Positions 1 through 64,000 of a stretch of DNA of 64,000 nt are shown in pieces; positions within the stretch are counted from its first letter, which is position 1, and each line of letters opens with the position of its first letter. Location of the stretch: positions 4,960,001 to 5,024,000 of the forward strand of contig NC_135260.1 in NCBI RefSeq assembly GCF_964204865.1, read 5' to 3'. The translations under genes and the position numbers were made by a program. Under the pieces are notes generated by a model. That model had not been told where the DNA came from. It did not search any database and worked only from the letters and a program-made list of their open reading frames with translations. Origin of the DNA: Styela clava (Eukaryota > Chordata > Ascidiacea > Stolidobranchia > Styelidae).

Positions 1-215
1 GATGATTAAGTAAGTTGGTGGAGAATAAAATTGTTAGTGGCGATTAAAGTAAGTAAATGACGTTGACAATTAAGTAAGTCAGAGGTGATTAAATGAGTCG
101 GTGGCAAAAAGGTAAGTCAGAGATTATTAAGTAAGAATAGTAGCAATAAATTATGTCAGCGGCAATTAAGGAAGGCATGACAAACTTTGATTAAGTAAAT
201 CAGTGGCGTTTAAAT
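1..215. repeat. degenerate short tandem repeat
   Basis: The first ~215 bases repeat variants of a ~25-30 base phrase built around GATTAAGTAAGT and CAGTGGC, with many substitutions. No coding potential is visible. It runs off the window edge, so its full size is unknown. Confidence 0.5.
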
Positions 216-380
216 GGTAAGCTACTTGTATAGTTACAATGTCTGCCTCGTATTTTATTTAAAGTTTCTTAAATCTTTCCGGTGTTTCTTGAAACCGTTT
301 ACATATAAGGAGATTATATTTGCGCCCGATAGTAGCTACCGCCGTTTTAGTTAATGAAATGGTTAGGTATGTCATTATCA

Positions 381-3300
381 CAGTGGCGGCGCGTGGTCAT
401 TTTGACAACCGGGGCAAGCTACTGCGGGACCAAGTCACCCCCATCTACGGGGACAGGATGAGCGCTGTAAGTTCTCCCATCATTATATGAGTATAAAAAC
501 CATTCCATCGGTAACAACCAATCGACAAAAGCGACAATTTTTAACGATAAGAAAGTGTCTTTAAAACCGATCCAAGTCAAGGGATTAATAAATATAGACA
601 TAGTTGATTTTGAAACCTCTTTCAAAAGGAAAGGCAATATTTACCCAGATAAATACAATGACATATTAACAGAAACTTCGGGAAAGCAGACAAAACCTAA
701 AATAAGGTTTAAAACGTTACTATGAAGAAAAGAAAGTTAATGCAAAGATTAGGACATGCGTTGCTCACTCATAGATATATATGCTGCTAGACTTCTACTG
801 CTTGTACATATATGCAACACGCCGCGGTTTCTTGGAAGCAAAATGCTCAATAAAGCGCTGATTAAAGTCATGCATCCCAGAAATAACGTCTCTGTGAATG
901 GATAAAACAGCCAAGGAATTTAATCTATCTTGCTTCATTGTGTTTCTGAGATACGTTTTAATACGCTTTAGCGTGCTCAATGTTTGCTCTACGTCGGCGG
1001 AAGAAATAGGCGTCGTCAAAATGATGTCCAGAAATTTTGCAGACGCCGCAAAGGTAGTTACTAGAGTGTTATCTATGAGGAACCCATAGAGCGCGCAAGT
1101 TGATGTGATGTTCAAAAAAGTTTGATTGGTGTATATACATCGCAATTCATTTTCCAATTTACCCACGTATATCATGGGGTAAAATTTGGACGCAGTAGCC
1201 AACAAATGGTAAAATTTGGAGACAGTTGCCAACAAATGGATGGCAAATTGACGTGCAATTTTGAAAAATTTTTGGGGTTCATCAAAGAGAACGCGGCAAG
1301 GTGTTCAGTGCGCAGACGATCGCCTATTTGATTCACCAGAATGTCACAGCACTCCTTTGCAGACAAAATCAAACGCTGCGTTGTTTGCCCGCGGCGTAAA
1401 GAAGCACTCCATGTGTCGTCGTATTTTATTGTTTCCCGGATACGAGATACACCATCGCAGAAGTCTGAAATCCCGACTGCACAGACACTCCATCCATTAG
1501 CCTTGACTGCAATGCGCTTTATAATACATCCACGTGATAGAATATTGTGGAGAAAAAAGCGAGAAAAAATGAAAACTACCATCTTCTAGCAGACGCTTTA
1601 GACCTGCCGCCGCCCTCACAGAGCGTTCGTCTCAAACCGGAGAGCTCTGAATGCCATTGAAACACTCAATGAGATCAGACGTAATTTCTAACACGCCCTG
1701 CACCACGCGTGATTGGAAGTTCCAACGTGTTGGTGCACAAGCTGGGAGATGGCGGCTACATATCTGGCGAAGGAGGTCAGAGCGTTTCGGCGAAACGGAA
1801 AAAAATGAAGAAAACCCCGAAACATTTGCAAAAAATATACGGACGAGAGGGGTATCAAGACACATATTTTTAATAACGAGGTTAAATTGGTGTGAATAAC
1901 AATGTAAAAAATGCGCATGAGGAAAATCTTCTTTTATATAAACTTGAACACCATGTTTCGACCCACTCATGACTGCCGCGCCGTCATAAGTTTGAGCTAT
2001 CAATTTTGACTTCGCGTTGTAAGGCTGTAACACTTCTTTCAGTACAGCCCATATCCCGCAAGCCGTGCGATTAACGATTGGTACAAAGCTGTGAAATCTC
2101 TCGGTAGGTTTACCAACTTTCACAAACCGAAAAATCACAGCCAGTTGGGAAACGCACGTGATGTCAGTTGTCTCGTCAGACTGAATCGAAAGGAACTGGC
2201 AATTCTCAATTTCCAGAGCCAAATGTTGTAAATAAATTTTATACATTGAGTCGAGCAAATCATTTTGGATATCCTTAGATGTCCCTTTCGAAACAGTTGC
2301 GGCATCAAGATGATCTCTCAATACTGTATCTAGGGATGCGGTGTATTCCACCATATCCAAAAATACCCCTCTATAAGGAGAGCCGTTCATCGTGCCCACG
2401 GAGGGACCACTCGTGACAACCAATGAACTTCAAAACATCTATCAATCGACCGAGAACATGGCGGTGTTTCTCGACGTTTTGATTGTGCCGACGAATAGAA
2501 AGCGCGCGTCCTTCATCCAACTGTGCTGCAATATTAACATTTCCGAATGTTCGGTATTTTACTGCATTGTCCAGATGCTCCATAGAAGATTGATGATCCC
2601 TGGCACGCTCGGAAAGATGTTTAAGATCTCTAAAACCAAATTTATACCAACGTGAGTCACGGGCGGTAGCAAAAAGTAGGCAATAAAAACAAAAAAGTGC
2701 ATTTTTGTCCTCGCTGGAACACAACCATTCGTGTTTTTTAAACCAAGTTTCTGCGCAGAATGTACGCCGACGCTTTCTTCCGTCATGGGATTGTTCCAGT
2801 GAACAATTTTTTGGTTGATAAGGCCCAAGACGTTGTACCTCTAATTTTTGTTCCAGCGGCAGCTGCGAAAACGGAGTGCGAAGTAGTGCATCAACCTTAT
2901 TCATTATGAGGTCTAAGGCTAAGAAATGCGAAGCCGGAAAGAAGTGAGGAGCTCAAAAGGAATGTGGAAAATCGAAAGCAAATGGACTAAAGGTCTCTAA
3001 CTGATTCAAATAGCGAAACAAACGACAAAAACGAAGGCGAAGAAACTATCAACTCTTCAAGCAACCAACGAACGAGAAGGAATGCGTGAATATGTCAACA
3101 CGTTGTTGTAAGAAACGTCGGCATTGTGTCGTCATAATTTCGGGGCTAGGCCCGATCGGCCCCGATGATTTAGTAAAAGAAACAGAAAACAAACGAGACC
3201 AACGCGGCGAGTGGAAGATAAAAGAGAGAATACGATATACAATGAGCAACCGGGGCAAAATCGGCGTCGCCCCGTCTACGTTCGGCGAAGGCTTTGCGAG

Positions 3301-3441
3301 CGAAAAATGAACCATGTTGGGAGAATATGGCTAGTGTAGACAGTCTGTGCAACCGATATTGAGGTATTTTTCGAATATTTTTTATTATACCAAAAAAACA
3401 ACCGGGGCATTGCCCCGGTTGGCCCTATTGACGAGCCACTG
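381..3441 (-). mobile_element. hAT-superfamily DNA transposon, copy 1 (decayed)
   Basis: The element is bounded by terminal inverted repeats beginning CAGTGGCGGCGCGT (left) and, on the other strand, CAGTGGCTCGTCAATAGG (right). Both ends also share the CAACCGGGGCAA block. A second copy of the same ~3.06-kb element lies at 31838-34895 in opposite orientation. The flanking octamers (373-380 CATTATCA and 3442-3449 GTGTATCA) match at only five of eight bases, so an 8-bp target duplication is not convincing. The element holds one transposase gene on the minus strand, now broken. Confidence 0.85.
795..2904 (-). pseudogene. hAT transposase (ZMYM1-like, TTF zinc finger type), broken copy
   Basis: The gene reads from ATG at 2904. 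First comes a TTF-type zinc-finger region (residues ~50-75, W..KHEWLC...FCFYCLLF). A DUF4371-like catalytic part with SDETTD follows, and the C-terminus is a hAT dimerisation segment (ERTFSTL-like, here EQTLSTLKRIKTYLRNTM). Compared with copy 2 it has a deletion near 2385 that shifts frame, a TGG to TGA stop at 1632-1634, single-base deletions near 1573 and 1258, and a 30-bp in-frame tandem duplication near 1190-1235. It cannot make a full transposase. The N-terminal 177 residues and the following 260 residues are each still open. Confidence 0.85.
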
Positions 3442-3449
3442 GTGTATCA

Positions 3450-6400
3450 TACTATTGGCACCTTATGGCAGATTTCCCATATCTATATTTAGAAGTTACG
3501 CACGGGCAAGTTATACGTTTGTTGGTTCCAGGCTTGATTAGCGTAATCAATATCCAAAACGATATACAATTACATAGTAACTTTTATTTTTGCATGTCTC
3601 ATATTTGGAAACGTAGTGGACACAACGATCGTTTTGTTGTTATGTTGTTCTTTGACACTTTTTGGAGAATCTGAAAAGTAGCTTTTCTCCTTGATTACTG
3701 GACCAATTGCTTTGAAATTTTTAGTGGTTAAAAAGGAAATTTTTCTCCAGAAGTCTATTACTTTTATTTATTTAAAATATTCCTGTTAGCTCTGTGAGAT
3801 TTGTTTTTGTTTGCTATGACGTCACTGAACGTTCTGCGACGCATATGCTGGCTTTGATCAAGTGCCATCGGACGTCGGTGGTTCGTAACGGAGTCCTTGT
3901 TTTGTTAGGATTTGGGGAATGGTGAATGGCAAATAGTGCCGTACTTAGTGGTATATTACAGTATTGACTCGGATCGTTGGTGTTACTACAGTTGTGAGAC
4001 GGACCATTTCAATTCACGCTGTCACAAGACAGGAACTTCTAAAGATAGAGCAGTTCTGGTACCGTAACACAGCGCGGTGACACTGATATAACTCGTAGCT
4101 GTCTCGTAAAAGCGAGGCTTGTTTTTTAAATTTTGTTCCAATAATGGAGAAGGGAATAAAACGGATAATTTAGTATTTCAATTCATGTTGCAATTGAATG
4201 GAGAAGAATAGATCATTGCCACGGGACATGTGAAATGGGAGGCTGACAACTCGACTACACACGGACAACTCACCAGAGACAACTCGACTACAGATAGGCC
4301 TGGTGAGTTGTTCGTGTAGTCGAATTGTCCATCAACCCTAAACGGCTATGTGGTGTTAAGTTGACGCATGTTATTTAGAAACGTTTTTATGTGAAATGTT
4401 TTACTGTGGTTCGGTACCTGATTCGATAATACGGTACATAATTGACTCATATCACGAGATATTTCAATCGATGTTTCAAAATAATCAAGAAGAATGGATC
4501 ATTGCCACAGGACCTAAAATATATATGACAGTTCCTGTACCGTCACGGTACCCCGATACAGGTACTGGTAAGTCACCTCATATGATTTTGAGGGAGTTGT
4601 TCTGCGTGTCCATATATTTGAGCATTGCTCTCTTGTTTCTATTATGTTGTTTTGTCATGAGATTTTCTTTTCCTCATTTTTTCTATTGATGTTGATGATG
4701 TGTCGTTCCTGTCTATTTTTTTTTACTGTTTTTTTGTCTATAGGTGTAGTGGCGTAAGCTGTGCCGATCATATTCATTACGCTCTTGAATGTAGCCAAGT
4801 GCCGATAGGTTTCCTCGTAACAGTTCCGATCCATTTGATTATCCAAATGAATTGCCTTTATTGTACTCGTTCATTTAAATGTGCACATACGATTTCCCAA
4901 TTTTTGGTGGTTGAGTTTGTCTATGACCTATTGTTGATCACTCTGATCCCAGAACGGAGAAGAAACGCACATTCCAAAGTCCAAAGTTGTCCACAGTCCA
5001 AATTTTCAAACTCAAGAGTTTTATTTCTCTTCTTTATTGTCCATTTTTATTGTCCAATCAAATCGTCTCCAACAATAATATTTGATAACTTCGTGATTCT
5101 GCATTTGGCGATGTCAGAGATTTCAAACAGACATAAAAACAATGTTAGAACTTCCATTCACCTACACGCATGTGTACTTATGTTATTGTCATAACAAAAG
5201 CACTTTATTAAAAAATAGAAATGAAATTGCTACCAAAGACAAACAACAATAAATTCCTTTATGCGATGTCCAAAACTGAAAATATTGTACAACACGTTAG
5301 ACTCCGAATTCGGGCCCCTACCTCGACAAACTCGGACTGGCCGAGAAAATGAACTTTTGATGTCAAGCCTATCAGCCTGCGTTCGCAAGATGGCAGTCTT
5401 ACTAGGCCCTCAATAACGATGAATCTTGAGAAATGATCGCAACAATGAACAAATAGCATAGAGTTCCTCATTTACGGTCAGTAGGTCCACATGTTCTTGG
5501 GTAATATTACCGAGTTGTCAGCGTTTATTTACTTGAAATAACAAGTTAAAAAAATAAGAATGAATTGTAGGCAACTGATGTTTGTGTTCCGAAGTAAAAA
5601 TTGCCAGGCAGTTTCAAACCAGAATCAATTACACCGTTGTTTTCGTTTCAAAGTATGCAATTTTTATAATTTGTATGCCTCCTCTCCTCTTTCTCCCGGG
5701 CTCTAAAAACATGGCAAAAAATTTCATTTCCTTTACTTTTCGTTATTCTTGTTTATGCATTAATGTGAAATTCAATTTTTTCCTTAACTTTGTTTAGATA
5801 TTTTATTTATTATTAGACGTGTTTCTGAAGCCTATTATTTCCGACAAAATATTTTGTCAGAACAAAATATTTTCCACAAATTTAACTTATCAAATAAAAT
5901 TCATGAAAAATAATTTGAACTTTTAGTGCCGAAATATTATTTGACTTTTGTTTGAAATAAAATTGTCTTGCAAAACATTCTCGATGTATTTTAAAAAAGA
6001 TAGAAACTAAATTTATTTCTCAGAAAACTAAGTAATTAGCTTCATCGGAGAATTGCAATTTTTAATGGTAGTTCTATCCAAATTGGGTTTACAGGACAAA
6101 ATTTTTCTGGAGTAATACCAGAGTATCACTTGAACTCTCAAAGGGTCAAACTTTGATTCGAACTCCCAGAAAACTAATTTCCACTCGAAACTCAGGAAAA
6201 TCAAAATTTCACTTGAATTCCGTAAAAATCAAATTTTGACTTGAAATTTCCCCCCCAGTTCATCAAAAAAATCGACGAAATCGTCAATTTATCTAGGTCA
6301 GGGTGGTCCAAGGTTGTCGGATCCGGGAGCCAAACTATTTTTGCATTGTTTGCGGGCCACAATAGTGCCAATAATAGGTAAACTGTGCTATACAAAAGAA

Positions 6401-8066
6401 ACACTTGCTTTTATTGTGCAAACACATTGATCAGTATTTGGCATTTATTAAGATAACCCACGCTAAAACCACCAAAAAACTTAATACACCTTGAAAAAGT
6501 CTTTCTGTACCAATTCATCAAAACAGTATATTTGGTGTACATACGTGAAACACATGTTAAAATTGGAAAAAATCCCCCGTTCGGAAAGTAGGGAAGTCTC
6601 CCCCGATTTATTATGAGGACCCCATCTCCATTTTCTGGGAATTGTGTCCACGCTCTAGAATGTAGGGCAAAATAGGGAAGATTGAGACACTTTTTTTTCT
6701 TTGCATCTTTTGAGCCCTATAATCTGCACATTCATTTAACATTGCGTGGCTAATTTATTATAAATGTAGTTATTATTCAAAGACTAAGAAATTCCTTTGC
6801 GACACACATCTTACCACCAAAATGCTTTGAAAAACGTTTGCCTTGTAGATTCACTTTTTGATATTCTGATTTTTATTAAATCTGAAATAATTTGATTGTT
6901 TTACTTTTGGATTATGCTTAATTTGAGCCAATGGAAATGAGTTCTGAAACTTCTCTATTCTCAACGATGACAGTTCTTTGTTAAAAAAGCCATAAACATT
7001 AAATACAGGTTCTGAGTGTTGTCAAAAAAGAACAAGAAACGATTTTTTAATTACTAAACTGTTCACTGCGTCCAATAAAACAAAACCAACATGTATATAT
7101 TAACGAGTAAAATTTATAATTCCGCCAAAAGCAAATATCTACTTTTTCGAATCTGAATCTGAAAAATATTTTTAAATCTACAATGTATATCATATTTGGC
7201 CATTGGAAAAAGATACCCTAATATTACACAAAACATAACGCATCTCTAAGCCCTTAATTGATCAAACACCGTCGATTGTGCCCAGTGGAGAATGTCCCAC
7301 TGATCCCTGTTTCATTGTTCCTCATGGGTAACAAATATTTTCAGCCTGTCCCATGTCAAAATTAAGAAGGCACATCCACTCGCCAACGTTCTGAATATTT
7401 CAAGATAAACTAGAGCTAAATATATCAGACATTGGTTTGTCTTCTTGAAGAGCCTAAAGTAGAGAAAAGAAAAGATTGAGATGGCGAAATTTTAGTTTCA
7501 AACCCCACAAAACAATTTCATCTCATAACTTGCGTCGGTCTGAACCCCCCTTTCCGTTTGTGGGGTCGTTGCAACTCATCGGTAGGCGAACTCAAACATA
7601 GGACCGCAGACCTCATTCCGGATATAGTATGATTGTGGGAGATGATTTTCCACTGTGTCACACGTCCCACCTTCTTGTATTATTATTACGTATCACTTCC
7701 CTAACGCTATACGCGCAGCAATTTCAGACTCTCATTTATGCTCTATCTTGGTAACACGTAACCTCACTGGAATGTTAAAACCGAACTGCTAAGTACATAA
7801 TGTAAATTTAGTAAGCTTATATAAACTTGTCTCACCCGCTTTCCCTATACGTGTACCACGAGTCCAATGGGAAATACAAATGTGTGCTCTCCCATTCCAT
7901 GGGACGTTTCCGGATTTCCATGGACAAGCCTGGAAAATGACGCCACAACTACAGAAAAAATTACATAAGTGGTTATGTACTCGAATACCACTATAACGAC
8001 TTTGCTTGAAACTATTATAATTCCAGAATTTCACACAAAACTCCCACTAATAAGAATTGTTTCCAG
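3450..8066. other. intergenic, no gene recognised
   Basis: I see no convincing exon here. The stretch contains a hairpin at 4245-4329 and a dispersed-repeat fragment at ~3600-3735 that recurs at ~56525-56650. A phrase around 4608-4640 recurs near 8692 and 56790. A ~28-30 base degenerate tandem repeat lies at 6115-6255. Open frames up to 164 codons (4700-5194) lack domain features or splice context and look like chance. Confidence 0.5.
4245..4329. repeat. imperfect inverted repeat (hairpin)
   Basis: Arms 4245-4274 and 4302-4329 are reverse complements with a 2-base gap and a few mismatches. The spacer repeats the arm start (GACAACTCGACTACAG at 4278-4293). No host gene is nearby. It is probably a remnant of a small TIR element. 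Confidence 0.6.
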
Positions 8067-8456
8067 ATATCTCCAAACATGGAGGCACCATAAAAGATGC
8101 TGGAACATGTGTGAATTTCCTATTTGGATCTCTTAAAAATGGCGCCACGGTCAATCAGTTTTCCATGTTTGCTGACAATATGCTAGATGGAGAATTTTTC
8201 CCAGCCAGTCGTTTATTGGACGTAGACATCAGTGCACCGCTCTCAGATTTCATTGACATCTCATTTGAATCAGCTGTAATCTCTTCAGCTCAAGAAGACG
8301 ACGTCGATGTTTATATACTGAGATTGCCAGATAACGGAAAAGAGTGGATTCAAGAACGATCTTTTAAACGGATGGATGGTAAAGGATGCATTGGTTTCTC
8401 CACTTTAAATCCCCACAGCGATGTACACATAGGAGGAGAACATCGTGTGTACCAAG
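8067..8456 (+). CDS. exon-like block, unknown secreted-type domain (possibly MAM-like)
   Basis: This 390-nt open segment is bounded by a good acceptor (TTGTTTCCAG ending at 8066) and a donor (GTATGA at 8457). It is symmetric in phase 1-1, as a domain-encoding exon would be, and codes for 130 residues. They include KDAGTCVNFLFGSLKNG, a hydrophobic strand DFIDISFESAV and an acidic DDVDVYILRL. The pattern (C-x-x-F near the start, F-D-I-x-F-E, then D-V-D-x-x-I-L) loosely recalls the second half of a MAM domain, but I cannot confirm that. I found no partner exons within 3 kb on either side, so it may be a lone relic or part of a gene with long introns. Confidence 0.45.
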
Positions 8457-10329
8457 GTATGAATCACTATAGTTCGTTTTTTGCTCAGCCAGATCTGTTG
8501 TTATTTCCATCCAAGAATAAGCAATTATATATTATGTACATAATGTACAGCCCTATTTCTGACCGGAAGGATTTCCCCCAACATAAATATTGTTATACAA
8601 ACGTATATAATTCATACGTGTATAATGTATAACGTATAATGATATTGGGCACGAAATGAACCTATTTTTCCATTTGGCCATTTTGGCTTTCGTGTCCATA
8701 TATTTAAGCATTGCTCTCTTCGTATTCTAGACGTTTCTAATGTTAATAACGAGAAGTTAGATCTGTACAATGAATGAATGATAAAAATAGTACTACTTCC
8801 GAGACATCTCAAACTAAACAAGAAATATGGATAACTGGCATTTTTCTTAATAGTCAAATTCTGATTTTCAATAGTCTAATTTTGGATGTCCGTTTAATCT
8901 TATGTAGATGTTCAAAATATTAGATGGTCCAGATTAGTAAATTATATGTTTATCTGTCATAACTTCAATACATTTTTGCTTTATGACAGTTATTTCTGGA
9001 ATTACTATTTTCACAATTTCCAATACCTTATGTTTTACCTTTCAAGCGGTGAAATCAGAAGACAACATGCATGGTGATTGGAAATAACGCTGAAAAACGC
9101 ACTTCTTTAATTAAGCCTAAATGCTTCAAATCATCGGTGTAAAAAATCACAAGACAGGCGAATTCAAATATATATATATATATATATAACAATGAAATGC
9201 TATACGGACTGCCTGAATAATAAAAGCTATTTTTACTAACAATGCTCCCACACTTGGGAAAATTTTTATTGCAAAAAAGAACTAATTAAACGACAAAAAA
9301 GAATTTCGAATTTTATTATTTTTAAATCATTGTGAATATTTCGCAGTACTCCCGTAGTGTATAGGCAAAAGGTTGAAGTTAGGCCTTAATTCGTAAAGTG
9401 TATCGTATAAAGTGTATTTATCTAGTATATAAATACCAGTTATGGACTATACCTCCTATTTTTATATCGACTTTGAAACTAAACCTAATCGTTTGAGATT
9501 TATTAAATATGAATAAACTTTATCTAGGATTTATTTCATTTTGATTATTATTATCAATTGTATATTATGAAATGCTTAAATAATTAAAGTGCTTTTTACT
9601 CACAATGCTATCACACCTAGGACAATTTTTGATGAAAAAAAAACTCCAAATAATTTTGAATTTTATAATTTTCATATCATTGTATATATTTCATGTTTCT
9701 TTCGTAGTGTGTGTACCAGGTAAGGGTTAGGCCATAAATTTGTTCCGATTTTTCTTATTTTCGTTTTATTACGAGTTTGGGGACTGTCTGTGTTAGCCCC
9801 CTTTGCCCATAGGTTTCAGTCCCTTTACACAAATTGATGTAACATAGGCGAACAAAATTATTTACCTCCATATTGGCACACACACTTATAAAGCGCATAT
9901 TTCTTGCTGGCGTGTAAACTTAGTTGAATAATTTTTGGATTTTCACGAAAGTGAGGGTTACATGAAACGGGTAAGCTCATGAGCTACTATATTCCAGAAA
10001 AGCCTATTTTGTATCGTATATAACTAACGGTTAGCGACTATTTCGTATATTATTATATCGATTTTGAGATTTCAGAAATAAAGTTAGTTGTTTGAGATTT
10101 AATAAAGATATTAATATATTTTCCCTATAATTATGTATATATGAATACGTTTTATGCTTCCTCTTTCGTTTTCTGAAATCACGAAAAAAATTTAAAATTA
10201 AGGCGATCAATACAAGTTACTCAAAAACCAATCCACATTTGTTTACAGCGGAGCAGGGTTTGACAAATTTGTTAGGACGTTTGCGTGGGAAACAGCAACA
10301 AAAAAGAGCAACAACTTTAAAGATATTTG
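8457..10329. other. intergenic, AT-rich
   Basis: There is no gene. A (TA)n run sits at ~9168-9188. Two related ~250-bp stretches (~9195-9370 and ~9570-9720) share the phrase ACAATGCT..CACAC and are a local direct duplication. A partial copy of the palindromic element described at 10330 lies at ~9715-9830. Confidence 0.4.
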
Positions 10330-10496
10330 GGTACTCCCGGAGTACGTGAACCAAGATGGCGGACGCCGGAACGTAGTATGTATACCATGTTACGGTAAGG
10401 CTATAATTTATGTTGGAAATTATGGCCTATCCCTAACCTGGTACACATACTACGTTCCGGTGTCCTACATCTTGATTTAAATACTTCAGTAGCACC
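10330..10496. mobile_element. palindromic MITE, short copy
   Basis: The left half carries AAGATGGCGGACGCCGGAAC and GTAGTATGTATACC. The right half is the reverse complement (GGTACACATACTACGTTCCG, then GTGTCCTACATCTTG). The family recurs at 16476-16711, 22767-23010, 41764-41996, 43328-43560 and 48327-48565. Longer members hold a core with GGTTAGGGTTAGGCC and an A/T spacer. It is non-coding. Confidence 0.7.
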
Positions 10497-11657
10497 AAAT
10501 TAACTTGAAAGGATAGATGATACTCCGTCACTTGACCCCAGAACCATTCTCCCATACTTGATTATTAAACGTTTGGCGCTCGTTTTGAGATGGCCTAGGA
10601 AAGTAAGTTAGTTCGGAAACTGATTTATCTGTTTAAAACCATTACTTTTTTAATTAAATTCAACAACATGCTGCTTACACGTACCGATAGCTGGCCTAGT
10701 CTATATATCCCAGCATTGGCTGGATATATATTTCAAGTATTGCAACTATACTAAAGCTTCTCAAAAAACATGAAGAAGAAAATTCAATTTGTAACTAATG
10801 TTTGGAAACGCAACTGAAAACTGACAAATAACACTCGAAAGGACAAAAACGGGGCAAACATCGGGAAACTATAAACAAGGAAAACTCCGAGTCCAAATTG
10901 CAAATCTATCAAGTGCTCCATAAATATCTATTGGGCTCTTATAAATTTCACCAATCTGTGCAAATGCATAAGGCAAATTAGGAAAGTGAAAACATATTTC
11001 AAAACAAATCAAAATATTTATTTTCAAAAAATACGATATACCGTTAAAAGAGAATAATAGTGTTTAAAAATGTCTTCTAACACGCATAACAATATTTTGG
11101 AGATAACAATAAGCATGTCCAGAGTTGAGTTTCTGAACCAACCTCGTTTCTTATTAGTGATCGCCGTGTTACTATGCACCTGAGATTGATGCTAAATGCA
11201 GTTCGGACTAGTATAGAGCCGAAGATATTGTGGCCGATGGCCGAAAGTGTGGTTGCATAATATCTCTAATTGATCCCTATTGAGGCAAACTCCATAGGTT
11301 CGATCTCAAAATCGCTCAGAATTACACGAAATAAAAATTGGAAATATACTTCAACTGAATCGTTCACAAAAATTATCCAGGAAAATTGATAATCAATAAA
11401 TATTATTTAATCATGCCAAATATGGGAATCGATTCATCCATGAAAAGAGTAATGGATCCAATTTTGGTTGCTCACCGTGATACTGATATCAATACCATAC
11501 AATTGGTGTCACTTTGGTATACGTTTGATCTCATAGAATCCAGTTCCTAATCCAAACTTAAATTACCGAAATCTTCCGACCGCTGGGATCATATTGACTT
11601 ATAGAATCAATGGTTCCTGTAAAAATGAGATATTTTTGCAAAATATTCGAAATTTAC

Positions 11658-13260
11658 CTTTCCAATGGCATTGGTACAAAAAGTCACAATATTGCCCATT
11701 ATCACAATCGTAGTCTCCTTCGCATTCTGCACATGAAAAAAATTAGAAATAAAATGTAACTGAATCACTCAAAACAATCTGGTAAGACAAATATCGGTCA
11801 TGCAGGAAAATTGATGAAGGATACATATAGTTTTATCTGATTAAATAATGCCAAATATGGGAAATCCTGAAAAAAGTAATGGGTCCAACTTTGGTTGCTT
11901 AAAGTGATACTGATCTCAATACCATGAAATTGGTGTCACTTTGGTATGCGTTTATAATCATAGAATTCAGTTCCTAAACCGAACTAAAATTACTGAGATC
12001 ACACAACAGTTGAGATCCTATTGGCTGGGACCAATGGTTTCTGTAGAAAAGAGATATTGCTGCAAAATAGTGGAAATTTACCTTTATAATCGCCTTTATA
12101 CCAAATGCCGTGACAAAATTGCTTAGGTCCACATTGGTCGTCATGTTCACAATCTGCACAAAAACAAATTAGAAATACCATGTAAGTAAATCATTCATAA
12201 CAATCTAGTAAACCAAATAACGGCCATGCAAAAAAATGCCGAACTATATTTTCTGTTATATTTGGATGCCATACGCAAATATTCGTAAAAAGCAAGGATT
12301 ATGAGAGCGAAACCCATAAAGATTAGTCGCAATATTGCGCAGGAGCTCGACCATTGTATTCATTACAACCTACACAAAAGACAAATCGGAAATATACTTC
12401 AACTGAGTCATTTACAACAATTTGGTAAGCCAAATATAGTTCATCCGGGTTAATTGATTATCAATACATTAAGTTAAATCTGATTAAAGCATGCCAAATA
12501 TGGAAATCAGTCCATCCCTGATAAAATGATGGGGTCCAACTTTGGTTGTTCAACGTGAGACTGAATACTCAATATCATAAAATTGGTGTCACTCTGGCAT
12601 GCGTTTAATCTCATAGAATTCAGTTCCTAACCCGAACTAAAATCACCGGGATCAAACAACCGCTGAGATCATATTGATTGGGACCAATGGTTCCTGTAGA
12701 AAATAGATATTGCTGCAAAATAGTGAAAATTTACCTTTATCTTTGCAATCAGACCAATAGTAGTCACAATATTGCCTAGGTCCACACTCGTTGTCTTCTT
12801 CACATGCTTCACAAAAAAAACAAAATTAAAAATACAATGTAACTGAGTTAATTACAACAATCTAGTAAGACAATTGTCGGTCATGCAGGAAAATTGGTGA
12901 TTGACACTTTCAGTCATATGTGCTTGGTATTATGATAAATATTGAATTATTGGAAGTAACTTCCATTTTCCAAAAATATGCGAATTTGTCTGACTATTAT
13001 AGAAGATTTAACGGCCGAATCCGAGTATGAGAATGAATGATGCCTGCAAAGCACAAGACAAAACATCCGACTTTTGCACAAAAGTAATCCTCATGTTTTT
13101 AAGATTTAAGGTGATGATAATTATAGAACTTAAAAACATATGTTGGATCATATGTAGAAATCCGTGAATATATAAATTTTGACCAACCCCGTACGTGTGC
13201 TTGATCCAATAACATTACAGCAACCGACAGCAAGAGAGACAAAAAAAATTTCCACATCAT
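11658..13260 (-). CDS. CR1: secreted protein of repeated four-cysteine modules
   Basis: Exon 1 (13188-13260) starts ATG ATG and encodes a signal peptide (MMWKFFLSLLLSVAVMLLLD...), ending phase 1 at donor GTTGGT. Further exons, each with AG acceptor and GTAAAT donor and symmetric in phase 1, are 12735-12806 (ACEEDNECGPRQYC...), 12082-12153 (DCEHDDQCGPKQFC..., last Cys replaced by Tyr) and 11658-11726 (ECEGDYDCDNGQYC...). Each makes one 23-24 residue module with spacing C-x5-C-x5-C-x6-C. This is reminiscent of EB, WAP or Dickkopf-N type small disulfide modules, but no family is certain. A possible alternative terminal exon lies at 12323-12369. The 3' end is unresolved; sequence near 11180-11300 resembles that near 58190-58330 in CR2. 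The role is probably that of an extracellular peptide. Confidence 0.6.
12323..12369 (-). CDS. possible alternative terminal exon of CR1 (type II)
   Basis: An acceptor (TTTTGTGTAG) precedes a phase-1 frame GCNEYNGRAPAQYCD followed by stop TAA. Beyond the stop, a different frame encodes a hydrophobic stretch (FMGFALIILAFYEYLR) that is conserved in the equivalent CR2 segments. In one CR2 copy (59210-59343) the two parts are in one frame. This one is probably frameshifted. Confidence 0.35.
13188..13260 (-). CDS. CR1 signal-peptide exon
   Basis: The tandem ATGs at 13260 and 13257 are followed by a lysine and ~15 hydrophobic residues. The same arrangement and near-identical sequence occur in CR2 at 61097-61175, which supports it as a real first coding exon. 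The donor is at 13187-13182 (GTTGGT on the minus strand). Confidence 0.6.
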
Positions 13261-13869
13261 GACTTGGAAGGCGTTCAGATAGTTTTTCCTAGAAGGAGAT
13301 AAAATACTAAGTTAGTGCTTAAATATAGATTAGAGAATAATGAAAAAGTACGGTGTAGTGTCGCAACTCGCAAGTTATGAATTGTTGTAAAACCGGTAAT
13401 GATATTATAGCGACACCAGGTCGCGTTCAGTTTTTGGGCGTATTCGATATTAGACATTCGACTTGAAAATCACGGACAGCGCACAACTCAACTGCAAGTT
13501 ATTTTACGCAATCAAGCAATCTCGTTAAGAGACTTTGAAGCTGGCAGGAAGCCCAGACTTGGCACGCGCGGAATCATATGGAACAACATCCAGGAAACTC
13601 TATAGTTGGTGATATCCCAATATGATAAAGATCAACTTTCTAACGGGTTTGTGAATGTTGTTTGCAATGAATCTGCGCGTTCGAGACAGGGATTGATTGT
13701 GTAACCTGTGAAATATTCTTAAAATATCTTAGGTGTCACTATGCCATCAAAATTTCAGAAACGGGTTCACTCTTGTATCGAATTCGCTAACAATATGGTC
13801 TCATTTCTGAAAATGAATGGATCTTAATGGTCAGGAACGGGATCGCGGACTTTCAAAGAACCGGTTCGC

Positions 13870-14438
13870 GATAATTTTGATCTTAAATTTTTTTTAAATT
13901 TAAATTTAAATAGAGTTTTTACTACCGGAAAAATTCAACATTCCATAAATGCAACATCATGTCGTATGTCAGTTAAATTATTGACAAAATCCAATACTGG
14001 TTATTCGATAAATTGCTGAAGTTGGAGACTTAAATCATATTTATTTTTAGCGAATGCACGAGTCAAAGTGTTGCAATCATCGTGTCTGATTTAAAGTTAA
14101 GCAAATTTGGACAAGTTCTATTTTTTGCCAAGATGTTTGCGCGATGGCCTATTGGAAGCGTTAGGCTATATTCTATAGCATATAGAAACGATTTTGCTAT
14201 TTTCAACGATGTAGTGAAACCGTACGAGGACGTGGTGGATCTATTGGATGCCAATTCCAAATATGCACTGGTACGCCACTCAGATGGAAGACAAACTACA
14301 GTTTCTGTGAAAGACTTGGCGCCATGTCCCGATCAATCTAAAGCTAAACCAACCGAGACTCAAAATGATTTGAATGACGCTGATTTGCCAGAAGCTCGGG
14401 ATAAATTAAACGCACTATATGAATATCTTAGTGCATAG
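13870..14438 (+). pseudogene. Ty3/gypsy-type integrase C-terminal fragment
   Basis: The open frame from about 14082 encodes FNDVVKPYEDVVDLLD, NSKYALVRHSDGRQTTVS and VKDLAPCPD. This matches the usual end of gypsy-like retroelement polyproteins, where the integrase is followed by a conserved (G/D)GR(E/Q)TTVS..DLAP motif. A ~40-residue acidic tail follows, then a stop at 14436-14438. No reverse transcriptase, LTR or upstream integrase core is present nearby, so this is an orphan 3' piece. It abuts the left edge of duplicated block A. Confidence 0.6.
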
Positions 14439-15089
14439 TTGGCGTTCTGCTTCACCGAATAGCTTGAAACCACTGGCATTGACATCCAAGATATTGACTG
14501 AATTGTATTATTTGCTTTTTACCAGTTGACCACGTTTTATTATAGAGGAAAATAAAATTCGTGCTCAGGCTAACATCAATTGTGCGTGTATCACCCCCAT
14601 ATATAAATGGTGAATACCCCGACCCATTGCAAGTTATTTTAACAGCAGCTTTAACAGCTTATGTCAAATATTGTAACCTGAAATTACCAGCACATTGAGG
14701 GTTCGAGTGACCACTTTTTAGGGACTTAAGTTACCTGAATAAAATGCGAGTCAACCCGAAATGATTTATATTCGATATCTCAAATTCGTCACTTTAACAC
14801 ATGAAACCTCGCAGTATGTCACCTAAAAGGATTTCATTCAATTTACAAAAACTCATTCACAGACGAAATAAATGAATCGCCAGAGCTCTGCTATTTTTTA
14901 GGCCAAAAGCTATATTTTATTGAAAGAAGCCAGCCTAACTATTGTTTAGCTCTGAAACATAAAATCGCAATGACCGAGAGATTAATAGGTATTAAATCAA
15001 TTTTGACGCTAAAATCTTATTGCCGATTTCTTACTTATAAAACGTTTTCTTCATTAAAAGTTTAATCACAGTAAACAGCAATCTTCTAG

Positions 15090-15231
15090 ATTTTTAGATG
15101 TTGTGAATTATACCTCTACAAAGCCTTGTACAAATGAAAGTCTGCCATTCCGACTTGAAGTCCCAACTTCGGAGTTAAAATCTCTTGATCAAATGATCAC
15201 CGACTTTAAAAACGGGAATTTTAGCGTGGGT
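15090..15231 (+). CDS. candidate exon in tandem unit, unknown
   Basis: After acceptor CAATCTTCTAG (ending 15089) an open frame includes NYTSTKPCTNESLPFRLEV and ITDFKNGNFSV, up to a GTGGGT donor. Homologous positions in the other units (~18040-18600 and ~44385-44460) are degenerate. It may be an old exon of the same secreted gene family, but support is weak. Confidence 0.25.
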
Positions 15232-16475
15232 TGGTCCCTGAAGTGCATTTTAATTTGTGTTGTCTCAGCCTTCAGCAAAATGATAATGAGACTGATATAT
15301 TCAGTGTTAAATTTGCTTTGCATAAAGTTATATTAACGGTGAACGAAATAGCTATGCAGAAAACAGTCTTAGCGGCTGGACAAGAGCATGGGCCACGTTG
15401 CGTAGCACAACAATTATCACTGTTATTTCTGGTTCAACTGTGAGTAATCGATATAAATAGTATTTCAACCTGTTCCACTTGTTTTCAACTTTTTTGATCT
15501 GTTTGATTTCAGGAAATGAACGTTTGAAACCTTTGTCTTTTCACACTAGCATAACCCTTGCATCAGATTATGCACATACTAACCATTGCCAACGAAATAA
15601 ACCAAATATTACTCTCTAAATATCACCGCTCGAAAGGCTTGCAATCCACTGGCATTGACATCCAAGACATTGACTGAAATGTATTGTAACTTTATACTAA
15701 TTGAACATGTTTTATTATATTAGAGTATGAAATTCGTTTAAAACGTGGGCTAATAAAACCAACAGCATTTGTGCATGTATCACTACAGACAGTGATATTC
15801 CTGCAGACACCCTCTGAAAGCGGTGAATAACCCTTCCGCTGAAATATATTTTAACAGTAAAGCTTTTGTCAAATATTGCAACATAAATTAGCAGCGCTGT
15901 GAATGCTAGAATGACGATTTATCAATGACCTGGATTGACTCGAGATACCTTAATGAAATAACTCGGACGCAAATAACCTCCGATAAGACTCGGCACAAGG
16001 ATTGACCTGACTTGGACTTGAGGATTTCCGCCACAACTGGAAAGTGCTTCTTCTGAGTATCATTCTTGCTTGGCTTCTCCCCATCGGGCAACTTATTCTG
16101 ACGTCCAAGACAAATCGTTTATCCAAATCAACTCAAAATTCATAATATTTGATATTTTAAACCCATCACTTTGACACCAGAAATTTCGCATTGCGTCACC
16201 AAAAAAGATTTCAATCAATACACAAAAACACACTCACGGACAAAATGAAAAATTTCCTAAGCTCTGTTATCTGTTAGAACAAAATCTGAACAATACGACG
16301 CGCAATATTCTATTGAGTCGCAAGACGCCAGCTGAACTAATATTTAGCTCTGGGGTTTGAAATCGTTGCTATTTCGACTGAAAGTCCTGACTTAGTCAAG
16401 TGATTACCGACTTCAAAAAAAAAAGGAAATTCAGCGTGTTTTATCTCTGAATCATGGTAATTCTACGCATTTTTA

Positions 16476-16711
16476 GATAATCCCGAAATAGGTTTACCAA
16501 GATGGCGGACACCGGAGCGTAGTATGTGTACCTGGTTAGGGTTAGTCGCTAATCTCGTGTACAATAACTACGGGAGTCACTCGACTAGTCCCCGAGCTCG
16601 TGATAAAACTAAAATGAAAAAAATTGGAATAAAATTATGGCCTAACACAAACTTGATACACATACCACGTTCCGAAGTCCGCCATTTTGGTTCACATACT
16701 TCGGAAGTACT
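16476..16711. mobile_element. palindromic MITE in tandem unit, block A
   Basis: Long inverted arms carry AAGATGGCGGACACCGGAGC with GTAGTATGTGTACC on the left, and CATACCACGTTCCGAAGTCC with GCCATTTTGGTTCACATACT on the right. It is the same family as at 10330. It is inherited with the tandem unit. Confidence 0.65.
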
Positions 16712-18133
16712 TATTTTTATTTGTGCATGTGTTTTCAGAGATATATACACTGAGAATTTCGATTGGAATTTCAAACAGAGCTAAAATATGCGTGCTGTTT
16801 GTCCCTGAAGCAAAATATTTTCATTAGTATGTATGTGTATTATCTAAGAAAGTGTAAAATCTGGAAAGTGTTTTGATTAATATCATAGCCAGGTCTTTAA
16901 ATAATTATTAAGTGTTCAACTTGCTTCATATAATGTTACACAAACGTCAAACAAAATTGCTATGCAGAAAACAGTCTTAGCGATTGGACACGAGCAGGGG
17001 TCATGTTGCATAACACAACAAAAGTTACTGATTCAACTGTGAGTAATGGATGTTTCTGCTGGATTTCAGGAAATGAACGTTTGAAACATTTGTCGTTTCA
17101 AACTATTATAACCCTGGCATCAGATTTTGCACATTATTACCTTTTCCAACGAATTAAACCAAATATTACGCTCCAAATAGTATCGCTCCCCCGAATGGCT
17201 TGAGAACCACTGTATTGACATCCAAAGCATTGATTGAATTGTATTGTTAACTTTATACCAGTTTAACATGTTTTATTGTAATAAAATTTAAAATTTGTTT
17301 GAAACGTGGCCTGAAAATAACGGCATTTGTGCAAGTATCACTAGCGACAGTTATTTCCCTGCACTCCCATCTAAAAGCGATGAATAACCCTCCCATCGAA
17401 ATATATTTTAAGGTTTTTGTCAAATATTGCAACGTGAAAGTAGCAGCACTGTGGAGTCTTTGATGACGATTTATCAATGACCTGGATTGACTCGAGTTAT
17501 CGGAATGAAATACCTCGGACGCAATTAACTACCGGTGACCCTCAACAAAGTGATTGACTCGACTTGGACTCGAGGTTTGAGAATTTCCGCAATAACTGGA
17601 ATATGCTTGTTTTAAGTATACCATTCCTGCCTAGTTTCTTCCCATCTGGCAACTAATTCTGACGTCCGAAACGAATCAAATATCCAAATCAATTCGAAAT
17701 TAATTATATTCGATATATTAAATCAACCATTTCAATACCTGAAATCTTCAAGTGACTCATTTATAAGAGATTCATTCAATTTACAAAAACTCACTCACGG
17801 ACTAAATAAATAAATCGCCAGAGTTCGATCGCCGATTTGTTAAGGCAAACGCTGACTATTACAGCCGGCTATATTTTATTGAGTCATAAGACGCAAGCCT
17901 AACTATTATTCAGCTCTGAGGCATAAAACCGCAATGACCGACAACTTGATAGGTATTGAATCAATTGATTCCCCACATATAAAACGTTTCTATAATTAAA
18001 AGTTTATTCACAATATTAACAGCAATCTTTCAGAATTTTGGATGAGATGACATATACTCCGTGACTACCTGTACAAGGCTTCGCCCAGAAAGAAAGTTCG
18101 TCATTACGACTTGAAGTCCCGACTTCGTTATTA

Positions 18134-18197
18134 CTTATCGATCTTAAGATCGGTAAGTATATTGATAGGTATTTGTCTGTATGTATGTCTGTATGTA

Positions 18198-18236
<39 letters not shown>

Positions 18237-18549
18237 TAGATGAACGCGATATCTCGCGAATGCGAGGTTGAATCTGCTCCAAATTTTGCATGTGCATTCA
18301 TCTTATCTCGGACCAGAAACCTATTGATTTTGGGCGAATTATGTCGTATAATTAGCGAGTTATCAATCAATTATTGATATAGTGATCTAGATTTTTGTAA
18401 AGCGAGAGAATTTTGAGACCCGCCGAGTGTGTGTGTGCGATGCGCAGTGCGCAAGTTACAAGAGCGGATGAATCGAAACTGCAGTTTCTGTTTTGGGGGA
18501 TCTCCTAACTATCGATCGATAAGTCTTCGGTTTCCAACCGATATTCTCG
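18134..18549. mobile_element. small TIR element inserted in block A only
   Basis: The insertion is flanked by TTA on both sides (18131-18133 and 18550-18552). The corresponding place in block B (~44400) is empty. It begins with a near-palindromic CTTATCGATCTTAAGATCGG, contains a (TCTG)n tract (18192-18237) and ends near CGATCGATAAGTCTTCGG. A second copy is at 57051-57355. The 3-bp TTA duplication would suit a PIF/Harbinger-type element. It is non-coding. Confidence 0.65.
18180..18238. repeat. (TCTG)n / (TATG)n microsatellite
   Basis: Uninterrupted TCTG units follow two TATGTATGTCTG units. The tract sits inside the small TIR element; the second element copy at ~57090 has only a short version. 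Confidence 0.8.
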
Positions 18550-19004
18550 TTAATCACTTGGTCAAGTGATCACCGACTTTGAAAAAGGAAAGTTCAGCGT
18601 GTTTTTGTCCCTAAATCACGATATTTTCATGAGCATGTATGTGTATTATTTAGGTTTTGAGAAAACTGTAGAAAGTACTTCAATAAAAAATGTCATCAGA
18701 GCCCAGGCTGATAGGTTTTACATGTATTTGAACAGCGGTCTTATGTTGCATTATCATGTGTGTTGTCTCAGTTTTCAGAGAAATCTGGAAAGTGCTTAAG
18801 TTGATATCAAAATCAGGTCCTTGACTAATATATTCAGTGCAGTTGATATTTTTGATTCAAATATTAGAATTCGATATTAAAAATATTTTAACCTGTTTAA
18901 CTTGTTTTTAACTTTTATGACCCATTGAATTTCAGGAAATGAACGTTTGAAACCTCTGCCGTTTCAAACTAACATAACCCTGGCTATTGCCAACAAATTC
19001 AACC

Positions 19005-19272
19005 CGGTATTACTCTTACGGGCGTGTTAGTGACATCGCCGTCATCGTTTCATAAAGATAGAAAGAGAGGCATTTACCAAACTCACTTTTTTGTGACGCA
19101 ACACGTAGTTTACAAGAGAGAGAGAGAAAACAACTTCTCTTTCCGCTTTAGAGTAGTGAGTGAGCTTACAAAGGATATATTCCGACGCGAATAGATTGAA
19201 GCTTCATTCTAACCCAATCTGTTCGGGAATCGACTTTCATCGGAGCAATTTTGAGAAAATTTTGGATTCAAA
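19005..19272 (+). promoter_or_regulatory. presumed promoter and 5' UTR of copy A
   Basis: The ~265 bases before the start codon are almost identical to 44865-45125 in block B. They contain AAAGATAGAAAG (GATA-like), a GAGAGAGAGAGA tract and AAGGATATATTCC (possible TATA-like, ~19167). Their retention in both copies suggests function, but no experimental mark is visible and recent duplication could explain it. Confidence 0.3.
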
Positions 19273-22200
19273 ATGAGGATTCCTATTCAATACATTCTTC
19301 TTATGTTTATCGAGGCATTTCCATTGGTTAAAGGTCAGTATAACCGTGCATGCTTTACTTGCTTGCATTGGTTTTGTTTTTTGCGCGAAAAGAAATACTC
19401 GTTTTTCGCTCCTCCGATTATTTATTTGCATCAGGCGGAATATTTATTTATTCCGGCATGGAAAAGGCCAGTATGGCGGTGTGAAAATATGGCAAACCTC
19501 GATTTCACGTTAAAATTTGAATTAAGAACGGAGAAAGAAATACTAACTCAAACTTCGTTAAACTCCCAAAGCGGAGGCCGCCATAGATATAAAAATAAAT
19601 GATGATTGTTCGTATTCAATGTGTCGCCGCTCACGTACCGTAGATTGTGCTAAATGGCCGTTCCATCATCATAATATATATATCTATATGCGATACAACG
19701 CTTTGGCTTTAAAATCTTTGATGAGAGCGTAACCTCATACGAAATGTTTTAGTTTTTGAACCTAAATTTTTGGTATCGTAATATACACTGTAATCGTAAT
19801 GTTCAGACGAGAAAATTCGATGGTAGATTATCGGCAGGGTGGCCCATTGGTGAAGCGTTGGATTCGGATATTCTGGCATCGCGGGGTAGAATGTCGGGTT
19901 CAATTCCATACCCACCAGCTCACCAAGGGTGTTGTAAAATGAATAAGCAATGCCGAATCAACAAGATTACTTCCCGTCTGAAATATTGCAGCTAATAACG
20001 TATCAGTTCGTTAACACTTTGAGTACTTTGAGTTTATTGTTTATTCCTGAGTTTATTGCTCGACAGAAAAAATTGATACGATTATCAGATTCTCGAAACT
20101 GAATCGCGGGTATTAATCAGATCTTATTAGCCTATGCTTGCAGTAACGCTAAACATTATCAGGTTCCCCAATGGCGGGCGTAATATTACAAATTCGATTC
20201 GACCAATCATCATCGAGGAAAATAGTGCGTTCGCAATACCTGCGCAGCACCATAAAATTAAATATGGAATGAGAGAATGTGCGCCATAGTTAAATAGGTA
20301 CTGAATTAGTCTCGTTATAAAAAAAGTACCTTAATTTTGGTTTATCTGTTTTAAACCTATTTCTATTCCTCGATTTCTAATTTTCTTTCAACAGGTGAGA
20401 AATGCTGGATGCCTATGGTTTGCGACGGGAAACCTACTTGGAGAAACGTTACGGTGCGACCCTTAGTAATAGTTCCCCAATGTTGGTATCATTTATAAAA
20501 ATAAAACTGTTTTTTTTTTAAATCTGGAAATAAAAATGATTAAATTGAACTTTTTAGCATTTTCTTCCATCTATAAGTTCTGAAGGTTTGAAACTTACTT
20601 TAATCGATACCTCATCACAGATTTTACCTTTACACTTTAATCCACGGGAACACTTTTTCAAAGGGAAAACCTACTCAGTTAAGGCAATAGTTTAGCGATG
20701 TGCAGCTTTCATGCCCATACGTTTGAACGTTTCTCTCTTGTTCTATTTCAGACGGGACAGTGCACAAAAGAAGAAGAGAAGGCTTTGGACGGTTTGTGTC
20801 CACAATATAATTTTCTTTCAAATACGTTTGCAATTTTCTTATATTTGTCAAACGATCTGGTAACAAACATGCCCTCAAACAATCGTTTTATTAGAAAAAC
20901 ATAAAATATTTTTATAAAATATGAAAGATTTCATATTTTTATGGCGCTATTTTCAACAATCACATCATAACGTATAGTTTAACATTATCCATATCATATT
21001 CCTATTTTTAACCAGAGAGAGAGAGGAGTACATATCTTCTTACAAAAAATTTACTGAATATGGACTGTAAAACTGGAGACTCAATTTAAATTCTATTTTT
21101 GTTTATGTTTTGCAGCTTTAACGACAAAACTAGACGGAATGGAAAGTAAGCTCCATCAATTGAAAAAGACGATGGAAGAATCAGAGACAAACTCACTGAC
21201 GCCTTCTGTTGTAGGTGTCGAAAATACGACCACGCCCTCTGTTTTAGGTGTCAAGGAAACGACTACGCCCTCTGCTGTAGGTGTCAAGGAAACGACCACT
21301 CCCCAGGGTAAGAAAAATCTATGTCTTTTAGTATCGCATGCACTAGAATATATATTACAATAGTCCTGTTCAGTCAAAGTTAATGATATGGCGGTTTTGC
21401 GAATACGTTAATTTGGAAAAAATTGAAATGTATCCACATTGCCATTATTCAGTCTCTCAAAATTATAAATCTTGATATAAAGTTTTTTAACACAGGATAC
21501 AAAGACAAGAAAACTTCTTCGGCCCGTATCTCAACCTTACCTGCTACATCCCCGTGGTCATCTAAGGAAGCCTTTCTCTCTACTTTTCGCCCACAAACTA
21601 CAAAATTCGAACAGAGTACAGGTTAGTGTGGTCTTTTCTTTCTCGTTTTTTACTCAAAAAAAAAATTTTTACCATTTTCTCTCCGCTTTTTTGGTACGCG
21701 TCAAATATCTTAATTTGAAATTCCTCAGCACCTGAGGTCAATAACAGGTAAAGTTGCGATACTTTCAAGGAAAATATAACCTTATGTAATAGGTATTGTC
21801 TTGTCTAGTGTCTTGTTAGGAGTGGGATTTAAATATCACGCAATGTATTTGAAAAATTACTTTGTTACTCTCCGCAAGACGCCTTAATATATGACAGAGC
21901 AAAATTGCCCCAAGATGGCGTCCATAGTCTGGGGGTTGCCCAGCTTCATGGTTTTTGTCGTTGCCGTTTTGCCGCGGACTCGAGAAATCTGGGTTTGGTA
22001 TAGTTATATATGTATAGTATAGTACCACAAGTAATTCCAGTAAGCGTAACATAACCATTTTCGTATGTGTTATTCCTGACCCTCATATGACTACATTATT
22101 CAAAAAGTATTCCTAAGAAACATCCGTATATTTTTGCGTGGGGGTTAGAAATACCATATGCAAAACTGGTTAGGCCACGAAGTACATGTGATATGGAACT

Positions 22201-25200
22201 ATACAAGACTCAAAAAACATCGTTTCTCATGTTGTTTATTGTTCACTTCCGGTTGGTGATATTTTTTGCCAAATGAAGGATAGGGTTTACACATTAATTC
22301 CGGGAAAGCAAATGATGGCTTATTCATATGGCAAACCTTTGCCTCCCGTTTGCTTACCAGCCCATGTCCGTATGGTATTAGTTAGCCAGTCATTCCTAAC
22401 CCATATATGACTATTGATAATCTCACTACGCCATCTAAAAATCATAGTAATGTAATACGGCAATTTAGAATAGACCGACGTTCGTCCAAAACGTGCATAC
22501 GATCACCCGGCTTGCAAACCAAATCCGGCCTTTTGGGTAATTTAATCTATCCCATCTGATGCTGCCACAACCAAAATAAAACCAAATTTTTATGAAATAG
22601 GTCAAGGAATTTGTTGAGATTGCTATTTAATTTAGTTTTGACAAGAGGCTTTTGTGCTCCACTTTTGCTTCTGTAACGCTCTAGACATTGTTCATAAAAT
22701 GTAACTTTTTACGTCACAATCTTATGGCCCGCCAGTCTATGTGGGCAGAATTTTTGGCCTTTGCCCTAAAATACCAATATGACGGACACCGGGACGTAGT
22801 ATGTGTACCAGGTTGGGGTTAGGCCATACTTTATATCCAATTTTCCTTATTTTAGTTCTATTACGAGTTACGAGGAGACTAGCCAAGTGACTCCCGTGGT
22901 ATTTGTACATTAAATTATGGCGCATAATTTAACCCTACTAACTAACTCTAACCTGGTACACATACTACGTTCCGGTGTCGGCCATCTTGGTATGCATACT
23001 TCAGAAGCGCCTATTGAAAATCCTATCTTAAGAATTGAGCCAACTTCTAATCAGACTCTTATTTTAAAGAAGTTTGCTCTTAAATCCAGTCCATGCATTG
23101 TCACCATTGAAAATCTGACATTCCGACATTTGATTATATCTGGACTTCAAAGCTGAGTCGGAGATAAAAATTGTTTCAACCCGATGTCGATTGTGAATTT
23201 CATCCGACTTCACAGCCCTGTTCAGAATAAAATAATATTCGGTTTACGCCAGAATACGAGGCTCGGACTCTAAAAAAGTTCTTTTGCGTTTTTCAGTCGA
23301 TCTTACATGTGATTTTGAGTCTTCAACCAACCCTACATGCGACTATACGAGAGTTAATGGGACATTTCAGAGAGAATACAGAGATAATGAAGTTACAGGT
23401 ATTGTTTCTATATGAAACTCTTACAGATGAGTCTGATTTACTTCCGAGTAATTGCTTGTGACTTTGCTTACAAATGAGTCACCTTTACTTCCGAGTCAGT
23501 TTTCGTAACTTTGCTCAGAATGAATATCCTTTACTTTTGAGTGAGTGCTCGTAACTTTGCTTACAAATGAGTCATCTTTACCTGTGGGTGAGTTCTCATA
23601 ACTTTGCTCTTAGTTGGGTCTCCTTTACTTCTGAGTCAGATTTTATAACTATGCTCCGAGATATTTACTTTTAAGTGAGAGCTGGTAAGTTTTTAACATG
23701 AGTCTTTCTTAGTTCTGAGTAAGTGCTTGTAACTTCTGACTAGGGATAGAATAATCAGAATAAATCAATATTCTAGAATACTTGAATCAAATCTGAAATA
23801 GCGAATCCTTGACTATTTTTTTTTTTTTTGCAAAGAGAAAGTAAGCCGACAAGACGACTTAATCATATAGCGAACCACAGCCTCTCGATAGCAGGCACAA
23901 GTATACCGCTTAGCATGATGCGCCAAACTGCACCGTTGTATTGCGCGGTCAGATTTTAGACTCTCTCACAAGAATTTAAAGATGCTGTGTCTCCGTATCT
24001 CTCACCAGATACACTCTAATTTTTGTATTCAAATTCATCCTAGGTTATGTTCTTGCTGGTAATGGTACAATCAAATCCTTACCCAAGGCTTGGGCTGGCA
24101 ATGATGAACTATGCATGAGTGTCGACATAAAAGGGACATCTGATGGAGAACTTGTGGTCAAGGCTTACAATGGAACTGTTGTGTGAGTAGCTAACACTGC
24201 ATTTAATTTTTTTACCATACTATTTGTCGCTTTCACTCCAGAGCATACTTTGTCAATGTACAGTAAAAAATTATTTTTTTTTTGAACCAAAAAGGAAATT
24301 TGAAATTCAGTGTTTTAGGCGTTTGCAACCTGTCGCCATGCTGCGGGAAAAATGCGACCCACAAAAAAAATTGTGCGACATGCGAAATAGTGCCAGTTTT
24401 GACTAATTTGCGGCACGCGAAACCAATTTTTAATTTAGTTTAATCTGATACGTGCCAGTAATTCCAATCCCTTTGCGTGGCAAAACCTATACCTGGGTCC
24501 ATTATATCAGAGGTGGCCAACCTGCTTTCGATCGCGATCGACTAAATTCTTCCAAATAGCTCGCGATCGACTGATCGATAATAAGTACATACACAAAAAC
24601 GAACGAGTACTGAATATGCAGATACATGCGTATATATACAAAAATTCCACCGCTGCCAATAAGCTCGGCTCTGAGGGCGAATTCTAAAAACGCCACGAAA
24701 ATTTGTTTTTTAAAGTTAATTTGATTATGTGATTGTACCGGGAGTAAATTTTCATCATTTGTTTAAGATTCATTAGAATCAGATCTTAGACCTGTCTAAT
24801 TTTTAGTCATAAGTGTTGAAAACGATAATCGGCAAATTCATTCCCAAACTTTGACGGCGTTTTAAAAGTTTCAACAGACGCTGCATGAAACTGGTTTAAG
24901 GTTCATTATTTGGGGGTATGTTTTTGAATTCACTCAACATCAGACGCGATCGACTACTCGAGACGTGGCGATCGACCGGTCGATCGCGATCGACGTGTTG
25001 GACACCCCTGCAATATATGATGTATGCCCGTGAACAACTCATAATAAAGTTTCAGCCCGCGGCTTCACTCAGTTATTTGTATATGGCCCTCTGTATTAAA
25101 GGTTGCACGTCCCTTTTTTAAATTGTTTTAAAAAAAAATTAGCTTTGAGGATCATCTGTAAACAGAATTACTGGCAACCACTGTAATGTGAGGAGCTGCT

Positions 25201-28200
25201 GAAACTACAAATAACTATAGCGGTGCATTCCACATTAGTAAATACTGATTGGTGGGGAGACATGGGGCAATTAAAGTTGATGCGCTCGGAGGAAGAGCTA
25301 AATAATTGATTCCATATAAATGAGGTTCCTGGAGAAAGCAGAATATAACTAAATTTGATTTATTTTGTAAGTCTAAGTGAATACAGCAATGATGTGTTTT
25401 TTAATTTTTAGGAAAGCAATCCGGTCGTTTTCTGCCTCGACTACCTGGAAGATCGAGAAATTCATTTTAAAGAAAATAAACTCTGCAGATACCGAGGTTT
25501 GCAACACATTTGTTATTGAGAATCTTTCTAAATCAGAGTTGCTTTGGATGTGAATCCCATCACATATTATGCAAACGTTTTGGCGCTCCATGCGTATCTG
25601 TATCAATATGGAGTCAAGTAATTTTGTTCGCCTATTTTACACAATGTTGTGTAAAGTAAACCTATGGAAAGGGGGTATATCACTTGGCTAACATAGACAG
25701 TTCCCGAACTCGTAATAGAACTAAAACAAAACAAAATATGGAAATAAAATATTGGCCTGAGCCAACCTGGTACACATACTACGGGGATCTCATCTCACAT
25801 GGGCGTTTGGTTGAGATTGGTAGGGCTTAGTCTTGTTTGATCAGCGTGCAGAGGGTTGTAATCATTTCTTTGCATAATTGGAGTTTCTCTAGAATTCCTT
25901 TACAAACTGGGAAAACATATTAGACGTTTTATCAACTTTCCTCTACGCATGTATAAACCTTTAATAAATATCTTTTGACTCTTTTGAATGAGAATCCCTT
26001 CAAGGACTGACTCGAAATTGACAAACAACGGAAACCAAAATTTTGTGACGATAATTGCATGCCTGTTGAAAATGATTAGTAAACGTAATGCATTCGCGAT
26101 CTGTTGGAAAATCGTGTACAATTATCACATTCAGAAATCCGGAAGCAAGGTTGCTGCCTTCGTGGTTAGAAAGTTCAATTCCGACTTTTCAATGAAAGCA
26201 CTCTCGACTTCCACTCTAGACTCGCAGCCCTGCTAAAACTTCAATCTTTTTTTTATTTCATACAGTTCCAACTCGAGCTTGAGGCATCCGGGAATGTAGA
26301 GTTAGACAACATAACAACTTTGAACTCTTCTGAATGTTATGGTCTAGGTAAGTGCACCAATTTCTATATAGTCAATGAAAAAGTTGTTTAAGCTTTGAAT
26401 GTTCTCTCCGATCTTGTTAGGTTCAAACCACATTTCAGTTAGGTTTAGAAAATGGGCAGAATACGCCATTAAAAATACGAAATCCTTGAGAAAACGTCAA
26501 TATACTTCGGCTTGCCTTTTTGAATGACGTAGTCAGGTGGCGGTTCGGAATAACACATGCCAAAATAGTTATGCTACTCCCACTGTAAGTACTTGTGGAC
26601 TGTGGTACTAAACTATACCAGGCCCCGATTTTTCGAGGCCCGCAGCGAAACGACAGCACCAAAGGGCATAAAGTGAGACAGCGCTCTATGGACACCATTT
26701 TGAGGATATTTTACTCTGCCCTATATTGGGTGCTGAAATGTTTAAGCCACGCCCATTAAAATTAGATGTGATATAAAATAGCCCTATATGAAGGAGGCCA
26801 TTCAAATAGCGACATACATCCAATACATTATTCTTAACCTTCTGTCTATATGGCAGCCCAATAGCCCTGTATGAGGGAGGTCATTCAATCAGCGATCTGG
26901 CCATATATCCATCGCTAACAATCTCGTCGTTGTGGGTAAAAAAGTTTTTAACCGACATTTTTTAAAAAATCTATAAATCTAATCTCTCATACATTATAGT
27001 TCAATAGCGCAGTGGCTTAGTAATTTGCCCAGGAAAACGTTCAGTTTATTTCTTAGAGAGTTTACGTGACCTTTCTTGAAGCAAATAAGATGACGTATTG
27101 TCAAAACTACTAAAGGGCTCATGATCATATTATTGTAAAAAACTACAAAAGACAATTATTCTGAATTAAATATATAAACTTATTAATTAAAACGTAGAAA
27201 TAAATATTGTCCTCAATAATAGTTTCATAAATATCTGACTTCAAACTGTGGTCTTTGTTTCAGAATGTGGCGTTGTTTATAATTCCAAATGTTTTCGAGC
27301 GATCATTAATGATGTGAACAACGTCTCATTAAGCGTCGCTGAATCTATTTGCAAAAACAACCTAGCTAATTTTTATGACGTCACACACTACAAATTGCTT
27401 CAAGATTATTTACGATCACTGATTCCAGATGGGGAAACATACATTGTTTTTCGAACAGGAATGACTTACGAGGTAGGTCGAGTCTGAATCATGTTGCTTA
27501 TGCGGCCATTCATGAACTCATCATAAAATGAGGGCGATATTATTTCTACAATACTGTGTGCTATTACATTTCATCTTGAGATTGAACCCATATAGCTTTA
27601 TCATAGGATAGTAGTTGAAATCAAGCCATTTAGAACACTGACTACTTCACACTGGTATCAAATTTGACTTCTTTATTGGATTTGAAAACTTCATTTGCCA
27701 GCGTTTTTCAATTTTTGTCAAAAACTTCTTTTATGTAATGTTTCCAGCTAATTCATCAATTTGACTCCAACACCAGTGGAACGCTTCAACTTTACAGCTC
27801 TGATACTAAATCAGAGAAGACTAATCCAAAATAATTTGATTTATGCGTCTATTTCATTCAATTCACATCCACCAACTGTAATCACTGGAATGTGATTGAG
27901 CGAAATAATCACGTCACGCTTCATTCAGTTTCTTACTGGAGACCAAATAAGATTGTTTTGCATTGTCAGATCACACGACAAGACAAGGTTTAACCATACT
28001 CAGCTATATTCCAAAAGTGCCATTTGTTATATTTCTTAACATATTTTATATTTCAACAGAACGGTCAGCTGCAGTCAACAACGGACCAAGCTATATCTCT
28101 GCCAAGTGAGTTTTGGCTTTCTACCCATCCGTCTTCCGTTGCATCGCGGACAACTGTTGTTGTAGGTGTCGATCAAAACCCGGAAGATAAATTTCAAGGG

Positions 28201-28260
28201 ACTTTTAATGTTTCTCCTTCCTATGAGTATAATGGAGCCATCTGTGAAAATGAATTATAA
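19273..28260 (+). CDS. copy A: secreted mucin-like / MAM / C-type-lectin-like protein
   Basis: Eleven exons join in frame (431 aa): 19273-19333, 20395-20453, 20752-20791, 21116-21307, 21496-21621, 23297-23398, 24044-24182, 25412-25496, 26266-26347, 27264-27472 and 28060-28260. Residues 1-20 form a signal peptide (MRIPIQYILLMFIEAFPLVK). A short Cys segment follows (EKCWMPMVCDGKPTW...GQC), then a helical stretch (LDGMESKLHQLKKTMEES), three TPSVVGVKETT-like units and a Ser/Thr-rich linker. The MAM domain starts VDLTCDFESS...CDYT and ends FQLELEASGNVELDNI. A divergent long-form C-type-lectin-like domain closes the protein (ECG, KCF, SICKNNLANF, TYIVFRTGMTYENG, AICE); it lacks the usual Ca-binding WND and the C2-C3 pair. 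Exon 2 could instead end at 20447. No membrane segment is seen. A possible polyA signal is AATAAA at 28907. Family knowledge suggests extracellular binding; the ligand is unknown. Confidence 0.8.
19835..19918 (+). repeat. tRNA-like SINE fragment in intron 1 of copy A
   Basis: The segment has a tRNA-like layout: GTGGCCCATTGGTGAAGC resembles an A box and GGTTCAATTCC is close to the B-box consensus. Convincing acceptor pairing is lacking. The same segment occurs at 45681-45764 in block B with more damage. It is best read as a tRNA-derived retroposon, not a working tRNA. Confidence 0.4.
21196..21304 (+). repeat. 33-bp coding minisatellite, 3 units
   Basis: Within exon 4, 33-bp units encode TPSVVGVENTT, TPSVLGVKETT and TPSAVGVKETT, then TPQ. 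The Thr-rich units are likely O-glycosylated (inference). Copy B has four units at the same place. Confidence 0.9.
22767..23010. mobile_element. palindromic MITE in intron 5 of copy A
   Basis: The arms match the 10330 family (ATGACGGACACCGGGACG, GTAGTATGTGTACCAGG; right arm CTGGTACACATACTACGTTC). A copy is at 48327-48565 in the same intron of copy B, so it was present before the block duplicated. Confidence 0.7.
23425..23745. repeat. ~46-bp tandem repeat in intron 6 of copy A
   Basis: About seven degenerate units share the theme GAGTCATCTTTACTTCTGAG and CTCGTAACTTTGCTTACAAA. Copy B keeps only the first ~20 bases, having lost (or never gained) everything from ~23447 to ~24030. Confidence 0.7.
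24316..25112. mobile_element. TIR element of the GCGGCCC family, split by a nested hAT-N element
   Basis: The outer arms are GGCGTTTGCAACCTGTCGCC at the left and CTGTATTAAAGGTTGCACGT at the right. These resemble the ends of the element at 36380-36711. The interior (TAATCTGATACGTGCCAGTA, CAGTTATTTGTATATGGCCC) is shared with that family. It is interrupted at 24508-25010. The same nested structure is in copy B. Confidence 0.65.
24508..25010. mobile_element. non-autonomous hAT-like element, nested, with 8-bp target duplication
   Basis: The ends are CAGAGGTGGCCAACCTG and GTTGGACACCCCTG, with flanking octamers CATTATAT (24500-24507) and CAATATAT (25011-25018), seven of eight matching. The sub-terminal region is rich in CGATCGACT/GATCGCGATCGA. 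The 503-bp interior has no gene. The same insertion is in block B at 49414-49916. Confidence 0.8.
27748..27834 (+). CDS. possible alternative last exon of copy A
   Basis: Acceptor TGTTTCCAG (ending 27747) opens a phase-0 frame, compatible with exon 10: LIHQFDSNTSGTLQLYSS, then DTKSEKTNPK and stop. It would replace exon 11 and remove the second half of the lectin-like domain. Copy B keeps the frame and stop despite a 6-base deletion (52707-52787). Splicing evidence is needed; it could also be an intronic coincidence. Confidence 0.35.
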   Translation, partial: LIHQFDSNTSGTLQLYSSDTKSEKTNPK

Positions 28261-29198
28261 CTCTGTCCATTGAATGATCGATAAACAAAAAAAAATTTAG
28301 AATTACTTGTGTATAGGGTAACTACTTATCACTTGTATAAGACGGTTAATTTACCGATACTTTTATTTAATGAATGCATTAACAACGTCACAATGATAGA
28401 ATTTGCGTAAAAGCCTGAGGTCTTTCAAATCCTTACTCTAAACAAGGCTCTGCACAGGGAGTCGATTATTCTTAGAAAACTAAGAATCGTTTTGTTTGGC
28501 TCCGCTCGAACTGTGATATATTAGACGGTTGTATGTACACCTGATAATTGGAATAAGATTTAAAATTATACTGAAAAGAGACGAGTCGATAAATCGGTGA
28601 CCATGTTCTCTTATTAACTTCACGCAATCAATTCCACTAATTGAAACATGAAGCCTATATGTTGAATCGTTGCCATTTAATTCTCAGTTATTCTATTTGT
28701 CTGTCTGTCAAGCTTTTCCTGGGTCGGAATTTTGATAAAACTGCATTCATTGTTAAATTCCCACCGAACAAACTATTTTTTATTTCTTAGATGTGTTCAA
28801 GAATCGTTCAAATTTACAACAATTAATCAAATCCTGTCTGTAATTTTTTAATATATTGAAAGTGCTCTAGCTATTCTTTCTAAGGAATTGTTATTGATGA
28901 TAATTGAATAAAAGTTTAGAACGTTATATGGGTTTGAAGTTGTCAGGGTCAAGTACAAAAATAATGGAGGATTTCAAAGTTTACTTTTTTAGGCATTAAA
29001 AGGGTTAACCAAATGATACTTACTAAATACAGCTTCGTATCTGTTACCTCTAAATATTAAAAAAAATAAAGCTTTTTTCGATGGAAATTTACGAACGAAC
29101 GTTAAAATTGGCGTTCCTGAAGTATGAGTACCAATATTGAGGTAACTAATTTTGTTCGCCTATTTTACATTAATTTGTTTAAAGGGACTGTAACAGGC

Positions 29199-30180
29199 AT
29201 TTTTTGGACTCGGATTCGATTTCGAGTCCACGTCGTTTTTACCGAGTCTATAATCAATTCTGTTTTTACTAATTTACGCCTATATTTGTACTTTTACCCT
29301 TATAAATTTCACTACATACCTTAACTAGTTAAAATTCAAGGTTAGATATTTAACAATATCACTAATGTGTATTATAAACACTCCTAATAAAAAGGACGAC
29401 AGATATCCAGATAATATAACGTAAGTTAAAAACTATTGATCGCTTATAACAATGATGCGACAGTCGCCTTCAAACTATCTATCCTTTTTGGTATACATGT
29501 AGTACACAATAAAATATGTGTTAGCGCAATATTTTTGAGTTTTCGATTCGCGTAAATAAATATGAAACAGGTGCAGGAACAACCCAAGAGGGAATTTCAT
29601 CAATACCTCTTTTAAATCGAGTTATTTACGTGCAATCCTTTCTCTAAAAAGGGAGCAATGGAAAACATGGAGCTTTTTAGAACGTTTACATGAACTACTA
29701 AATTGCAAGCATTGTATTGACGACGAGTGGCATCTCTCTACCATTTGCGCACACGACATAGTAAATTTAGGGCAATAAATATCTGGAATTATGGGAAATC
29801 ATTGTAGTCAAAAGCTTTTAATTTTTCATATTGACACGTGAGAATTTCTGAATAGCCGCCCAGAATTGACGCAAAGTGGTGGGCTGGAAATCCAGTTCAC
29901 AACCAAGGCGCACATTGATCCACAGTTACGTTTGTATTATGACCGCCGAAAAAGAAGAAAAGTATATTTTCAAATTGATTCAACAGCCATCTGCGGAACC
30001 ACTGGGGAAAAAATATGAGCTACGATGTATGTTTGTGAGCGCGCGATGCTGTAGTATGGTCAAAAACGTGTTTTCTACTTTAACATTGTGACGTCACGGA
30101 CTCGGAGGATTCGATTCGAGTCCATGACCTATTACTCGGATTCGTCGAATCTCTGTAATGCCGGACTCGTCCCATCCCTA
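29199..30180. mobile_element. 5'-truncated TAGRGATGG-type hAT-like element, block A only
   Basis: The sequence ends with GGACTCGTCCCATCCCTA and contains repeated GGACTCGGA..TTCGA..GAGTCC phrases. This resembles the complete element at 56077-56970, whose ends are TAGAGATGGCGG and CATCCTTA. The left end is not recognisable. Block B holds a different sequence here (54239-54980), including a fragment of the palindromic MITE. Confidence 0.45.
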
Positions 30181-30427
30181 CTTGGTGCTGACAGATTTTT
30201 ATTGCTTCGAAAATCATCGTGCGACTTCCTGCATTTTTCTGTGTTCTGACGGCGCTGTCTCGCGTCAAGATTAAGTGAGTGACTTATTATTCAAGTTAGT
30301 TGTGCACATGGAATATTACACGTTATACTTGACTATAGAACTGATAGAATGCAGATTACAAAACAAAATAGAGGAACAATCAATTGAGTGGGAAGACCCT
30401 AGGCAGCACTTGAAAGCACATTGACAG

Positions 30428-31837
30428 TAAGATTTTAAATTCACTTTAAAGCTCCCATGAGTAGATGTAGGCTATTAGAGAGCCGCTTTGTGCTACGATT
30501 GTTCAGCATAAAAAAAGAGTAAGTTATAAATGTTTTTATATGTACCCAATACAGTAATGATTTGTCAAGAAATGTAAATTTTGATAAGAGATATGTGTAT
30601 TTTCGGATCATAATAAAGTCGCAGTGTGAGGATTTATGCTGTGTGATCAAAGCAGTAAGCAAGAATATAAATTGACTGATGGGTGATTGAAATTGTGACG
30701 TCTGTATGAAAAACATAAATTAAACACACATATTTTAACTTCAATTAATTAGTGTTTTATGATGGAGTTCTACTGATCTTGATAATTTTTTCCGAGACTC
30801 ATTCTGTCATTGTATACAAAGTCACCAGCTGCATATTACAACATAAGAGGTGTTTTACGTATGCCATGATAATCCATTTTGCTTGATTTCAGGCTAGTAC
30901 TAATAACTATTTTCACATAAATTGGATACCTATTATTGCTATTATCTAAACATGGCTTCAACATATATATATATATATTTATAATTTTAGATGTGCCAAA
31001 AAGTTTTGAATTATTTTGTCGATTGTTTTTAAATTATTGATTTGTGATCAATAGCAAAATTTTTTTTGCTACAGCAAAATCCACCATATTAATTGAATGC
31101 ATTAATTTTTCTCCTGGAAACGTTACATTTTATTAATTCCAATTTGTTTTGTGTGGTATTCACATTTTTGTTTCAAATAATACTTTGTCAAAGTGGCTGT
31201 TATACTTATATATAAACACATACATGCTTGCTTAAATGGTAGACAAGGTTCAATCGTTGTGGGCAATTTATTTCAAAATATCGAAACTAAAATATAAATT
31301 TTTGTAGACGTCTCGAAACAATTTTTAAGACTGATTTGCTGTCACCAGATGGGGTTTTGGCAGGTTTCATTACATTTGAACTCACGTACATTTGAACCCA
31401 TGACAATTGCACCTGTATGCTATTGCACCTATGGAATTTTTTTTGTTTCACGGTTAGTTAAACCCATACTAACCCGAACCCATGGGTTTTAGCACCCACA
31501 TATAGATTGAACCCGTGGATATGTACATGGCTTCAAATGTACGGTCACCGTTTTGGCATGGAAACACATCTAGAGGGAATTTATAAAGATATGTCTAAAA
31601 AACATTTGAAACAGCCATGTAAACTAATAGACCAACATGTTTAACTCAATAGCTTGATAAAAATGTCTGTTAAATATTAAGCACAGGTATAGCCCAAAGA
31701 ACTGTTTTGGGTAATAATTCATTTGTACTTTCCTATTAGATCTATCTCCTATTGATTATTTAAATACTTGGATCATGATTATTATTTCTGAAATTGAAGC
31801 AATGCCAAATTTTGCAAACTGCAAAATACCTTTTTTG
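30428..31837. other. intergenic, no gene recognised
   Basis: The stretch is AT-rich. It contains a short (AT)n at ~30961-30980 and a small TIR element at 31365-31555. No exon is visible. Confidence 0.5.
31365..31555. mobile_element. ~190-bp TIR element (TACATTTGAACCCA family)
   Basis: The left end has ACATTTGAACTCACGTACAT and the right end has TTCAAATGTACGGTCACC. The interior CAATTGCACCTGTATGCTAT and CCATGGGTTTTAGCA match 62752-62938. The two copies share length and ends, so this is a small DNA-transposon-like family. Confidence 0.6.
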
Positions 31838-34800
31838 CAGTGGGGGCGCGTCAATAGGGCCAACCGGGGCAATGCCCCGGTTGTTTTTTCGGTATAATAA
31901 AAAATATTCGAAAAATACCTCAATATCGGTTGCACAGACTGTCTACAGTGTAGACTCTACACTAGCCATATTCTCCCGGCATGGTTCATTTTTCGCTCGC
32001 AAAGCCTTCGCCGAACGTCGACGGGGCGACGCCGATTTTGCCCCGGTTGCTCATTGTATATCGTATTCTCTCTTTTATCTTCCACTCGCCGCGTTTGTCT
32101 CGTTTGTTTTCTGTTTCTTTTACTAAATCATCGAGGCCGATCGGGGCTAGCCCCGAAATTATGACGACACAATGCCGACGTTTCTTACAACAACGTGTTG
32201 ACATATTCACGCATTCCTTCTCGTTCGTTTGTTGCTTGAAGAGTTGATAGTTTCCTCACCTTCGTTTTTGTCGCTTGTTTCGCTATTTGAATCAGTTAGA
32301 GACCATTAGTCCATTTGCTTTCGATTTTCCACATTCCTTTTGAGCTCCTCACTTCTTTCCGGCTTCGCATTTCTTAGCCTTAGACCTCATAATGAATAAG
32401 GTTGATGCACTACTTCGCACTCCGTTTTCGCAGCTGCCGCTGGAACAAAAATTAGAGGTACAACGTCTTGGGCTTTATCAACCAAAAAATTGTTCACTGG
32501 AACAATCCCATGACGGAGGAAAGCGTCGGCGTACATTCTGCGCAGAAACTTGGTATAAAAAACACGAATGGTTGTGTTACAGCGAGGACAAAAATGCACT
32601 TTTTTGTTTTTATTGCCTACTTTTTGCTACTGCCCATGACTCACGTTGGTGTAAATTTGGTTTTAGAGATCTTAAACATCTTTCCGAGCGTGCCAGGGAT
32701 CATCAATCTTCTATGGAGCATCTGGACAATGCATTAAAATACCGAACATTCAGAAATGTTAATATTGCAGCACAGTTGGATGAAGGACGCGCGGTTTCTA
32801 TTCGTCGGCACAACCAAAACGTCGAGAAAAACCGCCATGTTCTCGGTCGATTGATAGATGTTTTGAAGTTCATTGGTTGTCACGAGCTGTCCCTCCGTGG
32901 GCACGATGAACGGGCTAGCTCTTCTAATAGAGGGGTATTTTTGGATATGGTGGAATACACCGCATCCCTAGATACAGTATTGAGAGATCATCTTGATGCC
33001 GCAACTGTTTCGAAAGGGACATCTAAGGATATCCAAAATGATTTGCTCGACTCAATGTATAAAATTTATTTACAACATTTGGCTCTGGAAATTGAGAATT
33101 GTCAGTTCCTTTCGATTCAGTCTGACGAGACAACTGACATCACGTGCGTTTCCCAACTGGCTGTGATTTTTCGGTTTGTGAAAGATAGTGAACACCGAGA
33201 GATTTCACAGCTTTGTACCAATCGTTGATCGCACGGCTTGCGGGATATTTCTGATATATACTGAAAGAAGTGTTACAGCCTTACAACGCGAAGTCAAAAT
33301 TGATAGCTCAAACTTATGACGGCGCGGCAGTCATGAGTGGGTCGAAACATGGTGTTCAAGTTTATATAAAAGAAGATTTTCCTCATGCGCATTTTTTACA
33401 TTGTTATGCACACCAATTTAACCTTGTTATTAAAAATATGTGTCTTGATACCCCTCTCGTCCGTATATTTTTTGCAAATGTTTCGGGGTTTTCTTCATTT
33501 TTTTTCTGTTTCGCCGAAGCGCTCTGACCTCCTTCGCCAGATATGTAGCCGCCGTCTCCCAGCTTGTGCACCAACACGTTGGAACTTCCAATCACGCGTG
33601 GTGCAGGGCGTGTCCGAAATTAGGCCTGAGCTCATTGAGTGTTTCAATGGCATTCAGAGCTCTCCGGTTTGGGACGAACGCTCTGTGAGGGAGGCGGCAG
33701 GTCTAAAGCGTCTGCTAGAAGATGGTGAGTTTTCATTTTTTCTCGCTTTTTTCTCCACAATATTCTATCACGTGGATGTATTATACGGCGCATTGCAGTC
33801 AAGGCTAATGGATGGAGCGTCTGCGCAGTCGTGTATTTCAGATTTCTGCGATGCTGTATCTCGTATCCGGGAAACAATAAAATACGACGACACATGGAGT
33901 GCTTCTTTACGCCGCGGGCAAACAACGCAGCGTTTGATTTTGTCTGCAAAGGAATGCTGTGACATTCTGGTGAATCAGATAGGCAATCGTCTGCGCACTG
34001 AACACCTTGCCGCGTTCTCTTTGATGAACCCCAAAAATATTTCAAAATTTGCATGTCAATTTCCCATCCATTTGTTGGCTACTGTCTCCAAATTTTACCC
34101 CATGATAAACGTGGGTAAATTGGAAAATGAATTGCGATGTATATACACCAATCAAACTTTTTTGAACATCACATCAACTTGCGCGCTCTGTGGGTTCCTC
34201 ATAGATAACATTCTAGTAACTACCTTTGCGGCGTCTGCAAAATTTCTGGACATCATTTTGACGACGCCTATTTCTTCCACCGACGCAGAGCGAACATTCA
34301 GCACGCTGAAGCGTATTAAAACGTATCTAAGAAACACAATGAAGCAAGATAGATTAAATTCCTTGGCTGTTTTATCCATTCACAGAGACGTTATTTCTGG
34401 GATGCATGACTTTAATCAGCGCGCTATTGAGCATTTTGCTTCCAAGAAACCGGGGCGTGTTGCATATATGTTCAAGCAGTAGAAGTCTAGCAGCATATAT
34501 ATCTATGAGTGAGCGACGCATGTCCTTATCTTTGCATTAACTTTCCTTTCTTCATAGTAACGTTTTAAACCTTATTTTAGGTTTTGTCTGCTCTCCCGAA
34601 GTTTCTGTTACTATGTCATTGTATTTATCTGGGTAAATATTGCCTTTCCTTTTGAAAGAGGTTTCAAAATAAACTATGTCTATATTTATTAATCCCTTGG
34701 CTTGGACCGGTTTTAAAGACACTTTCTTATCGTTAAAAATTGTCGCTTTTGCCGATTGGTTATTACCGATGGAATGGTTTTTATGCTCATAAAATGATGG

Positions 34801-34895
34801 GAGAACTTACAGCGCTCATCCTGTCCCCGTAGATGGGGGTGACTTGGTCCCGCAGTAGCTTGCCCCGGTTGTCAAAATGACCACGCGCCGCCACT
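31838..34895 (+). mobile_element. hAT-superfamily DNA transposon, copy 2
   Basis: It begins CAGTGGGGGCGCGTCAATAG and ends, on the other strand, CAGTGGCGGCGCGTGGTCAT. It is the same element as 381-3441 in opposite orientation. Flanking octamers (CTTTTTTG and ATATATAA) do not match, so no target duplication remains. It carries one transposase gene with indels. Confidence 0.85.
32392..34482 (+). pseudogene. hAT transposase, frameshifted copy with intact C-terminal half
   Basis: Reading from ATG 32392, residues ~47-80 form the TTF-type zinc finger (RTFCAETWYKKHEWLC..., CFYCLLF). The DUF4371-like region with SDETTD lies near residue 243. Relative to copy 1 there is a 2-base loss near 33187, a 4-base gain near 33250 and one extra T in the run at ~33500. 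The frame from ~33505 to the stop at 34482 is open and ends with the dimerisation motif DAERTFSTLKRIKTYLRNTM. A donor-like GTGAGT at ~33724 lies inside conserved coding sequence and is probably not used. The protein as encoded is not full length. Confidence 0.85.
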
Positions 34896-36379
34896 GATAT
34901 ATAAATATATATGCATCTCATAATATTAAATTTTTGCGATCTCTAAAATATTAAGATGGTCTAATGTAGTCGTTTATACCATTTGTCCACAGCGATTCTA
35001 CTATTTATGAGAGTCGTTTTATGTTTCCACCTTAACCAGCCAACCAAATCTATTCGAGTTCGATGAAAACAAGCTTCATGTGTTTTTTGTTTTGTGATCT
35101 GTTGGAGATCAAGCCGTCAATCAAGTCACACTTTTGTGATTTTACGGTTTAGGGGCCATTAAGCGCTGTTTCCTAGGCGGGATAGCATTTGATCAACAAC
35201 TGGGAATTTTTTTAAGTACTTTTGGCGACGGGGGCAGTACCACTCGTCATCTGTGGCGAGAAAATTTGTGAAAAGCCATGCCTCTTACGATTTTTCGGGC
35301 AATGCATTCATCAATTCTCCAACAGATTAAATATTGAATGCCTCAGACGGGACAAATTACGATATAAATTAAATCGGAATGTTCAGTTTTTCAAATTATG
35401 TTTAAAAGGAATTTTTCCCTCCCCTACCCAGTCATGGTCCAGTGATTTTGGCTTGTTGCAGAGGTTTTATTAGGAATCAAATGGCATAGGCATAATTGGA
35501 AATATTGGTATTAACTCATTTTTATTGAAAAAAAAAAATTTTGCTTTACACTTCTCACGCTCCAGTGATTTTAACTTGAAGGATTCAAAACGGTTCTATT
35601 ATAGATTAAAAAGTCATGAGAATGGTAAATGATCTGAATTGTTTTTCGAAAAAAGTTTAAAAAAAATTAATTTAGTGACACTTTAGTGATTTTATCTTTC
35701 GTGAATGTCAATGAGTAGAATGACAATGACGTATTTTGGGTGATACAAGATGATTGACGCCAAGTTTATTGTTGTCAGGGCTGAGTAATCACGGAACCTA
35801 GAACTGATGAAACTCTACTCCCATAAAAGTTAACCGGTTTATGATCTGGTATTCAAACTACTTCATCGACTAAAAAGGTAGGGGGCAGGGCATAGGAGAA
35901 ATATTCGGCGGCACAACCCTTGTGGTCTCTATCTGCTTTACATAATTTTGACATTATCTCTTGCTGTTCTGGCACGTTTCCATACTCCTCTTCCGATCTG
36001 CAAAGAAAACAATCAGTATGTCAGTTGGTATTTACCTAACGTTATTTAAGCAAAACGAGTTTTTACTGCAGAACCAGACTTATTCGTACCACTTACGGAT
36101 TCAGAATTTTATAAATTTCCTAAACATTTCAGTCAGTTATAGACTACATTTAGTAAATTTCGAATAATCAATAAACTATGTCTGATATGAGAGTCTATAC
36201 AGGATGATATTCTAAATTTAGAAAAATTTACATGAACTATATATTTATTTACTTAGCTGATGATATTGAACCATCAAAGACATATCTTTTACCTCGGTTT
36301 ATATAGCCTACTTCCGGTATTAGAGTCTTCAGGTCATGGTACACGTAGTAGAGGCATTTCATCATTCCAAACTGTATAT
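34896..36379. other. intergenic, no gene recognised
   Basis: No exon, RNA gene or recognisable element is seen beyond short A/T tracts. Confidence 0.4.
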
Positions 36380-36711
36380 CAGGGGTGTGCAACCTGCGGC
36401 CCACACGAAAAATTGTGCGGCCCGCTTATAAGTGTCAATTTTGAATGATATGCGGCCCGCTAAACGAGTTTTAATTCAATTTAATCTGGTACGTGCGAGT
36501 AATTCCAATCCCGAGTGCAATTATCTATGGCTATGACGTTGCAATGCCGTAATAGCTAGATTGTGCGAAGCGAACAACGCATGTCTTGATATCAATAACC
36601 AAAAGTGTTTTGACGCAACGACTGAAAATAAATGTTAAATGGAGGTGCGGCCCGCGGTTTCGCCCAGTTATTTGTATCTGTCCCTCTTGTATTAACGGTT
36701 GCACACCTCTG
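36380..36711. mobile_element. GCGGCCC-family TIR element (hAT-like)
   Basis: The ends are CAGGGGTGTGCAACCTGCGG and GGTTGCACACCTCTG, a clear inverted pair. The interior has repeated TGCGGCCCGC. Flanks CTGTATAT and CTGTAACG share the first five bases. It is non-coding. Related copies are at ~37764-38098, ~38510-38850, ~38968-39140 and inside both duplicated genes. Confidence 0.75.
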
Positions 36712-36991
36712 CTGTAACGAAACTTACCCTAACCACATCTGGATCAAGCGATGACATGCTAATATTAGCAAATATATAGTGCTAATGTAATAATCTGTAA
36801 AACAAACAAACAACAACAAAATAATTATCACGCACATTTCGCCTTGATTGGTTTGCGAAAGACAGCTCGAATGGAACGCGAAAAGACACATGCCTGACGA
36901 GTCTTTTCGCACTTGGGTATCTATGTGGAGAGAGCATACAGCTATAACTTGGAAGCGTCTCACTCCCTCACTAAACAGCTACATTCTAAAC

Positions 36992-37302
36992 CAGTGGTTC
37001 CCAAACTTTTTGAGCCCTGCTCGTTATTTAGAATTTGTTAAGTATCGCGGCCCAAATTAAAAGAAAATAGCAAACAATAGGTTACAGGTAACCGACAGTG
37101 AGGCGAAATTATGTTTCATTAAAAAACACGTTGAAAATACGTGGATGGAACGTAAGTATTCAATATAAAGAAACATAAATATCCAAAGTAACGCGCAAGT
37201 GTAAATCTAACAAATATTTTTGTTTTCAAATTAGCTTCACGCCTCCTCAAAAATTGTCTACGTTTTCCTTGTTGGGCGCGCCCCATCGTCTGGGAACCAC
37301 TT
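36992..37302. mobile_element. non-autonomous hAT-like element with target duplication
   Basis: The left end CAGTGGTTCCCAAACTTTTT and the right end CTGGGAACCACTT form inverted termini. Flanking octamers TTCTAAAC (36984-36991) and CTCTAAAC (37303-37310) match at seven of eight. It is non-coding. A related, more damaged element lies at 61384-61780. Confidence 0.75.
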
Positions 37303-37763
37303 CTCTAAACTGTGCATTTTGTTGTATTATAGAGAGTAACCAAGATTTTTGAAATACTATTACATCGATCAATAAACTGGATGAATTTGTTGTTGAAAGG
37401 CAGTTAGTGAGTGAAATGAAAAGTCTGTCCCCAAAACGTAAAATTTTTTTTTTTCTGTGCACTGAATGAAAATCTTTCCAAAAGAAAGAAGTTATACAAT
37501 TTAGGAAGAACAAGGCCAATAAGAATAGACATAAAATAATCATAGGAAATTTACATTGTTGTACATGATTCAAAATTTGGTTACCTATTTTGTGAATACG
37601 TTATTTTCACATGTTCAAGATGGTAACAATAATTTTCAGATTATCTATGAACGAATCCTACCGAAAAGATACAATCTTACGTAAAATATAGCGTAACCTC
37701 CGTTACAAGGTGCTTGGCTTGAGAACGCAGCCATCACACAAGACGAGTCTAGTTTGTTACTTA

Positions 37764-39140
37764 CAGGAGGGGGTGTGCAACCTGCGGCCCGCGGGCCAAA
37801 TGCTTCTTGCAAGAAAAAATTGTGCGGTCTGCCGAGAAATGTCAATTTTAAATGATGTGCGCGCCGCAGGTTCGTCACCTCTGATTTGGTACGTCGCAGT
37901 AATTCCAACCCTTTTGCGTTGCATATACCTGAGCTTGTGCGGAGCGAATTACGCAGATCAAAAATAAGATCATAAGATCAAAAATCAAAATTTTGGTAGC
38001 TACAACTACTAGGAAGACTATGTTGAATAAAAATGCGGCCTACGGTTTTACCCAGTTATTTGTATCTGGCCCCTTATTCTACAGTTTGCACACCTCTTAT
38101 TTACAGTGTTGCAAAACAAAATAGTAGACAGCTCACAACTGGTAGACCCTTCCTATTGGATAATAATCACACGTCGTCCATTGAAACCTAAAGTTTCTGT
38201 TGCGTGATTAACGTTTCGTGTACGACCAACAATTTGTTTTGTAACTCAGATTACATGCCATTAGGTAATTATTAAGCCGCGTTAAAAAAACATACACTCT
38301 TATTGCTTCAAAATCAGTACAGATAAACGTATAGTTCATAAGTACAAAGTCAATAAGAATAGCTAAAAAGTAAACATAGTATACGTTAGGTCCTACACTA
38401 CAGTTTCATGGCCTGGCCCCTCATACAAAATTTATTTTTCAAAGTGTAGTTTATTCCATTATTTGTTACAGATTTTGTGATAAAAAAGCTATACTATTGT
38501 GGGACAAAAATAAATTGTGAGGCTCGCGTAGAAATGCCAATTTTGAATGATGTGCGGTCCGCGAAACAAGTTTTTAATTGAATTTAATATGAGACATGCG
38601 AGTATTTCCAATCTTCTCGCGTCATTCCAAAGGCTATGACCTGAGTCCAATTTAATATCTATTCCTATGTTACAATGTCTTAACAGCTGGCTTGTGCGAT
38701 GCGAAAATGCATATCATAACACAATAACTAAAATTTTTGTGTCTGCAACTACTAGGAAGTCTATGTTGAATGAAGGTGCGACTCGCGGTTTCACTCATTT
38801 ATTTCTATTTGGCACTCTTGTATTGAAGGTTGGACACCCCTGCCTTAGAGCATGAAAGTATACTTGATTGCGCAAACGGCTGGACGCTTCAGCAGTAGCG
38901 CACCTTGATTATTGGCTCTAAGATGATAAAATCACTTCTTGTAAATACAAATGGTATATTCACTAAAACAGGGGTGTGCGACCCGCGGGCCTAATGCGGC
39001 TCGCAAAAAAAATGGCGCACCCCGCAAAAATGCCAATTTTGACTGGCCCGCGGACTAATTTTTTTAAATTTAGTTTAACCCAGTACGTTCAAGTAATTTT
39101 TAATTCCTTTGTGTTGCAAAGTCTATACCCGATTTTGATA
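37764..39140. mobile_element. cluster of GCGGCCC-family TIR elements
   Basis: At least three partial copies follow one another: ~37764-38098 (GGGTGTGCAACCTGCGGCCC to TTTGCACACCTCT), ~38510-38850 (ending GGTTGGACACCCCTG) and ~38968-39140 (starting CAGGGGTGTGCGACCCGCGG, lacking a clear right end). None codes for protein. Confidence 0.6.
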
Positions 39141-40555
39141 TTTGCGACTCTCAGCCTTCCCATCCTCCACCCAACCCTTCAGCCTGCCAACCCTGGCGTT
39201 TCCGCTATAGTTTGTTAAATATAAACGTTAACGCTTTGTTTTTTTTTGTTAACTTAATAGTCCTCAGTTTTAGTCTTATATTTTACTACCTTGATAACTA
39301 GCATAGTATAGTCCCTTTAGCTTTTTTTTTTCTACAATCAGCCACTATAATAATAACATAGTAAAATAGGTTCTATAGCTTCTTTTGGTAGTCATTCTTT
39401 ATAACTTGGCTTCTTCAAGTTTTTTGCTATGTCTGCCAGGACACACTTGCCTCTCGGCGCCGGTGCAAACCAGAATGTCTGCTGGAGCAACATCTAACAC
39501 GCGCGCTTTTGGAGCTTTATTTGTGACGCCGACGCCACTCTTTCCGGCCTGTGGATGCGTCGCCGAAGGTTGCAAGCGTTTAAAGGAATGGAGATTTTTC
39601 ATGGAGAGTCAGTAGACGCAACAACATCAAAGGAAATTCCTACGTTGTCCACGTTCAACGACCTTCACGAACGTTGCACAACTTCGGCCCCTCAAATCAC
39701 TTGATCAAGGGATCTCCTATTAGGCAAGGTCTGTGTAACATCACGTTCAAGTCCGATGAATGGGTGTCCCTTGCCTGGACACCAAGGTTGCTGCATGCCA
39801 AGTCAGACCAATACGTAAACTGAACTTTCTTGTGAATCTCACACAATTTTGGCATAGAGAGGCTCGGTAAAGTCTTGGAAGAAAGATACTCCTAGTCATC
39901 ACACGGTTATTCAGCAACCCCATACCTCATTTCATCCAGGTTCCAGAATCCCGGCTGAAGGCTTTTAGTATTTTAGTGGGTTGAAGATTCTCCGATCATG
40001 ATTGAGATTGAGTGTAAGTTCTGCGTGCGCATGGCATCTGAAATATCTAAAATCTTAAATAACATCTGCTCGAGCAATTTTGATGTTTGTTTGGAGTAAA
40101 TCTTCTACAACACTTACAATAATAAAATGTGTCTGACTTTTAACACAAAAAAATCGTTACATATGTCGACTACAAGTACCATGATAGTCCGATTTGATTT
40201 ATTTACGATTAGATTCAAAATGGTCAGCCCTACATCTAATAGGCCTAATCTGTGGTCATATAAAAAATTATAGTAATACATGAATAACTGGTGAGAAGCA
40301 CACAATACTGCTTAGCCAACATATCGATGTATAAATATTGGGTTTAAATATAAAGGTGGTTTTCAAGCGGGTAATCGCGACACTCTAGATCACTGCCTCC
40401 AAATCTTTGGGTGGCGACCCAACACTGGGTTGCTTGTTTTATCTACGAAAACTCGAAAAGTATGGATTTCATTTTTATAAATTTTATTGTATAATTTATA
40501 TATAATATAGTATTTGAAATCTCGCCCATAGTAGTTGTACATGTGGGAACTCTCA
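39141..40555. other. intergenic, no gene recognised
   Basis: The 39400-40000 stretch is less AT-rich than its surroundings (e.g. GCGCGCTTTTGGAGC, GACGCCGACGCC) and may be a different mobile-element remnant. I do not recognise it and see no repeat partner in this window. The rest is AT-rich. Confidence 0.35.
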
Positions 40556-41763
40556 TCGTGCTAGTTGTCCTTGAATCACAATATATCATGAGTTTCTATG
40601 TGTATTATCGTAGTTTAAAGAGAACTGTAAAAGTACTTTGATCTCAGCGATTTGACATGAGCAGGGAAAGGCCACGTTGCATAACACAACAATAATATTT
40701 GATATTCCTGATTCAACTGTGAGTAATCGATATATATAGTATTTTAACCTGTTCAACTTGTTTTCAATTTTTTTTGACCTGCTTGATATCAGGAAATGAG
40801 CGTTTGAATATTTTGCCCATTGAAACTAGTAAAACCCGGGCATCAGAGTTTACACATGCTAACCATTGCCAACGAATTCAACGAAATATTACTCTTCAAA
40901 TATTACCGCTCCACCGAAAGGCTTGATATCCACTGTCATTGACATCCAAGACATTGACTGAATGGTATTGTTAACTTTCTACCAGTTGGACATGTTTTAT
41001 TATAATAAGAAATAAAATTCGTTTGAAACGTGGGCTGAAACTAACAGTAACTGTGCATGTATCACTAGAAACATTGATTTCCTTACACACTCCCTCTAAA
41101 AGCGGTGAATAACTCTTCCGCTGAAATAATTTTAAGAGTAAAGCTTTTGTCAAATATTGCAACATGAATTATCAGCGCCGTGAAGGCTAGAATGACAATT
41201 TATCAATGACCTGGATTGACTCGAGTTACCTGAATGAAATAACTCGGACGCAAATAACCACCGATAAGACTCGGCACAATGGTTGACCTGACTTGGACTT
41301 GAGGTTTGAGGATCTCCGCCACAACTGAAAAGTGCTTCTTCTGAGTATCATTCTTGCCTGGCTTCTTCCCATCGGGCAACTTATTCTGACGTCCAAGACG
41401 AATCATTTATCCAAATCAACTCAATATTCATAATATTTAATATTTTAAACCCATCACTTTGACACCTGAAATTTCGCATTGCGTCACCTAAAAAGATTTT
41501 AATCAATTTACAAAAACTCACTCACGGGCAAAATGAATATTTTCCCAAGCTCTGTTAACTGTTAGGACAAAATCTGAACAATATAGCACGGAATATTTTA
41601 TTGAGTCGTAAGACGCTAGCTGAACTAATTTTTAGCTCTGGGGTTTAAAATCGTTGCTATTTCGACTGAAGTCCTGACTTGGTCAAGTGATTACCGACTT
41701 CAAAAAAAGGAAAGTTCAGCGTGTTTTGTCTCTGAATCATGGTAATTCTACGCATTTTTAGGT

Positions 41764-41996
41764 AATCCCGAAATAGGTTTCCCAAGATGGCGGACACCGG
41801 AGCGTAGTATGTGTACCTGGTTAGGGTTAGTCGCTAATCTCGTGTACAATAACTACGGGAGTCACTCGACTAGTCCCCGAGCTCGTGATAAAACTAAAAC
41901 AAGAAAAATTGGAATAAAATGATGGCCTAACACTAACTTGATACACATACCACGTTCCGAAGTCCGTCAATTTGGTTCACATACTTCGGAAGTACT
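41764..41996. mobile_element. palindromic MITE, block B unit 1
   Basis: It carries arms AAGATGGCGGACACCGGAGC / CACATACCACGTTCCGAAGT with the GGTTAGGGTTAGTCGC core. It is inherited with the tandem unit. Confidence 0.65.
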
Positions 41997-43327
41997 TATT
42001 TTTATTTGTGCATGTGTTTTTAGAGATATATACACTAAAAATTTCCATTGGAATTTCAAACAGAGCTAAAATATGCGTGCTGTTTGTCCCTGAAGCAAAA
42101 TATTTTCATGAGTATGTATATGTATTATCTCAGAAAGTAAAAAATCTGGAAAGTGTTTTGATTAATATTATAACCAGGTTTTTAAATAATTATTAAATGT
42201 TCAACTTGCTTCATATAATGTTACACAAACTTCAAACGAAATTGCTATGCAGAAAACAGTCTCAGCAATTGGACATGGGCAGGGGTCACGTTGCATAACA
42301 AAACTAAAGTTACTGATTCAACTGTGAGAAATGGATGTGTTTCTGCTGGATTTCAGGAAATGAACGTTTGAAACATTTGTCGTTTCAAACTAGCATAACC
42401 CTGGCATCATATTTTGCACATTATAACCATTTCCAACGAATTAAACCAAATATTACGCTCCAAATATCATCCCTCCCCGAATGGCTTGCAATCCACTGGC
42501 ATTGACATCCAAGACATTGACTGAAATGTATTGTAACTTTATACTAATTGAACATGTTTTATTGTAATAAAATTTAAAATTCGTTTGAAACGTGGCCTGA
42601 AAATAACGGCATTTGTGCAAGTATCACTAGCGACAGTTATTTCCCTGCACTCCCATCTAAAAGCGGTGAAAAACCCTCCCACCGAAATATATTTTAACAG
42701 TAAGGTTTTTGTCAAATATTGCAACGTGAAAGTAGCAGCACTGTGGAGTCTCTAATGAATGAATATCAATGACGTGGATTGACTCGAGTTATCTGAATGA
42801 AATAACTCGGACGCAAATAACCTCCGATAAGACTCGGCACAAGGATTGACTTGACTTGGACTTGAGGTTTGAGGATTTCCGCCACAACTGGAAAGTGCTT
42901 CTTCTGAGTATCATTCTTGCCTGGCTTCTTCCCATCGGGCAACTTATTCTGACGTCCAAGACGAATCATTTATCCAAATCAACTCAATATTCATAATATT
43001 TGATATTTTAAACCCATCACTTTGACACCTGAAATTTCGCATTGCGTCACCTAAAAAGATTTCAATCAATTCACAAAACTCACTCACGGGCAAAATGAAT
43101 AATTTCCCAAGCTCTGTTAACTGTTAGGACAAAATATGAACAACACAGCGCGCAATATTGTATTGAGTCGTAAGACACCAGCTGAACTAATATTTAGCTC
43201 TGGGGTTTAAAATCGTTGCTATTTCGACTGAAAGTCCTGACTTGGTCAAGTGATTAAGGACTTAAAAAAAAAGGAAAGTTCAGCGTGTTTTATCTCTGAA
43301 TCATGGTAATTCTACGCATTTTTAGGT

Positions 43328-43560
43328 AATCCCGAAATATGTTTACTAAGATGGCGGACACCGGAACGTAGTATGTGTACCTGGTTAGGGTTAGTCGCTA
43401 ATCTCGTGTACAATAACTACGGGAGTCACTCGACTAGTCCCCGAGCTCGTGATAAAACTAAAATAAGGAAAATTGGAATAAAATTATGGCCTAACACAAG
43501 CTTGATACACATACCACGTTCCGAAGTCCGCCATCTTGGTTCACATACTTCGGAAGTACT
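43328..43560. mobile_element. palindromic MITE, block B unit 2
   Basis: This member has better preserved arms than unit 1: AAGATGGCGGACACCGGAAC on the left and GCCATCTTGGTTCACATACT on the right. Confidence 0.65.
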
Positions 43561-44864
43561 TATTTTTATTTGTGCATGTGTTTTCAGAGATATATACACT
43601 GAGAATTTCGATTGGAATTTCAAACAGAGCTAAAATATGCGTGCTGTTTGTCCCTGAAGCAAAATATTTTCATGAGTATGTATGTGTATTATCTCAGAAA
43701 GTGAAAAATCTGGAAAGCGTTTTGATTAATATCATAACCAGGTTTTTAAATGATTATTAAATGTTCAACTTGCTTCATATAATGTTACACAAACTTCAAA
43801 CAAAATTGCTATGCAGAAAACAGTCTCAGCAATTGGACATGAGCAGGGGTCATGTTGCATAACAAAACTAAAGTTACTGATTCAACTGTGAGAAATGGAT
43901 GTTTCTGCTGGATTTCAGGAAATGAACGTTTGAAACATTTGTCGTTTCAAACTAGCATAACCCTGGCATCATATTTTGCACATTACAACCATTTCCAACG
44001 AATTAAACCAAATATCACGCTCCAAATAGCATCCCTCCCCCGAATGGCTTGCAATCCACTGGCATTGATATCCAAGACATTGACTGAAATGTATTGTAAC
44101 TTTATACTAATTGAACATGTTTTATTATATTAAAATTTAAAATTCGTTTGAAACGTGGCCCAAAAATAACGGCATTTGTGCAAGTATCACTAGCGACAGT
44201 TATTTCCCTGCACTCCCATCTAAAAGCGGTGAATAACCCCGAAATATATTTTAACAGTAAGGTTTTTGTCAAATATTGCAACGTGAAAGTAGCAGCATTG
44301 TGGAGTCTTTAATGAATGAATATCAATGACCTGGATTGACTCGAGTTATCTGAATGAAATAACTCGGACGCAATTAACTACGACGCAAGTCCCGACTTCG
44401 GTATAAATCACTTGGTCAAGTAATCACCGACTTTGAAAAAGGAAAGTTCAGCGTGTTTTTGTCCCTGAATCACGTTATTTTCATGAGCATGTATGTGTAT
44501 TATCTAGGTTTTGAGAAAACTGTAGAAAGTACTTCAATTAAAAATGTCATCAGAGCCCAGGCTGATAGGTGTTACATGTACTTGAACAGCGGTCTTATGT
44601 TGCATTATCATGTGTGTTGTCTCAGTTTTCAGAGAAATCTGGAAAGTGCTTAAGTTGATATCGAAATCAGGTCCTTGACTAATATATTCAGTGCAGTTGA
44701 TATTTTTGATTCAAATATTAGAATTCGATATTAAAAATATTTTAACCTGTTTAACTTGTTTTTAACTTTTATGACCCATTGAATTTCAGGAAATGAACGT
44801 TTGAAACCTCTGCCGTTTCAAACTAACATAACCCTGGCTATTGCCAACAAATTCAACCAGGTAT

Positions 44865-45125
44865 TACTCTTACGGGCGTGTTAGTGACATCGCCGTCATC
44901 GTTTCATAAAGATAGAAAGAGAGGCATTTACCAAACTCACTTTTTTTGTGACGCAACACGTATCTTACAAGAGAGAGAGAAAACAACTTCTCTTTCCGCT
45001 TTAGAGTAGTGAGTGAGCTTACAAAGGATATATTCCGACGCGAATAGATTGAAGCTTCATTCTAACCCAATCTGTTCGGGAATCGACTTTCATCGGAGCA
45101 ATTTTGAGAAAATTTTGGATTCAAA
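44865..45125 (+). promoter_or_regulatory. presumed promoter and 5' UTR of copy B
   Basis: This matches 19005-19272 nearly base for base, including AAAGATAGAAAG and the TATATTCC context. The GA tract is shorter by two GA units. Confidence 0.3.
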
Positions 45126-48100
45126 ATGAGGATTCCTATTCAATACATTCTTCTTATGTTTATCGAGGCATTTCCATTGGTTAAAGGTCAGTATAACCGT
45201 GCATGCTTTACTTGCTTGCATTGGTTTTGTTTTTTGCGCGAGAAGAAATACTCGTTTTTCGCTCCTCGGATTATTTATTTGCATCAAGCGGAATATTTAT
45301 TTAATCCGGCATGGAAAGGGCCAGTATGGCGGTGTGAAAATATGGCAAACCTCGATTTCACGTTAAAATTTGAACTAAGAACTAAGAAAGAAATACTAAC
45401 TCAAACTTCGTTTAAACTCCCAAAGCGGAGGCCGCCATAGATATAAAAATAAATGATGATTGTTCGTATTCAATGTGTCGCCGCTCACGTACCGTAGATT
45501 GTGCTAAATGGCCGTTCCATCATTATAATATATATATATATATACGATACAACGCTTTGGCTTTTAAACTCTCTGATGAGAGCAACGGAATGTTTTAGTT
45601 TTTGAACCTAAAATTTTGGTATCGTAATATAAACTGTAATCATTATGTTCAGAAGAGAAAATTTGATCGTAAATTATCGGCGTGGTGGCCCATTGTTGAA
45701 GCTTTTTATTCGGATATTCTGGCATCGCGGGGTAGAATGTCGGGTTCAATTTCATACCCACCACCTCAACCAGGGTGTTGTAAAATGAATAAGCAATGCC
45801 GAATCAACAAGATTGCGTCCCGTCTGAAATATTGCAGCTAATAACGTATCCGTTCGTTAACACTTTGAGTACTTTGAGTTTATTGTTTATTCCTGAGTTT
45901 ATTGCTCGACAGAAAAAATTGATACGATTATCAGATTCTCGAAACTGAATCGCGGGTATTAAATCAGATTTTATTAGCCCATGCTTGCAGTAACGCCAAA
46001 CATTATCAGGTTCCCCAAAGGCGGGCGTAATATTACAAATTCGATTCGACCAATCATCATCGAGGAAAATAGTTCGTTCGCAATACGTGCGCAGCACTAT
46101 AAAATTAAATATGGAATGAGAGAATGTGCGCCATAGGTAAATAGGTACTGAATTAGTCTCGTTATGAAAAAAGTACCTTAATTTTGGTTTATCTGTTTTA
46201 AACCTATTTCTATTCCTCGATTTCTAATTTTCTTTCAACAGGTGAGAAATGCTGGATGCCTATGGTTTGCGACGGGAAACCTACTTGGAGAAACGTTACG
46301 GTGCGACCCTTAGTAATAGTTCCTTACTGTTGGTATCATTTATAAAAATAAAACTGTTTTTTTTTTAAATCTGGAAATAAAAATGATTAAATTGAACTTT
46401 TTAGCATTTTCTTCCATCTATAAGTTCTGAAGGTTTGAAACTTACTTTAATCGATACCTCATCCCAGATTTTACGTTTACACTTTAATCCACGGGAACAC
46501 TTTTTCACAGGGAAAACCTACTCAGCTAAAGCAATATTTTAGCGATGTGCAGCTTTCATGACCATACGTTTGAACGTTTCTCTCTTGTTCTATTTCAGAC
46601 GGGACAGTGCACAAAAGAAGAAGAGAAGGCTTTGGAAGGTTCGTGTCCACAATATAATTTCCTTCCAAATACGTTTGCAATTTTCTTATATTTGTCAAAC
46701 GATCTGGTAACAAACATGCCCTCAAATAATCGTTTTATTAGAAAAACATAAAATATTTTTATAAAATATGAAATATTTTATATTTTTATGGCGCTATTTT
46801 CAACAATCACATCATAACGTATAGTTTAACAATATCTATATCATATTCCTATTTTTAATCAGAGAGAGAGAGATGAGTACATATCTTCTTACAAAAATTT
46901 ACTGAATATGGACTGTAAAACTGGAGACTCAATTTAAATTCTATTTTCGTTTATGTTTCGCAGCTTTAACGACAAAACTAGACGGAATGGAAAGTAACCT
47001 CCATCAATTGAAAAAGACGATGGAAGAATCAGAGACAAACTCACTGACGCCTTCTGTTGTAGGTGTCAAAAATACGACCACGCCCTCTGTTGTAGGTGAC
47101 AAGGAAACGACTACGCCCTCTGTTGTAGGTGTCAAGGAAACGACTACGCCCTCTGTTGTAGGTGTCAAGGAAACGACCACTCCCCAGGGTAAGAAAAATC
47201 TATGTCTTTTGGTATCGCATGCACTAGAATATATATTACAATAGTCCTGTTCAGTCAAAGTTAATGATACGGCTGTTTTGCGAATACGTTAATTTGGAAA
47301 AAATTGAAATATATCCACATTGCCATAATTCAGTATCTCAAAATTATAAGTCGTGATATAAAGTTTTTTAACACAGGATACAAAGACAAGAAAACTTCTT
47401 CGGCCCGTATCTCAACCTTACCTGCTACATCCCCGTGGTCATCTAAGGAAGCCTTTCTCTCTACTTTTCGCCCACAAACTACAAAAGTCGAACAGAGTAC
47501 AGGTTGGTGTGGTCTCTCCGCAAGACGTCTTAATATATGACAGAGCAAAATTGCCTCAAGATGGCGTCCATAGTCTGGGGGTTGCCCGGCTTCATGATTT
47601 TTGGCGTTGCCGTTTTGCCGCGGACTCGAGAAATCTGGGTTTGGTATAGTTATATATGTATAGTATAGTACCACAAGTAATTCCAGTAAGCGTGACATAA
47701 CCATTTTCGTATGTGTTGTGATATGGAATATACAAGATATATATGTGATATGGAACTATACAAGACTCAAAAACATCGTTTCTCATGTTGTTTATCGTTC
47801 ACTTCCGGTTGGTGATATTTTTTGCCAAATGAAGGATAGGGTTTACACATTAATTCAGGGAAAGCAAATGATGGCTTATTCATATGGCAAACCTTTGCCT
47901 CCCGTTTGCTCACCAGTCCATGTCCGTATGGTATTAGTTAGCCAGTCATTCCTAACCCATATATGACTATTGATAATCTCACTACGCCATCTAAAAATCA
48001 TAGTAATGTAATAAGAGAATTTAGAATACACGGACGTTCGTCAAAACGTGCATACGATCACCCGACTTGCGAACCAAATCCGGTCCGTTGGATAATTTAA

Positions 48101-51100
48101 TCTGACCCATCTGATGCTGCCACAACCAAAATAAAACCAAATTTTGATGAAATAGGTCAAGGAATTTGTTGAGATTGCTATTTATTTTAGTTTTGACAAG
48201 AGGCTTTTGTGCTCCACTTTTGCTTTTGTAACGCTGTAGACATTGTTCATAAAATGTAACTTTTTACGTCACAATCTTATGGCCCGCCAGTCTATGTGGG
48301 CAGAATTTTTGGCCTTTGCCCTAAAATACCAATATGGCGGACACCGGGACGTAGTATGTGTACCAGGTTGGGGTTAGGCCATAATTTATTTCCATTTTTC
48401 CTTATTTTAGTTCTATTACGAGTTACTAGGAGACTAGCCAAGTGACTCCCGTGGTATTTGTACATTAAATTATGGCGCATAATTTGACCCTACTAACTAA
48501 CCCTAACCTGGTACACATACTACGTTTCGGTGTCCGCCATCTTGGTATGCATACTTCAGAAGCGCCTATTGAAAATCCTATCTTAAGAATTGAGCCAACT
48601 TTTAATCAGACTCTTACTTTAAAGAAGATTGCTCTTAAATCCACTCCATGCATTGTCACCATTGAAAGTCTGACATTGTCAATTGTGAATTTCATCCGAC
48701 TTCCCAGCCCTGTTCAGAATAAAATAATATTCGGTTTACGCCAGAATACGAGGCTCGGACTCTAAAAATTTTCTTTTGCGTTTTTCAGTCGATCTTACAT
48801 GTGATTTTGAGTCTTCAACCAACCCTACATGCGGCTATACGAGAGTTAATGGGACATTTCAGAGAGAATACAGAAATAATGAAGTTACAGGTATTGTTTC
48901 TATATGAAACTCTTACAGATGAGTCTGATTTACTTCCGTTTTTCATCCTAGGTTATGTTCTTGCTGGTAATGGTACAATCAGATCCTTACCCAAGGCTTG
49001 GGCTGGCAATGATGAACTATGCATGAGTGTCGACATAAAAGGGACATCTGATGGAGAACTTGTGGTCAAGGCTTACAATGGAACTGAAATGTGAGTAACT
49101 AACACTGCATTTAATTTTTTACCATACTATTTGCCGCTTTCACTCCAGAGAATGCTTTGTCAATGTACAGTGAAAAATTATTATTTTTATGAACCAATAA
49201 GGAAATTTGAAATTCAGTGTTTTAGGGGTTTGCAACCTGTCGCCATGCTGCGGTAAAAATGCGACCCACAAAAAAATTGTGCGACATGCGAAATAGTGCC
49301 AGTTTTGACTAATTTGCGGCACGCGAAACCAATTTTTAATTTAGTTTAATCTGATACGTGCCAGTGATTCCAATCCCTTTGCGTGGCAAAACCTATACCT
49401 GGGTCCATTATATCAGGGGTGGCCAACCTGCTTTCGACCGCGATCGACTAAATTCTTCCAAATAGCTCGCGATCGACTGATCGATAATAAGTACATACAC
49501 AAAAACGAACGAGTACTGAATTTGCAGATACATGCGTATATATAAAAACATTCCACCGCTGCCAATAAGCTCGGCTCTGAGGGCGAATTCTAAAATCGCC
49601 ACGAAAATTTGTATTTTTAATTTAATTTGATTATGTGATTGTACCGGGAGTAAATTTTCATCATTTGTTCAAGATTCATTAGAATCAGATCTGAGGCCTG
49701 TCGAATTTTTAGTCATAAGTGTTGAAAACGATAATCGGCAAATTCATTCCCAAACTTTGACGGCGTTTTAAAAGTTACAACAGGCGCTGCATGAAACTGG
49801 TTTAAGGTTCATTATTTGGGGGAATGTTATTGAATTCACTTAACATCAGACGCGATCGACTACTCGAGACGTGGCGATCGACCGGTCGATCGCGATCGAC
49901 GTGTTGGACACCCCTGCAATATATGATCTATGCCCGTGAACAACTCATGTTGTCTCGCAAAGCCTGTGTTGAATAAAGTTTCAGCCCGCGGCTTCACTCA
50001 GTTATTTGTATATGGCCCTCTGTATTAAAGATTGCACGCCCCTTTTTTAAATTGTTTTAAAAAAAAATTATCTTTGAGGATCATCTGTAAACAGAATTAC
50101 TGGCAACCACTGTAATGTGAGGAGCTGCTGAAACTATAAATAACTATAGCGGTGCATTCCACATTAGTAAGTACTGATTGGTGGGGAGACATGGGGCAAT
50201 TAAAGTTGATGCGCTCGGAGGAAGATCTAAATAATTGATTCCATATAAATGAGGTTCCTGGAGAAAGCAGAATATAGCAAAATTTGATTTATTTTGTAAG
50301 TCTATGTGAATACAGCAATGATGTGTTTTTTTAATTTTTAGGAAAGCAATCCGGTCGTTTTCTGCCTCGACTACCTGGAAGATCGAGAAATTCATTTTAA
50401 CGAAAATAAACTCTGCAGATATCGAGGTTTGCAACACATTTGTTATTGAGAATCTTTTTAAATCAGAGTTGCTTTGGATGTGAATCCCATCACATACTAT
50501 GCAAACGTTTTGGCGCTCCGGGCGTATCTGTATCAATATGGAGTCAAGTAATTTTGTTCGCCTATTTTACCCAATGTTGTGTAAAGTAAACCTATGGAAA
50601 GAGGGTATATCACTTGGCTAACATAGACAGTTCCCGAACTCGTAATAGAACTAAAATAAAAAAATATGGGAATAAAATATTGGCCTAAGCCAACCTGGTA
50701 CACGTACTACGGGGATTTCATCTTACATGGGCGTTTGGTTGAAATTGGTAGGGCTTAGTCTTGTTTGATCAGCGTGCAGAGGGTTGTAATCATTTCTTTG
50801 CATAATTGGAGTTTCTCTAGAATTCCTTTACAAATTGGGAACACATATTAGACTTTTATCAACTTTCCTCTACGCATGTATAAACCTTAAATAAATATCT
50901 TTTGACTCAATGAGAATCCATTCAAGGACTGTCTCGAAATTGACAAAAAATTCTGATTCTAATTACCCTACTTTGAGTCAAACAACGGAAACCAAAATTT
51001 TGTGACCATAATTGCATGCCTGTTGAAAATGATTAGTAAACGTAATGCATTCGCGATCTGTTGGAAATTCGTTTACAATTATCACATTCAGAAATCCGGA

Positions 51101-53213
51101 AGCAAGGTTGCTGCCTTCGTGGTTAGAAAGTTCAATTCCGACTTTTCAATGAAAGCACTCTCGACTTCCACTCTAGACTTGCAGCCCTGCTAAAACTTCA
51201 ATCTTTTTTTTTTTATTTCATACAGTTCCAACTCGAGCTTGAGGCATCCGGGAATGTAGAGTTAGACAACATAACAACTTTGAACTCTTCTGAATGTTAT
51301 GGTCTAGGCAAGTGCATCAATTTCTATATAGTCAATGAAAAAGTTGTTTAAGCTTTGAATGTTCTCTTCGATCTTGTTAGGTTAAAACCACATTTCAGTT
51401 AGGTTTAGAAATTGGGCAGAATACGCCATTAAAAATACGAAATCCTTGAGAAAACGTCAATATACTTCGGCTTGCCTTTTTGAATGACGTAGTCAGGTGG
51501 CGGTTCGGAATAACACATGCCAAAATAGTTATGCTACTCCCACTGTAAGTACTTGTGGACTGTGGTACTAAACTATACCAGGCCCCGATTTTTCGAGGCC
51601 CGCAGCGAAACGACAGCACCAAAGGGCATAAAGTGAGACAGCGCTCTATGGACACCATTTTGAGGATATTTTACTCTGCCCTATATTGGGTGCTGAAATG
51701 TTTAGGCCACGCCCATTAAAATTAGACGTGATATAAAATAGCCCTATATGAGGGAGGCCATTCAAATAGCGACATACATCCAATAGATTATTCTTAACCT
51801 TCTGTCTATATGGAAGCCCAATAGCCCTGTATGAGGGAGGCCATTTAATTAGCGATCGGGCCATATATCCATCGCTAACAATCTCGTCGTTGTGGATAAA
51901 AAAGTTTTTAACCAACATTTTTTTAAAAAAAAATAAATAATATTTTCCATACATTATAGTTCAATAGCTTAGTGGCTTAGTAATTTGCCCAGAAAAACGT
52001 TCAGTTTATTTCTGAGGGAGTTTACGTGACCTTTCTTGAAGCAAATAAGATGACGTATGGTCAAAACTACTAAAGGGCTCATGATCATATTATTGTAGAA
52101 AACTACAAAAGACAATTATTCTGTATTAAATATATAAACTTATTAATTAAAACGTAGAAATAAATATTGTCCTCAATAATAGTTTAATAAATATCTGACT
52201 TCAAACTGTGGTCTTTGTTTCAGAATGTGGCGTTGTTTATAATTCCAAATGTTTTCGAGCGATCCTTAATGATGTGAACAACGTCTCATTAAGCGTCGCT
52301 GAATCTATTTGCAAAAACAACCTAGCTAATTTTTATGACGTCACACACTACAAATTGCTTCAAGATTATTTACGATCACTGATTCCAGATGGGGAAACAT
52401 ACATTGTTTTTCGAACAGGAATGACTTACAAGGTAGGTCGAGTCTGAATCATGTTGCTTATGCGGCCATTCATGAAGTCATCATAAAATGAGGGCGATAT
52501 TATTTCTACAATACTGTGGGCTATTACATTTTATCTTGAGATTAAACCCATATAGCTCTATCATAGGATAGTAGTTGAAATCAAGCCATTTAGAACACTG
52601 ACTACTCCAAACTGGTATCAAATTTGACTTCTTTATTGGATTTGAAAACTTCATTTGCCAGCGTTTTTCAATTTTTGTCAAAAACTTCTTTTATGTAATG
52701 TTCCAGCTAATTCAACAATTTGATTCCAACACCAGTGGAACGCTTCAACTTTACAGCTCTGATACTAAATCAGAGAATCCCAAATAATTTGATTTATGCG
52801 TCTATTTCATTCAATTCACATCCACCAACTGTAATCACTGGAATGTGATTGAGCGAAATAATCACGTCACGCTTCATTCAGTTTCTTACTGGAGACCAAA
52901 TAAGATTGTTTCGCTTTTTCAGATCACACGACAAGACAAGGTTTAACCATACTCAGCTATATTCCAAAAGTGCCATTTGTTATATTTCTTAACATATTTT
53001 ATATTTCAACAGAACAGTCAGCTGCAGTCAACAACGGACCAAGCTATCTCTCTGCCAACTGAGTTTTGGCTTTCTACTTATCCGTCTTCCGTTGCATCGC
53101 GGACAACTGTTGTTGTAGGTGTCGATCAAAACCCGGAAGATAAATTTCAAGGGATTTTTAATGTTTCTCCTTCCTATGAGTATAATGGAGCCATCTGTGA
53201 AAATGAATTATAA
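45126..53213 (+). CDS. copy B: secreted mucin-like / MAM / C-type-lectin-like protein
   Basis: Eleven exons join in frame (442 aa): 45126-45186, 46242-46300, 46599-46638, 46964-47188, 47377-47502, 48789-48890, 48952-49090, 50342-50426, 51226-51307, 52224-52432 and 53013-53213. Domain order is the same as copy A; the mucin-like repeat has four units. The MAM domain has CGYT where A has CDYT, which is closer to the usual MAM Cys-Gly. Differences from A include K to N and E to K in exon 4, D to E in exon 3, F to V in exon 5, V-V to E-M at the exon 7/8 junction, and G to S, S to T, H to Y and T to I in exon 11. Exons 1, 2 and 9 are identical to A. Intron 6 is only 61 nt. Intron 9 starts with GC (AG|GCAAGT at 51308) instead of GT. 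A possible polyA signal is AATAAA at 53852. Confidence 0.8.
45681..45764 (+). repeat. tRNA-like SINE fragment in intron 1 of copy B
   Basis: Counterpart of 19835-19918. The B box now reads GGTTCAATTTC and the A-box region is further mutated, so it is decaying. Confidence 0.35.
47044..47185 (+). repeat. 33-bp coding minisatellite, 4 units
   Basis: Units encode TPSVVGVKNTT, TPSVVGDKETT, TPSVVGVKETT and TPSVVGVKETT, then TPQ. The last two units are identical at protein level, which suggests the extra unit arose by recent slippage or unequal exchange. Confidence 0.9.
48327..48565. mobile_element. palindromic MITE in intron 5 of copy B
   Basis: Same insertion as 22767-23010. Arms ATGGCGGACACCGGGACGTA and CATACTACGTTTCGGTGTCC; core GGTTGGGGTTAGGCC. 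Confidence 0.7.
49223..50046. mobile_element. GCGGCCC-family element split by nested hAT-N element, copy B
   Basis: Counterpart of 24316-25112 in intron 7, with the outer arms recognisable. It keeps ~28 bases (CATGTTGTCTCGCAAAGCCT and neighbours) just right of the nested element that copy A lacks. Confidence 0.65.
49414..49916. mobile_element. nested non-autonomous hAT-like element, copy B
   Basis: The ends are CAGGGGTGGCCAACCTG and GTTGGACACCCCTG, flanked by CATTATAT (49406-49413) and CAATATAT (49917-49924). Same site and same TSD mismatch as block A. Confidence 0.8.
52707..52787 (+). CDS. possible alternative last exon of copy B
   Basis: Acceptor ATGTTCCAG opens phase 0: LIQQFDSNTSGTLQLYSS, then DTKSENPK and stop. 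Relative to copy A there is a 6-base deletion that leaves frame and stop intact. Confidence 0.35.
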   Translation, partial: LIQQFDSNTSGTLQLYSSDTKSENPK

Positions 53214-54746
53214 CTCTGTCCATTGAATGATCGATAAACAAAAAAAAAATTTAGAATTACTTGTGTATAGGGTAACTACTTATCACTTGTATAAGACGGT
53301 TAATTTACCGATACTTTTATTTATTGAATGCATTTACAACGTCACAATGATAGAATTAGCGTAAAAGCCTGAGGTCTTTCAAATCCTGACTCTGAACAAG
53401 GCTCTGCACAGGGAGTCGATTATTCTTAGAAAACTAAGAATCGTTTTGTTTGGCTCCGCTCGAACTGTGATATATTAGACGGTTGTATGTACACCTGATA
53501 ATTGGAAAAAGATTTAAAATTAAACTGAAAAGGGACGAGTCGATAAATCGGTGACCATGTTCTCTTATTTACTTCACGCAATCAATTCCACTGAATTCAA
53601 ACATGAAGCCTATATGTTGAACCGATGCCATTTAATTCTCAGTTATTCTATTTGTCTGTCTGTCAAGCTTTTCTTGGGTCGGAATTTTAATAAAACTGCA
53701 TTCATTCACCGAACAAACTATTTTTTATTTCTTAGATGTGTTCAAGAATCGTTCAAATTTACAACAATTAATCAAATCCTGTCTGTAATTTTTTAATATA
53801 TTGAAAGTGCTCTAGCTATTCTTTCTAATGAATTATCATTGATGATAATTGAATAAAAATTTAGAACGTTATATGGGTTTGAAGTTGTCAGGGTCAAGTA
53901 CAAAAATAATGGAGGATTTCAAAGTTTACTCTTTTAGGCATTAAAAGGGTTAACCAAATTTGTTTCTGAGTGAATGTAAATAATCTTGAAATGTTGGCGA
54001 TTTGGTTTATTCAAGTATATATTTTATGTTCCAAAAATTTTAGCAAATTACAAAACTGTTTGATACTTACTAAATACAGCTTCGTATCTGTTACCTCTAA
54101 ATATTTAAAAATAAAGCTTTCCTCAGTGGAAATTTACGAACGAACATTAAAATTGACGTTCCTGAAGTATGAGTACCAATATTGAGGTAACTAATTTTGT
54201 TCGCCTATTTTACATCAATTTGTTTAAAGGGACTGTAACCTCTGGACAGAGGGATATTCACTTGGCTAACACTGACAGTCGCCAAGCTCGTAATAGAAAT
54301 AAAACAAGGAAAATCCGAATGAAATTATGGCCCAACCATAACCTGGTACGAATACTTCTGAAGTATCATAAAGTTTTTTGAATTAATGAGGAAGTTTCGA
54401 CTTATTTTGAAACCATTGAAAATCCACAATTTCGACAAATTCAGACAACCGGCTCTTGTGGGAACTTGCTTAATTAACTTACAAAATACCGCATGCGTAC
54501 TGAATACTGCTGCACGTAATGATGTGTATCCTTGCGGGATGTTTTTATAGATGGAATTCCAAATTAAATCCCGACTGGTTCGCAATGACTTTGCATTTAT
54601 TGTTATGGCTAGTTATAACATTAGTTCCCCCGAAACTCAAGCGGGGGTAACGTTCTCAGAATTGTAGTTTTCGAATTAGGTTACGTGGTACATTTTCTTA
54701 ATCTTCAATCACGCACAATATTGAATTCATGGCGGAATGTTATATA

Positions 54747-54808
54747 AAACGTTTAACGACTGACGCTTTTTAACAGTACTATTAAAAAGCGTCAGTCGTT
54801 AAACGTTT
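54747..54808. repeat. long perfect hairpin, block B only
   Basis: A 27-base arm (54747-54773) is followed by an 8-base loop and its exact reverse complement (54782-54808). A weaker half copy of the arm follows at ~54836-54864. It lies in the part of block B that differs from block A. Confidence 0.85.
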
Positions 54809-55279
54809 AATCAGTATTTTACCGTTACCTCAATACTGTTAAAAGCACCAGTCTTTAAACTTTAAATAGCATTTCAACGGAACTTCAACATCCTTAATAT
54901 TTGATTTCATTGAAGGTATTAGTTTGAGCAACCCCGTGTAACTCCGGAAATTTCTTCCGATGTTGAATTCGCCGACACGCTTGACTTGGTGCTGACAGAT
55001 TTTTATTGCTTCGAAAATCATCGTGAGACTTTCTGCGTTTTTCTGTGTTCTGACGGCGCTGTCTCGCGTCAAGATTAAGTGAGTGACTTATAAATATTCA
55101 AGTTAGTTGTGCACATGGAATATCACACGCTATACTTGACTATAGAACTGATAGAATGCAGATTACAAAACAAAATAGAGGAACAATCAATTGAGTGGGA
55201 AGACCCTAGGCAGCACTTGAAAGCACATTGACAGACATCTACATTAAATTATCTAACCAAAGTAACTTAGTTTATTTCG

Positions 55280-56008
55280 TGAGCTAGTTGGCCTGGTGGA
55301 TAAAGTGCTAGTCTGTAAACCCTATGCTATGTAAATCCCATAGTAAATTTCCCAGTACCGGTAGTCTGACCACCCGATCGCTCAGATGCGATCACGACAC
55401 GGTGCTCAACTATTAATCTTTGTCATTACGTCATTGCCCACAATGGTGCATATGTGCATCCTATTGCACGTAGGTCCACACTGCAATAATTGAAAATCAC
55501 ACCGAACCAAAAAGCAACAAAATAAGTAATACGTGAATCACACTTCCTAGAGTGTAGGCCTAAGTCATATATGCAGGTAATCAAAATACACCAGATAAGA
55601 AGAAAAATCAAATTGTACCAAACAGCCGCGCTAGCCCACATACAAATTCCAAATGCAGGATATTACCTGTAATCGTACAAGATGTATTTTATGACGCATT
55701 ATTAAACTCCATTTGTTTCGCTTGGTGTCACTGTGGAGCTCTCTCTTGCTGCACTGCATGCTGCTTCACCCACAAACAAACGGTACTGATGCCATGTACC
55801 CACGCTAAGGCCCGATGATACATAGCCGGCGTCGATCGTGTTGTATTGGGGTTGAATGTTTACAGTCTCGAACTAAAAAATGCCACGATTTACCTCATTT
55901 TTCAGACAATATACTGGGATTCCAATGACAAAAATAGCAACCACAAAAACAGACACCAAAATCGCCAAAATATACATATATTTTACACAAATTGTTTTGG
56001 TATACGTA
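55280..56008. other. intergenic, no gene recognised
   Basis: A tRNA-like phrase (TGGCCTGGTGGATAAAGTGC at 55291) may be a SINE head, but no B box is found. Otherwise nothing is recognised. Confidence 0.35.
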
Positions 56009-56076
56009 GGCTTACCATACGTCCCGCTTTAGGCGAGACAGTCCCGCTTTTCAACGTCTTGTCCCGGTGTCCCGAC

Positions 56077-56970
56077 TAGAGATGGCGGAATCGACTCCGG
56101 AATCGATTCTTAGAGGAATCGAATAGAATCGATTTCGATGCATTGGAGTCGATTCTTAGGATTAAAAGTTGGTTGCAAACACGGTATAACGTTTTGTGTC
56201 AATTCCTTCGCATAAATGTATAAACTGCTATGTGGAGTTGCTACGACGCCGGAAACTTCACTATATTTTTACACTCTCCTCCCACTTGCTCGTTTGCGCG
56301 GGTGAAGGACACGTGCCAACGGCAACAAAACAAACTTATCAAATATCGCAGTTTTCACCCAAAAGTACCTCTGTGTCCCAGCAACATTCGCTGCATTAGA
56401 AAGAGCATTAATCTTAGCGGGACTTATCGTCTCCAAATTACGATCCAGACTCACAGGAAGACATGTGAACGAATTGAACTTTAAATTGCAATGAATGTTT
56501 GCTATGACAGTAATTATTTCAACTTAAAGTGGACCTATAGATCGTTTTGTTATTATGTTGTTGTTGTTAGAATTCATTTTCTTGTTATGAAAAAATATGT
56601 TTTCTTATTACTTACTGGACCAATAGCTTTGAAATTTTCAGTGGTTAAAAATTGTATTTTTCTCTAGCTAGAGGGGTATTGCGTCTATGTATTTCAAAAA
56701 ATTCTGTGGGCTATAAGGGATAATTTTTTTTTTGTGTGTGATTTGGTCTGATGTGACAGATTGAATATCCATAATACTTAGTTTAGGCTTTCGCGTGCAT
56801 ATATTTGAACATCGCTCTTGTGTTTGATTTCATATGGTATTGTTTAAGTGGGTATTTTTTCTCTGTAAGCTATGTTAGGGAATCGAGATTCAGAATTGAG
56901 AATCGGAATTGACAATTTAGGAATCGGATAAGAATCGAATACTTATAGGTAATCATACTTAGCATCCTTA
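56077..56970. mobile_element. nested hAT-like element with perfect 8-bp target duplication
   Basis: The octamer GTCCCGAC occurs at 56069-56076 and again at 56971-56978. The ends are TAGAGATGGCGG and, on the other strand, TAAGGATGCT. The interior has repeated GAATCGATTC phrases near both ends and a fragment shared with 3600-3735. No transposase frame is seen. Confidence 0.8.
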
Positions 56971-57050
56971 GTCCCGACAGGTCAGCCAAATGTCCCGCTT
57001 TGGCGTTCAATCAGTCATCATATTACACAAACAATACCAATTAGAATGTT

Positions 57051-57355
57051 ATTACTGATCGATTTTAATCGGTAAGTATGTTGATAGGTATTTGTCCGTC
57101 TGTATGTCTGTTAGATGCACGCGATATCTCACGAAAGCGAGATTGAATATGCTCCAGATTCTGCATGTGCATTCATCTTATCTCGGACCAGAAGCCTATT
57201 TATTTTGGATTAAATATGTCGTATAATTAGCGAGTTATTAATTAATTAGTGATGGGACACAAGGGGTCACTATGAAGTAAGAGCGCTGTTTTAGGGATCC
57301 GCTAATTTTCGATCGATAAGTCTTCGGTCGCTGACCGATATTCTTGTTCATACTG
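57051..57355. mobile_element. second copy of the 18134-type small TIR element
   Basis: It shares ATTCATCTTATCTCGGACCA, ATGTCGTATAATTAGCGAGT and CGATCGATAAGTCTTCGG with 18134-18549, but is ~110 bases shorter, mostly in the microsatellite and the central part. Confidence 0.65.
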
Positions 57356-58410
57356 TTGTTGCTGTGTAGCGTACCGTTAGCCTTCTTCCTAAAAGCGCGT
57401 GCGTGGTTTTGTTTGTTTCGTTGTTTTGTTAGCGGATAATTGCTACATTTTGTTACGTGTAAGCCCCGTACGCCAAAAGGGTGCTTTACGATAACGTAAA
57501 TTTTCTTCTATTTCTTGAACTGGAACCGATATTTAGATAGACTGCTCATGAACTTTTGATTACAATATGGTCAATGAAGACGATCGGGATGGTTTTAAAT
57601 GTAGGCACCCAATGTAAAATTTGAAGTTGCAAAAATCACAGCTATGGTCTTTGGAGGCGTCCCGCTTTGAGACCACAAAAATATGGTAACCCTAGTTATA
57701 CAGCGGTAAGAATTATACGGTAAGAAGTTTAAACGTTATACACACATAGATATGAGTGCATATATATTCTAATGCTGTTTTAGGCTCGTTTAAATACTCT
57801 GATATGACCCGAAGGCAAAGATAACAAAATGATCAATTATTGTTATAGAAAATCTTTTTATTCCATATTCAGCAAAGTCAAATTTATTTTCTCCGTTTGC
57901 CTTGATCTTTCTCTTTGCAGAACTTGACTCTTGAATGACTCATGACCATCGGCGTCACCAATCTGTTCGAATGCATAAGACAAATTAGAAAAGTGGAAAC
58001 ATAATTCAAAACAAATCGAAATATTTTTTTTTCAGAAAATACCGATATACCGATAAAAGAGAATAATAGAGTTTAAAAATGTCTTCTAACACGCATAAAA
58101 ATATTTGAAAGACAACAAAAAGCATGTTCGGAGTTGAGTTTATGAACCAACCCTGTTTCTCAAAAGTGATCCCTATGCTACTATGTACTTGAGATTGATG
58201 CTAAATTCAGTTTGGACCAGTATAGGGCCGATAATATTGTGGCAGTTGGCCGAAATTGTGGTTGCAAAATATCATAAATTGATCTCTATTAGGAAAAATT
58301 CCATTGGATTGTACACAAAATTGCTCAGAATTACACTGATAGATGAGTTGATAGATATTGTAGAGGTAATTGTAGAAATAGAATATTGCTGCAAATTATT
58401 AGAAATTCAC

Positions 58411-61175
58411 CTCCAACAACATGGCACTCCCGCGAAGATAGGTCACAAAATTCCCCATGTTTACAATCTTCGTTTTTTTCACATACTACGCAAAAATAAA
58501 ATTAGGAATGAAATGTGAAATAAACATAACACAAATTGATAAGACAAACACCGGGCATTGCAAAAAGAGATGCGGTCAATTATTTCTGCATGTTATAAAT
58601 GAAGGCAAAACGCAAATATTCGTAAAACGCAAGAATTACGAGCGCGAAACCCACAAAGATTATTCGCAATATTGGCCAGAATCTCTGCCATTGCCTCCAT
58701 TACAACCTACACAAAGAAAAATTTGGAATTATACTTTGACAAGGTTATTTACAACAATTTGGTAAGACAAAAATCAGTCATGCAGAAAAATCGATGATCG
58801 AGGCATTTAGTTATATCTGATTAAATCATGCTAAATATGTCAATCGGTCCTTAAAAAATGTAACGATGATACTGATTTCAATACCATACAATTGGTGTCA
58901 CTTTGGTATGCGTTTATTCCCATAGAATTCAGTTCCTAATCCAAACTAAAATCACCGAAATCTTTCGACCGCTGAGATCATATTGATTCATAGGATCAAT
59001 GGTTTCAGTAGAAATGAGATATTGCTGCAAAATATTAGAAATTTACCTATATAGCGGCATTTCCAGTCATCTTTGTAACAATATTCCCCTGTTCCACAAT
59101 CGTTGTTTGTTTCACATCCTATACAAGGAACAAATTAGAAATACAATGTAAGTAAATCATTCGTAATAATCTGGTAAGACAAATAACGCCATGCAAAAAA
59201 AATATCGATCTATATTTTCTGCATGTTATATTTTGAAACTATACGTAAAAATTCGCAATAAGCAGGGATTACAAGCGCAAGACACACAAAAATAAATTCG
59301 TCGCAATAATGGCCAGAAACCCGACCATTGTCTCCATTACAGCCTACACAATTGCCAAATTTGAAATATACTTTGACAAAGTCATTTACCTCAATCTGGT
59401 CAGACAAATATCTGTCATGCAGGAAAATGGATGATGGATACATTTAGTTATATCTGATCAAATCATGCCAAATATGGGAATCAATTCATCCCTGTAAAAA
59501 GTAATGGGTCCCACTTTGATTGATTAACGTGATACTGATTTTAATAACATACTATTGGTGTCCCTTTGGTATACGTTTATTCTCAAAGAATTCAGTTCCT
59601 GACCCAAACTAGAATCACGGAAATATCACAACCGCTGAAATCATTTGAATAATTGGATCAGTGATTTCTGTAGAAATGTGATATTGCTGCAAAATATTAT
59701 AAATTTACCTTTATGATAGCATTTCCCAAAAGACCGTTCACAGTATTTCCCAGATTCACAATCGCCGTCTTCTTCGCATTCTGCGCCCAAAACAAAATTA
59801 GAAATAAAATGTAACTGAATATACAAAACAATCTGGTAAGACAAATATCGGTCACGCAGGAAAAGTTATCTGATAGTTATATCTGAATAAATCATGTCAA
59901 ATATGGAAATCGATTCATCCCCGAAAAAAGTAATGGGTCTAATTTTGGTTGCTCAGCGCGATACTGATCTCAATACCATAATATTGGTGTCACTTTGGTA
60001 TGCGTTTATTTGCATAGTACTAAGTTCCTAACACGAACTAAAATCACCGAAATCGTACAGGGGCACATTGACTGGGGACCAATGGTTCCTGTAGAAATGA
60101 GATATTGCTGCAAAATATTAGAAGTGTACCTATATCAATGCATTGCCATCCATCTTTGATACAAAATCCCTTAGGTTCACAATCGTTGTCTTTTTCACAT
60201 TCTGCACAAAACAAATTAGAGAAAAAATGTAATGAAGTCCTCCAGTACAAACTTGTGAGCCTAACAACGGCCATACAAAAAAATGCAGGACTATTTTTTT
60301 TGTTATATTTGGGGGCCATACGCAAATATTCATAAAAAGCAAGGATTATGAAAGCGATACCTAACATGATTAGTCGCAATATTGGGCAGGAGCTCGACCA
60401 TTTTCTCCACTACAACCTACACAAAGGATAAATCAGAAATATACTTTGACAAAGTCATTTACAACAATTTGATAAGACGAATATAGTTCGTCCTGGAAAA
60501 TTGATTATCAATACAAGTCAAATCTGATTAAAGCATGCTAAATATGGGAATCAGTCCATTTTTGATAAAAGTAAAGGGTTCAGCTTTGGTTGCTTCACGT
60601 GATTCTGATCTCAATACCGTACAATTGGTGTTATTCTAGTATGCGTTCATTCTCATGGAATTCAGTTTCTAACAGGAACTAAAATCACCGACATCTCACA
60701 ACCGCCGAGATCATATTGGCTGGGGACCAATGGGTCCTGTAGAAATGAGATATTGCTGCAAAATATTTGGAATTTACCTTTATTACGGCATTCATCGAAA
60801 TAGAAGTCGCAAAATTGCTTATGTCCACAATCGCTGTCTAATTCACATTCTGCATAAAAAAAAAAAAAATTAGAAATAAAATGTAACTAAGTCAATTACA
60901 ACAACCTGGTAAGTCAAATATCGGTCATGCAGGAAAATTGATGATTTCTTTTCAGTCATATGTGCTTGGTATTATGATAAATATTGAATTATTAAAAGTA
61001 ACTTAAATTTTTTATACATATATATGCAAATTTGTTGGAAAGAGAATAATTCTATAATTCAAGGTTTCAATGAATTAATAAATTTCGACCAACTACCTTT
61101 TCCGTATGCATGATCAAGTAACATAGACATTACAGCAGCGGACAGCAAGAGAGATATAAAAAATTTCTGCATCAT
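58411..61175 (-). CDS. CR2: secreted protein of repeated four-cysteine modules
   Basis: Exon 1 (61097-61175) encodes MMQKFFISLLLSAAVMSMLL and DHAYGK, a signal peptide, then donor GTAGTT. Module exons, all phase 1-1, are 60778-60849 (ECELDSDCGHKQFC...), 60130-60201 (ECEKDNDCEPKGFC...), 59709-59780 (ECEEDGDCESGKYC...), 59047-59118 (CETNNDCGTGEYC...) and 58411-58485 (CEKNEDCKHGEFC...). Spacing is C-x5-C-x5-C-x6-C, with charged residues between the first two Cys. Joined, they give ~147 residues before a terminal exon. Between them lie three type II segments that may be alternative ends (60370-60416, 59210-59343, 58660-58706). The modules resemble EB, WAP or Dickkopf-N type small Cys domains; this is not assignable by eye. 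Confidence 0.6.
59210..59343 (-). CDS. possible terminal exon of CR2 (type II, intact frame)
   Basis: Acceptor AATTGTGTAG opens GCNGDNGRVSGHYCDEF, followed by IFVCLALVIPAYCEFLR and a short basic tail to the stop at 59210-59212. It could add a hydrophobic or membrane-anchoring tail after the Cys modules. In the other type II copies (12323, 58660, 60370) a stop follows YCD/YCE, and the hydrophobic part is in another frame. Confidence 0.4.
61097..61175 (-). CDS. CR2 signal-peptide exon
   Basis: ATG ATG start at 61175, an n-region lysine, then a hydrophobic core. It aligns along its length with the CR1 first exon. Phase 1 donor matches the module exons. Confidence 0.6.
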
Positions 61176-61383
61176 GACTTTGAACTTTAAGTCGTTTAGA
61201 TAGTTTTTCCCAGAAATAGATGAATCACTAGGTTAGTGTTTAAATATAAATTGGAGAATAATTATATATAATATAACGAGTAATTATCGTTTCAACCATC
61301 GGCGGGATCGAAATTTTAAGAACGAGCTCTCCTTTGTATCGAACGCTAACAACAGCCTTCCACGTATGTATCTAACTTTTAGA

Positions 61384-61780
61384 ACAATGGTTCTCAAACT
61401 TTTTTAAACGCGCCCCTTTTTAAGAATTTGTCTGGTGTCGAGCCCGTCTCAAGAATAACTAGCTAACAATAAGCTACAAAAAAGATAGTAAGGTGAAAGT
61501 GTGTTTTATTTAAAACACTTTCAAAATACGTGTAGTGAACGAAAACATCCCAAATAAAGAAATGTGAATATGCAAAATAAGGCGGGAAAGATCAAATCAT
61601 CAAATCTAACAAATACTTTGAATTAGCTTCACGCTGCCTCTAAAATTGTCTGAGCCCCACCCCAAATTTTTTGAGACCCACTGGTTTAGAATTTGTAGAA
61701 GGCGTTCGCTGCCTCGAAAAATTGTCTAAACTCTAAGCATTCCTTGTGGTGCGAACCAACCCCCTTGAGAACCACTGGTT
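61384..61780. mobile_element. degraded hAT-like element with duplicated tail
   Basis: Starts CAATGGTTCTCAAACTTTTT and ends GAGAACCACTG, like 36992-37302. The right end appears twice (~61670-61695 and ~61768-61795), each followed by GTTTAGAATTTGTAGAAGGC-like sequence. This suggests a local tandem duplication of the terminus and flank. Confidence 0.6.
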
Positions 61781-61994
61781 TAGAATTTATAGAAGGCGTT
61801 GGTCTCGCATACATATCGTCGTTACAAAACCTGATACATAAACTTTGCCTGGAACAACTGTATACGCTGCAGTATTAATCCAGTGCCTCACAAAGCAAAG
61901 TGTGACAAATTTCAGACAAACCGCATCATAACTTAGAACTGTGAGGAGAATTACATAAAGCTGAGAAGAGACGTGATGAAATTGGCAAGGTTCA

Positions 61995-62405
61995 GAAATT
62001 TGAGAAGTCGTTTGTCTCGTCTGGGAAGGATTTCCGTTTCAGAACTTTTTGCTCAGAAATGAATTGCTTAAATTGGTACAGTTTTGAAATTGAAGAAGGC
62101 GTTTGTCTCTTCTGGAAAAGATTTCCGTTGAAGAACTCCTTGCTGGGAAATGAATTACTTAAATTGATACAGTTTTGAAATTTGAGAAGTCGTTTGTCTC
62201 GTCTGGAAAGGATTTCCGTTTCAGAACTTTTTGCTCAGAAATGAATTGCTTAAATTAGTACAGTTTTGAAATTGAAGAAGGCGTTTGTCTCTTCTGGAAA
62301 AAATTTCCGTTAAAGAACTTCTTGCTGGGAAATGAATTGCTTAAATTGATACAGTTTTGAAATTAGAGAAGGCGTTTGTCTCGTCTGCAAGGGATTTCCG
62401 TTAAA
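61995..62405. repeat. ~91-bp satellite in alternating pairs
   Basis: The phrase GAAGTCGTTTGTCTCGTCTG or GAAGGCGTTTGTCTCTTCTG occurs at 62003, 62095, 62186, 62277 and 62369. Units 1 and 3 match each other more closely, as do 2 and 4, so the higher-order period is ~183 bp. Confidence 0.8.
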
Positions 62406-62751
62406 AAAAAAGTTTATATGTTAATAAATTTCGCTGTGATATGCCGCAGAAATTTACTCTAATGCAGGGCCTTACAACTCAGAGTGTCAAAAATCTAACG
62501 AAATATGAGAAATTTAAAAACACACTTTTAGCGAATGATTTACATTACATTGATTCATGAAAATCCGTATAAAATACTAATTACAGTTCTAAAAGTGTAA
62601 TAAGCTGCCCCTCGCCTAGCGAACCTATTTATATCACCCTCTTGAATGTATCGCGAATACATATGTCAGTTGCCAAACCCTGGCCTGCGTAACGATTTCA
62701 AATGGCCCGCCGAACCTCTTAATTAACACTCAATGTTTTTAACTATCAGTA

Positions 62752-62938
62752 GAGGTTCCCGTACATTTGAACCCACGTACATTTGAATCCACGGCAATTG
62801 CACCTGCATACTATTGCACCTATGGAAATGTTTTTGTTTTACGGATATTTTAACCCATACCCTAACCCATGGGTTTTAGCATCCGGATATAGATTGAACT
62901 CGCGAATATATGCATGGGTTCAAATGTATGGTCACCTA
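62752..62938. mobile_element. ~190-bp TIR element (TACATTTGAACCCA family), second copy
   Basis: Left GTACATTTGAACCCACGTAC and right GGGTTCAAATGTATGGTCAC. The interior shares CAATTGCACCTGCATACTAT with 31365-31555. Confidence 0.6.
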
Positions 62939-64000
62939 GAATTACATATACGAGCTTCGTCCTTGCATGTTTCCCCCTCCGGGCCGCGAAAGTCCTTCCG
63001 CTTTTAATTTTGGCTCCCGGTCAATCGACTTTGGGAACCATTGACATATATATATTATTTGCCCTTTTTTCTAAAATAAAATTTTTGGGGGTTTATTCAA
63101 AACACGAGAAAATTGTTAAACTTAAATAGAGGTAACAACCCTGAAAAAAATATAAAGTCTGATAATGTTAGCAAATGTTGCTCACATGTGGAACCCTATA
63201 ATGTGGCCCCATAGCCAACCCGGGTAATATATATAAGTTTACTTAGAATCCATATTTAACATAACATTCAAATATAGTTGCGTTGCTGCCTGAATTTCAT
63301 AAATTTCGATCTGTTGAATCTCACAAAGAATTTCGCTTATGTCTTTTGAGTCTGGTTCACAAATGATACACAACGAGTTCATGGCGTATTTAGCAGTGCT
63401 TGCAGTTGTAGGCTTTTGTTGGAAACTTTCTGCGAATTTTTACTTCTACAACCAATAATTCTTCTAGCTTGCCGTTTCCTGTTTTTCAGAATTAGCCAGT
63501 GTTGCGAAAACAGCCTTCAATTTAAATGAACTTGAAGAATAAAACGAGAGGTTTCCATTATTTAACCTAGTCTGTTCACGTACACATATTATTTTACTTC
63601 GTAATCACTATTCGTGCCGAGGTCGGTTTTTAAATTTTAACCGTTCCTTGCCTCGGTGAAAGCGAGAGAGTTCTCTCTTGTTTAGTCTCTCTCCCTATTT
63701 ATTTTTCGTATGATCGGAGGAGGGGCGAGCCTAGTGATGTCATTTAATTTATCATATATATATGCATTACAATTATACTGAAAAGTAAAAATGTTGGTAA
63801 AATTACAGACAAATACATAGTAAAATTTTTCTGCATGAAAATATTTGAATTCCTCCCTACTTGGGAAACGCTGTATCTTTGCCCCATATTTGTATTATGC
63901 TTAAAAGAGGATCTCTCACAACCTATAGTCATTTTACCGAAGAATTTAGAATGTTGGCGTCAATCGTACTCGACACAATTCTTTTATCATAATTTACGGA
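62939..64000. other. intergenic, no gene recognised
   Basis: No exon with credible splice context or domain is seen up to the window edge. Confidence 0.4.

Follow-up and report, generated by a model that had tools for sequence, protein, structure and literature searches.

The window, by which we mean the whole stretch of 64,000 nucleotides of Styela clava DNA that was analysed, contains two recent paralogues (copies A and B) of a large modular Styela clava gene family. Comparison of the predicted proteins shows a family with a near-constant MAM-like domain, a divergent C-type lectin-like domain (CTLD) and a varying complement of further modules, and the interest of the locus lies with this family more than with the pair.

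Two paralogues in a duplicated locus

Copies A (coordinates 19273–28260) and B (45126–53213) both lie on the forward strand and encode predicted proteins of 431 and 442 amino acids respectively. With the exon coordinates of the original prediction, translation of the joined exons yields one open frame across 11 exons with one stop in each copy, and the crude probability of all exons being stop-free in one frame is ~1e-13 per copy. The exon start phases (0, 1, 0, 1, 1, 1, 1, 2, 0, 1, 0) are identical between the copies and ten of the 11 exons are matched in length; the exception is exon 4 (192 bases in copy A and 225 in copy B), in which copy B has one more unit of a 33-base repeat. The original prediction of two paralogues, each with eleven in-frame exons of conserved phase, one stop, and equal exon lengths save in the repeat exon, is thus borne out by the joined translation and, over exons 1–9 of copy B, by identity with an NCBI protein (P0002, below). 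Copy B intron 9 has GC-AG splice sites, and every other intron of the two copies is GT-AG.

Copy A exon 1 (19273–19333) contains the start codon and a signal-like peptide, and exons 2 (20395–20453; Cys24 and Cys30) and 3 (20752–20791; Cys44) encode an N-terminal head, as assigned from the joined frame together with hydropathy and head comparison respectively. Exon 4 (21116–21307) contains heptads and the 33-base TTTP repeats (repeat scan) and exon 5 (21496–21621) a Ser/Thr-rich stalk (module scan). Family comparison places four successive parts of the MAM domain in exons 6 (23297–23398), 7 (24044–24182), 8 (25412–25496) and 9 (26266–26347; GT donor), and the two parts of the CTLD in exons 10 (27264–27472) and 11 (28060–28260; with the stop). 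In copy B, exons 1 (45126–45186), 2 (46242–46300), 3 (46599–46638), 4 (46964–47188; one repeat unit above copy A), 5 (47377–47502), 6 (48789–48890), 7 (48952–49090), 8 (50342–50426) and 9 (51226–51307; GC donor) are identified by the joined frame and the P0002 match, and exons 10 (52224–52432; CTLD part 1, with a putative join from exon 9) and 11 (53013–53213; CTLD part 2 and stop) by the joined frame and family comparison.

Self-comparison of the window shows the two genes to lie within a direct segmental duplication, about 15.3–30.4 kb versus 40.6–55.2 kb, composed of several matching pieces with gaps (15298–30427 with copy A and 40642–55234 with copy B, both on the forward strand). A tblastn search with 69 proteins (E 1e-3) found no family exons in the window beyond those of the two genes, the genes lack a sushi exon (best sushi match in the window E 1.1), and plasmid, Rfam and tRNA scans of the window gave no matches.

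Over aligned bases the copies are 98.3% identical in exons, 96.4% in introns and 97.7% in the flanks. In the coding sequence 20 differences are non-synonymous and 3 synonymous (dN 0.020, dS 0.010), and selection between copies A and B is not significant (Fisher p 0.32). CTLD changes between them are not concentrated in loops (1 of 40 loop columns versus 5 of 96 others). Synonymous change is below that predicted from the intron rate (Poisson P 0.007), possibly reflecting intron alignment error or gene conversion.

The copy B exon 9 donor

Over the 306 residues encoded by exons 1–9, copy B and the NCBI protein P0002 (LOC120348018) have identical sequences, and the same exons were therefore found independently by another pipeline; no close match to copy A is present among the 53 NCBI protein matches listed. 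P0002 runs through the copy B exon 9 donor into intron 9, reaches a stop after 14 residues and lacks the lectin-like domain, so that the annotation gives no support for the copy B exon 9–10 join. The donor is GC in copy B (TAG/GCAAGT) and GT in copy A, and it is doubtful, but a possibility of some weight, that the products differ, copy A being full length and copy B a truncated secreted MAM protein arising through donor mutation to GC, as the GC dinucleotide and the NCBI model ending within intron 9 would suggest. Against truncation, the donor apart from GC resembles a strong GC-AG site, and copy B exons 10–11 are still open with six amino acid changes relative to copy A. The NCBI relative P0003 has an exon 9–10 junction (GL/ECG) as in the window genes and a C-terminus of like kind. 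From the open exons and such junctions in relatives we expect copy B to make a full-length protein through the putative join. Intactness of both copies thus stands as regards open frames, although the original prediction missed the GC donor and the truncated NCBI model.

Head and stalk

Both window proteins have a signal-like hydrophobic N-terminus and no second hydrophobic or membrane segment (beyond residue 30 no 19-residue span exceeds a mean hydropathy of 0.73), in agreement with the predicted signal peptide without a membrane anchor. Copy A has 11 cysteines, of which three are in the head, four in the MAM and four in the CTLD. The head cysteines are conserved in 36/36, 39/39 and 39/39 heads at the three positions, and their odd number suggests that the head may form a bond between chains. 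The head also contains three heptads whose pattern positions (52, 55, 59, 62, 66, 69 and 73) are 82–100% hydrophobic in 39 heads including the window copies, as might a trimeric coiled-coil neck of collectin type. The predicted Thr-rich repeat is present as 3–4 TTTP units, with 36% Ser+Thr over residues 79–159, for which glycosylation is at most predicted.

MAM and CTLD assignment

A profile search had been proposed for identifying the two C-terminal domains, but Pfam matches neither MAM nor CTLD in the two window proteins (no MAM up to E 10), and searches of the joined proteins against Pfam, NCBIfam and PDB sequences yielded no substantial match to either domain; it is structure prediction of relatives that recovers both folds. 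Across 46 family members, MAM is absent among the 25 of 38 matched Pfam families listed, and the window proteins have no EGF match in Pfam. A Pfam QRPTase_C match (E 0.08 in copy A; best 6.4e-6 in 4/46 members) was rejected as spurious for secreted proteins. Profile searches of PDB with A1 and A3 gave weak matches only, one of them a CTLD receptor at E 0.61, and A4 matched the sushi repeats of relatives among the best 60 of 137 matches.

Predicted structures for two family members were matched to lectin-like (CTLD) and MAM folds, and CL-K1 ranks first among the structures matching the CTLD. For the MAM, a relative that consists of little else was modelled, since CTLDs filled the first structural match list; the model is a jelly roll as in MAM, with a score giving no clear margin over other jelly rolls. 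MAM domains typically contain four cysteines, and copy A has four in this region (164, 174, 217 and 292). These models show a MAM-like domain preceding the predicted CTLD; the single MAM of the original prediction is supported as a MAM-like fold and not by Pfam.

Members of the CTLD superfamily typically have a C1–C4 cysteine pair, and a C2–C3 pair is usual but not universal. The C1–C4 pair is present, with cysteine at P0022 positions 176 and 278 in 62/62 CTLDs; the C2–C3 pair was not found, cysteines being at 148, 156, 176 and 278 (P0022 numbering), with four in all in 48/62. Among the 62 CTLDs the calcium motifs EPN, WND and QPD occur in 0, 0 and 1 respectively. Pro240 and Asn266 (P0022 numbering), which we take to be the EPN and WND positions of canonical CTLDs, are kept in 58/61 and 59/62, and the neighbouring positions 241 and 267 vary widely. 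The models, with these motif counts, show the predicted C-terminal domain to be a non-canonical CTLD without EPN or WND, as originally proposed.

A large Styela clava gene family

Protein-database searches identified 73 related proteins, from Styela clava wherever a species shows, and the best matches to the window proteins are likewise Styela clava proteins. No relatives from other species are among the matches listed, in a search that required shared 5-residue words and in which some names lack a species. The relatives have 46 distinct LOC numbers in a database that mixes annotation releases; a current-release set was therefore defined containing 43 entries with a contig, one per gene, plus copy A, and excluding the isoforms P0005, P0017, P0039 and P0065. 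The current-release entries are spread over 12 contigs.

A module scan of the first 67 proteins reveals varied combinations of head, stalk, MAM and CTLD, with optional sushi modules before and after the MAM. P0044 has a window-type head and stalk followed by a fibrinogen-like domain as its tip, and nine proteins (P0030, P0045, P0048, P0049, P0051, P0052, P0055, P0056 and P0057) have another N-terminal domain, 8/9 of them lacking the head. The originally listed modules are therefore present, but the head with its three cysteines and heptads, and the large Styela clava family with its sushi and fibrinogen-like variants, had been missed. NCBI names of family members (SVEP1, P-selectin, complement receptor 1, ZP3 receptor-like) derive from automatic annotation, and they mask the nature of the family.

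Constant and variable parts

At a 75% identity cut in the current-release set (43 entries plus copy A), 16 MAM domains form one cluster and 36 CTLDs form 31. Mean divergence among eight proteins with all three parts is 0.294 for the head, 0.122 for the MAM and 0.363 for the CTLD; the CTLD diverges more than the MAM in 28/28 pairs and more than the head in only 19/28, indicating that in the head the cysteines and heptads are conserved and the other residues are not. For 12 proteins with both MAM and CTLD the divergences are 0.133 and 0.376, the CTLD being larger in 66/66 pairs. Counts are similar in the mixed-release set (78/78 pairs of 13 proteins and 209/210 pairs of 21), and the main contrasts are unchanged between the two sets.

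The most variable CTLD sites are in the loop before helix 1, at the start of strand 2, in the second half of the long loop region, in the strand 3–4 turn and in the strand 4–5 loop; the loop sites are numbered 163–165, 204–208, 236–246, 252–261 and 267–274 in P0022. Fifteen of the 27 top sites fall within the 27 columns of three loops, which were chosen post hoc (p 2.6e-6; p 0.0006 when tested among loop residues, again post hoc). Taken as a whole, the long loop region shows no significant excess of variable sites (p 0.42; p 0.03 with the strand 4–5 loop added).

Tips may also have been exchanged, or have changed faster than heads. Head and CTLD identities are uncorrelated among 17 current genes (r -0.10, 136 pairs), with r 0.37 in the mixed-release set (23/2000 permutations as high), and in the current-release pairs P0008/P0011 and P0027/P0029 the heads are 97.5% identical and the CTLDs about 80%. 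The 28 CTLD changes between P0027 and P0029 occupy 18/40 loop and 10/96 other columns (p 1.6e-5), a test that is partly circular because both sequences entered the variability profile. P0001 and P0014, on different contigs, have CTLDs that are 95% identical. At the N-terminus P0001 and copy B agree in 81% of 42 residues, and within 22 shared residues P0001 is 64% identical to P0014 and 82% to copy B. The P0001 gene model is itself unusual in that part of the MAM is repeated, such that exon chaining is possible. The P0028/P0034 contrast (heads 94% and CTLDs 56% identical) was dropped, as the two share a LOC number and may be one gene, as were P0030/P0039 and P0010, P0012 and P0013, which are from another release than their partners and may not be separate genes. 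We raise only tentatively, as something short of an even chance, that the family is a repertoire of soluble, oligomeric receptors, dispersed over the genome and diversified in the germline, which combine an oligomerising head and a nearly constant MAM with a variable lectin-like tip. It would be renewed by segmental duplication, by tip exchange between loci and by selection in the binding loops, as a FREP-like tunicate counterpart perhaps differing between individuals.

Proposed role

We lean, by a little, towards the window genes encoding secreted recognition proteins of a collectin- or ficolin-like kind, carried on a predicted coiled coil and a stalk rich in Thr. Through the head, subunits would assemble as dimers or trimers held by a coiled coil and disulfide bonds, the Thr/Ser-rich stalk would be O-glycosylated and hold the CTLDs outward, and the clustered CTLDs would bind targets calcium-independently, using loops whose sequence varies from paralogue to paralogue. 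The family as a whole could then serve as a set of soluble pattern-recognition proteins of blood or mucus in the mode of collectins and ficolins, the coiled coil and mucin-like stalk replacing collagen. The immune, mucus or allorecognition role first suggested for the window proteins is a plausible candidate.

An unlikely alternative is that they are adhesive or structural glycoproteins of mucus, tunic or endostyle matrix, the MAM and CTLD binding matrix partners, the repeat stalk being mucin-like and loop variation reflecting tolerance and not selection. The Thr/Ser-rich composition of the stalk fits this, and SVEP1 and P-selectin, names shared with family members, are among genes high in the S. 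clava anterior endostyle in a study of that organ (PMC9953650), these endostyle genes being linked to the family by name; a matrix role sits poorly with a CTLD diverging far more than the adjoining MAM and with the replacement of the tip by a fibrinogen-like domain in P0044. Gamete or self/non-self recognition (egg coat, sperm or allorecognition), with copies numerous through co-evolution with partners, seems less probable still: it accords with rapid CTLD divergence, and automatic annotation gives one member the name zona pellucida sperm-binding protein 3 receptor-like, but the many loci dispersed over 12 contigs are unlike a single allorecognition locus.

Relationship to known systems

Ascidian MBLs and ficolins and a collectin-like protein of Styela plicata are described in PMC5465252, and 'lectin' is absent from the main text of PMC12627437 and PMC12448946. 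No published description of the family was recognised among the titles and abstract openings covered. The suggestion that the architecture may be undescribed accordingly holds provisionally for the literature, but NCBI gene models of relatives already exist under automatic names.

Collectins (MBL, SP-D and collectin-11) and the window proteins have in common a secreted form, N-terminal cysteines, a predicted coiled coil and a C-terminal CTLD. The window proteins differ in lacking any run of three Gly-X-Y and in that a TTTP stalk and a MAM separate the predicted coil from the CTLD, and the family differs in the near absence of the calcium motifs. Ficolins are approached by P0044, which fuses the family head and stalk with a fibrinogen-like domain, whereas the window genes have CTLDs and no collagen. 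Selectins, SVEP1 and complement receptor 1 share CTLD and sushi modules with part of the family, but in the window proteins the CTLD stands last, not first, and the N-terminal CTLD, EGF, sushi and membrane segment of a selectin are absent (no EGF match in Pfam, no sushi exon, no second hydrophobic segment). If the recognition reading is correct, the family represents another route to a collectin- or ficolin-like repertoire, through an oligomerising head, a constant MAM and a variable calcium-free CTLD, replaced once by a fibrinogen-like tip. Snail FREPs, sea urchin 185/333 proteins and VCBPs are encoded at numerous loci and combine conserved with variable parts; the Styela clava family does likewise, with different domains.

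The two 11-exon genes for secreted lectin-like proteins, copy A (19273-28260) and copy B (45126-53213), both on the forward strand, differ by 3 synonymous changes in 294 sites, a divergence lower than that expected from the introns (P 0.007). Intron 6 is just 61 bases long in copy B but 645 bases in copy A, where it contains 47-base repeats (23420-23656). The NCBI model LOC120348018, which is identical to copy B exons 1-9 and ends in intron 9, appears to be cut short by the GC donor at 51307, and correction of the model would be worthwhile if cDNA agrees. Elsewhere in the family, the same C-terminal lectin-like domain (CTLD) is joined to a second, unnamed N-terminal domain in nine proteins (P0045, P0048, P0052 and six others), in most of which this N-terminal domain spans approximately residues 15-87.

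Each gene copy has a set of ~1.56 kb tandem units upstream (14449-17931 for copy A and 40642-44381 for copy B), and the two duplication units are flanked on their outer sides by related arrays of ~0.5-kb repeats (11323-12989 and 58371-61035). A further tandem array at 61995-62402 has a 182-base unit composed of two 91-base halves. Outside the duplication, a rightwards open stretch of 192 codons (8054-8629) has no Pfam match. The window also contains an inverted pair of hAT-type transposon copies with 95% identity, one leftwards (381-3437) and one rightwards (31845-34896), whose open stretches match Dimer_Tnp_hAT and DUF4371.
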